IMG/VR virus record: IMGVR_UViG_3300025917_000486
Coordinates: 1-29,605 of that record
DNA: 29,605 nt
From: a virus
Direction: 5' to 3' (one strand)
Shown here: positions 1 to 29,605 of the stretch, one piece after another
Layout of the letters: the number at the start of each line of letters is the position of its first letter
Numbering within the stretch: the stretch's first letter is position 1
Position numbers and translations under genes: made by a program
Notes under the pieces: model-generated
The model's database searches: none
What the model was told of the DNA's origin: nothing
Seen by the model: only the letters and a program-made list of their open reading frames with translations

Positions 1-420
1 CGCCGACTCCTGCATCACCTCGCCGAGCTGGCCGGTGAGCTGGAGGTCGGCCTTGCCCGCCATGATCGTGACCTCGATCGAGAGGAGGTCGCTGATATCC
101 AGAGGGCCGTCTCCCTCGGGGACGGCGATGTATCCGGTGGTGCTGAAATCTCCGACATGCTGGTGGATTTTCCACAGACGGCCACTCGGGAGAACACCGG
201 GATCGTCGGTGCACACGAGGTCTTTCTGGAAGCTGCCATTCTCGGAAAGATTCACCCGGCCGGTCCCCAGGAGAATCTGATTTCCATCCTGGTCGGTCCA
301 CACGGACGGATACGGCTCGAAGACCACGTACTGGTTGCGCCCGTTTGTGCCGTCGTACGGCTTGCCCGTCACGGGGTTCACGTACGTTCCGGTGACCGTG
401 CGCTGGGTGGGCAGAGCCAT
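1..420 (-). CDS. Partial phage structural-type protein (tail or fibre-like N-terminus)
   Basis: This is an open frame of 140 codons that runs off the left edge of the window, so only the N-terminal part is visible. It starts at ATG 420 behind a strong GAGGAGG ribosome-binding site. The first residues, MALPTQRTVTGTYVNPVTG, followed by acidic, aromatic beta-strand-like sequence (YVVFEPYPSVW), resemble the small beta-sandwich N-termini of phage minor tail and fibre proteins. That role is inferred from this resemblance only. It lies downstream of the small CxxC gene, separated by a hairpin at 489-521. No clear promoter is visible before it. It could instead be another virion protein such as a decoration protein. 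Confidence 0.6.
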   Translation of the reverse strand, partial: MALPTQRTVTGTYVNPVTGKPYDGTNGRNQYVVFEPYPSVWTDQDGNQILLGTGRVNLSENGSFQKDLVCTDDPGVLPSGRLWKIHQHVGDFSTTGYIAVPEGDGPLDISDLLSIEVTIMAGKADLQLTGQLGEVMQESA

Positions 421-488
421 TCGGGCCTCCTCGGATGCTGAGAGCAGCGTAGACGGAGGTCAGGCCGGATGGGATCACGGAATGCAGA

Positions 489-521
489 ACACCCCGCCCA
501 TCTTCCGGATGAGCGGGGTGT
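489..521 (-). terminator. Hairpin terminator after the CxxC gene
   Basis: Perfect 9-bp inverted repeat (ACACCCCGC / GCGGGGTGT) with a 15-nt loop, beginning 3 nt after the stop codon of the minus-strand gene at 525-683 and followed on that strand by GTTCTGCATT. It probably separates that gene from the structural-type gene to its left. Confidence 0.6.
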
Positions 522-524
522 CGG

Positions 525-683
525 TCAGCCCTCTTCGGGCGTCCAGCGGCGGCCGTAGCGGCGCTTCAGGCCCGTCTTGCGGACCTCGCGCCACGGGTCG
601 CGGACCGGGCGTCCGTTGCGCTTGTCCTTGTGAGGTGCACAGAGACGGCACCCCTTCCACTGGCGATGCGGACTGTGCGCCAT
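525..683 (-). CDS. Small basic CxxC protein, 52 aa
   Basis: Short gene encoding 52 residues, starting at ATG 683 with GGAAGGAA upstream. The protein is strongly basic (many Arg and Lys) and has an N-terminal HRQWKGCRLCAPHK segment with one CxxC pair and nearby histidines. That pattern would suit a small zinc- or nucleic-acid-binding protein. Similar short WKGC-x2-C-x-PHK proteins are familiar from actinophage genomes, where they have no assigned function. It sits between the von Willebrand A gene (stop at 768) and a terminator hairpin. Function unknown; the coding call rests on the ribosome-binding site, the compact spacing and the residue pattern. Confidence 0.65.
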   Translation of the reverse strand: MAHSPHRQWKGCRLCAPHKDKRNGRPVRDPWREVRKTGLKRRYGRRWTPEEG

Positions 684-700
684 CGCGTTCCTTCCCCACC

Positions 701-717
701 AGCCCCGCCGTGGGGCT
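701..717 (-). terminator. Short GC hairpin between the vWA gene and the CxxC gene
   Basis: AGCCCC / GGGGCT stem with a 5-nt loop, located after the stop of the vWA gene and about 18 nt before the next start. There is no T-run, so it may be a weak terminator or an RNA-stabilising hairpin. Confidence 0.35.
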
Positions 718-767
718 GAAGTGGGAAAGGCGCGTCAGGAGTCATGCCGGAACTGTACCGGCCGGGC

Positions 768-1874
768 TCACAGCTTGACGAGGAGCTTCGTGTTCTTCTT
801 GAGCTTGCGGTTGTAGCTGCCCGACATCACGAAGACCTTCAGGTCCGGGTTGAACCCGGCCTTCACCGAGAGGGTGCCGTTCGTGCGTCCGTCGGGGCCG
901 AACAGCAGCTCGCGGGCGTCCTCGCCGCCGTAGACCTTCCGGGTCTTCTTGTCGTAGACCAGGACGTCCTTGTTGGACTGGACCGAGACGCGAACCCCCA
1001 GCTCGTAGTACGCGGAGCGCGGGCGGTAGGGCTTCTCCGTGTGCTTCTCGACGAAGTCGCGGATCTCCATGCCGTCCTCGGCCGTCTCCACGTCGTAGAT
1101 CTCGTAGGAGCCCCGGCTGAGCGGCTTCAGCACGGCCTTCACCGTGTTGATGTCGATGTCCTGGCCGACCGCGAAGAGGCTCTTCGTGCCGCGAACGCCC
1201 GCCTCGCGCCCCCGCAGGAAGCTCGTGGCCGCCGCCTTGACGGTGCCGATGGCCTCCTCGACGCCCTTCGTGGAGTCGGCGTCCCAGGTGGCGATGTTGC
1301 CCGCCGGGAAGCCGTAGGACTGGGCGGTGCGCTTGGCCAGCGAGCTGGGCACGAGGATCGCGGACGTCCAGTGGTCGGCGAGGCCGCCCATGACGGTCTG
1401 GATCCGGCGCAGCCAGCGGTCGAGCTGCTGGCGGTCCTGCACGCCGCCGTACGGGGAGGTGTGCATGTGGCCGCTCTCGGAGCAGCCGGAGGCGTTCTCC
1501 TCGCCGTCGGTCCACACGACCTGGAGGAAGGAGTGCTCGCCGTACTTCTCGGAGACCTCCGTCTTGAGGTCTTCGAGAGAGAGCACGGACGCCTCGATCA
1601 GCGAGGTGGCCCCCCGGTCGACGTGGTAGACGCCCTTCATGGACGGCAGCGCCTTCACGTCCATGTCCCAGACGAGGCACTTCACCTCGTGGTCGAAGGC
1701 GTAGAGCGAGATGCGGGTCTCGTGGCCGAGCGCGTCGGACTCCTCCTTGAGGCCCTTCACGAACTCGTCCACGACCCGGATGACGGTCGACTCGTGCTTC
1801 TGCATCGAGCCGGACTTGTCGATCACCAGGGCGACGTGGTTGACCTTGTGCTTCTTGAGGACGTCGGTGGTCAC
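768..1874 (-). CDS. von Willebrand factor A (vWA) domain protein
   Basis: A 368-residue protein starting at GTG 1874 with AAGGAGAA upstream. The N-terminal part is a vWA domain with a complete metal-ion-dependent adhesion site: D19-x-S21-x-S23 in VIDKSGSM, a threonine at about T90 (GATSL) and an aspartate at D123 (WTDGEEN). Such domains bind Mg2+ and mediate protein-protein contacts. The C-terminal half (about 180-368) is a beta-rich unknown region. In bacteria vWA proteins often pair with MoxR-type AAA ATPases or act in tellurite-type stress systems, but no such partner is visible here. No signal peptide or membrane segment is seen, so it should be cytoplasmic or virion-associated. It has its own promoter, divergent from the sugar-modification cassette. 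Confidence 0.85.
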   Translation of the reverse strand: MTTDVLKKHKVNHVALVIDKSGSMQKHESTVIRVVDEFVKGLKEESDALGHETRISLYAFDHEVKCLVWDMDVKALPSMKGVYHVDRGATSLIEASVLSLEDLKTEVSEKYGEHSFLQVVWTDGEENASGCSESGHMHTSPYGGVQDRQQLDRWLRRIQTVMGGLADHWTSAILVPSSLAKRTAQSYGFPAGNIATWDADSTKGVEEAIGTVKAAATSFLRGREAGVRGTKSLFAVGQDIDINTVKAVLKPLSRGSYEIYDVETAEDGMEIRDFVEKHTEKPYRPRSAYYELGVRVSVQSNKDVLVYDKKTRKVYGGEDARELLFGPDGRTNGTLSVKAGFNPDLKVFVMSGSYNRKLKKNTKLLVKL

Positions 1875-1938
1875 GTTCTTCTCCTTGATCCTGTGCGTTT
1901 TGTTCTCGTTCTCGTGGCTTGTTCTTGCGTGGTTCCCA

Positions 1939-1954
1939 CTCTACTAGCTGCCAC
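1939..1954 (-). promoter_or_regulatory. Promoter of the vWA gene
   Basis: On the minus strand a TAGAGT -10 box (complement of 1939-1944) is preceded by TGGCAGCTA, a variant of the TGGC..GCCA element found at other promoters here. It lies about 65 nt upstream of GTG 1874. No good -35 is seen. Confidence 0.5.
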
Positions 1955-2000
1955 TGACAATGCGATCTGACCTGCGCTTTTGCGCTCCAGGCGTGTGGCC

Positions 2001-2012
2001 TTGTGGCAGACT
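2001..2012 (+). promoter_or_regulatory. Extended -10 promoter of the epimerase/glycosyltransferase cassette
   Basis: TTGTGGCAGACT closely matches the TTGTGGTAGACT box upstream of the minus-strand gene at 10257-10481. It lies about 30 nt before ATG 2042 and is divergent from the vWA promoter. Confidence 0.45.
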
Positions 2013-2041
2013 GCCGATCAACGGTGGCCAGGGAGGCGTGC

Positions 2042-2992
2042 ATGAAGATCGGACTGACTGGCGGGCAGGGCTTCATCGGGGGGTGGGTGCGCCGGGAACT
2101 GCTGCGGCGCGGCCACGAGGTGGCCGTGTTCGACCGTTACCCGCGCACTCCGATGGCCGACGGGGAGTCCTTCTTCCTCGGCGACATCGAGAGCCCCACG
2201 GCGGTCACGGAACTGGCCGCTCACGTGGACGGGATCATTCACCTGGCAGCCGTGCTCGGAACCCAGGAGACGATCCAGAATCCCCGCCCGTCGGCCGCGA
2301 CGAACATCCTGGGCGGTCTCAACGTCTTCGAGGCGGCTGTGCAGTACCACCTTCCGGTGGTGTACGCGGGCGTCGGCAACGCCTGGATGCGGGATCACGC
2401 GACCGGCAGCTATACGATCTCGAAGACCTGCGTCGAGGACTACGGCCGCATGTACAACGCCTACCGGGACGGCCTCGTCTCGGTGGTCCGGCCGGTCAAC
2501 GCGTACGGCCCGGGGCAGTCCGTCGCGGCGCCGTACGGGCCCTCGAAGGTCCGCAAGATCCTGCCCGCCTTCACCTGCCGGGCCCTGACCGGCACGGCGA
2601 TCGAGGTCTACGGCGACGGAGAACAGGTCTCCGACTGTGTCTACGTGGGTGACGTGGCCTCCGCCTTCGTCACGGCCATGGAGCACACGATGGCCCACGG
2701 CCCGCTGGACAAGCCCGCCGAGGTCGGGCCGGTGGAGTCCTGCACCGTCAACGACGTGGCCCGCCTGGTGGCCCGGTTCGCAGCCGAATCGAGCGGACGG
2801 GAGCCGGTCGAGATCACGCATCTGCCGATGAGGCCGGGCGAGGTTCCGGGTGCTGTCGTACGATCCGACACAAGCACGCTGGAGCCCCTGGGGATCGACG
2901 CCCGGGACTTCGTCTCCCTGAAGGAGGGCATCCGGCGCACCGTCGAGTGGTACGCCGAGAACTGGCTGCCCTTCTGGAAGGCGACCCAGTAG
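2042..2992 (+). CDS. NAD-dependent sugar epimerase/dehydratase (extended SDR)
   Basis: A 316-residue protein of the extended short-chain dehydrogenase family, which oxidises, epimerises or dehydrates nucleotide sugars using a bound NAD. The N-terminal Rossmann motif TGGQGFIG (6-13) fits the GxxGxxG cofactor loop. D31 at the end of the second strand and D48 (GDIE) are cofactor-contacting positions, and HLAAV follows. The catalytic pair is Y124-x3-K128 in SYTISK. Length is typical of UDP-sugar epimerases and dehydratases; the exact substrate cannot be read from sequence. ATG 2042 is chosen because GGGAGG precedes it. The stop overlaps the GTG start of the next gene by one base, so the two are probably translationally coupled. 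With its partner it forms an isolated plus-strand cassette inside a minus-strand arm. Confidence 0.9.
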   Translation: MKIGLTGGQGFIGGWVRRELLRRGHEVAVFDRYPRTPMADGESFFLGDIESPTAVTELAAHVDGIIHLAAVLGTQETIQNPRPSAATNILGGLNVFEAAVQYHLPVVYAGVGNAWMRDHATGSYTISKTCVEDYGRMYNAYRDGLVSVVRPVNAYGPGQSVAAPYGPSKVRKILPAFTCRALTGTAIEVYGDGEQVSDCVYVGDVASAFVTAMEHTMAHGPLDKPAEVGPVESCTVNDVARLVARFAAESSGREPVEITHLPMRPGEVPGAVVRSDTSTLEPLGIDARDFVSLKEGIRRTVEWYAENWLPFWKATQ

Positions 2993-3840
2993 TGGACTAT
3001 GTGATCGTTCCCCTGTGGCGCCGGGCCGGATTCGCTGCGGCATGTCTGCGGCGGCTGGCCCGCGCCATGGACGGAGGGGTGCGCGTCATGCTCTCCGTGG
3101 ACTGCGGCCACGACGAGGAGACCTTGGCCGTGGCCAAGGAGTTCGAGTACGCGCACCCGGGCCGGGCGGCCCTGAAGGTGCGCGAGATCGACTACCCGAG
3201 CGGCAGCTACAACGTCTTCACCGCGATGGGCGAGGCGCTGGACTGGGTGGGCCCCGACGACCTGGTGCACGTCCTGGAAGAGGACATCCTGATCGGCACG
3301 GGGTACTTCGGCTTCCACCGGGACACCCACAAGCTGGCGCCGGGCGCCTACTCGGTGAGCGCCTGCGAGAACATCTTCCTCGCCGACGACGTGCGGGTGC
3401 CGAACCGGCCGGATGCCGTCTACCTCTCGGGCGCCTTCCAGGTGTGGGGATCCAGCTACCGGCCGGAGAGGATCGGGAAGATCCTCAAGAGGCTCCGGCC
3501 GAACTACTTCCCCGAGATGGGCGCCGCCGTGACGGCCGAGTTCGGCGAGGAGAACATGCTGCGCACGGGCCCGCTGTACGACGGCGTGATGGCCAACGAC
3601 ATGGCCCAGCAGGGTCTGCACGTCGCCTTCCCGTTCACGCCCCGGGCGTACCACGCGGGCTTCGAGGGCCTGAGCTACGGCGACATGGCACTCACCGGCC
3701 CGGCCGAGGAGCAGGCCGACGCCATCCTTGAAATGTCCGGCGAAGAACTCAAGGCGCGTTGCACTCTGCCCGGCGCCCGGTTCCGGCCGGTCGACCTGGA
3801 CCGGAACCCGGGGCCGGTGAAGCGGGTCACCGCATTCTGA
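2992..3840 (+). CDS. Glycosyltransferase (GT-A-like)
   Basis: A 282-residue protein starting at GTG 2992, overlapping the epimerase stop by one base, with GGAAGGCG about 10 nt upstream. The N-terminus (MDYVIVPLWRRAGFAAACLR) fits the first strand and helix of a GT-A nucleotide-sugar fold. The segment LVHVLEEDILIGTGYF carries EED at 96-98, which matches the metal-binding acidic motif of families such as GT2 and GT13 (compare the EDD motif of GnT I). A later YHAGFEGLSYG stretch could form the acceptor or metal site. The adjacent sugar epimerase suggests it transfers a sugar made by that enzyme, perhaps onto phage DNA, a virion protein or a host surface glycan. The target is unknown. It ends tail-to-tail with the next minus-strand gene with no gap. 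Confidence 0.75.
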   Translation: MDYVIVPLWRRAGFAAACLRRLARAMDGGVRVMLSVDCGHDEETLAVAKEFEYAHPGRAALKVREIDYPSGSYNVFTAMGEALDWVGPDDLVHVLEEDILIGTGYFGFHRDTHKLAPGAYSVSACENIFLADDVRVPNRPDAVYLSGAFQVWGSSYRPERIGKILKRLRPNYFPEMGAAVTAEFGEENMLRTGPLYDGVMANDMAQQGLHVAFPFTPRAYHAGFEGLSYGDMALTGPAEEQADAILEMSGEELKARCTLPGARFRPVDLDRNPGPVKRVTAF

Positions 3841-4578
3841 TCAGCTCCAGTACACGTAGAGCACGGGACGGAGCTGGAGCCATACGTCGGGCCCGTTGAA
3901 CAGGTTCAGCCAGGAGATGACGTACCTGACGTCGGGCGGCACGACGGGGGCGACGTGCTCCTGGGCGTGCCCGGCGTTGTCGAACCCCATCGACTTGGCC
4001 AGGTGGTCGGCCGCCTTCAGGCGGTCCTCACGCTTGTCGTCGTCCTTCTCGGCCGCCTTCAGTAACCGGTCGACGAGCCGTTTGGCCGTGGAGTCCAGCT
4101 TCCGGCCGTCGCGGCTATCCATGTACAGGCCCTCGAAGGGGTAGATGCCGTACGGCATGGGCACCACGCGCGGCTCGATGCCCGGGTGCAGCATCGCCTC
4201 TTCCTGTTGATCGATGTGGTCGCCGTACCGGCTCCAGCCGCTGTAGCCGACCGGCTGGATGAGCAGTAGATCGCGGAGCCCAGCATCCGAGCGGCAGGTC
4301 ACAGGCCAGTCGAGCACACCGTCCTTCTCGCGGGCCGCCTTCACCATCTCGATCGACATCATCACGTCGAACCAGGCGTCGGACTGCTCCATGTCGTCGC
4401 CGCCGCGCCTCTCCGCGTCGCGCAGCGCCTCCAGGTACTCCAGGTACAGCGGGGCGAAGTCCTCCACGTAACGGCTGGCGCCGTCGAGGCTGACGCGCGG
4501 ATCGGTCAGCCGTCCGCGCTCGTCACGCTCCAGGCCGGTCAGCGCCCAGCCGAGTTTCTTGTGCAGGCGGATGCCCAT
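3841..4578 (-). CDS. Hypothetical protein, 245 aa
   Basis: A 245-residue protein starting at ATG 4578 behind GAAGGAGAAGAG. It begins MGIRLHKKLGWALTGLE, a start style I associate with phage hypothetical proteins, and is rich in charged and aromatic residues. A Lys/Glu/Asp-rich helical segment lies around residues 170-190. No membrane segment, signal peptide or known catalytic motif is seen. Its stop is directly adjacent to the stop of the plus-strand glycosyltransferase (convergent, 0-nt gap), and no terminator lies between. Function unknown. It is the last gene of a minus-strand unit that begins after the hairpin at 4601-4624. Confidence 0.75.
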   Translation of the reverse strand: MGIRLHKKLGWALTGLERDERGRLTDPRVSLDGASRYVEDFAPLYLEYLEALRDAERRGGDDMEQSDAWFDVMMSIEMVKAAREKDGVLDWPVTCRSDAGLRDLLLIQPVGYSGWSRYGDHIDQQEEAMLHPGIEPRVVPMPYGIYPFEGLYMDSRDGRKLDSTAKRLVDRLLKAAEKDDDKREDRLKAADHLAKSMGFDNAGHAQEHVAPVVPPDVRYVISWLNLFNGPDVWLQLRPVLYVYWS

Positions 4579-4600
4579 CTCTTCTCCTTCGCGAGGTCGA

Positions 4601-4624
4601 GCCGCCCGGCCTGAGCCGGGCGGC
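4601..4624 (-). terminator. Hairpin between two minus-strand genes
   Basis: Perfect 10-bp stem GCCGCCCGGC / GCCGGGCGGC closed by a CTGA tetraloop, 8 nt after the stop at 4633 and 23 nt before the start at 4578. It is followed by the ribosome-binding site of the next gene and has no T-run, so it may attenuate or process the message rather than terminate it fully. Confidence 0.55.
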
Positions 4625-4632
4625 CGTGCCGG

Positions 4633-5382
4633 TCAGTAGACCGGTGGTTCCTGCGGGTTGCCCATGTCGATGGCCCGCTCGGGCCCACAGGCGTTGTACA
4701 GGGCTGCCACGGCCGGGCCAGCCTCGTCGGCCTCGCCGGGATAGGCGGCACCCTGCGGGCGCATCTTCCGGCGCCGGGCCGCGTACAGCTCGGCGGTGAA
4801 GGACTCCCCGCCGACGGCCTTCAGGTCGGCGTACGCCTGTTCCAGCTCGGGCAGCGTATCGCGGGTGATCTCTTCGACGTCGCTGCCGCCCCATACGAAG
4901 ACGTCCGAGACGTTGGCGTACAGCGTCAGCTCGCCGTCGTCGACCCGCCAGAACAGGTCGCCGTAGCTGTCGGCGTGCGACAGGGAGAAGATCTCCATGA
5001 CGCGCGTGGCGAACGGAGTCTGAAGAGGCGGCCGGTCCGGGTTGTTGCGGTGCACGATCGCGTGCGCCGCCTGGCGGGCGATGGCCCACATCTCGCCACC
5101 GGAGAGACGGAACGGCTCACCGCGCCGGACGGCGGCCGACGAGTTCGGTCCGAGGTGGACGGTGATGTCCTTCAGGGCGGGCTCGATCAGGTCGGTGAGC
5201 TGGTCGACGGTGTACGAGTCGTACCCGATCGAGGGGTAGCCGTCGGTGTCGGTGAACACCTTCGACATGCTCACGGTGGGCTCCGGCTTGATGCCGAACT
5301 CGCAGCCACCCCACACCCGGGAGTGCCTGCCCTTGATGCGGCACTCCCGGTGACATCCGGTGAAGTCGGTGTCGTCCGTCAC
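4633..5382 (-). CDS. Hypothetical protein with N-terminal cysteines, 249 aa
   Basis: A 249-residue protein. GTG 5382 is chosen because AGGAGGA precedes it and the start overlaps the upstream stop as GTGA. A longer in-frame reading would run back through the upstream gene and is unlikely. Residues near the N-terminus (GCHRECRIKGRHSRVWGGCEFG) contain three cysteines and two histidines, a possible metal-binding cluster. The middle is a globular alpha/beta stretch with RLSGGEMWAIARQAAHAIVH. The C-terminus is acidic, then proline-rich. No known family recognised. It is probably co-translated with the two upstream small genes. Confidence 0.7.
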   Translation of the reverse strand: MTDDTDFTGCHRECRIKGRHSRVWGGCEFGIKPEPTVSMSKVFTDTDGYPSIGYDSYTVDQLTDLIEPALKDITVHLGPNSSAAVRRGEPFRLSGGEMWAIARQAAHAIVHRNNPDRPPLQTPFATRVMEIFSLSHADSYGDLFWRVDDGELTLYANVSDVFVWGGSDVEEITRDTLPELEQAYADLKAVGGESFTAELYAARRRKMRPQGAAYPGEADEAGPAVAALYNACGPERAIDMGNPQEPPVY

Positions 5383-5636
5383 AGCTTGTCCTCCTGCGAT
5401 CCACGGGGCGCCGGGCGCGGGTTCCCGGTAGTGGGCACGAAGCGCTCGTCCGGGTCCAGTTCGGCATGGTACGAGACGCCGAGGATGGCGGCGGCGGCGC
5501 TGTTGTACTCGACGTCCTTGCCGGGGCATCCCGAGCAGATCATCCGGAAACCGGTGCCTGCCTCCGGGTCGCCGACCGCGTAGACCACCTCGTTCTCCAG
5601 AGTCCTGACGATCTTGCTGATGCGCTCCAGGGCCAT
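5379..5636 (-). CDS. Hypothetical protein, 85 aa
   Basis: An 85-residue protein starting at ATG 5636, sharing one base with the stop of the upstream gene (TGATG) and overlapping the downstream start by four bases (GTGA). It has a CSGC pair in MICSGCPGKDVEY and ends in a hydrophilic, proline-rich tail. It may be a small metal-binding or regulatory protein, but no family is recognised. The coding call is supported by the overlaps at both ends. Confidence 0.65.
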   Translation of the reverse strand: MALERISKIVRTLENEVVYAVGDPEAGTGFRMICSGCPGKDVEYNSAAAAILGVSYHAELDPDERFVPTTGNPRPAPRGSQEDKL

Positions 5637-5905
5637 CAGACCAGCACCACCGTGTCGGGGCGGTCGGCGTGGCAGCGGACCAGGCCGCGCCGGACCAGCT
5701 CGTCGAGGGCGGCCGTCGGGATCGTCATGGCGACGACCTTCTGTGAAGCGCAGGCGAGAGCCGTGAGGTGGATCAGCGAACGCAGGGCGAGGTCGCTGAT
5801 CTTCCAGTACGAGGCGGCCATCACCAGCCGGTCGACCGTGGCCGTGGTGCCTTCCTCCGGGTCACTGAACTCGGCTTTGACGATCGCCGTCACGGGAACG
5901 CTCAT
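5636..5905 (-). CDS. Hypothetical protein, 89 aa
   Basis: An 89-residue protein starting at ATG 5905 with GGAAGGAGAAG upstream. It looks like a compact alpha/beta protein: beta-like MSVPVTAIVKAEF, then helical IPTAALDELVRRGLVRCHAD, which could be part of a winged-helix-like fold. That is only a guess from the pattern. It is the first gene of the set 5905-4633, following the terminator hairpin at 5975-6008. No promoter was identified in the 70 nt between that hairpin and the start. Confidence 0.65.
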   Translation of the reverse strand: MSVPVTAIVKAEFSDPEEGTTATVDRLVMAASYWKISDLALRSLIHLTALACASQKVVAMTIPTAALDELVRRGLVRCHADRPDTVVLV

Positions 5906-5974
5906 GTCTTTCTTCTCCTTCCGGATGGCCGCTCTCCATTGTCGGCCACTGGTGAAATCCTCGCAGAAACCCGA

Positions 5975-6008
5975 CGGCCGCAGTGTCCAGGATTGGTCAC
6001 TGCGGCCG
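5975..6008 (-). terminator. Strong hairpin terminator
   Basis: Perfect 11-bp stem CGGCCGCAGTG / CACTGCGGCCG with a 12-nt loop, 9 nt after the stop of the gene at 6018-6212 on the minus strand. It separates two groups of small genes. Confidence 0.6.
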
Positions 6009-6017
6009 TAACGAGCG

Positions 6018-6212
6018 TCACACCGAAGCGGGAATGAGCGGGTTCTCGAAGAACCGTCCGTTGTCCTCGTAGCTGGCCCAGGGCTGGTTGTAGGAGTGGC
6101 CCTGGTTCGACCGGCAGCCGTACTTGGAGGTGGGCCGCATGGGCTTCACTCGCAGCTTGATGCGGCAGTCGCAGACCAGGGTGGTCACCACCGGCTCGTC
6201 GATGCGGCTCAC
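6018..6212 (-). CDS. Hypothetical protein, 64 aa
   Basis: A 64-residue protein starting at GTG 6212, which overlaps the upstream stop by four bases (GTGA). It begins with a beta-like VVTTLVCDCRIKLRVKPMR segment containing a CDC pair, then a polar SKYGCRSNQGHSYNQPW stretch with aromatic residues. No known family. The overlap and the terminator just after the stop support it as a real last gene of its operon. Confidence 0.6.
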   Translation of the reverse strand: MSRIDEPVVTTLVCDCRIKLRVKPMRPTSKYGCRSNQGHSYNQPWASYEDNGRFFENPLIPASV

Positions 6213-6664
6213 CGGACCACCTCCAGCTTCAGCACCTGCATGGCCGGGAGCTGGACCATGGACCCCGATGCCACGGCCCTGGCGATCTGGTCGTACACAG
6301 GGCGGCCCGGCAGGGCCAGCCAGACGCAGCCGTTGTCACGGGCTGCCCGGCGCCATCCCGGTGACGTCGTGCTCCACGCGGCCTCGAAGCGCATGCCCAT
6401 GAAGCTGCCGCCGGTTCCCTCCACGGTCAGCATCACGCCGCCGGAGCGGACCTCGCAGTCGCCGACGTCGTCGGCGCCCCACGGAGCACCCTTCTCCAGG
6501 TCCGCCCGGGGCGCCTCGTGGATCTCGAAGACCCGCCCCAGGGCGTCCTCGATGTCTGTGTCGTCGGAGGCCATCAGGACGATCGCCGCGCTGCGGCCGT
6601 CGTCGTACACCCGCAGCGCATTCATCGCGTGCGTGTTATTCGTGCTCTGCACGTTCATCCTCAC
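6209..6664 (-). CDS. Hypothetical protein, about 150 aa
   Basis: Encodes 151 residues from GTG 6664, which is preceded by GGAAAGAGAG at a workable distance. ATG 6658, two codons later, is the alternative start. Residues after the N-terminal polar stretch (NVQSTNNTHAMNALRV) form an alternating beta/alpha pattern with YDDGRSAAIVLMASDDTD and an acidic middle. No catalytic motif or membrane segment is recognised. It overlaps the next gene by four bases. The frame remains open upstream to 6751, but that extension runs through a hairpin and has no ribosome-binding site. Confidence 0.65.
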   Translation of the reverse strand: MRMNVQSTNNTHAMNALRVYDDGRSAAIVLMASDDTDIEDALGRVFEIHEAPRADLEKGAPWGADDVGDCEVRSGGVMLTVEGTGGSFMGMRFEAAWSTTSPGWRRAARDNGCVWLALPGRPVYDQIARAVASGSMVQLPAMQVLKLEVVR

Positions 6665-6687
6665 GTTGGACTTCTCTCTTTCCGGAA

Positions 6688-6710
6688 GGGGCCGCCCGGC
6701 GGGCGGCCCC
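6688..6710 (-). terminator. GC hairpin
   Basis: Perfect 10-bp stem GGGGCCGCCC / GGGCGGCCCC with a 3-nt loop, 3 nt after the stop at 6714 and about 24 nt before the next start, so it is another hairpin-then-ribosome-binding-site junction. Confidence 0.55.
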
Positions 6711-6713
6711 TGG

Positions 6714-6950
6714 TCACTTCTCGTCGCTGGCCGGGCGGTCGTACATCTCACGCAGAGCGCGCACCTCGCGCGCCTTCTGCATTCGCAGGAAGACCGAACC
6801 GGCCCACATCACGGTGAACGAACCGGCCCACAGCTCTATGCCGTCCGGGAAGGATCCGGTGACCAGCCACCAGACTCCGCTCACCACGGCGGCCGAGACG
6901 AACCCCAGGATCGCCTGATGCACCAGCTCTACGAGCGGTGGGATCTTCAC
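6714..6950 (-). CDS. Small membrane protein, two predicted TM segments, 78 aa
   Basis: A 78-residue protein starting at GTG 6950, overlapping the upstream stop as GTGA. Two hydrophobic segments are clear: VHQAILGFVSAAVVSGVWWL (about residues 10-30) and LWAGSFTVMWAGSVFL (about 41-56), joined by a short loop. A charged cytoplasmic-type tail follows (RMQKAREVRALREMYDRPASDEK). It is expected in the cell membrane. The length and topology would be compatible with a holin, but no lysis genes are nearby, so this is only a possibility. The longer frame to 7088 is shadow coding over the upstream gene. Confidence 0.7.
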   Translation of the reverse strand: MKIPPLVELVHQAILGFVSAAVVSGVWWLVTGSFPDGIELWAGSFTVMWAGSVFLRMQKAREVRALREMYDRPASDEK

Positions 6951-7561
6951 GCGTCTGCACCTTCCGTCAGCTTTGGCATCTCGAACCGGGCGAACACGCC
7001 GCCCGCCCCCTTGTGGCGCCGCAGAGCGGCAGCCACCTGCCAGCCCCGCTCGGTCAGGCCGAACTTCGCCCACGGCATCAGCAGCCACTCGACATGACCG
7101 GTGAGCAGGTCACGCGGACTCGGGTCGCTGAGCGCGTGGCCGTCGGGACGCAGGTAGGACTGACCGGTCTGGCTGACCTTCGGCATGTCCACCGTCACCA
7201 GGCCCGCGTCGACCAGGTCCATTAGGGCGTCGACCTCACAGTGGTCAGCGAGGATCACTCCGTGGTCGCCGTGAGCCGGAGGCTTCAGCCGTAGCCCGTA
7301 CTCGGCGCCGTCCTTGAACGGCCCGAAGCCGATCTGGGCCGTCTTGCGGGCCGCGTACAGCATCGGCCAGTGCTTCCGGGAGACCTGGACCTTGTCCCAG
7401 TCCAGAAGCCCGTGCCAGTTGACCACGCGCTCGTCCACGTACCCGAGCAGCGACCAGTGGCTCTTGCCCCAGCGCTCCGGGCCGATGCGCTCACGCTCGG
7501 GCCGGTCCTGCCACTGGGGTCCCTCCTTTGCGATGTCCTCCAGATCTCTGGCGAACCTCAT
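6947..7561 (-). CDS. Hypothetical protein, 204 aa
   Basis: A 204-residue soluble protein starting at ATG 7561 with an excellent GGAAAGGAG site. It is rich in Trp, His and charged residues (GPERWGKSHWSLLGYVDERVVNWHGLLDWDK). Its C-terminal half looks like a winged-helix domain: LMDLVDAGLVTVD, then FGLTERGWQVAAALRRHKG, a pattern common where a recognition helix precedes a beta wing. DNA binding is therefore possible but not shown. It is the first gene of the 7561-6018 operon and follows a GC hairpin at 7577-7599. Confidence 0.7.
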   Translation of the reverse strand: MRFARDLEDIAKEGPQWQDRPERERIGPERWGKSHWSLLGYVDERVVNWHGLLDWDKVQVSRKHWPMLYAARKTAQIGFGPFKDGAEYGLRLKPPAHGDHGVILADHCEVDALMDLVDAGLVTVDMPKVSQTGQSYLRPDGHALSDPSPRDLLTGHVEWLLMPWAKFGLTERGWQVAAALRRHKGAGGVFARFEMPKLTEGADA

Positions 7562-7576
7562 GACCCTCTCCTTTCC

Positions 7577-7599
7577 GGCCGCACTGTGGGGGAGCGGCC
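7577..7599 (-). terminator. Weak GC hairpin
   Basis: GGCCGC / GCGGCC stem with an 11-nt loop, 7 nt after the stop at 7607 and 15 nt before the next start. It is the weakest of the operon-junction hairpins. Confidence 0.35.
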
Positions 7600-7606
7600 C
7601 GGTCCT

Positions 7607-8143
7607 TCAGGTGAGCTGCGCGTCGACAGCTCGGGCGAGATCCACCAGGTGCCCGAAGATCGAGCACGTGTGGTCCTCGCACGTCTTGCGATTGTGGTCC
7701 GAGATCAGCTCGGCGTAGTTCTTGTCCATCGCCGCGACCTCGGCAAGAGCGCCGACGATGGCACGCACCGCATCGGGCCCCAGCAGGGAGGCCATGTCGC
7801 CGGTCGCCCCGCCCATTCCGTTGACCATGCCGTCGCGGTAGGCCGTCGCAGGCGGGTAGCAGGCGTAGTAGCGGTCCGTGCGGAGATCGTCCTCGACCTT
7901 GTCCACGTGCTCGGCCAGGGCCTCGGAGGCGCGCTTCGCCGCGAGACCGTTGCCGCCCGCGTTGTCCGCGAACTCCGGCTCATGCCGGTCCCACTCGTGC
8001 ATCGTGATCTCGGTGTGCATCTCCTCGACCGAGAACGAGCCTCCCTTGAAGGCGTGCACCACCTCGCGGTGTTCGCCGTTGCGGCAGTCGTTGCAGACGA
8101 TGACACTGCCCGCGATCACCTCGTAACGGCTGAGGTCAGCCAT
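7607..8143 (-). CDS. Hypothetical protein with CxxC motif, 178 aa
   Basis: A 178-residue protein. ATG 8143 (MADLSRYEV) is chosen because it overlaps the upstream stop by eight bases and GAGGGGAGCAAGG precedes it. VCNDCRNGEH near residue 20 supplies a CxxC pair, and a C-terminal HNRKTCEDHTC supplies further Cys and His, so one metal site made from both ends is possible. The middle is helical (GLAAKRASEALAEHVDKVEDDL). No known family recognised. It is probably the last gene of the 10481-7607 operon. Confidence 0.7.
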   Translation of the reverse strand: MADLSRYEVIAGSVIVCNDCRNGEHREVVHAFKGGSFSVEEMHTEITMHEWDRHEPEFADNAGGNGLAAKRASEALAEHVDKVEDDLRTDRYYACYPPATAYRDGMVNGMGGATGDMASLLGPDAVRAIVGALAEVAAMDKNYAELISDHNRKTCEDHTCSIFGHLVDLARAVDAQLT

Positions 8144-8513
8144 CCTTGCTCCCCTCGGGAAGTACCACCGTGACCTGGTGGAACGAGTATCCGGGGTCTT
8201 CGCCACCGGGCTTCACTTCGCGGGCCACGTGCTCCTTCACGGTGAGCTGGATGCCGTCCAGTTCGATCTCGTCGTCGATGACGAACGCGACCGCCGGGTC
8301 CTCGTCGGGCACGTAGTGCGCGAGGATCGGCATCCGGTACTCGGTGTCGTCCGGGTACTTGATCGAGTACAGGTACTCGACGACGTCGCGGGCCGTCTCG
8401 GGGACGGACTCGCCACGGAACCCGAACAGCGGGTACAGCTCCTCGGGGAGCTGCGCCGTGATCCAGCCGACGTTCGGCATCGGGAACCGGCCGGTACCAG
8501 CGGCTTCACTCAT
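8136..8513 (-). CDS. Hypothetical protein, 125 aa
   Basis: A 125-residue acidic protein starting at ATG 8513 (MSEAAGTGRF), preceded by GGAGGAG and overlapping the upstream stop by eight bases (ATGAGTGA). It is beta-rich, with GIQLTVKEHVAREV and YSFHQVTVVLPEG strands, and has no obvious catalytic motif or membrane segment. The function is unknown. Overlaps on both sides support translation as part of the operon. Confidence 0.7.
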   Translation of the reverse strand: MSEAAGTGRFPMPNVGWITAQLPEELYPLFGFRGESVPETARDVVEYLYSIKYPDDTEYRMPILAHYVPDEDPAVAFVIDDEIELDGIQLTVKEHVAREVKPGGEDPGYSFHQVTVVLPEGSKDG

Positions 8514-8829
8514 CGGACTCCTCCGGTGGGACCCAGCCTGTGTGGGCCGAGCAGTTGTGCTTGCATCCCTCACAGCCGCAGCGGCAGATGTTCGGGTCGG
8601 TCTCGTAGCCGGGGCACCGGCCTTCGGCGATCTGCGCGGCGGCCTCGGCCCAGTAGCACAGGTCGTGCCAGTCGCCCCGGATCACGGCGCGGCCGATGGC
8701 GGCCTGATGGGGGCCGGGCACGCCTTGTGCGTCCAGGCGTGCCGCCTCCTTCTGGATCTCGTCGTACACGTGGCAGCAGACCAGCTCGGCGCGGATCCGG
8801 TAGGCGACCTCGTCCTGCCTGTGCTTCAC
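8506..8829 (-). CDS. Cys-rich C-terminus protein, 107 aa
   Basis: A 107-residue protein starting at GTG 8829, overlapping the HIT gene's stop as GTGA, with GGAAAGAAGG upstream. Residues 1-70 are helical and hydrophilic. The C-terminus contains NICRCGCEGCKHNCSAHTG, with five cysteines and two histidines in 19 residues, which strongly suggests a zinc-binding knuckle or ribbon. An adapter role in nucleic-acid or protein binding is plausible, but no family is recognised. Confidence 0.7.
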   Translation of the reverse strand: MKHRQDEVAYRIRAELVCCHVYDEIQKEAARLDAQGVPGPHQAAIGRAVIRGDWHDLCYWAEAAAQIAEGRCPGYETDPNICRCGCEGCKHNCSAHTGWVPPEESDE

Positions 8830-9353
8830 CGCTTCGCCTTCTTTCCGCTGTACCACGGAAGCGCCAGGCCGTCGTTCTCCTGTCGCGGAACCAGGTGAAG
8901 GTGCAGATGGAAGACGCTCTGCGTGGCTTCCTTGCCCTTCGAGGTGATCACATTCATCGGCCGGTCGGTCCACCGCATCAGTTCGGCCGCGCGGCGGGCC
9001 GTGTCGGCGAACGTCTCGGGGTCGGCCGCGAAGTCCTTGACGTGCCGCTTCGGGACAATGAGGCAGTGCCCTTCCGTCACCGGGTTGAGCGGGACGAAGG
9101 CGACTGCATCGTGCCAGGTGTCGGGCTCCAGGATCCACTCGACCGGCTCGCGCTTCGCAATGATCTCGCAGAACACGCAGGGCGCCGGAAGGATCTGGTC
9201 CTCGCAGCCACGGCAGAACACGATCGCCGGAAGCTCGTCCGCGTAAACCGGCTGCTGCCGCAGGGTCACGCCGCGAGCGCATTCCGGGTGAACGTAGGAG
9301 CCGAGGACGATGTACGCCACCGGTTCGGGCTTCTCGTACACCGTCACCACCAT
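8826..9353 (-). CDS. HIT-family protein with an N-terminal cysteine extension
   Basis: A 175-residue protein of the histidine-triad family, which hydrolyses or transfers nucleotidyl groups of AMP-linked or dinucleoside substrates. The signature H149-L-H-L-H153-LVPR is the HxHxH motif; PKRHV (101-105) is also typical. The HIT domain begins at the usual C59-x-x-C62 (CVFCEII), and another CxxC (C47, C50) lies just before it, so a zinc site is possible. About 58 residues precede the normal domain start, an unusual extension. ATG 9353 overlaps the upstream stop by ten bases. A role in nucleotide turnover during infection is inferred. Confidence 0.88.
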   Translation of the reverse strand: MVVTVYEKPEPVAYIVLGSYVHPECARGVTLRQQPVYADELPAIVFCRGCEDQILPAPCVFCEIIAKREPVEWILEPDTWHDAVAFVPLNPVTEGHCLIVPKRHVKDFAADPETFADTARRAAELMRWTDRPMNVITSKGKEATQSVFHLHLHLVPRQENDGLALPWYSGKKAKR

Positions 9354-9529
9354 CCGATCAGGGAGCCCACAAACCAGACCATGCCGCCGAGGGCGCTGAA
9401 GCCGAGGAACAGGCACAGCAGGATCACCGCGCAGCAGCCCTCCGACTCGTCGCCGTTGGCCAGCTTGAACCAGCCGAGCACGAGGATGGCGCCAAGGATG
9501 ATGGTGTTGATCCAGGTCAGGATGTCCAT
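9344..9529 (-). CDS. Small membrane protein, two TM segments, 61 aa
   Basis: A 61-residue protein starting at ATG 9529, sharing one base with the upstream stop and overlapping the HIT gene start by ten bases. It has two hydrophobic segments (WINTIILGAILVLGWFKLA and the Cys/Leu-rich AVILLCLFLGFSALGGMVWF) joined by a polar GDESEG turn, so both ends probably lie on the same side of the membrane. It resembles no named family I can recognise. Confidence 0.7.
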   Translation of the reverse strand: MDILTWINTIILGAILVLGWFKLANGDESEGCCAVILLCLFLGFSALGGMVWFVGSLIGWW

Positions 9530-9900
9530 CAGCCTCGCACCACCCTCAGAATCCGGCGCCCCTCGCGCTCCGGGTCGTCCTCCTCGGTGACCCGGAAGGA
9601 GCAGTTCTCCAGGGCGAGGCAGTACAGCCGGAGCTTGTCGGCCTCGCGCTTGGGCGAGCCCTGATACCGGACCAGGGCCTCGTCGTGGGTCACGGCCTCC
9701 GTGGAGAAGATGTCCTCACGGAACGAGTTGGAGACCACCAGACTTCCGGCCCTGCGGCCGGTCTCCTGGCGGGTGCGCCAGGCGATGTCGCGCTCGGTGG
9801 TGCCGAACGCGATCTCCCTGGTCACGCTGTCGTCGGTGTTGTGCCCGGCGCTCACCAGGATCCCCTTGGCGCGCTGCGCCATGCTGAACTGGAAGGCCAC
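9529..9900 (-). CDS. Hypothetical protein, 123 aa
   Basis: A 123-residue protein starting at GTG 9900 (MAFQFSMAQRAKG), with GGAGG about 8 nt upstream, placed inside the end of the previous gene's message (3-nt gap). It is rich in Arg and Glu and mixes helix with strand. No known motif is seen. Tight spacing with neighbours on both sides supports it as a genuine operon member. Confidence 0.65.
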   Translation of the reverse strand: MAFQFSMAQRAKGILVSAGHNTDDSVTREIAFGTTERDIAWRTRQETGRRAGSLVVSNSFREDIFSTEAVTHDEALVRYQGSPKREADKLRLYCLALENCSFRVTEEDDPEREGRRILRVVRG

Positions 9901-9903
9901 GGT

Positions 9904-10260
9904 CTACACCTCCGCCACGTCGAACGGCAGCTCGGGCGAACCGGTCGGCCGGGCGCCGTCGATGAGCTTCTTCAGCCAGCCGTTCTCGGTGCGGGCCGGG
10001 GCCGTCATGATCTGCCCCTTCCACTGACGCTGGGACCGCGTTCCGTCCGCCTTCAGGATCCACCCCTCGGCGTAGACGGAGGGCGAGGTACGCCCGGCGA
10101 CCTGCCAGGTGCCGGAGACCAGAACGTAGTGGATCTCCGCCTTCGTGAGCAGGATCTTCTTGCCGCGCACCGAACTGTCGGGGTGCGGAATCTCCGGGCC
10201 GTCGATGAGGTTCACGTACCGGCGCACGATCGACTCGCTGCGGGCGTGCACGAACTTCAT
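9904..10260 (-). CDS. Hypothetical protein, 118 aa
   Basis: A 118-residue protein starting at ATG 10260 ([17 protein letters not shown]), with a four-base ATGA overlap with the upstream stop. It has a beta-rich core ([20 protein letters not shown], then EGWILKADG) and no catalytic motif. The longer reading frame to 10353 is antisense-type shadow of the upstream gene. Function unknown. Confidence 0.65.
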
Positions 10261-10481
10261 CGCGTCACCGCCGAGTCCTGCGGCTCGTTCAGGTACGCCT
10301 CGAACTGCCGGGCCATGTTGACGGTCGCCCGCGCCGCCAGGGTCGAGTTCCACTCGGCCTCGTTGTCGCTGGTCGCGTAGCTGTTCACCCGGGCGAAGAA
10401 CTTCAGGTTCTCGGCCACCACGCGTGAGGCCGCCTCAAGGGCCGCAGCCTTCACCTGCTGCCCGTCACTCAGCTTGTCCAC
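10257..10481 (-). CDS. Hypothetical protein, 74 aa, first gene of operon
   Basis: A 74-residue, mostly helical protein starting at GTG 10481 with GGAAGGGAG upstream. It has alanine-rich helices ([20 protein letters not shown]) and a second helix [15 protein letters not shown], suggesting a small helical-bundle protein. No family recognised. It opens the 10481-7607 operon and sits 24 nt downstream of a promoter with the TTGTGGTAGACT box. Confidence 0.65.
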
Positions 10482-10504
10482 TTTTTCTCCCTTCCGTGAA
10501 CACG

Positions 10505-10537
10505 AGTCTACCACAACGATGTTGACGGCCTATGGCC
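10505..10537 (-). promoter_or_regulatory. Promoter with palindromic element for the 10481-7607 operon
   Basis: On the minus strand, GGCCATAGGCC (10527-10537) lies 16 nt before the -10 box TAGACT (complement of 10505-10510), which carries an extended TTGTGG. The intervening GTCAAC matches two sister promoters. Confidence 0.6.
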
Positions 10538-10578
10538 TGAGCTTCACTCTGGCATATGCCGATCAGGTACGGGCATGG

Positions 10579-10614
10579 GCGACCCCCGGCTGCATCGCAT
10601 CTGCCGGGGGTCGC
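10579..10614 (-). terminator. Hairpin terminator
   Basis: Perfect 12-bp stem GCGACCCCCGGC / GCCGGGGGTCGC with a 12-nt loop, 24 nt after the stop at 10639. No T-run follows. Confidence 0.6.
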
Positions 10615-10638
10615 CTTGGGTGCCGAGTATGACCGCGC

Positions 10639-11037
10639 TCAGTCCAGGAAGTCCTGGCCGATGGTCTTCAGCGCCTGCGTGACACCCTCGTCCGCCATGA
10701 ACTGGTCGTGCTCGCCCTGCTGGATCTTGCCGTTGTCCAGGGCCCACTGAACGAGGCGGATCTGGACCTGCAAGGGGTCCGGCTGGAGCGGGCGGAACGC
10801 GGCGGGAAAGCTGCGTCGCCCCACCTTCCCGCTGGCGTGCAGCAGCGAGCCGAGGACCGTGCTCGCTCCGCTGTACCGCTCGATGACGCCCCGGCGGAAG
10901 ATGTTGACCATCTCGGGCGACTCGCCGTCCAGCTCACCCTTGCCGACGCTGTTCTCGAAGGCATCCCTCTCCTGCTGGAGTACCCAGACCTCCTCGAACG
11001 CCAGGTCGACGGCCTCGATGAACGTGTTCACCTGCAT
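10639..11037 (-). CDS. Hypothetical protein, paralog family member A, 132 aa
   Basis: A 132-residue protein starting at ATG 11037 with GAGGGGAGAAGGAG upstream. It is one of three related neighbours. It shares TFIEAVDLAFEEVW with the next gene's TFEQGLDKAFEIAW, VLGSLLHASGKV with VLGSLLLLAGKI, and LVQWALDNGKIQQGEHDQF with LMGWARRNGKVTEAEYAGW. The protein is probably all-helical, with no membrane or catalytic motif. The C-terminal W-x2-x-x-GK(I/V) signature repeats in all three. Function unknown; local duplication followed by divergence is inferred. Confidence 0.7.
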   Translation of the reverse strand: MQVNTFIEAVDLAFEEVWVLQQERDAFENSVGKGELDGESPEMVNIFRRGVIERYSGASTVLGSLLHASGKVGRRSFPAAFRPLQPDPLQVQIRLVQWALDNGKIQQGEHDQFMADEGVTQALKTIGQDFLD

Positions 11038-11062
11038 GTCTCCTTCTCCCCTCTCTCGATTC

Positions 11063-11434
11063 CTACAGGAAAGCCGAGGCCGGGACACCACTGATGGCGC
11101 ACCATCCGGCGTACTCGGCTTCGGTGACCTTGCCGTTGCGCCGGGCCCAGCCCATGAGGCTGTTCGCGGTCGCGGCGGATCCGTCGATCCAGCCCTGGGT
11201 CTGACCCTCGTCCTCGGTCGAGGGCGCGAAGACCGGGATCTTCCCGGCCAGCAGCAGGAGGGAACCCAGAACGTCGAGGGCTCCGATGAACGCCTCGTGG
11301 GAGGAGGCCACGCGGAGCTGGTCGATGACGCTCTCCGGGTCGCTGCCCACCTCTTCGCGGATCGCCTCGGACCTCTGACTGTGCCGCCATGCGATCTCGA
11401 ACGCCTTGTCCAGACCCTGCTCGAACGTTGCCAT
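11063..11434 (-). CDS. Hypothetical protein, paralog family member B, 123 aa
   Basis: A 123-residue protein whose ATG 11434 shares one base with the stop of a 12-residue upstream reading frame. It begins MATFEQGLDKAFEIAWRHSQ and ends with the family signature LMGWARRNGKVTEAEYAGW. It is most similar to member A, which lies 25 nt downstream. No catalytic motif is seen and the fold is likely helical. Its own ribosome-binding site is weak (AAGGTCTG), so translation probably depends on coupling to the short frame upstream. Confidence 0.7.
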   Translation of the reverse strand: MATFEQGLDKAFEIAWRHSQRSEAIREEVGSDPESVIDQLRVASSHEAFIGALDVLGSLLLLAGKIPVFAPSTEDEGQTQGWIDGSAATANSLMGWARRNGKVTEAEYAGWCAISGVPASAFL

Positions 11435-11472
11435 CAGACCTTGGCCCTCACCTTCTGCACATCACTGTGCAT
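11434..11472 (-). CDS. Putative 12-aa leader peptide
   Basis: A 13-codon frame encoding MHSDVQKVRAKV, starting at ATG 11472 behind an excellent GGAAAGGGG site and ending in TGATG, so its stop overlaps the next gene's start. The arrangement looks like a translated leader that couples or regulates translation of paralog B. It could instead be an incidental start followed by reinitiation. Confidence 0.5.
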   Translation of the reverse strand: MHSDVQKVRAKV

Positions 11473-11514
11473 GATTTCCCCTTTCCGAGGGTATCTCTTG
11501 CATCTCAAATGCAA

Positions 11515-11545
11515 GTTATCACAGGGGAGTTGACGGCCTGGGCCA
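11515..11545 (-). promoter_or_regulatory. Promoter with GGCCCAGGCC element for leader and paralog A/B genes
   Basis: On the minus strand, GGCCCAGGCC (complement of 11535-11544) is followed by GTCAAC, then TGTGATAACTT, a likely extended -10. The layout matches the promoters at 10505 and 13521. Confidence 0.6.
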
Positions 11546-11600
11546 AAAACCTCTGCGTCTTGCAGACAATCCGGCGAATCTGTATACCTGACCGGGAAAA

Positions 11601-11636
11601 GCACGACGCCCCGCCGGTTCAGACGGGGCGTCGTGC
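11601..11636 (-). terminator. Strong rho-independent terminator
   Basis: Perfect 13-bp stem GCACGACGCCCCG / CGGGGCGTCGTGC with a 10-nt loop, 5 nt after the stop at 11642. It is followed on the minus strand by TTTT, the best T-run among the leftward hairpins. Confidence 0.75.
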
Positions 11637-11641
11637 TCGGT

Positions 11642-11971
11642 TCACTCGGACGGGTAAGAGTCTCCACCCTGCGGAGCATCCGGGTCAGCCATCCACGCGT
11701 CGTACTGGACGGTGGAGATCAGGCCCTCGTCGACCCCCCACTTCATGAGGTCGATGCTGGCCTCCCTGCGACTGGGGCGCGGCGCCACCCCGTCCAGGGT
11801 GAGCGCGTCACGAAGCTCGTCCATCGCGTACTCCATGACGGCTTCCTGGTCCTTCAGCTTCCCGGCCTCGCTCGGAACGACCTGGGCAATCCGCCAGACC
11901 CGGTCCAGCTCGATACCCTCGGCCCAGGCCCGGGTCCGTGCGGCACGGACCCGGGCGAGAATGTCCCCCAT
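11642..11971 (-). CDS. Hypothetical protein, paralog family member C, 109 aa
   Basis: A 109-residue helical protein starting at ATG 11971, sharing one base with the Nudix gene stop. Its C-terminal SIDLMKWGVDEGLISTVQYDAWMAD matches the LMxWAxxxGK(I/V)xxxEYxxW signature of paralogs A and B at aligned positions. The N-terminal halves are less alike: here Arg/Ala-rich MGDILARVRAARTRAWAEG. No catalytic motif. It is the last gene of the operon that begins at 13411 and ends at the terminator at 11601-11636. Confidence 0.7.
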   Translation of the reverse strand: MGDILARVRAARTRAWAEGIELDRVWRIAQVVPSEAGKLKDQEAVMEYAMDELRDALTLDGVAPRPSRREASIDLMKWGVDEGLISTVQYDAWMADPDAPQGGDSYPSE

Positions 11972-12423
11972 CAGCCGAAGTACGGCTGGCCGGTGTGGTA
12001 CGCGATGACCAGGTTCTCGACCGGCGCGAAGAGCGGCGTCGGCAGGTTGTCGATCGGGTGCCAGGTCCAGCCGAGGCACTTCTCCGGCTCCATCAGCTTC
12101 GGGTCGCCGGAGACCCAGTGCGACACCATGCCGATGTCGGCGTAGTGCTTGCCCTGGTCCGTGTACTCGCGCAGGTTCGTGACGCAGAGGAACCGGGGGC
12201 GGGTGACGTTGATCTCGTCGCCGCACTCCTCCTCCAGCTCGCTCAGGCCGGTCTCCTCGTAGGTCTCACCGAACTCCTGGTGACCGCCCGGCGTGCCCCA
12301 CTGGCCCTCACCGTGGGAGCCACGGCGCTGACCGAGCAGGATGTGCAGCCTGCCCTCGAACTGCCGTACCACCAGCAGGCTGATGCCCACCTTCGGGCGC
12401 GGAGCGCTCTCGTCTCGCTTCAC
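11971..12423 (-). CDS. Nudix hydrolase
   Basis: A 150-residue Nudix-family pyrophosphohydrolase, the class that cleaves nucleoside diphosphates linked to another moiety. The box runs from G47 (GHQEFGE with E53) to S61-E62-L63-E64-E65-E66-C67-G68. It keeps the spacing G-x5-E-x7-x-E-x-x-E-E-x-G and the metal-binding glutamates, but the usual arginine of the REUxEE core is serine at 61. Activity is still likely, since the glutamates bind the metal. GTG 12423 follows GGAGGAGAAG. Small size and phage context suggest nucleotide clean-up, for example of modified or damaged dNTPs, but the substrate is not deducible. Confidence 0.88.
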   Translation of the reverse strand: MKRDESAPRPKVGISLLVVRQFEGRLHILLGQRRGSHGEGQWGTPGGHQEFGETYEETGLSELEEECGDEINVTRPRFLCVTNLREYTDQGKHYADIGMVSHWVSGDPKLMEPEKCLGWTWHPIDNLPTPLFAPVENLVIAYHTGQPYFG

Positions 12424-12437
12424 GTTCTTCTCCTCCG

Positions 12438-12647
12438 TCAGGCGAGCCGCATGCCGGGCTCGTCGGGCACCTGGACCATCGCGGTGGCAACCAGGGCGTT
12501 CATGACCGCCAGCATCTGGCGGTCCTTGTTGTCGAGCTTGTCCGGGTTCTTCTCGGCCAGCTCGTTCAGGAAGTCGGCGTGCTCCCTGGCCCTGCCCAGG
12601 TAGGCGCGGGCCAGGTCGCCACGGTCCGGCTCGTCGATGCGTCGCAC
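12438..12647 (-). CDS. Hypothetical protein, 69 aa
   Basis: A 69-residue protein starting at GTG 12647 with GAGGAGA upstream, 8 nt after the previous stop. It is helical: RRIDEPDRGDLARAYLGRAREHADFLNEL, then NKDRQMLAVMNALVATAMVQV. The fold may be a small helix-turn-helix-like or bundle protein, but no family is recognised. A much longer frame covering its upstream neighbour is shadow. Confidence 0.65.
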   Translation of the reverse strand: MRRIDEPDRGDLARAYLGRAREHADFLNELAEKNPDKLDNKDRQMLAVMNALVATAMVQVPDEPGMRLA

Positions 12648-12655
12648 GGCTCTCC

Positions 12656-13411
12656 TCAGATCCGGAAGACGGTGGACTTGCGGACGTTGACCGAGTTCGT
12701 GGTCGCCGCCTGCTGGGCGGATCCGCCCGGGACGAACGGCACCTGAGCGGCCCGCGACTGGGCGCCGAGCAGGTCCATGAGGAACGTGTTCAGGTCGCAG
12801 TGAAGGTGGTTGGTCACGTCGTAGCCCCGGCGGTTGACCGCCAGCCCACCCGTGATCGTCCAGTCCATCGACCCGGAGCCGCCGCCGACGAACCCGAAGG
12901 TGAGGGCGACCGTGCTCTCGTCGCCGTCCTCGTCGGTGTCGGTGACGCTCAGGATGTACTGCTTGCCGTCGAGCGAGATCGAGGCCGTGACGACCGTGGT
13001 CGTCTTGGTGCTGGCGCCGCGCATGCTGCGCAGGCACTCGGCCACCGTCGAGGGCAGGTGCTCCTCGTTCTCCACGGTGCGCATCTCGGGCAGCTTGGCC
13101 TTCTTGGCGCCCGCCGGGACGAAGTCCTTGCGGCCGTTGTCCGGGTCCTTGTAGATGGAGACGTACATGTCCCATCCGCTGGCCAGGGGCTTGGCCTTGC
13201 CGTCGATGAAGAGGTGGGACTTCTCCCAGCGCCACTTCCGGCCGTCGAGGCGGAACTTGATGGTCATCTTCGTCCGCTCGCCCAGGTGGGTGAGCAGGAT
13301 CTTGCCGTAGCCGTTGCGCTCGACGATGGGCTCGACGCCCGTCTTGTCGAGCAGGAAGGCGTACGGCTCGTGGACGACCTCGGGCATGTTGTCGATGCTG
13401 AGCGTGGTCAA
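12656..13411 (-). CDS. Hypothetical protein, 251 aa, TTG start
   Basis: A 251-residue protein. TTG 13411 is chosen because GGAG lies 6 nt upstream (CGGAGAAGAGC); a downstream ATG at MPEVVHEP is the alternative. The sequence is beta-rich with Asp/Gly turns (MTIKFRLDGRKWRWEKSHLFIDGK; SVTDTDEDGDESTVALTFGFVGGGSG). It ends in a polar tail and has no signal peptide or catalytic motif. Strand-rich composition would fit a structural or binding protein. It opens the operon ending at paralog C and follows a promoter at 13521-13545. Confidence 0.65.
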   Translation of the reverse strand: MTTLSIDNMPEVVHEPYAFLLDKTGVEPIVERNGYGKILLTHLGERTKMTIKFRLDGRKWRWEKSHLFIDGKAKPLASGWDMYVSIYKDPDNGRKDFVPAGAKKAKLPEMRTVENEEHLPSTVAECLRSMRGASTKTTTVVTASISLDGKQYILSVTDTDEDGDESTVALTFGFVGGGSGSMDWTITGGLAVNRRGYDVTNHLHCDLNTFLMDLLGAQSRAAQVPFVPGGSAQQAATTNSVNVRKSTVFRI

Positions 13412-13449
13412 GCTCTTCTCCGTCCGATTCCGATGTGAGATGGGCCGAA

Positions 13450-13499
13450 AGCCCCGGGGTGCCGTTGTTCTTGGCCGGAGCGCGGGCGCCCCCGGGGCT
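13450..13499 (-). terminator. Long-loop GC hairpin in the leader of the 251-aa gene
   Basis: Stem AGCCCCGGGG / CCCCGGGGCT (10 bp) with a 30-nt loop that can fold further. It lies between promoter 13521-13545 and TTG 13411, so it would be in that transcript's leader. Confidence 0.45.
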
Positions 13500-13520
13500 C
13501 CTCCCTTTCTCCTGAAAACT

Positions 13521-13545
13521 ACTCTACCACAAGGGAGTTGAGGAT
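13521..13545 (-). promoter_or_regulatory. Promoter downstream of the toxin gene
   Basis: On the minus strand GCCCAGATCCTCAAC precedes TTGTGGTAGAGT, with -10 TAGAGT (complement of 13521-13526). It shares the TCAAC-10 nt-box spacing with the promoters at 10505 and 11515. The palindromic half is degraded (GCCCAGATCC). Confidence 0.55.
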
Positions 13546-13553
13546 CTGGGCAG

Positions 13554-13859
13554 TCAGTCGATGTGGCGGCCGATGTACTCGACCTCGATGACCTTGACCT
13601 CTTCACCCTGTTCGCCGTACGCCCACAGGATGCGCTCGCCGCCGGGGCCGATGCGGATGTACGAGATCCACAGGTCGTCGCGGTTTCCGAAGCGGGGCTC
13701 GGGCTTCATCCGGTGCGTGTTCAGACCGGGATGGGCCGGATTGTCGGCCAGCTTCTCCAGCGCGGACTGGACCTGTTTCAACTTGCCCCGGTCGCCGGAC
13801 TTGCGGATCTTCTTGATCCCCTTCTCGGCGGCCGGGGTGATCTCCAGCGTGAACCTCAT
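13554..13859 (-). CDS. Probable toxin, RelE/ParE-like
   Basis: A 101-residue basic protein with a RelE/ParE-type pattern: an N-terminal strand (MRFTLEITPAAEKGIKKI), two helices rich in Lys/Arg (VQSALEKLADNP), then the antiparallel strands DDLWISYIRIGPGGERILWAYGEQGEEVKVIEV. The ISYIRIxxxxERILWAY and VKVIEV pieces are the recurrent signature strands of this toxin superfamily, which includes mRNA interferases and gyrase inhibitors. A four-base ATGA overlap joins it to the upstream 106-aa gene, the usual antitoxin-first order. Calling it a toxin is inference from fold pattern and context; it could be an inactive relative. Confidence 0.65.
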   Translation of the reverse strand: MRFTLEITPAAEKGIKKIRKSGDRGKLKQVQSALEKLADNPAHPGLNTHRMKPEPRFGNRDDLWISYIRIGPGGERILWAYGEQGEEVKVIEVEYIGRHID

Positions 13860-14176
13860 GCCGCGTCCCCCCAGATCAGCGCACTCAGGTCAGCCGGGGT
13901 GGAAATCCGGCGCCCCCAGTCCCCCGCACTGCGGGACGCGCGGTTGTCCTGCACGGCCTGCGCCGCCTCGACCGCGCCGCGCTGGCCGAACGCCTCCTCC
14001 GGAGACAGCACCGGCCGAACAGCGGTCAGGTCCAGCAGTTCGCGCTCACTGATCACGACCGAGGGCGTCAGCGTGATCACGCCGTCCCCGTCGACCGTCA
14101 CCGCGTACTGCCGGTCCTGAACCACCCGGTTCAGGTTGATCCGGCCGCGCGAGTCCGGCGACACCAGGATGACCAT
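13856..14176 (-). CDS. Probable antitoxin, AbrB/SpoVT-like
   Basis: A 106-residue protein starting at ATG 14176 behind GGGAGGGAGAG. The first 45 residues (MVILVSPDSRGRINLNRVV, then QYAVTVDGDGVITLTPSVV) fit the swapped-hairpin AbrB/SpoVT DNA-binding fold. A longer C-terminal tail (EAFGQRGAVEAAQAVQDNRAS) could bind the downstream toxin. The gene overlaps the toxin by four bases. Two inverted repeats lie in its leader, which would suit autoregulation by the antitoxin. Family identity is by pattern only. Confidence 0.6.
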   Translation of the reverse strand: MVILVSPDSRGRINLNRVVQDRQYAVTVDGDGVITLTPSVVISERELLDLTAVRPVLSPEEAFGQRGAVEAAQAVQDNRASRSAGDWGRRISTPADLSALIWGDAA

Positions 14177-14193
14177 GGTCTCTCCCTCCCACT

Positions 14194-14222
14194 GGTGGGC
14201 CGCGCCCACCTCCTATGAGGAG
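14194..14222 (-). promoter_or_regulatory. Inverted repeats in the antitoxin leader (candidate operator)
   Basis: Two inverted repeats lie between promoter and start: GGTGGGC / GCCCACC (14194-14210, 3-nt loop) and CTCCT-ATG-AGGAG (14210-14222). They could be a DNA operator for an autoregulating antitoxin or an RNA hairpin. Confidence 0.45.
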
Positions 14223-14250
14223 CCTATTCTGAACTTGGCTGCCATTTCAA
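14221..14250 (-). promoter_or_regulatory. Promoter of the toxin-antitoxin operon
   Basis: On the minus strand TTGAAA (complement of 14245-14250) is 18 bp upstream of TAGGCT (complement of 14221-14226). The spacer contains TGGCAGCCA, a variant of the recurrent promoter palindrome. Confidence 0.55.
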
Positions 14251-14255
14251 GAAGT

Positions 14256-14630
14256 TCAGACGGCGATGCCCACCGACGCGACCACCGAGCCCGCGTACTC
14301 GTCGGTGACCGTGAACTCCCGGCTGAGCACGGCTGCGATCCGCTTGAGGAGCGCCCGCTGCTCGAACTCCATCGACTCGTTGTGGATCCGGCACTGCGGG
14401 CACGTCGGGGGGAGGCCGCGCTTCAGACCCTCCATGATCTTCGCGCCGAGCGTCCTGCTGCGGCATCCCTCGCAGTCGTAGTGGTGCCGGTGAACCGAGG
14501 TCGTCACCGTCAGGCGGTCGGCCGACGGGTATACGTCCAGGTGGACATGCTCATTGCTGCGGACCCCCTCCGTGTACAGCAGATCCTTCACCGCGTTCAC
14601 CTTGCGGTCCGCCGCGTCCATCGCTCCCAT
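14256..14630 (-). CDS. Zinc-ribbon-like protein, 124 aa
   Basis: A 124-residue protein with two CxxC pairs, CEGC (in HHYDCEGCRSRTLG) and CPQC (in PPTCPQCRIHNES), about 25 residues apart with nearby histidines. That spacing fits a zinc ribbon or treble-clef-type site. The N-terminal half is an alpha/beta stretch (RLTVTTSVHRHHYD). Start ATG 14630 is used; ATG 14621 is possible. The GGAGAGG ribosome-binding site lies inside the 3' arm of a hairpin (14639-14672), so translation may be regulated. A nucleic-acid-binding or adapter role is inferred. Confidence 0.7.
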   Translation of the reverse strand: MGAMDAADRKVNAVKDLLYTEGVRSNEHVHLDVYPSADRLTVTTSVHRHHYDCEGCRSRTLGAKIMEGLKRGLPPTCPQCRIHNESMEFEQRALLKRIAAVLSREFTVTDEYAGSVVASVGIAV

Positions 14631-14638
14631 GATCTCAT

Positions 14639-14672
14639 CCTCTCCGTCGGGGCCCATTCCCCAACGGAGAGG
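14639..14672 (-). promoter_or_regulatory. Leader hairpin enclosing the ribosome-binding site
   Basis: CCTCTCCGT-GGGG / CCCC-ACGGAGAGG stem with one C-A mismatch and a short loop. On the minus strand the GGAGAGG ribosome-binding site of the gene at 14256-14630 is in the 3' arm, so folding would hide it. Confidence 0.5.
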
Positions 14673-14701
14673 ATATCAGCGGATCTTGATGGCCTGGGCC
14701 G
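14670..14701 (-). promoter_or_regulatory. Promoter with GGCCCAGGCC element for the zinc-ribbon gene
   Basis: On the minus strand CGGCCCAGGCCATCAAG (from 14701) leads into TGATATCC, a probable -10. It sits between the stop at 14704 and the leader hairpin and matches the element at 11535. Confidence 0.5.
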
Positions 14702-14703
14702 AA

Positions 14704-14979
14704 TCAGGAGGACCAGGGCCACGCGTCAGTCTCGGTGCGCACCAGGTACTGCCGGTTCGCGTTCACCGTCACACCGGGATATGCCGCCTCCATCGACGCC
14801 TTCCAGGCGCCCATCGCCGCCTCGGCTGCCGCGTCCTCGTTCTCCGTCACCGTCGAGCCGAAGCCGTTCGTGAGCGGGAAGGTCTGCTCGATGCCGGTGT
14901 CCACCGGGTTCTCGGGGTCCGTGTCGTTGAACAGCCACAGCCGGTACGTGACGGCGTAGGCGCCGGTCGGTATTGCCAT
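14704..14979 (-). CDS. Hypothetical protein, 91 aa
   Basis: A 91-residue protein, MAIPTGAYAVTYRLWLFND, starting at ATG 14979 with GGAGG 6 nt upstream; an in-frame TTG two codons earlier is possible. It looks beta-rich at the N-terminus and helical in the middle (EDAAAEAAMGAWKASMEAAYPGVTV). No known family. It is the rightmost gene of the leftward arm and lies against the divergent control region. A TAGGGT box upstream of the start may be its promoter. Confidence 0.65.
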   Translation of the reverse strand: MAIPTGAYAVTYRLWLFNDTDPENPVDTGIEQTFPLTNGFGSTVTENEDAAAEAAMGAWKASMEAAYPGVTVNANRQYLVRTETDAWPWSS

Positions 14980-15445
14980 GATCAACCTCCAGTCGGGGAA
15001 ACCCGGCCACCCTACTTCTCACGTACGCCTTCAGGCCCCTGCGGCTCGCAGGCGGCCGACTGCGCTCGCCGACCACCCGAGGGGCGCCGCACCCGCCACC
15101 GGCCCGCAGCCGGGCGCCCAGCCACCTTCCTGCCTCACCCGCAGCGCGAGCCCCGCCAGCACCCCGCACCCGGCAGACAACAGAAGCCCAGAGGTCTTTC
15201 GAGCGCAGCGAGTCCATCCCTCCTCCGGCGGCGCGGAGCGCCGACGCGCTGAGGACGACGATGAAGGCTTGGCGGAAGACAGGTCAGGTGCGGGCCGGTG
15301 GGTGGGGAACCCACTCCGGCATGTGCCTGGCATGGCTGGAGCCAAGCCTGAAGAGGAGGACTTCTAGATACTTCTATAGGGGGTGGAAAATCGACGTTTC
15401 CCCAGGTCAGGTGGGCTACCGACTCTGTCATTTTCTGCCAGGGAC

Positions 15446-15471
15446 GTTGACCTCATATGGTCAACCATATG
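15446..15471. repeat. Nested inverted repeats in the AT-rich core
   Basis: GTTGACC-TCATAT-GGTCAAC (15446-15465; 7-bp arms, 6-nt spacer) overlaps CATATGGT-CA-ACCATATG (15454-15471; 8-bp arms, 2-nt spacer). Both are perfect. They look like operator half-sites or an initiator-binding site. Confidence 0.7.
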
Positions 15472-15653
15472 GCCTACTTTGGCAACGAGAGGTCAAGGGT
15501 ATTTCATGGCAAATTTGGACATCTCTACTAGCGTGAACATGTCATCAATGTGACCCCGCTCTCCCTGTCGCACCCTTCTCATACGCGGATAGAGGGAGTA
15601 CCTTCTGGTGGACAAGGGGGCGACTTCTAGCTGCACTGCCGAGATCATTCTGC

Positions 15654-15659
15654 TAGAGT
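15654..15659 (+). promoter_or_regulatory. Promoter -10 of the first rightward gene
   Basis: TGCTAGAGT with TAGAGT at 15654-15659, 27 nt upstream of ATG 15686. The -35 candidate at 17 bp (CTGCAC) is weak. Confidence 0.45.
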
Positions 15660-15685
15660 CGCAACTACGGAAAGGAGTGACCGGC

Positions 15686-16081
15686 ATGGGACACGAGGCC
15701 AGCGTCATCGACGCGACCCTGATGAACGAGTTCGGGCAGTACGCCCAGACGGCGCCGTTCCCCATCTGGGTGGTGGCGAAGCTCAGCGAGGAGTTCGAGG
15801 CCCTGGGCCTGTACGCGCGGATCGCCTCCGCCGCGACGATGGAGGACTCCGACAGGATGCGCGTCACCATCTCGAAGGACTGGGCCGACGCCCTGTTCGG
15901 CGAGGACGGCGAGTGGAAGAAGCCAATGCAGTTCCTGCTGGACATCGAGGCGATCACGAAGGTCGCCGTGTACCGCAGCGGCAAGGTCCGGCTTCAGATG
16001 GAGGCGTACCCGCCCGACATCCGCGACGAGCTGGACGCTTACCGGCGCCCGAACGGCAAGCTGGTGGCAGCCTTCTCCTGA
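15686..16081 (+). CDS. Hypothetical protein, 131 aa, first rightward gene
   Basis: A 131-residue acidic protein starting at ATG 15686 behind an ideal GGAAAGGAG. It is mainly helical (DATLMNEFGQYAQ, KLSEEFEALGLYARIAS), with a beta-like end (ITKVAVYRSGKVRLQMEAYPP). No known motif or membrane segment. The in-frame extension to 15608 crosses the promoter and is rejected. As the first gene after the divergent region and just before the replication genes, an early regulatory or replication-linked role is possible, but not shown. Confidence 0.7.
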   Translation: MGHEASVIDATLMNEFGQYAQTAPFPIWVVAKLSEEFEALGLYARIASAATMEDSDRMRVTISKDWADALFGEDGEWKKPMQFLLDIEAITKVAVYRSGKVRLQMEAYPPDIRDELDAYRRPNGKLVAAFS

Positions 16082-16090
16082 GAAAGGAGA

Positions 16091-16114
16091 AGGCCCCAGC
16101 GTGAACTGGGGCCT
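16091..16114 (+). terminator. Hairpin terminator/attenuator
   Basis: Perfect 9-bp stem AGGCCCCAG / CTGGGGCCT with a 6-nt loop, 10 nt after the stop at 16081. No T-run follows, so it may only reduce read-through into the replication genes. Confidence 0.5.
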
Positions 16115-16152
16115 CGATCAAGCAAACTGACTGAAAGGTTACAGCGGAAGCC

Positions 16153-17097
16153 ATGTCGGATTCAAGGCACTTCACCGTGGTCGACGACTGGGTGCTGCTG
16201 CACCCGGACGTGACGTCCACCGAGTACCGGATCTACTCGATCATCAAGGGCAACCTGAAGCACACCCACGGAGGTGTGCCCGAGACCGGCTTCCGCGCGA
16301 CCGCCGCCTGGGTCAACGAGATCTCCAACGGCCTCGTGTCGGTGAGCACTGCGCACAAGGCGATGCAGGCCCTGGCTAAGAAGGGAATCCTGCGCAGGCT
16401 CAACAACCCGCAGTCCGGCGAGGGTGCCGACTTCGAGTTCGTCGTGGTGCCGCCGGAGGAGTACGCCGGACCCAAGAGCGTGATGGCCGAGGCCGCCGCG
16501 ATCAGCAAAAAGAAGAGCCGCAGCGTGGTCTTCGTGACGGTGCCGCTGAACCGCAGGCCCCGTAAGGGCGCCCGCCAGCAGGAAGCGCAGGCGCAGGCGA
16601 TCGTCCTCATGGACGAAGAGGCCGAGGAGCCGGAGCCCGAGTTCGACATGTCGGCCCTGGAGGATTCCGGGCCGACCGGCGCCGAGGCGGAGTTCGTCGT
16701 CGAGCTGGAAGAGATCACCGCACGGAACACCGAGCCCCGGCTGCGCCTGATGTCGGCCGCCTGCGAGCGTGTTGCCGCTGCGGTGCGCCCGGCGTTGGAG
16801 GCCGGATGGAACCCGCGCGAACTGGCGCTGCGGATGGCGGCCGAGCTGAACCCCCGGGTCAATGCCCCGGAGCGACTGCTGATCAGCAAGGCGGGGGACC
16901 TTGGCAAGCCGCCGAAGACGCGCACCGTGATGCCCGAGGCACCGAAGGAAGACGACCAGCTCAACCGGTACGTGCCGCCGAAGCAGTTCCACCAGCGGCC
17001 CGGCCTGGACATCAGCCCCGAGGAGCAGGAGAAGATCGACGCGAGGCTGCGTGAGTACCAGGCCCAGCGTGACCGGGCCAACCTGCTGAAGAGCTGA
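16153..17097 (+). CDS. Winged-helix-like replication protein (possible helicase loader)
   Basis: A 314-residue protein. Residues about 10-95 look like a winged-helix DNA-binding domain of the replication-initiator or DnaD type: STEYRIYSIIKGNLKHT, then a turn and recognition-type helix VSTAHKAMQALAKKGILRRL, a basic strand pair and FEFVVVPPEEY. A charged, acidic linker (about 150-180) follows, then a second helical domain with LRLMSAACERVAAAVRPALEAGWNPRELALRMAAEL. A Gln/Glu-rich tail ends the protein. It stands 23 nt before the DnaB-type helicase gene, so a role in origin recognition or helicase loading is inferred. The ribosome-binding site before ATG 16153 is weak. Confidence 0.65.
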   Translation: MSDSRHFTVVDDWVLLHPDVTSTEYRIYSIIKGNLKHTHGGVPETGFRATAAWVNEISNGLVSVSTAHKAMQALAKKGILRRLNNPQSGEGADFEFVVVPPEEYAGPKSVMAEAAAISKKKSRSVVFVTVPLNRRPRKGARQQEAQAQAIVLMDEEAEEPEPEFDMSALEDSGPTGAEAEFVVELEEITARNTEPRLRLMSAACERVAAAVRPALEAGWNPRELALRMAAELNPRVNAPERLLISKAGDLGKPPKTRTVMPEAPKEDDQLNRYVPPKQFHQRPGLDISPEEQEKIDARLREYQAQRDRANLLKS

Positions 17098-17120
17098 AGA
17101 AACGGATAAGGAGAACAAAC

Positions 17121-18482
17121 GTGGGTGAAGTACGCGCCATTGCGGGCGGAACCATGGTCGACCCGCACGCGGAGACGGCCGTTCTGGGGGAACTGCTCGT
17201 CTCCGACGGCCACCCGCTCGACTGTCGTGACGAAGTCACCGACATCCTGCGGGACGCCGGGCCGGAAGTGTTCCACGACCCGCTGAACCGCAAGGTGTAC
17301 GAGGCGTTCCTGTCCTGCTTCATCGACGGCGGCCACACCGACCCGGTGGCGGTCGTCGGCGCCCTGCGGCAGGAGGGGGAGCTGACCGCCGAGCTGTTCG
17401 ACCACGTGCACAGCCTGCCGTCGAAGGCCGGGAACCTCGCGGCCTCGCACGGCGGGGCGCGGAGCCTGCTCGACCTGTACCGGCGGCGCATGCTGCACAA
17501 GGTGCTGGTGGAGTCCTCCGGCCGGGTCCAGGCGGGCGGCGGGTCCTACGGCGAGATCGCCGGGGAGGTCTCGGTGGTGGTGTCGGAGGTCATCGACACC
17601 TCCACGAAGGTGGAGACCACCTTCTCCGCATCGCAGGTCTCCGAGGCTGCCCTGGGGCACATCCTCCACGGGCGGACCATGGAGAAGGGCATCCCGATGG
17701 GGCTGCACGACATCGACGAACTGACCGGCGGCATGCGGCTGGGCCAGTTCATCGTGATCGCCGGGCGGCCCGGCCACGGCAAGACCACCGTCGGCGCCCA
17801 GGTCGCGCGGAACGTGGCGCACCAGGGGATGGCCACGGAGATCTTCTCGTTGGAGATGCCGAAGGAGGAGCTGGGCCAGCGCAACGCGTCGGCCGAGACC
17901 GGCATCCCCTTCGAGGACATCCGTGACGGCCGGGTGGACGCCGAGGCGATCGAGCGACTGATCGAGTACGACGCCAGCCAGGCCGACTACCCGATGACGG
18001 TCGACGACGACCCGGGCCAGACGCTCGGAGAGATCGCGCTGAAGGTCCGCAAGTCGGCCCGGGAGAAGGGTGCGAAGGTCTTCGTGATCGACTACCTCCA
18101 GCTCGTGAAGCCGGACAAGCCGACCGGCAACCCGACGGTGGACGTGGCGATCGTCTCGGAAGGGCTGCGCAGGCTGGCCCGTACGCTCCGGGTCATCATC
18201 ATCGCGCTGGCTCAGCTCAACCGTGAGTCGGCCGGTCGCGACGACGGCAAGCCGAAGCTGACCGACCTGCGCCAGTCCGGCCAGATCGAGCAGGACGCGA
18301 ACGTGGTCATCCTGGTCCACCTGCCGTTCAAGATCGATCCCGACACGGCGCGCGGCAAGGAGGCCGACCTGATCCTCGCGAAGAACCGAGGGGGCAAGAC
18401 GGCCGAGCGGGTGATGCTGTTCGACGGCGCCCACAGCCGGTTCCTCAACCCGTCCGACATGCTCGCCGGGATCTCGTCGTGA
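17121..18482 (+). CDS. dnaB-like: DnaB-type replicative DNA helicase
   Basis: A 453-residue hexameric-type replicative helicase, close to bacterial DnaB length. An N-terminal DnaB domain (about 14-120; HAETAVLGELLVSDG) precedes a linker helix (LLDLYRRRMLHKVL), then the RecA-like core. Walker A is GRPGHGKT (215-222). A conserved glutamate is in SLEMP (E245), Walker B is VFVIDYLQLV with D324, AQLNRES contributes Q365, and KNRGGKT (421-427) matches the DnaB arginine-finger motif. GTG 17121 follows AAGGAGAAC. It unwinds DNA at the fork with the downstream primase. Its stop overlaps the next start as GTGA. Confidence 0.95.
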   Translation: MGEVRAIAGGTMVDPHAETAVLGELLVSDGHPLDCRDEVTDILRDAGPEVFHDPLNRKVYEAFLSCFIDGGHTDPVAVVGALRQEGELTAELFDHVHSLPSKAGNLAASHGGARSLLDLYRRRMLHKVLVESSGRVQAGGGSYGEIAGEVSVVVSEVIDTSTKVETTFSASQVSEAALGHILHGRTMEKGIPMGLHDIDELTGGMRLGQFIVIAGRPGHGKTTVGAQVARNVAHQGMATEIFSLEMPKEELGQRNASAETGIPFEDIRDGRVDAEAIERLIEYDASQADYPMTVDDDPGQTLGEIALKVRKSAREKGAKVFVIDYLQLVKPDKPTGNPTVDVAIVSEGLRRLARTLRVIIIALAQLNRESAGRDDGKPKLTDLRQSGQIEQDANVVILVHLPFKIDPDTARGKEADLILAKNRGGKTAERVMLFDGAHSRFLNPSDMLAGISS

Positions 18483-18925
18483 TCACGGGAGAGTTCCTGG
18501 TCTGCGACGATCTCGGTCCGCTCGGACGGCTGGCTCCGCCCGGCGACCTCTTCGTGATGGAGCCCCGGGACGTCAGCCTCGTGATCTCCGAACGCAAGTG
18601 GATCAACGAAAAGTACCTGGAGGCCGACGGGAAGGCCGAGAAGTACCGGAAGTGGCTGAAGACGGCCCACCTGCGGGGACGGCGTGACGCGATCCGGGAA
18701 TGGTTCGACATCTGGACCATCGAGGCTGCGAAGTACGCCGTCTGCGACGGCTGGCTGCTGAGCGTCGTCGGCCTGCTGGAGATGGGCAAGCAACAGGCGA
18801 TGAACGTGCCGAAGAACTTCTCGTACAACGGCTTCGGCCCGATCCGCGAGCTGACGAAGAAGGTTGTCGAGGCGACCGACGAGGAGATCATCGGGGGCGC
18901 CCGGTTCCGGGCGAAGCTCCGGTAG
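18479..18925 (+). CDS. Hypothetical protein, 148 aa
   Basis: A 148-residue protein starting at GTG 18479, overlapping the helicase stop by four bases. It has a basic N-terminal half (ERKWINEKYLEADGKAEKYRKWLKTAHLRGRRDAIREWF) and a helical C-terminal part. No membrane segment; no known motif. Translational coupling to dnaB suggests a role in replication, such as a helicase accessory factor, but this is inference from position. Confidence 0.7.
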   Translation: MITGEFLVCDDLGPLGRLAPPGDLFVMEPRDVSLVISERKWINEKYLEADGKAEKYRKWLKTAHLRGRRDAIREWFDIWTIEAAKYAVCDGWLLSVVGLLEMGKQQAMNVPKNFSYNGFGPIRELTKKVVEATDEEIIGGARFRAKLR

Positions 18926-18934
18926 AAGCGCGAA

Positions 18935-18969
18935 GGCCAGGCGTCCGGTGTCCACCGGATGGCCTGGCC
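18935..18969 (+). terminator. Terminator of the helicase operon
   Basis: GGCCAGGC / GCCTGGCC outer stem and CCGGT / ACCGG inner stem with a 4-nt loop, 9 nt after the stop at 18925. Bases downstream are CCCACTTCC, without a T-run. Confidence 0.6.
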
Positions 18970-18998
18970 CCACTTCCTGCCCCTCGTGGGGCGGCATG

Positions 18999-19015
18999 TA
19001 GAGTATGGCAGCCAT
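18999..19015 (+). promoter_or_regulatory. Upstream promoter of the tandem pair (P1)
   Basis: ATGTAGAGTATGG with -10 TAGAGT at 18999-19004, overlapped by ATGGCAGCCAT (19005-19015), a variant palindrome near the expected start point. It precedes the UUCG hairpin at 19026-19053. Confidence 0.5.
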
Positions 19016-19025
19016 GGGTGACGGG

Positions 19026-19053
19026 TGGCAAGCCCCTTTCGAGGGGCTTGCCA
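19026..19053 (+). terminator. Hairpin with UUCG tetraloop
   Basis: Perfect 12-bp stem TGGCAAGCCCCT / AGGGGCTTGCCA closed by TTCG, a very stable tetraloop. It lies between promoters P1 and P2, so it may end a short P1 RNA. Confidence 0.65.
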
Positions 19054-19054
19054 G

Positions 19055-19083
19055 TAGAAGTGGCCCAGGCCATGTAGTAGGCT
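19055..19083 (+). promoter_or_regulatory. Promoter P2 with TGGCCCAGGCCA operator
   Basis: TGGCCCAGGCCA (19061-19072) lies at the start of the 17-bp spacer before -10 TAGGCT (19078-19083). The -35 position (TAGAAG) is poor, which suggests dependence on, or repression by, a factor bound at the palindrome. Confidence 0.6.
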
Positions 19084-19085
19084 GT

Positions 19086-19114
19086 GGGTGAACCAAGTTG
19101 ATGTTGGTTCACCC
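19086..19114 (+). promoter_or_regulatory. Leader hairpin before the degenerate DnaB-like gene
   Basis: Perfect 11-bp stem GGGTGAACCAA / TTGGTTCACCC with a 7-nt loop, just downstream of the P2 -10 and 18 nt before ATG 19133. It would form at the 5' end of the transcript and may stabilise the message. Confidence 0.5.
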
Positions 19115-19132
19115 CTCGGAAAGGGTGAAGAG

Positions 19133-19669
19133 ATGGTTGTGTCTGTGGGGCCCATCGCTCTGGCGCGGCCCGGATGGGGACTGAAGGAGGGCGCGGTCAC
19201 GTCGCTTGTGTCGAACGACTCGGGAGGCAGGCCGGACGTCCTCTGCGCGCAGATGCTGCTGAACGCGGCGATCTGCGGAATGAAGGTGCTCGTGCTGCTG
19301 CCGGGGCTTCGGTCCGACGACGAGGTGTGGTCATCGGTCGGCCAGATCCTGGGCGGCGGGGACGGGCGCATGGCGGCCAAGGAGATGCGCCATCTGCGAC
19401 TCGTCATGTACGCCTCCGGCACCGGCCGGGAGCACGTTAACAAGGCTGAGCTGGTGTACGCTCCTGGACTCAGCCCCTCCGAACTCGGCCGCCTCAGCGA
19501 TGAGACGACGGCCCCGATCCTGACCCTCGCCGACCTCGAAAGCGAGACGGCGAAGCGGCTGTCCAGCGAAGTGATCCGCGTCGGCGGCGACACGATCGTC
19601 TACGACGCCGAGGGCTTCGAGGTTCCTGTCGTGTTCGACCCGAGCGGTCCGGTCTATCGCCCGGCATGA
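19133..19669 (+). CDS. Degenerate DnaB/RecA-like protein, Walker A lost
   Basis: A 178-residue protein starting at ATG 19133 behind GGAAAGGG. Residues about 22-70 align by eye with the helicase core of the neighbouring DnaB gene: VTSLVSNDSGGRPDVLCAQ with the helicase's IVIAGRPGHGKTTVGAQ, then NAAICGMKVLVLLPGLRSDDE with NVAHQGMATEIFSLEMPKEE. The shared AQ, N, A, GM positions suggest common ancestry. The GKT of Walker A is replaced (GGRPDV), so ATP binding is probably lost. It could be a helicase-interacting regulator or an evolutionary remnant. The remainder (80-178) is unremarkable alpha/beta. The relationship is my own inference and needs a profile search. Confidence 0.6.
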   Translation: MVVSVGPIALARPGWGLKEGAVTSLVSNDSGGRPDVLCAQMLLNAAICGMKVLVLLPGLRSDDEVWSSVGQILGGGDGRMAAKEMRHLRLVMYASGTGREHVNKAELVYAPGLSPSELGRLSDETTAPILTLADLESETAKRLSSEVIRVGGDTIVYDAEGFEVPVVFDPSGPVYRPA

Positions 19670-19680
19670 TGGTCGTCGCA

Positions 19681-19701
19681 CGCCCCGCTACCGGTGGGGC
19701 G
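19681..19701 (+). terminator. Short hairpin before primase
   Basis: CGCCCC / GGGGCG stem with a 9-nt loop, 11 nt after the stop at 19669 and about 30 nt before ATG 19733. No T-run; probably a weak attenuator in the shared message. Confidence 0.4.
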
Positions 19702-19732
19702 TACGCGGCGCCCGGTGAGAGAGGTTGTGCGA

Positions 19733-21259
19733 ATGGCACGAGGGTCAGGACTCAGGAACGTACTCGCGGCGCTGGACAGGAGCGGAAGTCGGGTCAAGCA
19801 GCACGGTGGGTACTACACCGCCCAGTGCCCGGCACACGAGGACCGGAACGCTTCCCTCAGCATCACCCAGGGCGAGAAGGGCGCGGTGCTCAACTGTCAC
19901 GCCCGGTGCGCCACCGACGACATCCGCATCGCGCTCGACCTCAACTGGCCCGACCTGTTCGACAACGGCGGCCAGATGGGGGACGAGGACCGTCAGCTCG
20001 CGGCCGACCTGTGGATGCCCTGCCAGAAGAACGGCTGCGGCGGCCACAAGTCGGCCGAGTACCGGTATTCGGACGAGAACGGGAACTTCCTCTACGCGGT
20101 CGCGCGGTGCTCGCGCAAGGGTGACGGCTGCCCGCAGCCGTTCGCCCAGTGGGTGCCGGACGCCAGCAAGAAGTTCGGTAAGAAGTGGGGTCTGCCCTCC
20201 TCGGTGCGCCGGGTGCTCTACAACCTGGCGAAGGTGATCGAGGCGGCGAAGGCCGGGCGCCGGATCTGGCTCATGGAGGGCGAGAAGGACGCCGACCGGA
20301 TGAGGCGGGACTTCCCCGATGAAGCGGTGACGACCATCGTCTCGGGTGCGGGCAAGTCGAAGTGGCGGCTGGAGTACGGCCGCTACTTCAAGGGCGCCTC
20401 CGAGGTGATCATCGTGGCCGACTGCGACCGCACCGGCCTGGAGTTCGCCGAGGAGGTGCACAAGCACCTGAGCAATGTGGTGACCAAGGTCAAGGTGGTG
20501 TGCTCGCCGCTCATGGCCGACGGCGCCGACTTCTCCGATCACCGTGATCACGGATTCGGTCTCGACGAGTTCGAGATCGTGCCCTTCACGCCGATCAAGA
20601 AGCGGCCCGAGATGGTGATCCTGGTCGAGGAGGAGCACCGCGAGAAGCCAGTGGTGTTCAGCGGCTTCAGTCAGGAGTCCGTCGAGCGCAGCCTGGTCGG
20701 ATCGATTCTGCGGTACGGCCACTCCTACGGGATCGCCGAGGTCGACATCCAGACCGACAGCCGCATGAACGTGATCATCAAGGCGGCTGCCCGGCTGGCC
20801 CGGCAGGAGAACGTGATCACGCCGGACATGGTGGCGGCCGAGGTTGAGGAGATGGGGGTAAGCACCTTCGAGAAGGTGCTGCCCTACGCCCTCGAACTGG
20901 AAGCGGTCGCCTTCGACGACACGACCAAGCCGCTCGTCGCAGCGCGCATCCTGCGGGAGCGCACCATGCGTCGGATGCTGGCGCTTGTCAGCCGGGCCAC
21001 CGAGTCGGCGGCCCAGGATGAGAAGAGGCCGCTGGATCAAATCCTTGCCGAGGTCGGCCGGACGGCGGAACGGATGAACGAGGAGTACGTCTCGCTGGAG
21101 CGCGAGTACTGCGAACCGGTCGGCGACGTGTTCACCGGGGACGTCCTCGAAGAGATCGTCATGATGGAAGAGATCGAGCAGGAGAAGACGAACGTCACCC
21201 CGATGCACCCGAAGAAGCAGGGTGTGACGTACCGGCCCAGGGCGGTCCAGGGAAGCTGA
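19733..21259 (+). CDS. DNA primase with CHC2-type zinc finger, TOPRIM and DnaB-N-like C-terminus
   Basis: A 508-residue primase. A CHC2-type zinc finger is formed by C32-x2-H35 (CPAH) and C55-x3-C59. A second Cys cluster (C97, C102, C126, C133) follows. The TOPRIM catalytic domain has E182 and E184 in MEGEKDA, and D230/D232 in ADCDRTG. It makes RNA primers for the DnaB-type helicase encoded upstream. The C-terminal part (about 312-450) resembles the N-terminal domain and linker helix of DnaB (ESVERSLVGSIL; ARILRERTMRRMLALV), as in bacterial DnaG, where this region binds the helicase. ATG 19733 follows AGAGAGG; the in-frame extension upstream has no better site. Confidence 0.92.
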   Translation: MARGSGLRNVLAALDRSGSRVKQHGGYYTAQCPAHEDRNASLSITQGEKGAVLNCHARCATDDIRIALDLNWPDLFDNGGQMGDEDRQLAADLWMPCQKNGCGGHKSAEYRYSDENGNFLYAVARCSRKGDGCPQPFAQWVPDASKKFGKKWGLPSSVRRVLYNLAKVIEAAKAGRRIWLMEGEKDADRMRRDFPDEAVTTIVSGAGKSKWRLEYGRYFKGASEVIIVADCDRTGLEFAEEVHKHLSNVVTKVKVVCSPLMADGADFSDHRDHGFGLDEFEIVPFTPIKKRPEMVILVEEEHREKPVVFSGFSQESVERSLVGSILRYGHSYGIAEVDIQTDSRMNVIIKAAARLARQENVITPDMVAAEVEEMGVSTFEKVLPYALELEAVAFDDTTKPLVAARILRERTMRRMLALVSRATESAAQDEKRPLDQILAEVGRTAERMNEEYVSLEREYCEPVGDVFTGDVLEEIVMMEEIEQEKTNVTPMHPKKQGVTYRPRAVQGS

Positions 21260-21284
21260 CATGGCCCAGGCCATCTGGTAATCT
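21256..21284 (+). promoter_or_regulatory. Promoter with operator in the spacer
   Basis: CTGACA (21256-21261), then a 17-bp spacer beginning with TGGCCCAGGCCA (21262-21273), then -10 TAATCT (21279-21284). This is the clearest promoter in the window. The -35 overlaps the last codons of primase. Confidence 0.75.
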
Positions 21285-21300
21285 CAACAGAAGGAAACGG

Positions 21301-21323
21301 AGCCCCGGTTGAGAACCGGGGCT
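21301..21323 (+). terminator. Hairpin just downstream of promoter
   Basis: Perfect 10-bp stem AGCCCCGGTT / AACCGGGGCT with a GAG loop followed by TTT, between the promoter at 21256-21284 and GTG 21340. It can end primase transcripts or attenuate the new one. Confidence 0.6.
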
Positions 21324-21339
21324 TTCGGAAGGAGACGAC

Positions 21340-21561
21340 GTGGCACGCAAGGGACGCGAGAAGTACTACGAGGATCTGCTGGAGGAGGCAGAGTCCCCGA
21401 AGGAGCGGTTCGAGGTTCTGCGCAGCAGGCTGCTGGCGGACGTCAAGCGCCTGCCCGTCGAGCTGCGCGACGGCGCCTACGCCAGCGCGGCCGATGCGCT
21501 GAAGAGCGTCATCGAGGCCATCGACGACGCGATCGAGGACATCCGGCCGGTGGGCGTATGA
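21340..21561 (+). CDS. Hypothetical protein, 73 aa
   Basis: A 73-residue helical protein starting at GTG 21340 behind GGAAGGAG. It is strongly charged (MARKGREKYYEDLLEEAESPKERFEVLRSRLLADVKRLP) and ends in a second helix (ALKSVIEAIDDAIEDI), so a coiled-coil or small helical bundle is likely. Its stop overlaps the next start (ATGA). First gene of the operon running to the sortase-like gene. Confidence 0.65.
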   Translation: MARKGREKYYEDLLEEAESPKERFEVLRSRLLADVKRLPVELRDGAYASAADALKSVIEAIDDAIEDIRPVGV

Positions 21562-21950
21562 GGATCGACGGCACCCGCCTGGACCTGCGCACCATGGCCG
21601 ACCGGATCAACCGCAAGCCGCTGATCGGCGGCCGTCGGCACCTTGGAGTCGGCGGCGACATGGTCATCGTCAGCGAACTCGGCCACCCGGACCAGGCGGG
21701 GATCGGCATCGGTACGCCCGGTCCGTGGGTGACCATCCACTGCATCACGCGCGGGTACGACGAGCACATGTCGCCCATCGACCGGGACGGCTGGCTGGAC
21801 GTCGCCGCCCTGACGCCCTGGCGGGAGTACTGGCTGGAGCTGGATCCGCTCGGCGGTGTCAGGGTGGAACGAGCCGACTCGGACGGCAACAGCTTCCGCT
21901 GGTACTGGCCGCTTCCCTCTGATTCCTGGAGGTGGATCCAGTGCGGGTGA
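21558..21950 (+). CDS. Hypothetical protein, paralog of the next gene (member 1), 130 aa
   Basis: A 130-residue protein starting at ATG 21558 with a four-base overlap. It begins MRIDGTRLDLRTM, closely matching MRVNTGRLDLKSL of the next gene. Aligned beta stretches (GDMVIVSELG with GEPCIITTGG; PWREYWLELDPLGGVRVERA with GFPVYWLHLGKLAPRRLYTV) suggest a shared beta-rich fold. No catalytic motif. Paralogy and function are inferred only from this comparison. Confidence 0.65.
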   Translation: MRIDGTRLDLRTMADRINRKPLIGGRRHLGVGGDMVIVSELGHPDQAGIGIGTPGPWVTIHCITRGYDEHMSPIDRDGWLDVAALTPWREYWLELDPLGGVRVERADSDGNSFRWYWPLPSDSWRWIQCG

Positions 21951-22366
21951 ACACCGGTCGCCTCGACCTGAAGAGCCTCAACGTCGGCGAGCCCTGCATC
22001 ATCACGACCGGCGGCTCGTCGATCAAGCTGGTGCACACCGGCCAGACCATCGAGATGGGCCTGTACCTCACAGGTGTCGGCATGCAGCCGCTCGCCGACG
22101 ACCGCCTGCTGCGGATCGAGCACGTCAAGGGGTTCCCCGTCTACTGGCTGCACCTGGGCAAGCTGGCCCCGAGGCGGCTGTACACGGTTCTCGTGACGAG
22201 CCCGCCCCGGATGCACGACGAGGCCATGGGCCCCCGCTTCAGCGGGATGCCGGGCTGGCAGATCAGTGACGACACCCCAGGAAGCGGCCCGCAGCCGGGC
22301 GAGATGGAGTCCGGCGGCCGGAGCTGGAACCTGCTGGGCAAACTGCTGGGAAGGAGGGGAGACTGA
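21941..22366 (+). CDS. Hypothetical protein, paralog member 2, 141 aa
   Basis: A 141-residue protein starting at GTG 21941 with TGGAGG upstream, overlapping the previous gene by ten bases. The first ~85 residues align with member 1. A polar, Pro/Gly/Ser-rich tail follows (DDTPGSGPQPGEMESGGRS). A longer in-frame reading from 21932 is possible. Function unknown; a single ancestral duplication would explain the pair. Confidence 0.65.
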   Translation: MRVNTGRLDLKSLNVGEPCIITTGGSSIKLVHTGQTIEMGLYLTGVGMQPLADDRLLRIEHVKGFPVYWLHLGKLAPRRLYTVLVTSPPRMHDEAMGPRFSGMPGWQISDDTPGSGPQPGEMESGGRSWNLLGKLLGRRGD

Positions 22367-22830
22367 TGGACCGCAGAGAGCTGCTGTTCCAGGACGAGTA
22401 CTGGGTGGACGGTCCGGGCCGGATCCACCGGGTTGCCGACATGGACATCAAGCACGCCCAGAACACCTACCGGTACCTGACCATGGCCGACCGGGCGCTG
22501 GCCCACCTCGACCTTCTGATCTCCTCGTACCTGCTGGGGCCGGGCCCGAGCGGGGACGCCGCGACCGACGCCTACGAGGGCGAGCTGGCCCGGCTGGAGG
22601 CGGCGCGCAGCAACCCCATCGGCTGGATCAAGGAGCTGCCCTTGCTGGTGGCCCTCCAGGAGCGCGGCTGGGGCAACCCCGAACCGAAGCCGAAGCCCCG
22701 GCACCGGGAGCTGCTGGTGGTGCTCAAGGTCAAGATCGGTCACGACGCTGACGCGAATCCGGTCGAATGGGACATCGAAGAGGCAGTGAAGGCGCTGCCC
22801 TACGACATCGAGATCACCGACGTGCGGTGA
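22366..22830 (+). CDS. Hypothetical protein, 154 aa
   Basis: A 154-residue protein starting at ATG 22366, sharing one base with the previous stop, with AAGGAGGGG upstream. It has an N-terminal acidic, aromatic stretch (LLFQDEYWVDGPGRIHRV), helices in the middle and a C-terminal beta unit (LLVVLKVKIGHDADANPVEW). No catalytic motif or membrane segment is seen. Operon membership is clear; function unknown. Confidence 0.65.
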   Translation: MDRRELLFQDEYWVDGPGRIHRVADMDIKHAQNTYRYLTMADRALAHLDLLISSYLLGPGPSGDAATDAYEGELARLEAARSNPIGWIKELPLLVALQERGWGNPEPKPKPRHRELLVVLKVKIGHDADANPVEWDIEEAVKALPYDIEITDVR

Positions 22831-22849
22831 TCCGGAAAGGCGGAACGAC

Positions 22850-23476
22850 GTGAGACGGAGACGACTGCTGGCGCTCAGTGCTGCCGGGGTCCTGGTGGCC
22901 TCGACCTGCACGGCCGCCACGGCGGCCGGAACGGAGGAGCGACCGGCCACGGCGCGAGCGGTCGCCTCCGTGCGCATCGAGCTGCCACCGCTCGGCCGGA
23001 TCGAGGGACCGAAACCCGAGCCCCGGCCGACCCTCACTCCGCCGGTCCGCACGAAGGCTCCCACGGTCAAGCCGAAGCCCGTGGTGAAGCCCAAGTCGAA
23101 GCCGACCAAGACGGTGAAGAGGAAGCCCGCCGAGCCGGTCACCCGGATCGGCGGGTACGTCTTCTGCGGGTCGGCCGTTGCGTCGGCCCAGCGCTGCATC
23201 GACCAGGGCAAGCTGACGCTGTACTACCCGGCAGGGGTGAGGACGCTGGCGGGGCACAACTACATGGGCTGGTCCTGGATGGATGACCTGCCCGTGGGCC
23301 GGAAGGTGGTCATCGGCTCGGGCGCCCTGGCGGGCACGTACCGGGTGTACGGCCACGGCTGGGCGAAGCGGGGCAGCCAGGGTGGCACCTTCCCGTCGGC
23401 CGGTCTCGGCGCTTCGGTGGCGCTTCAGACGTGCACGAGCAGTGGAACGGGCTTCTCTTTCCTCCGTCGTGCGTGA
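22850..23476 (+). CDS. Secreted sortase-like protein
   Basis: A 208-residue protein starting at GTG 22850 behind GGAAAGGCGG. It has a signal peptide (MRRRRLLALSAAGVLVASTC, then an AXA-type site around residue 26), a Pro/Lys-rich spacer (about 55-98, cell-wall-spanning style) and a compact C-terminal domain. In that domain LAGHN (H136), VALQTC (C195) and a C-terminal Arg pair (R206-R207) fit the His-Cys-Arg triad of class E/F sortases, where the cysteine sits in a TLxTC strand. Two extra cysteines (C106, C116) may form a disulfide. It would act outside the membrane. The domain is short, so it could be an inactive relative. Proteins of this type are known from streptomycetes. Confidence 0.65.
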   Translation: MRRRRLLALSAAGVLVASTCTAATAAGTEERPATARAVASVRIELPPLGRIEGPKPEPRPTLTPPVRTKAPTVKPKPVVKPKSKPTKTVKRKPAEPVTRIGGYVFCGSAVASAQRCIDQGKLTLYYPAGVRTLAGHNYMGWSWMDDLPVGRKVVIGSGALAGTYRVYGHGWAKRGSQGGTFPSAGLGASVALQTCTSSGTGFSFLRRA

Positions 23477-23493
23477 GGCTCGTCACCGAAAAC

Positions 23494-23525
23494 CGCTATG
23501 AGATAGCGAAGTTCTGCGGTAGAGT
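23494..23525 (+). promoter_or_regulatory. Promoter of the tRNA array with inverted repeat
   Basis: -10 TAGAGT at 23520-23525. CGCTAT-GAG-ATAGCG (23494-23508), a perfect inverted repeat, occupies the -35 region. The tRNA genes start 40 nt downstream of the -10. Confidence 0.55.
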
Positions 23526-23565
23526 AGTACTTGTAGCCGGGAGGGGAAACCTTCCCGGCGGGCAA

Positions 23566-23640
23566 AGGGATATAGCTCAGTTCGGCCAGAGCAGCCGTCT
23601 CCAAAGCGGCGTGTCGTAGGTTCAAATCCTGCTATCCCTG
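23566..23640 (+). tRNA. tRNA-Trp (CCA)
   Basis: Complete cloverleaf: acceptor AGGGATA/TATCCCT, D stem GCTC/GAGC, anticodon loop CTCCAAA (CCA), T-arm GTAGG-TTCAAAT-CCTGC, G discriminator. No encoded CCA. Confidence 0.95.
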
Positions 23641-23642
23641 CT

Positions 23643-23683
23643 GGTTCCCCGGGGTTACAACCCCCCCGTCACCCTGGGGAACC
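23643..23683 (+). terminator. Inter-tRNA hairpin
   Basis: GGTTCCCC / GGGGAACC stem of 8 bp with a 25-nt loop, between tRNA-Trp and tRNA-Pro. It may be a processing or stabilising hairpin. Confidence 0.4.
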
Positions 23684-23689
23684 TTCAAT

Positions 23690-23764
23690 CGGAATGTGGC
23701 TCAGCTTGCGTAGAGCACTCGCTTCGGGAGCGAGAGGTCGCGGGTTCAAATCCCGCCATTCCGA
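23690..23764 (+). tRNA. tRNA-Pro (CGG)
   Basis: Acceptor CGGAATG/CATTCCG, anticodon stem CTCGC/GCGAG with loop TTCGGGA (CGG), T-arm GCGGG-TTCAAAT-CCCGC, A discriminator. Confidence 0.93.
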
Positions 23765-23766
23765 CT

Positions 23767-23832
23767 GGACTCCGGGCGGCGTATCGGAAGTACCTCTTTC
23801 CCTTACGACGTCGTCCACTCCGCCCGGAGTCC
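23767..23832 (+). other. Long inter-tRNA hairpin
   Basis: Perfect 13-bp stem GGACTCCGGGCGG / CCGCCCGGAGTCC with a 40-nt loop, starting 3 nt after tRNA-Pro. Likely folded in the tRNA precursor and possibly an RNase III-type processing site. Confidence 0.45.
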
Positions 23833-23863
23833 GCAGTTCCCGCTGCCGCCAGGTCTACAGCCT

Positions 23864-23949
23864 GGGAATCGCGAGGTTGGTGTCTCGCAAAGGGAGGAAC
23901 CTGTCCATCGATCCAGCGGGTGGTCGATTAAAGATCGGGCAGGATTCTC
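23864..23949 (+). other. Possible three-way-junction RNA
   Basis: Three stems fit one junction: GGGAAT/ATTCTC (with a G-U), GCGAG-8 nt-CTCGC (a D-arm-like hairpin with GTTGGTGT loop), and CCTGTCC/GGGCAGG enclosing a further stem with a 7-nt loop AGCGGGT. The ~86-nt size is tRNA-like, but there is no T-arm. It could be a decayed tRNA or a chance fold. Confidence 0.3.
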
Positions 23950-23955
23950 CCGACA

Positions 23956-24030
23956 GAACTCCGGGGCCTAGCGTTGTTTCTCAGCTCGCTATCCCATGCA
24001 AGTCTGCGTCCCTCCTAGGACCCGGAGTTC
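23956..24030 (+). other. Long hairpin before tRNA-Thr
   Basis: GAACTCCGGG / CCCGGAGTTC, 10 bp perfect, plus inner CCTAG/CTAGG, ending 2 nt before tRNA-Thr. The arm CTCCGGG recurs from the hairpin at 23767. Confidence 0.4.
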
Positions 24031-24032
24031 AT

Positions 24033-24105
24033 GCCTCCGTAGCTCAGTCGGTAGAGCGCCGTCTTCGTAAGTCGGATGCCATCGGTTCAATTCCGGTCGG
24101 GGGCT
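24033..24105 (+). tRNA. tRNA-Thr (CGT)
   Basis: Acceptor GCCTCCG/CGGGGGC with one T-G pair, D stem GCTC/GAGC, loop TTCGTAA (CGT), T-arm ATCGG-TTCAATT-CCGGT, T discriminator. One T-T mismatch in the anticodon stem. Confidence 0.85.
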
Positions 24106-24110
24106 CGCAG

Positions 24111-24184
24111 ATCCCTGTAGCTCAGTCGGTCAGAGCACTCCCCTCATAAGGGAAAGGCCACTGGTTCAAGTCCAGTCAGGGATA
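24111..24184 (+). tRNA. tRNA-Met (CAT)
   Basis: Acceptor ATCCCTG/CAGGGAT, anticodon loop CTCATAA (CAT), T-arm CTGG-TTCAAGT-CCAG, A discriminator. It lacks the initiator GGG stem, so elongator Met or lysidine-modified Ile are both possible. One C-A mismatch at the base of the anticodon stem. Confidence 0.85.
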
Positions 24185-24188
24185 CGAA

Positions 24189-24225
24189 GGTGCGGCGCGG
24201 ACTCATAATCCGTAAGCCGTATGCC
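24189..24225 (+). pseudogene. tRNA-Met-like anticodon-arm remnant
   Basis: CGGA-CTCATAA-TCCG (24198-24212) is a perfect anticodon arm with the same CTCATAA loop as the adjacent tRNA-Met, and flanking bases can extend the stem. The D arm, T arm and normal acceptor are missing. It looks like a truncated duplicate or a tRNA mimic. Confidence 0.5.
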
Positions 24226-24268
24226 AGCAGAAGGATCGGGAGGACAGAACCGGCCGGACGCTAGGCAG

Positions 24269-24304
24269 ACCCCTGGTGGAACGCTGTCCCGGGAAACCAG
24301 GGGT
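24269..24304 (+). other. Hairpin upstream of the 40-aa gene
   Basis: Perfect 9-bp stem ACCCCTGGT / ACCAGGGGT with an 18-nt loop in the segment between the tRNA remnant and GTG 24341. Confidence 0.4.
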
Positions 24305-24340
24305 TCCTGTTGGAATCGGGACAAGAAAGAAGGTGCGATC

Positions 24341-24463
24341 GTGAGCTGTAAGTGCAAGGCTCGGACGTACGAAGGGCACCTGAAGAAGGTGCAGAAGGAC
24401 GGATACCCCGTCCACGTCTACACGGGCCACTACTGGGGCCCCAAGGACGACAGACAGAACTGA
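24341..24463 (+). CDS. Small protein, 40 aa, inside the tRNA array
   Basis: A 40-residue frame starting at GTG 24341 behind AAGAAGG. The sequence is basic with a CKC pair near the N-terminus (MSCKCKARTYEGHLKKVQK) and a histidine/aromatic stretch (YPVHVYTGHYWGPK). It lies 8 nt before tRNA-Lys. The good ribosome-binding site and gene-like third positions support coding; the function is unknown. Confidence 0.55.
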   Translation: MSCKCKARTYEGHLKKVQKDGYPVHVYTGHYWGPKDDRQN

Positions 24464-24470
24464 AGAACGC

Positions 24471-24543
24471 GCGCCCTTAGCTCAGTTGGCAGAGCAGGGG
24501 ATTCTTAATCCTCGTGTCACTGGTTCAAGTCCAGTAGGGCGTA
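24471..24543 (+). tRNA. tRNA-Lys (CTT)
   Basis: Acceptor GCGCCCT/AGGGCGT (terminal G-T), D stem GCTC/GAGC, loop TTCTTAA (CTT), T-arm ACTGG-TTCAAGT-CCAGT, A discriminator. Confidence 0.92.
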
Positions 24544-24546
24544 CTG

Positions 24547-24581
24547 CCGCATCCTCACGGCTTCCTGGGGCTTGGATGCGG
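24547..24581 (+). other. Inter-tRNA hairpin
   Basis: Perfect 8-bp stem CCGCATCC / GGATGCGG with a 19-nt loop, 4 nt after tRNA-Lys. Confidence 0.4.
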
Positions 24582-24633
24582 TCGGCCTGGATCCTGCCTT
24601 GGTCACGCTTGGCGCGAAGGGTGAAAGGCTGAT

Positions 24634-24707
24634 GGAGGTGTGGCCCAGTTGGATGGGGCAGCCGACTACGGATCGGAAGGACGGGGGTTCGAATCCCTCC
24701 ATCTCCA
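24634..24707 (+). tRNA. tRNA-Arg (ACG)
   Basis: Acceptor GGAGGTG/CATCTCC with one G-T pair, D stem GCCC/GGGC, loop CTACGGA (ACG), T-arm with TTCGAAT, A discriminator. First anticodon-stem pair is a G-A mismatch. ACG would need A34 deamination to read all CGN codons. Confidence 0.85.
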
Positions 24708-24730
24708 CGAGACCCCCTGACGGGTCTATC

Positions 24731-24777
24731 GGGAGCCCCGCCGTAAGGCGGAGGCCGGGAAAGCGGGGCTCCCTTTT
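24731..24777 (+). terminator. Rho-independent terminator inside the tRNA array
   Basis: Stem GGGAGCCCCGC / GCGGGGCTCCC (11 bp) with a GC inner stem, followed by TTTT. It is the only strong T-run terminator in the array, so the array may be two or more transcripts. Confidence 0.7.
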
Positions 24778-24802
24778 CAACTCAACAGCGGTAAGAAGCA
24801 AT

Positions 24803-24876
24803 GGTCTCGTGGCTCAGTTCGGCAGAGCACTCGGTTGTCATCCGAGAGGTCGCGGGTTCAAATCCCGTCGGGACCG
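24803..24876 (+). tRNA. tRNA-Asp (GTC)
   Basis: Acceptor GGTCTCG/CGGGACC (T-G at one position), loop TTGTCAT (GTC), anticodon stem CTCGG/CCGAG, T-arm GCGGG-TTCAAAT-CCCGT, G discriminator. Confidence 0.94.
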
Positions 24877-24897
24877 CTGGCTTCGGAGGCAGATTCC

Positions 24898-24933
24898 GGT
24901 GGAGTTCGTGGCTCACAAGGCCACTATCCACCG
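24898..24933 (+). other. Inter-tRNA two-stem hairpin
   Basis: Outer GGTGGA/TCCACC and inner GTGGC/GCCAC stems with a 7-nt loop. The 150-nt stretch 24877-25027 holds no complete tRNA and no convincing gene; only short hairpins are visible. Confidence 0.4.
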
Positions 24934-25027
24934 GGCAGAGAGTGAGGCAAAGCGAGTCCATGAGCCAACCTTCTCCGGGAGGCGAGTGGAGGGCGGCCCC
25001 TGCCCAGCTATACATCAAGGGGTGCAA

Positions 25028-25103
25028 GGCCCTGTAGCTCAGTTCGCGAAAGAGCGCTCGCCTGAAAAGCGAGAGGTCGCCCGTTCAAATCGGGCCGGGG
25101 CCA
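25028..25103 (+). tRNA. tRNA-Phe (GAA)
   Basis: Acceptor GGCCCTG/CGGGGCC, anticodon stem CTCGC/GCGAG with loop CTGAAAA (GAA), T-arm GCCCG-TTCAAAT-CGGGC, A discriminator. Confidence 0.94.
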
Positions 25104-25107
25104 CTGG

Positions 25108-25195
25108 CCGGACGGTAAGCTATCAACGCAGCCCCACTGTGGCGGGTGGGACATACATGCGAAGATAGTCCATGCGTGGAAGCATTGCCGTCCGG
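25108..25195 (+). other. Long inter-tRNA hairpin
   Basis: Perfect 8-bp outer arms CCGGACGG / CCGTCCGG with a ~72-nt inner region that contains a CCCAC/GTGGG stem. It bridges tRNA-Phe and tRNA-Gln. Confidence 0.4.
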
Positions 25196-25327
25196 TTGCC
25201 AACAATTCAAGAGCGATCCCCCGTAGGTTAATTGGCAGACCGCCGGTCTCTGGAATCGGAAGTTTTGGTTCAAGTCCAGACGGGGGAGCGTGCACGTGGC
25301 GGAGATAGGAGTGCGGTCCGGTTGCCA
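25190..25327 (+). repeat. 12-bp direct repeats flanking tRNA-Gln
   Basis: GTCCGGTTGCCA occurs at 25190-25201 and 25316-25327, on either side of tRNA-Gln, with a 126-bp period. It may mark duplication or insertion of the tRNA unit. Confidence 0.6.
25217..25288 (+). tRNA. tRNA-Gln (CTG)
   Basis: Acceptor TCCCCCG/CGGGGGA, D stem GGTT/GACC, anticodon stem CCGGT/ATCGG with loop CTCTGGA (CTG), T-arm TTTGG-TTCAAGT-CCAGA, G discriminator. Confidence 0.9.
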
Positions 25328-25344
25328 TCCGCCCGACAACCGGA
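25317..25344 (+). other. Inter-tRNA hairpin
   Basis: Perfect 8-bp stem TCCGGTTG / CAACCGGA with a 12-nt loop between tRNA-Gln and tRNA-Asn. Confidence 0.4.
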
Positions 25345-25423
25345 ACAGTTGAGAAGCGCAGCAGAACAAGGTCGGTGCGCCGCGTGGTGCTAGGGATGAG
25401 GCCCACTACAATTTCAGATTCGA

Positions 25424-25496
25424 TCTCCTGTAGCTCAACCGGCAGAGCGCCGGATTGTTAATCCGGATGTTACTGGTTCAAGTCCAGTCAGGAGAG
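25424..25496 (+). tRNA. tRNA-Asn (GTT)
   Basis: Acceptor TCTCCTG/CAGGAGA, anticodon stem CCGGA/TCCGG with loop TTGTTAA (GTT), T-arm ACTGG-TTCAAGT-CCAGT, G discriminator. Confidence 0.94.
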
Positions 25497-25565
25497 CGTG
25501 TGCCGACGACACCATATCCTTCCGTGGTCTGAAAAACCCGGTCGGAATTACAGTCGGTGGTAAAG

Positions 25566-25587
25566 GACCGCATTGCGCAGTGCGGTC
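25566..25587 (+). other. Hairpin before the unusual tRNA-like gene
   Basis: GACCGCA / TGCGGTC, 7 bp perfect with an 8-nt loop, ending right before 25588. Confidence 0.35.
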
Positions 25588-25685
25588 GCGCGTGTAAGGG
25601 AACTCCGAGTCAGAGCCCGGCGAACAGGGCACTCGGAAAGGCCCTGTGGAGACGTCCAGTGCAGGTTCGATCCCTGCCTCGCGCA
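25588..25685 (+). ncRNA. Non-canonical type II tRNA-like RNA
   Basis: A clear T-arm (GCAGG-TTCGATC-CCTGC, 25661-25677) is followed by CTCGCGC plus A, which pairs with 5' GCGCGTG at 25588 with one T-T mismatch. A small variable-type hairpin TGGA-GACG-TCCA precedes the T-arm. CAGGGC/GCCCTG can act as anticodon stem, but its loop ACTCGGAAAG is 10 nt and the D arm is abnormal. It looks like a degenerate or unusual Ser-type tRNA. No anticodon is called with confidence. Confidence 0.45.
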
Positions 25686-25744
25686 CTTGGGAACAACCGT
25701 GCCTGAACAGCTTGGAGGGGTGATGGACATCGTCACCGGATTCA

Positions 25745-25773
25745 CCTAGGTCCGCGAAATTCGCGGCCCTAGG
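25745..25773 (+). promoter_or_regulatory. Hairpin overlapping the ribosome-binding site
   Basis: CCTAGG (25745-25750) pairs with CCTAGG (25768-25773) around a CCGCGA/TCGCGG stem. The AGGAGG site (25771-25776) of the next gene overlaps the 3' arm, so folding could block translation. It may also end upstream transcripts. Confidence 0.5.
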
Positions 25774-25786
25774 AGGATGAATTCCG

Positions 25787-26182
25787 ATGGGCAAGACGAC
25801 GCATCACACGCCCGGAAAGTTCGACCAGCGCGACTGGCCTGACGGCTACAGGATGTACTGGCGCAAGCGGCCGATCACTCCGGTGCGCGAGCACGAGGTC
25901 TACGACCTGCGCTACAGCGCTGCGGAACTCCGTGACGCCGAGAGGCAGGGCCGCAGGCCGCAGCCCCGGAAGGTGAGGCGTACCGCTCGCTGGTGGACCT
26001 ACACCGGGGCCTGGACCCCCAGTTCCAGCCGGACCTACTGGGCTGGTAAGCACGAGCGCGCCAACCGGCGCTACGTGAAGAGCAAGCTGGAAGCCGGGCG
26101 CCGCACGAAGGGCGAACTCGAACGTCGGCTGTACGAGAAGGCCGAGAAGGTTCCTCGCCGGATGCTGTACGACATCTGGTGA
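25787..26182 (+). CDS. Basic hypothetical protein between tRNAs, 131 aa
   Basis: A 131-residue strongly basic protein starting at ATG 25787 with AGGAGG upstream. It is rich in Arg, Lys, Trp and Tyr (WRKRPITPVREHEVYDLRYSAAEL, RRTARWWTYTGAW, ERANRRYVKSKLEAGRRTKGELERRL). That composition fits an RNA- or DNA-binding protein, but no domain is recognised. It lies inside the tRNA array, so a link to tRNA handling is conceivable, though only its position suggests it. A hairpin covers part of the ribosome-binding site. Confidence 0.7.
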   Translation: MGKTTHHTPGKFDQRDWPDGYRMYWRKRPITPVREHEVYDLRYSAAELRDAERQGRRPQPRKVRRTARWWTYTGAWTPSSSRTYWAGKHERANRRYVKSKLEAGRRTKGELERRLYEKAEKVPRRMLYDIW

Positions 26183-26191
26183 GAGAGGAAA

Positions 26192-26264
26192 GCTCCTGTA
26201 GCTCAGGGGATAGAGCGCCGGATTCCGGATCCGGATGTCGCAGGTTCAATTCCTGCCAGGAGCA
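26192..26264 (+). tRNA. tRNA-Arg (CCG)
   Basis: Acceptor GCTCCTG/CAGGAGC, anticodon stem CCGGA/TCCGG with loop TTCCGGA (CCG), T-arm GCAGG-TTCAATT-CCTGC, A discriminator. Last clear tRNA of the array. Confidence 0.93.
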
Positions 26265-26408
26265 CGGCGGTGCCTGCGGAAATCCTTACTCCGCTTGGGC
26301 AGGGTGAGGCCAACTCCAGTGATCTGCGTGGCAGCTCTCCTGGTGAAAGATCCCCTGCGGTCGTAGTAGGCGACCCCCGCATTCTCGTATCGGAGAGGAA
26401 AAGGAAAA

Positions 26409-26726
26409 GTGGACCACGAGATCGACGAGATCACAGTGATTGAGCTGCCGAAGCGGACCGGCATGTCATCCGGCTGGCCCCAGCAATACCGGATCATGAT
26501 CACCCCTTCGGCGCCCGGCCAGACGGTGCCCAGCCTCCCCTTCCTGCACAAGGGTGACGGATTCACCACGCTGGAGGGGCAGACGTACTGGGTCGAGAGC
26601 GCCAAGCAGGTGCCCGTGCAGAAGGGGTACGTCTACTGGACGTGGGTCTACACGGCTACGCGCGACACGTCGGACGACCCGGAGCCGTGGGACGACACGC
26701 CTTTCGACTCGCAGTTCGGTCGGTGA
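26409..26726 (+). CDS. Hypothetical protein, 105 aa
   Basis: A 105-residue protein starting at GTG 26409 with AAAAGGAAAA upstream. It appears beta-rich, with aromatic residues (YRIMITPSAPGQTVPSLPFLHKG, GYVYWTWVYTATRDT) and an acidic tail. No catalytic motif. Its stop overlaps the next start as GTGA. The 140 bases before it, after tRNA-Arg, hold only weak hairpins and no further tRNA that I can fold. Confidence 0.65.
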   Translation: MDHEIDEITVIELPKRTGMSSGWPQQYRIMITPSAPGQTVPSLPFLHKGDGFTTLEGQTYWVESAKQVPVQKGYVYWTWVYTATRDTSDDPEPWDDTPFDSQFGR

Positions 26727-27250
26727 GCGGCGTGGCGGAGTACAAGGCAGGGGTCATCAAGCACGCTGGGGCCTGGTTCAAGCTGCGCGTGAACGACGAC
26801 GGTGACTGGCTGACCGAGGTGGACGGCCGCGACCTGAAGCAGCCCACCAGGGCCAAGCTGGTCGCCGATATCGACCGCGTGATGCGCGTGAAGAAGAAGG
26901 CCGTCAACATCCCCATCACGGTGGTCGAGAGCAAGAACAACGGCTACCTCAAGGTGAAGCACGGCGTCGTCACCGGCATCCACAGCGGGACCGGAAACCT
27001 GATGATCGCCTGGGACAGCGTGTCGGGTGGCGGCAACGGTCAGCTCACCGTCAGCACCACGGGCTACAGCAGCGACGAGGTGCTGCGCCGCCTGACGCCC
27101 AGCGAGGAGCAGGAGCTGGCCCGAGCGGTCAAGGAGGCGTACGACGCGGGCGAGTACATGCGGAACTACGTCAACCGCCTGCATGTCTACAAGGGCACCA
27201 AGGGTCTCGCCGACCAGGTTCAGGCCGAGCTGGAGAAGGGTGAGAAGTGA
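26723..27250 (+). CDS. Hypothetical protein, 175 aa
   Basis: A 175-residue protein starting at GTG 26723, overlapping the previous stop by four bases; GTG 26732 is a weaker alternative. It mixes beta-strands (WLTEVDGRDLKQPTRAKLV, VNIPITVVESKNNGYLKVKHG) with a helical C-terminus (SEEQELARAVKEAYDAGEYMRNYVNRL). It resembles no family I recognise. Spacing supports operon expression with its neighbours. Confidence 0.65.
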   Translation: MSGVAEYKAGVIKHAGAWFKLRVNDDGDWLTEVDGRDLKQPTRAKLVADIDRVMRVKKKAVNIPITVVESKNNGYLKVKHGVVTGIHSGTGNLMIAWDSVSGGGNGQLTVSTTGYSSDEVLRRLTPSEEQELARAVKEAYDAGEYMRNYVNRLHVYKGTKGLADQVQAELEKGEK

Positions 27251-27537
27251 TGACCTGGCAGGAGAAGAACCTGACGCGGGTCGAGGGCGCGACCGAGTTC
27301 CGCGACATCGTCATGACGTTGGACCGGGAGGGGTACGGCAACGGCCGCATCTACGTGCGCCGGGTCGGCACCGATCAGGTCTACCGGATCATCCCCCGCC
27401 ATACCGACCCGTTCCAGAAGATCACCTTCAGCGAGCTTTTCCTGTCCAACCATCCGCCGATCTACATGGAGGACTTCGCTCAGGCCATGATCGACGACAA
27501 GGACCGCAGCTTCCTCCTTGAGGTCTTCACCCGGTAG
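27250..27537 (+). CDS. Hypothetical protein, 95 aa
   Basis: A 95-residue protein starting at ATG 27250 (GTG 27247 is the alternative), sharing one base with the previous stop. It has a beta-like GRIYVRRVGTDQVYRIIPRH segment and a helical C-terminus with acidic residues (YMEDFAQAMIDDKDRSFLLEVF). No known motif. Operon member of unknown function. Confidence 0.65.
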   Translation: MTWQEKNLTRVEGATEFRDIVMTLDREGYGNGRIYVRRVGTDQVYRIIPRHTDPFQKITFSELFLSNHPPIYMEDFAQAMIDDKDRSFLLEVFTR

Positions 27538-27546
27538 GGAGGGGTC

Positions 27547-27771
27547 ATGTACGGCGAGTACTACGACGGAAGGCGCAAGCACCGGCCGATCAAGCGGCAG
27601 CCGCCGGGTCCCGAGGACATGCCGGACGAGGCGACGGCCGCACTGATCCGAGAGGCGATCGGCCGGTACCCGAAGGCGACGGCCGAAGAAGTGCGGATCT
27701 TCGTGAAGGAACTGGATCGCGGCCCCGAGTTCGACGTGAAGGCGATTCGCGCGGTCATGCACTTCGGGTAG
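27547..27771 (+). CDS. Hypothetical protein, 74 aa
   Basis: A 74-residue protein starting at ATG 27547 with GGGAGGGG upstream, 9 nt after the previous stop. It starts with a basic tyrosine-rich segment (MYGEYYDGRRKHRPIKRQPPGPEDMP), followed by two helices (EATAALIREAIGRYPKATAEEVRIFVKEL). It may bind nucleic acid or protein; no family recognised. It is the last gene before the terminator hairpin at 27817-27850. Confidence 0.65.
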   Translation: MYGEYYDGRRKHRPIKRQPPGPEDMPDEATAALIREAIGRYPKATAEEVRIFVKELDRGPEFDVKAIRAVMHFG

Positions 27772-27772
27772 T

Positions 27773-27800
27773 AGTCAACTCAGCTACAGTTCGGTACAGT
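27773..27800 (+). promoter_or_regulatory. Possible promoter before the 27817 hairpin
   Basis: TACAGT occurs twice, 10 bp apart (27785-27790 and 27795-27800), downstream of GTCAAC, a word also found at leftward promoters. Weak evidence. Confidence 0.3.
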
Positions 27801-27816
27801 TGAAGAATCGCAACCC

Positions 27817-27850
27817 ACGGAACCCCCGGTCTGGCGATCGGGGGTTCCGT
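27817..27850 (+). terminator. Hairpin terminator
   Basis: Perfect 12-bp stem ACGGAACCCCCG / CGGGGGTTCCGT with a 10-nt loop, before the ribosome-binding site of the next gene. It follows the possible promoter at 27773-27800, as at 21301. Confidence 0.6.
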
Positions 27851-27871
27851 CATCGGACGAGGAGAGAAGCG

Positions 27872-28084
27872 ATGGGCACGTACGACGGCGGGCAGGCGCC
27901 CGTGGACAGCTCGACCTGGAAGCAGCCGACCAGCGGCAAGGGCGGCGAGACGCACCCGGCCCCGGCGCCGATGGTGCGCGACGAGACCACCGGCACCATG
28001 AAGCGGGCTGTCACCCCGGACCCGTACGCGAACGGCGGCAACGGCCACACCCTGCGCAACTTCGGCCACGGCGGTGGCCAGTGA
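27872..28084 (+). CDS. Small hydrophilic protein, 70 aa
   Basis: A 70-residue protein starting at ATG 27872 with GAGGAGAG upstream. It is rich in Gly, Thr, Pro and Asn, low in hydrophobic residues (MGTYDGGQAPVDSSTWKQPTSG) and probably disordered. It ends in NFGHGGGQ. Its stop overlaps the next start (GTGA). Function unknown. Confidence 0.6.
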   Translation: MGTYDGGQAPVDSSTWKQPTSGKGGETHPAPAPMVRDETTGTMKRAVTPDPYANGGNGHTLRNFGHGGGQ

Positions 28085-28512
28085 CGACGAAGATCGAGAG
28101 CGAGTACGACGTCGCCACCATCCTCGGATCGCTCGACACCGCCCGTTGGGGCGAGGTGCGTGAAGCCATCCGCAAGGGCGGTACCGGCTACGCGTTCGGG
28201 CCCGACCTGGACTTCGGCGAGGCGCCCGAAGGCGGCGACAGCGAGGCCGAGTACATCTTCAACGAGGCCACCGAGATCGCCGGGACGAACCGGCTCATGC
28301 GTCAGGCCGCGCGCAGCCTGCACGGCAACCTGGACGAGGCGCTGCGCCGGATCAAGTCGGCCCAGCGCAACATCCAGGAGCTGTGCGACCTCGGCGACAT
28401 CGAGTTCCTGGAGGGCAACGGTGACGTCGAGCAGTTCCTGAAGGACGCCGCCCGTGCGCTGCGCGCCGCCCAGGAGATGAAGCCCACCGACGAGACGGGG
28501 GAGATGAAGTGA
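28081..28512 (+). CDS. Hypothetical protein, 143 aa
   Basis: A 143-residue acidic protein starting at GTG 28081, overlapping the previous stop by four bases. It looks helical throughout (EAEYIFNEATEIAGTNRLMRQAARSL, LDEALRRIKSAQRNIQELCDLGD), with a charged tail. A coiled-coil or helical-bundle role is plausible. It overlaps the next gene by four bases; no known motif. Confidence 0.65.
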   Translation: MTTKIESEYDVATILGSLDTARWGEVREAIRKGGTGYAFGPDLDFGEAPEGGDSEAEYIFNEATEIAGTNRLMRQAARSLHGNLDEALRRIKSAQRNIQELCDLGDIEFLEGNGDVEQFLKDAARALRAAQEMKPTDETGEMK

Positions 28513-28751
28513 CCGGATCCGGCTGGGACAGCCACGGCCATGTCAGCGACCGTGGCCGGTCCGGAACGGCATGCCGGAACCGAAAGCAGCACTTCGGCCA
28601 CTGGGTGGTGACGGTCAGGAAGGCGAACTACTCCGCCTTCAACGGCTACCACCGCACCCCCAGCGACTACTCCGAGATCCGGTGCACGGCATGCCCGACG
28701 CGCTGGCGCTCGAAGGCCGCCTACGTGGACCAGCTTCCCGACGAGAAGTGA
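28509..28751 (+). CDS. Hypothetical protein with CxxC motif, 80 aa
   Basis: An 80-residue protein starting at GTG 28509 with a four-base overlap. After a polar start it has HWVVTVRKANYSAFNGYHRTPSDYSEIRCTACPTRWRSKAAYV, combining a CxxC pair with His, Trp and basic residues. I associate this HW-V-YSAF-TPSDYS-CxxC-WRSKAAYV pattern with small proteins of actinophages, function unknown. Zinc or nucleic-acid binding is likely. Confidence 0.7.
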   Translation: MTGSGWDSHGHVSDRGRSGTACRNRKQHFGHWVVTVRKANYSAFNGYHRTPSDYSEIRCTACPTRWRSKAAYVDQLPDEK

Positions 28752-28777
28752 CCCCACCACGGGCCGAGAAAACAGGG

Positions 28778-28783
28778 TAGATT
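28778..28783 (+). promoter_or_regulatory. Possible promoter of the cold-shock gene
   Basis: -10 box TAGATT in CAGGGTAGATTTCC, 36 nt upstream of ATG 28820. No convincing -35. Confidence 0.35.
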
Positions 28784-28819
28784 TCCTCCGGCAAGACAGC
28801 AGAGAGACCGGAGAGAAAC

Positions 28820-29026
28820 ATGCCTGCTGGCACCGTGAAGTGGTTCAACGCCGAAAAGGGCTTCGGCTTCATCGCCCAGGACGGCGGTGGCCCCGACGTC
28901 TTCGTGCACTACTCGCAGATCAACGCCCAGGGCTACCGCAGCCTGGAGGAGGGTCAGCGGGTGGTCTTCGAGACCCAGCAGGGCAAGAAGGGGATCGAGG
29001 CGCAGGGCGTCACGGTCACTTCGTGA
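28820..29026 (+). CDS. csp-like: Cold-shock domain protein (CspA-like)
   Basis: A 68-residue protein of the normal cold-shock length: [27 protein letters not shown]1 is KGFGFI (13-18) and RNP2 is VFVHY (27-31), the two single-stranded nucleic-acid-binding motifs. It acts as an RNA chaperone or ssDNA binder in the cytoplasm; in a phage it could assist late gene expression or replication. ATG 28820 follows CGGAGAG. Its stop overlaps the deaminase start by four bases, so the two are coupled. Confidence 0.95.
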
Positions 29027-29535
29027 GAACGGCGGAGCGCCCCGACTGGGACGCCTGGGCCCTCGGCATCGCCGAGGCCGTCTCCCTCCGGGGTGACTGC
29101 ACCAGGCGACAGGTCGGGGCCGTTCTGCTGGATGAGGCTCATCGGGTCATCGGCTGCGGCTACAACGGCGGCCCGCGCGGTGGCGAGAGCTGCCTGGCCG
29201 GTGAGTGCCCGCGCGGCAGGCACTACGAGATCTCGCGGTGCCCTGGGCCGCCACACCCGCCGGACTGCAAGTGCCGGGTTTTCACCGGCCAGTGCGCCTG
29301 CGGCGAGATGTGGCCCTGCACCTGGTCGGTGGCCCCCGGGAGTTCGTACGACACCGGGCCCGGCACGTGCATCGCGGTGCACGCCGAGATGAACGCCCTG
29401 CTGGATGTCTCGGATCGCAGCCGCCTGGTCGGTGCCACGATGTACATCACCGAGCAGCCCTGCGCAGGGTGCTTGAAGATCTTGAAGAACACCGAGATCA
29501 AAACGTTCGTCTGGCCGGGCGGCCGGATCGGCTGA
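29023..29535 (+). CDS. dCMP deaminase-like protein with Cys-rich insertion
   Basis: A 170-residue zinc-dependent deaminase starting at GTG 29023. [11 protein letters not shown] starts the fold; the catalytic HAE is H120-A-E122, and PCAGC (C147, C150) completes the zinc site. [14 protein letters not shown] is typical of dCMP deaminases, which convert dCMP to dUMP for thymidylate supply. Between residues 52 and 113 lies a long loop with eight cysteines (C57, C62, C73, C82, C84, C91, C93, C99), far more than the usual second zinc site. dCMP is the most likely substrate, but a tRNA or modified-base deaminase cannot be excluded. It follows the cold-shock gene in one operon. Confidence 0.88.
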
Positions 29536-29540
29536 GTGAC

Positions 29541-29564
29541 GGGCCTCTCCTGACGGAGGGGCCC
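29541..29564 (+). terminator. Terminator of the cold-shock/deaminase operon
   Basis: 10-bp stem GGGCCTCTCC / GGAGGGGCCC (one T-G) with a TGAC loop, 5 nt after the stop at 29535. It is followed by GTTCTCG. Confidence 0.65.
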
Positions 29565-29580
29565 GTTCTCGTATCCTCAA

Positions 29581-29601
29581 TGGCCTGGGCCATGTTAGAA
29601 T
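29581..29601 (+). promoter_or_regulatory. Promoter with TGGCCTGGGCCA at the right edge
   Basis: TGGCCTGGGCCA (29581-29592) lies three bases before -10 TAGAAT (29596-29601). The gene it drives is outside the window. Confidence 0.6.
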
Positions 29602-29605
29602 CGAA

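Follow-up and report, generated by a model that had tools for sequence, protein, structure and literature searches.

The 29,605-nt window, which is the whole stretch of DNA analysed here, covers part of the genome of an almost identical relative of Streptomyces phage Frankenweenie (200 kb, cluster BM), which was announced as having 'no integrase or repressor' (PMC10652959). Gene positions in the window were taken from the Frankenweenie gene table, and motifs were counted in seven related sequences: Frankenweenie, Kela, Satis 50001-186702 and the contigs G005, G006, G004 and G001. The rightward promoter of gene 204 (21256-21284, + strand; gene start 21340) contains CTGACA at 21256-21261, a palindromic putative operator, TGGCCCAGGCCA, at 21262-21273 and TAATCT at 21279-21284. 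The two hexamers are 17 bases apart, and the operator takes up the 12 bases of this spacer next to CTGACA. All seven genomes keep it, G005 and G006 having TA at the centre. The same operator sequence, TGGCCCAGGCCA, is found at 19061-19072 (+ strand) upstream of rightward gene 202 (start 19133), followed by the -10-like hexamer TAGGCT at 19078-19083, and is also kept in 7/7 genomes. At the right-hand end of the window TGGCCTGGGCCA (29581-29592, + strand) precedes TAGAAT (29596-29601) in the promoter of rightward gene 231, which starts beyond the window end; this site is kept in six of the seven genomes, the seventh (G006) having A at -4.

On the other strand, operators TGGCCCAGGCCG (11534-11545) and CGGCCCAGGCCA (14690-14701) lie near the -35 of the leftward promoters of gene 189 (start 11434; -10-like TAACTT at 11513-11518) and gene 196 (start 14630; -10-like TATCCT at 14670-14675). 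Gene 196 has an ortholog in two genomes, Satis and G001, and both keep the 14690 operator; the 11534 operator has no counterpart at the sole ortholog found (G001, 44% identical). A degenerate copy with a three-base centre, GGCCATAGGCC, is situated at 10527-10537 (- strand) upstream of leftward gene 187 (start 10481) and reads GGCC-TAT-GGCC, or GGCC-ATA-GGCC on the other strand; the orthologous promoter carries a one-mismatch 12-mer (CCGCCTAGGCCG) in Kela and G004 and degenerate forms in G001 and Satis.

An earlier note on this DNA had placed the near-palindrome at six promoter sites, in the -35/-10 spacer of rightward promoters and at about -35 of leftward ones. GGCC-(CA/TG)-GGCC is indeed present at 11535, 14691, 19062, 21263 and 29582, but 10527 is only the degenerate copy just described. 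The leftward placement is borne out at 11534 and 14690, where the element lies farther upstream of the -10, and the rightward one at 21262; at 19061 and 29581 the element sits just upstream of TAGGCT and TAGAAT. The TCAAC/TCAAG noted beside the leftward element is present, but is part of another element of leftward promoters. Since that element is also seen where there is no operator, TCAAC/TCAAG was rejected as an operator part. Four proposed degraded forms are not supported as copies: the site at 13536 is not conserved in Kela, the one at 14236 lies in a conserved sequence of another kind, and neither 1946 nor 19005 fits the motif. A candidate relaxed form, TGGC-N-GCCA, to which the copy at 14236 conforms, is intergenic in 5/9 cases.

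The loose word GGCCNNGGCC has 12 exact matches in the window, seven of which, besides the five promoter sites, lie within genes (six in coding sequences and one in a tRNA gene). Across Frankenweenie only 13/60 copies are intergenic, and it was rejected as the motif on this count; the intergenic share depends on the centre, being 6/6 for TA, 6/9 for CA/TG and 1/45 for all others. Over the seven genomes the motif sharpens to YGGCC-YR-GGCCR with A tolerated at -4 of one half, giving as the full operator the 12-bp palindrome YG(G/A)CC-YR-GG(C/T)CR. The refined word YGRCCYRGGYCR matches the window six times, whereas 100 shuffles averaged 0.43 matches and never exceeded 2; five of these matches are the promoter sites and the sixth (18008) is within a gene. 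The Y/R rule was derived from Frankenweenie first, where 12/13 copies of the refined word are intergenic, and then counted in the other sequences, using script-called genes for Satis, the contigs and Kela here and in the ortholog and promoter counts. The intergenic fraction is 10/12 in Kela, 10/10 in Satis 50001-186702, 20/20 in G005, 21/22 in G006 and 10/11 in both G004 and G001, while intergenic DNA makes up 10-21% of these seven sequences. Pooled, with orthologous sites counted repeatedly, 93/99 copies are intergenic. The remaining NGGCCNNGGCCN words (the other GGCC-NN-GGCC words) are nearly all genic (13/227 intergenic), and variants with T at -3 are intergenic in 3/15 cases, strict phage sites having C at that position. 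A at -4 is common among the phage sites, as read from a count pooled over the seven related genomes in which orthologous sites recur. Some 20 sites are present in the genome, compared with the six first listed, and outside the window most have a TA centre. Putative operator sequences include CGGCCTAGGCCA, TGGCCCAGGCCA and TGACCTAGGCCA.

The intergenic placement claimed for the element therefore applies to the refined word but not to the word as originally written, and the genome-wide count found the refined word far from being as common inside genes as upstream of them. That the sites are chance words of a GC-rich genome might be thought from the loose form, which is common and mostly genic (47/60 in Frankenweenie) and into which the 'degraded' sites fall. 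The strict word, on the other hand, is seen 12 times in Frankenweenie intergenic DNA where 0.11 are expected from composition, and is kept at orthologous promoters; for the strict word these counts refute chance, which retains a negligible probability overall.

At the orthologous promoters of genes 114, 145, 163, 202 and 204 the motif is kept in 7/7 genomes while the flanks diverge. CA and TA centres swap between genomes at genes 163, 204 and 231, so that a single symmetric binder for both kinds of site is likely from the sequences, and separate regulators for CA- and TA-centred sites were rejected for the same reason. Gene 163, and not gene 164, retains the site in G005 and G006. Hexamers resembling a -10 occur in two fixed registers, chosen from an earlier histogram of hexamer positions, at 65/108 sites compared with 235/4514 motif-free intergenic control places; the 108 are the sites outside called genes that lie within 150 nt of a start and away from record ends and whose centre is not CG. 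The intergenic bias, the overlap with core promoters and the conservation at orthologous genes all support the proposal of one phage-wide regulator at intergenic promoter sites, and we infer that a single protein may bind them all.

A candidate for this protein is gp109, encoded outside the window at Frankenweenie 71777-72511. It is a GntR/HutC protein with an N-terminal winged helix-turn-helix (Pfam GntR, 30.3 bits; cut-off 27) and a C-terminal effector domain (Pfam UTRA, 54.8 bits; cut-off 23.8), and it aligns over nearly its full length with the HutC and PhnF models, far under their equivalog cut-offs. CGGCCTAGGCCA is found 22-23 nt upstream of its start codon in 11/11 genomes. Its best solved relatives are DasR of Streptomyces coelicolor and NagR/YvoA of Bacillus subtilis, GntR/HutC repressors with dre-sites and the same pair of domains (PMC4918961, PMC4333415). 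NagR is described as binding GTGGTCTAGACCAC, with Arg38 reading G-5 and Arg48 reading G-4 (PMC4333415). Arg34 and Arg44 of gp109 align with these two arginines and are present in 11/11 genomes, and YGRCCYRGGYCR shares the length and centre of the NagR/DasR palindrome TGGTCTAGACCA, with GG at -5/-4, which would fit an assignment of the sites to gp109. Set against this, A at -4 would not be expected from an Arg44 as strict towards G-4 as its NagR counterpart, and the strict phage sites have C where TGGTCTAGACCA has T at -3. In contrast to the relatives, the sites show no preference at -7 and gp109 has a proline at the aligned place of the NagR wing glycine. DasR has a phosphate pocket pair, Arg142 and Arg144 (PMC4918961), which align with Arg132 and Asn134 of gp109; a DasR-like phosphosugar pocket, suggested by eye from an apparent R-x-R, was rejected since the alignment shows Asn134 in place of the second arginine. 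By this pair and by the operator base at -3, gp109 and its putative sites depart from the DasR/NagR subgroup, which responds to amino-sugar phosphates. The AlphaFold model of gp109 is poor (mean pLDDT 50.5, pTM 0.34) and, although DasR ranked first in a Foldseek search with it, the TM score was 0.22, so the argument rests on sequence. A profile scan of viral contigs found eight gp109 loci, all at least 66% identical to the first row and with a recognition helix that hardly varies, and thus yielded no diverged gp109 for following covariation of helix and operator.

On this evidence gp109 is very probably the binder of the sites. Other helix-turn-helix genes are annotated in the phage, and it could be argued that gp145, gp164, gp240 or gp243 is the binder and gp109 merely one target: gp145 has a site before its own gene in 7/7 genomes and gp164 in 5/7, and a self-site consequently does not single out gp109. 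Yet all Pfam matches of gp145 and gp243 fall below curated cut-offs, the available gp164 stretch (135 residues, the last 20 missing) gives no Pfam match, and gp240 has only a Cro/C1-type match at the cut-off. The palindrome fits a known GntR/HutC operator in length, spacing and GG/CC pairs, and in G005 and G006 the site does not follow gene 164, which makes such a binder quite improbable. A sigma factor was likewise rejected, as the helix-turn-helix matches of gp243, which is annotated as a sigma factor in Kela, are weak. It would seem very unlikely that a host GntR-type regulator binds the sites and plugs the phage into a host network, even though DasR is described as a global regulator of Streptomyces, of the same family and with palindromic sites sharing the GG pair (PMC4918961): strict phage sites have C, not T, at -3 throughout, the phage itself encodes a regulator whose gene is preceded by the site, and a scan for short peptides of gp109 in the genomes of 84,980 bacterial and archaeal species, which reaches close relatives only, hit 57 stretches but no relative.

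A gp109 dimer is predicted to dock on the 12-bp palindrome, YGGCCYRGGCCR being the predicted target, with one winged helix-turn-helix per half. About 20 phage promoters have the palindrome in the spacer between -35 and -10, abutting the -10 on its downstream side, or close to -35, and binding over the promoter region would block RNA polymerase; since the gp109 promoter also carries an operator, gp109 would keep its own level in check. Activation by gp109 at some or all promoters, above all those near -35 without a good -35 hexamer, is suggested by the leftward sites of the window, which put the element in place of the -35 hexamer, and by the 9/90 non-redundant sites that form the near--35 class. 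Activators usually require a fixed distance to the promoter, but the operator is placed anywhere from close to -35, across the spacer, to the region of the start: 33 + 2 of the 90 sites have a -10-like hexamer that precedes or abuts the operator, and 20/90 have none in the places looked at. DasR and NagR are called repressors (PMC4918961, PMC4333415); activation is thus unlikely, and of the repressor or activator originally proposed the former is favoured. If gp109 binds, there is a good probability that it represses, and taken as a whole gp109 is probably an autoregulated phage-wide repressor, which would hold down or time a set of genes in a phage for which no repressor is annotated; a part in the timing of phage genes is its inferred role.

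Such a regulon resembles those of DasR and NagR in having many sites under one regulator, the natural NagR sites being described as imperfect palindromes too (PMC4333415, PMC4918961), but differs in being phage-borne and directed at phage promoters. Many dispersed sites under one phage repressor are also a feature of mycobacteriophage L5 and the cluster A phages, whose stoperators are described as asymmetric, oriented with transcription and mostly away from promoters, in temperate phages (PMC6550527); here the sites are palindromic and overlap promoter-like hexamers, in a phage without an annotated integrase. GntR-like repressors of actinomycete mobile elements include KorSA of pSAM2 and SCO3932, described as binding their own promoter and a few others on Streptomyces mobile elements; they differ in their few targets, and the SCO3932 motif given there, AC[TC]T[AG]TT[GC][TG][GT]ACG, is not this palindrome (PMC8584621). 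The Streptomyces phage satellite MulchRoom has a GntR-like helix-turn-helix protein in a lysogeny module with the integrase beside it (PMC10690885), and a GntR regulator is annotated in ZL12, a Streptomyces phage-like element. YGRCCTAGGYCR has no match in the records of ZL12 or pMLP1, which encode distant gp109 homologs, and among the many other short palindromes near these homologs none could be singled out as an operator. The Streptomyces temperate phage phiC31 has dispersed palindromic repressor sites (conserved inverted repeats) served by another repressor.

A broader reading, which we consider doubtful, is that a group of large, apparently virulent Streptomyces phages has captured a ligand-sensing repressor of the DasR type and switches the whole genome with it. 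A host small molecule sensed by the UTRA domain would then release some 20 to 35 phage promoters, and the phage, reading the metabolic or developmental state of the host, may need neither an integrase nor a classical immunity repressor to pause, perhaps as a carrier or spore-borne state. If gp109 binds these sites, a cluster with a member described as repressor-free would have a regulon that spans the genome, controlled by a protein from a family of metabolite regulators. For phages whose genes mostly lack known function, this would supply a candidate regulator by name, the precise operator and some 20 promoters as its targets.

The window is a complete virus record of 29,605 bases. Its first 25,000 bases match Streptomyces phage Frankenweenie (OQ921725, 200,048 bp) at 99.4% in a single piece from base 72; with the same query six other phage records matched at length and 11 more solely at tRNA genes. 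Gene positions were taken from the Frankenweenie record by adding 109943 to the window position, a conversion still valid at the last site, 29581. Frankenweenie is described, in an excerpt of PMC10652959, as a cluster BM phage that 'possesses no integrase or repressor'. Its gene 79 (55351-57186), a Cas4-type exonuclease annotated 'exonuclease and intron', is 1836 nt long compared with 795 nt in Kela and contains an inserted element.

The six main promoter sites proposed in the earlier note (10527, 11535, 14691, 19061, 21262 and 29581) are all present in the window. Whether the word is specific to promoters, as was also proposed, depends on its definition. The loose word GGCCNNGGCC is not: the window has 12 exact matches, 5 intergenic and 7 genic, and in Frankenweenie 13 of 60 are intergenic. 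Sorting the latter by their centre splits signal from background, with 6/6 intergenic for TA, 6/9 for CA or TG and 1/45 for the remaining centres. Since all 12 intergenic TA/CA sites have a Y in front and an R behind, the strict word was defined as YGGCCYRGGCCR, and in this form the claim holds, with 12 of 13 Frankenweenie occurrences intergenic according to the record annotation.

The words were also counted in Kela, Satis (50001-186702) and the IMG/VR contigs G001, G004, G005 and G006, with genes called by a small script that on Frankenweenie recovered 343 of 351 annotated 3' ends, with 290 starts agreeing. The strict word is intergenic at 10/12 positions in Kela, 10/10 in Satis, 20/20 in G005, 21/22 in G006 and 10/11 in both G004 and G001, the intergenic fraction of the compared sequences being 0.105-0.205. 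The remaining NGGCCNNGGCCN words are intergenic at 1/47 positions in Frankenweenie, 4/32 in Kela, 0/21 in Satis, 1/29 in G005, 2/30 in G006, 4/33 in G004 and 1/35 in G001. Two exceptions are gene-caller errors: Kela 176811 is flanked by annotated genes 329 and 330, and G006 967 precedes the gene for gp109, the candidate regulator. A at -4 is the conspicuous single-base variant, intergenic in 68 of 82 cases versus 0 of 36 for C or T there, and the relaxed operator that allows it has 26 matches in Frankenweenie, 20 of them intergenic. One of the other six, at 165063-165074, falls within annotated gene 290; because the corresponding Satis site (154104) lies between genes, 27 nt away from a start, the gene 290 start is probably annotated too early.

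Many of the sites are kept at orthologous promoters. The strict 12-mer lies upstream of genes 114, 145, 163, 202 and 204 in all seven genomes, of gene 231 in six and gene 123 in five, the remainder of the seven having A at -4, of gene 339 in all five genomes that have an orthologue, of gene 196 in 3/3 and of gene 164 in 5/7. At gene 189 the window site has no counterpart at the sole orthologue found. The centre differs between genomes, from CA/TG to TA at genes 163, 204 and 231 and from CA to TG at gene 202, and a single symmetric binder for all sites would be the simplest reading.

Near 90 non-redundant sites TANNNT hexamers are concentrated at two places: directly against the operator on its upstream side, where offsets -12/-11 hold 22 of them compared with a mean of 0.68 per offset, and at +7 to +14. 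YTGAC adjoins the operator upstream (7 at -12, mean 0.31), and 20 sites have no hexamer in the classes used. A hexamer in either of the two registers accompanies 65 of 108 sites; at intergenic control places that precede genes and lack the motif the figure is 235 of 4514. The clearest promoter in the window, at 21256-21284, consists of CTGACA, the operator and TAATCT with a 17-base spacer. A repressor would fit this pattern, in which the position of the site along the promoter varies and the overlap persists. Across Frankenweenie, G005 and G006, with orthologues kept, the full TGGCCTAGGCCA occurs in 5 of 40 TA sites without A at -4, while T/A occupies both outer positions at 20 of 29 TA sites with one such A and at 8 of 13 CA-centred sites without it, so that operator strength looks balanced across sites. 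The natural sites of NagR are likewise imperfect palindromes in the part of PMC4333415 that treats them.

A second element, TCAA[CG]-N(6-9)-TG-N-TA, lies at window 10525, 11533, 13541 and 14689, in the leftward promoters of genes 187, 189, 193 and 196. It is intergenic at 4/4 positions in Frankenweenie, 4/4 in Kela, 2/3 in Satis and 3/5 in G005. Because copies that lack an operator are seen too, the element probably belongs to a class of leftward promoters. Upstream of gene 195, window 14180-14260 adjoins the RelE-like gene 194; the surroundings of TGGCAGCCAAGTT there, with a TAGGCT -10-like box, are kept in Kela, G004 and G001 and may serve a toxin-antitoxin pair as its operator. Frankenweenie gene 243 corresponds to Kela gene 224, annotated as an RNA polymerase sigma factor; the Frankenweenie product has only weak HTH_31-type matches in Pfam.

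The gp109 gene (Frankenweenie 71777-72511) lies outside the window. Both GntR and UTRA domains score above the Pfam cut-offs, and the closest solved relatives are DasR (E 5e-10) and YvoA/NagR (E 1e-8); a homologue aligns nearly end to end with the HutC and PhnF models, scoring far under their equivalog cut-offs. Matches to gp109 were obtained in 20 phage records: all seven of this phage group have the full-length protein at ≥80% identity, distant homologues occur in ZL12 (two records) and pMLP1, and the others are partial or weak. CGGCCTAGGCCA is located 22-23 nt ahead of the gp109 start in 11 of 11 genomes, and self-sites also precede the genes for gp145 and gp164. Frankenweenie has 15 copies of YGRCCTAGGYCR; Gilson, KimJongPhill, ZL12 and pMLP1 have none. 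The predicted gp109 structure was of poor quality.

On GTGGTCTAGACCAC, as an excerpt of PMC4333415 describes, NagR reads G-5 with Arg38 and G-4 with Arg48, and wing residue Gly69 contacts G-7. In the alignment gp109 has arginines (R34, R44) at the first two positions and a proline at the third; the phage sites almost always keep G-5, have G or A at -4 and show no preference at -7. According to a comparative study (PMC4494728, in part), arginine at HTH position 28 of HutC regulators favours G/C at bases 8/17; we read these positions as Arg38 and +/-5. The second phosphate arginine of DasR corresponds to N134 in gp109, so an amino-sugar phosphate ligand is unsupported. Dispersed operators under one phage repressor (PMC6550527, in excerpt) and GntR/HutC operators are already known; among the matches listed, from open-licence papers, none was a GntR/HutC regulon across an apparently virulent phage, which does not establish its absence from print. 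Thus far gp109 is a candidate for the binder and repressor of the phage operators. Intergenic relaxed operators number 30 in G005 and 35 in G006, the larger relatives (contigs of 260 and 251 kb), while each of the five remaining sequences has 19 or 20; in the two larger ones the regulon seems to have grown along with the genome.

Follow-up and report, generated by a model that had tools for sequence, protein, structure and literature searches.

A conserved divergent non-coding region as a candidate control region for the replication operon of BM-cluster Streptomyces phages

What is the role of the non-coding DNA that separates two divergent operons beside the replication genes of a large phage? 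The window, by which we mean the whole stretch of DNA analysed (a virus record of 29,605 bases), contains such a divergent intergenic gap at 14980-15685, with a leftward gene starting at 14979 and a rightward gene starting at 15686. An earlier note had proposed this span as a candidate origin or master operator. A search with 14500-16200 gave Streptomyces phage Frankenweenie (OQ921725) as the best match, at 97.9% over the whole query (about 1.7 kb), while Satis, Quantum, EhyElimayoE and Kradal matched at 74% over 92%, and JustBecause and Kela at about 72% over 35%. Judged by this similarity, the window is part of the genome of a BM-cluster Streptomyces phage. Phages of this cluster have prolate heads and 184-200 kb genomes with 66-67% GC that end in direct repeats of about 1 kb (PMC10652959, PMC6687918); the announcement of Frankenweenie reports neither integrase nor repressor (PMC10652959). 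Each of the seven annotated relatives (Frankenweenie, Satis, Quantum, EhyElimayoE, Kradal, JustBecause and Kela) has a non-coding gap in the corresponding position, with one additional small leftward gene at its left edge in the Satis and JustBecause groups. Coding potential of 14980-15685 was rejected because alignment gaps between relatives break the reading frames, and a conserved gene inside the span, which the earlier note had said would speak against its proposal, is absent from the relatives examined. The features of the region are as follows.

14704-14979, - strand: gp197 of Frankenweenie, the first leftward gene, no family match (open reading frame with ribosome-binding site, annotated in relatives)
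15009-15014, - strand: TAGGGT, a possible -10 of the leftward operon, tentative (sequence reading)
15038-15060, unstranded: GC-rich conserved block CCTGCGGCTCGCAGGCGGCCGAC, core present in all four clades
15201-15215, + strand: GAGCGCAGCGAGTCC, in relatives [G/A/C]AGCGAAGCGAnTCC, also present in hub R2
15265-15349, + strand: 85-nt imperfect hairpin of conserved structure, RNA or single-stranded DNA
15353-15366, + strand: purine-rich conserved element GAGGAGGACTTCTA, 3' of the hairpin
15396-15410, + strand: dispersed motif GTTTCCCCAGGTCAG, of the form GTTTCC[C/G]CAGGTCAG
15446-15465, unstranded: inverted repeat 1, GTTGACC-TCATAT-GGTCAAC (7-N6-7), identical in five close phages
15454-15471, unstranded: inverted repeat 2, CATATGGT-CA-ACCATATG, absent as a conserved site in Satis and JustBecause
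15468-15502, unstranded: block TATGGCCTACTTTGGCA..GAGGTCAAGGGTAT, conserved between the Frankenweenie and Satis clades
15651-15659, + strand: extended -10 promoter pattern TGCTAGAGT of the replication operon (from alignment of relatives)
15686-16081, + strand: gp198, predicted winged-helix-like protein (structure model, weak similarities)
16153-17097, + strand: gp199, putative replication initiator, weak (PHROG matches, model)
17121-18482, + strand: DnaB-type replicative helicase (family matches)
19694-21259, + strand: DNA primase with zinc ribbon and Toprim (annotation in relatives, family matches)

Conservation was assessed in 60-base steps against two IMG/VR relatives (L016 and L020). The stretch 15240-15480 was 98-100% identical, whereas parts of the flanking genes were down to 70-92%: identity drops to 70-97% in the DNA of gp196 and gp197 and locally reaches 82% in gp198. 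The blocks conserved against Satis include GCGNAGCGANTCC, GGTGC.GGCCGGTGGG, GAGGACTTCTA..TACTTCTATAGGG, GTTTCC.CAGGTCAG, GACGTTGACCTC, TATGGCCTACTTTGGCA, AGGTCAAGGGTAT and TAGAGT. Probing for further relatives with GAGGAGGACTTCTACC yielded 20 contigs, two of which were the contigs behind L017 and L018. The best-conserved features, namely the hairpin (15265-15349), the motif (15396-15410) and the promoter pattern (15651-15659), had gone unnamed in the earlier note. Its description of the region as AT-rich suits the right half (15341-15685, 47.5% AT against 33.5% for the genome) but not the left half (14980-15340, 28%), which is more GC-rich than the genome. Likewise, the gap is indeed divergent, but it does not simply part two transcription arms, as gene strand changes many times along the Frankenweenie genome, which has another hub of about this size at 29327-30163.

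The hairpin has counterparts at the same place, of 85 nt in Satis and Kradal, 86 nt in JustBecause, Kela and the relative L018, and 91 nt in L021, which represents a fourth clade (gp198 35% identical). Across the four clades, the folding energy of the + strand was -55 to -62 kcal/mol (z = -5.8 to -11), against -40 to -46.5 kcal/mol for the - strand, an advantage of 15 to 21 kcal/mol in three clades and 11 in L021. The outermost eight pairs are standard pairs in 32 of 32 cases, with differing letters, and the outer stems AGGCUUGG/CCAAGCCU, GUAGCUGG/CCAGCUAC, GAGGUGUC/GGCACCUC and AGAGAGGG/CCCUCUCU are fully paired. RNAalifold returned 7 pairs with double-sided changes from an automatic alignment that misplaces the outer stem. 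The hairpin thus displays the compensatory changes that mark a conserved structured nucleic acid. When G.U and A.C were scored alike, which makes the count strand-neutral, the stems of three clades held 13 G.U and no A.C on the + strand. Because G.U occurs without A.C and the + strand is the more stable, the + strand is, on this pairing pattern, the one under selection, acting as RNA or single-stranded DNA. The same asymmetry disfavours the hairpin as a leader of the leftward operon (- strand). In the Frankenweenie genome, the hairpin apex is found at this place and nowhere else; matches at Satis 26991 (- strand) and in JustBecause (to the hairpin's other arm) were not extra copies with the same context.

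The overlapping perfect inverted repeats that the earlier note had placed at 15446-15471 are present at exactly these coordinates and exceed chance: two overlapping repeats of this size arose with a frequency of 0.0005 in 2000 dinucleotide shuffles of 15341-15685, and of 0.005 in 600 shuffles of the whole span. The search for the same repeats in relatives, which the note had suggested, found both identical only among the closest phages. Satis keeps the left half of repeat 1 in an imperfect dyad, repeat 2 not being conserved, neither repeat is recognisable in JustBecause, and L021 has different palindromes, GGGTAAGCCCTTACCC and AGGTACCCATGGGGGGTACCT, at the same place. The palindrome is single-copy in the window and, allowing up to 3 mismatches, in Frankenweenie. 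A position that is kept while the sequence changes between clades would fit a phage-coded DNA-binding protein co-evolving with its target, and the clade-specific palindromes are probably candidate sites of such a protein.

The right edge of the region carries the TGNTAGAGT pattern in Frankenweenie, Satis and JustBecause. This pattern occurs six, seven and five times in the respective genomes, and all six Frankenweenie copies lie in gaps directly upstream of genes. In Satis and JustBecause, TGCTAGAGT also stands at the left edge of the gap, pointing left, instead of TAGGGT. A scan for part of the Streptomyces promoter types returned no consensus sigma-70 promoters.

The motif GTTTCC[C/G]CAGGTCAG is common to the region under study (R1) and two further non-coding hubs of the genome: R2, a second divergent gap (Frankenweenie 29327-30163, Satis 26744-27581, JustBecause 23925-24799), and R3, a non-coding stretch just inside the right terminal repeat that carries the motif chiefly on the - strand. 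R2 is a large divergent hub ahead of a rightward block that reaches the tail genes, not the replication genes. Several of the pieces of R1 recur there in the same order, namely GAGCGAAGCGA..TCC, a + strand hairpin rich in GC, GAGGAGGA, TTCCGCAGGTCAGG and then a palindrome, CAATGTCGACATTG; the hairpin differs in sequence from that of R1, and the pieces are not equally clear in every relative. CAGGTCA was the top enriched 7-mer in the three hubs of Frankenweenie (10 seen against 0.72 expected, p 5e-9 uncorrected), which is confirmation and not discovery, since the motif had been spotted by eye and the hubs chosen by hand before the count. As it is common to three hubs, the motif is probably read by one factor acting at all three and is a candidate target of that factor. 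R3 also contains two perfect TGTGACCTGCGTCACA palindromes (Frankenweenie OQ921725 198536-198551 and 198781-198796; Satis 185181 and 185427; an altered copy in JustBecause at 182787) that fit the general Crp consensus TGTGA-N6-TCACA, and use of host Crp by the right-end hub is possible.

The conservation, the structure, the shared motif and the promoter pattern are direct observations. We propose, with a probability of about one in two, that this span of a lytic BM-cluster phage acts in cis to control the replication operon. Initiation of both operons would be under its control, namely the rightward one for replication (gp198, the initiator-like gp199, DnaB and primase) and the leftward one. 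The extended -10 promoter TGCTAGAGT at the right edge, of a type for host RNA polymerase, would fire the replication operon. Upstream of it would lie the protein sites, that is, the clade-specific palindromes (GTTGACC..GGTCAAC here), which a phage-coded protein probably binds, together with a copy of GTTTCC[C/G]CAGGTCAG for the factor acting at all three hubs. Further upstream, the + strand hairpin could function as single-stranded DNA or as RNA, in the latter case as a small RNA or as a leader affecting polymerase or the stability of RNA. The identity of the binding protein, transcription of the hairpin and the direction of regulation are what we infer. A control region accounts for most of the observations, mainly because R2 has modules in common with R1 but no replication genes; modules common to hubs of different function favour transcription control. 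Against it, the promoter scan found none on the + strand upstream of the hairpin, promoters at both edges leave the interior upstream of both, so that a leader role for the hairpin cannot be taken for granted, and a local skew minimum beside the hairpin, lacking in R2, fits an origin as well.

It is possible, as a second reading, that the span is a replication origin, in which gp199 (or gp198) would bind the palindromes, the AT-rich stretch would open, DnaB would be loaded and the + strand hairpin would be a single-strand initiation or primosome-loading structure. Palindromes that are clade-specific yet kept at one position, a structure selected on one strand and the AT-rich right half agree with this. 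So do the neighbours: the span adjoins replication genes, as the earlier note had said, with DnaB certain and primase well supported. The 131-residue gp198 has a winged-helix-like predicted fold (mean pLDDT 79) and is weakly similar to phage helix-turn-helix, replisome-organizer and initiator proteins (best E 0.007). For gp199, several members have weak PHROG matches to replication-initiation families (best 0.0025), and a low-confidence model has a winged-helix N-terminus weakly like plasmid initiators among other winged helices (E >0.03). Neither protein had a confident match among solved structures. A lambda-type or iteron origin likewise has an initiator-like gene, DnaB and primase adjacent, an AT-rich stretch and dyads. 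Unlike such origins, the BM span has no tandem iteron array: only short two-copy repeats were found in 14900-15800, and nothing iteron-like in 15600-19700.

The GC-skew check recommended in the earlier note gave a divided answer. Cumulative skew has a local minimum at 125169 in Frankenweenie, 115692 in Satis and 112758 in JustBecause, 23-44 bp before the hairpin starts (125208, 115715 and 112802), but the global minimum lies at the right end, in R3, in all three genomes (198440, 184981 and 182646), so that skew does not single out the span. R2, also divergent, has similar modules with neither replication genes nor a local minimum, which again argues against an origin. The local 300 bp belongs to the ten most AT-rich stretches of Frankenweenie, and the genome ends are richer still.

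Several observations were made on the surrounding genes. The DnaB of the window (17121-18482) is 91% identical to that of Kela and 35-36% to those of JustBecause and Satis; as this is at odds with the 99% identity of the Kela and JustBecause intergenic regions, BM phages seem to have swapped the helicase gene. A perfect 11-bp inverted repeat, GGGTGAACCAAGTTGATGTTGGTTCACCC, lies at 19086-19114 (Frankenweenie 129029-129057) in the gp201/gp202 gap of the replication operon. Just left of the region, an antitoxin-like gene (weak PHROG match) and a RelE-like toxin gene occupy 13554-14209 on the - strand, the toxin being annotated in Frankenweenie, Satis, Quantum, Kradal and Kela. Eleven tRNA genes lie on the + strand at 23566-26265.

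We consider it unlikely that the hairpin stands alone as a non-coding RNA, or acts as a nut- or put-type antitermination element, with the remaining span only serving its expression. The nut sites of lambda and the put RNA of HK022 combine an RNA hairpin with a linear motif and head operons. The BM element would resemble them in having a hairpin and a linear motif, but its hairpin is much longer than boxB. The covariation and strand bias of the hairpin would suit an RNA; however, the covariance models of Rfam 15 gave no match in 14980-15700 up to E = 2, the R2 hairpin differs in sequence, and the scan, with its part of the Streptomyces promoter types, found no consensus promoter on the + strand upstream of the hairpin. 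A precedent for RNA from such a place is the Pleft hub of cluster A mycobacteriophages (L5, D29), which makes abundant non-coding RNA (PMC5712189). The BM region is like the Pleft region, with its operator and stoperators, in being a non-coding promoter hub with protein-binding sites (candidate ones in BM) and related sites at several places. Cluster A sites, unlike the single-copy BM palindrome for which no repressor is reported, are asymmetric, number about 24 per genome and are bound by the repressor.

A master operator of a temperate immunity system is very improbable: palindromes do adjoin a promoter in a divergent arrangement, but the palindrome is single-copy where several copies would be expected, and neither repressor nor integrase is reported for Frankenweenie (PMC10652959). 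What endures of the earlier proposal of an origin or master operator is the place, with its conserved non-coding DNA, palindromes, replication genes and local skew minimum; the location of the global minimum and of the most AT-rich stretches at the genome ends, the lack of conservation of repeat 2 beyond the closest phages and the unreported repressor and integrase weigh against the functions proposed.

The motif extends beyond the BM phages. At least 120 IMG/VR contigs contain GTTTCC[C/G]CAGGTCAG[A/G], compared with 29 that contain the reversed pattern, and a longer form matched about 600 phage records, almost all from actinobacterial hosts. In most of 50 records sampled down the ranking, the motif lies no further than about 150 bp from the right end, almost invariably where no gene is annotated. 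The 20-mer CGTTTCCGCAGGTCAGAGGC, whose core matches the window copy at 15395-15411, occurs in at least 117 contigs of bacteria, almost all of them actinobacteria (L193-L272 among these contigs). In 90 bacterial copies, 21 have a hairpin-forming upstream arm and 26 lie beside tRNA-like sequence, and integrases are the commonest neighbour family. The upstream arm was seen in 0 of 82 viral copies, and a simple terminator hairpin, fitting about 21/90 bacterial and 0/82 viral copies, was rejected as an explanation. Repeats sharing a word of at least 12 flank 10 of the 82 viral copies against 1 of 64 control places. Elsewhere the contexts are other than that of the window: CGTTTCCGCAGGTCAGAGGC is found close to right ends, at integrase/tRNA junctions and near Prim-Pol or HNH genes, and in Obama12 (L310) between the integrase and excisionase genes. 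A sequence-based literature search returned no published description of CGTTTCCGCAGGTCAGAGGC; unrelated primers turned up, and one phiJoe attP primer contains CGTTCCCGCAGGTCAGAGC. As copies were picked by exact match, the core is invariant by construction, and what speaks for a function is the excess over control, the additional conserved letters in the flanks and the placement. A speculative and rather doubtful extension is that CGTTTCCGCAGGTCAGAGGC would be a cis element of actinobacteriophages and actinobacterial mobile-element ends, read by a factor common to Actinobacteria, which would mark each large BM hub and, with a dedicated hairpin, start the replication programme at the window.

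If the control reading is right, the span would provide defined, testable control parts (a promoter pattern, a structured + strand element and palindromes) beside the replication operon of very large Streptomyces phages with prolate heads, on which the literature found consists of genome announcements only. The motif reaches wider: many genomes of mycobacteriophages and of Gordonia and Streptomyces phages carry it near their right end, and a single binding or deletion experiment on it could explain a feature of many phages together.
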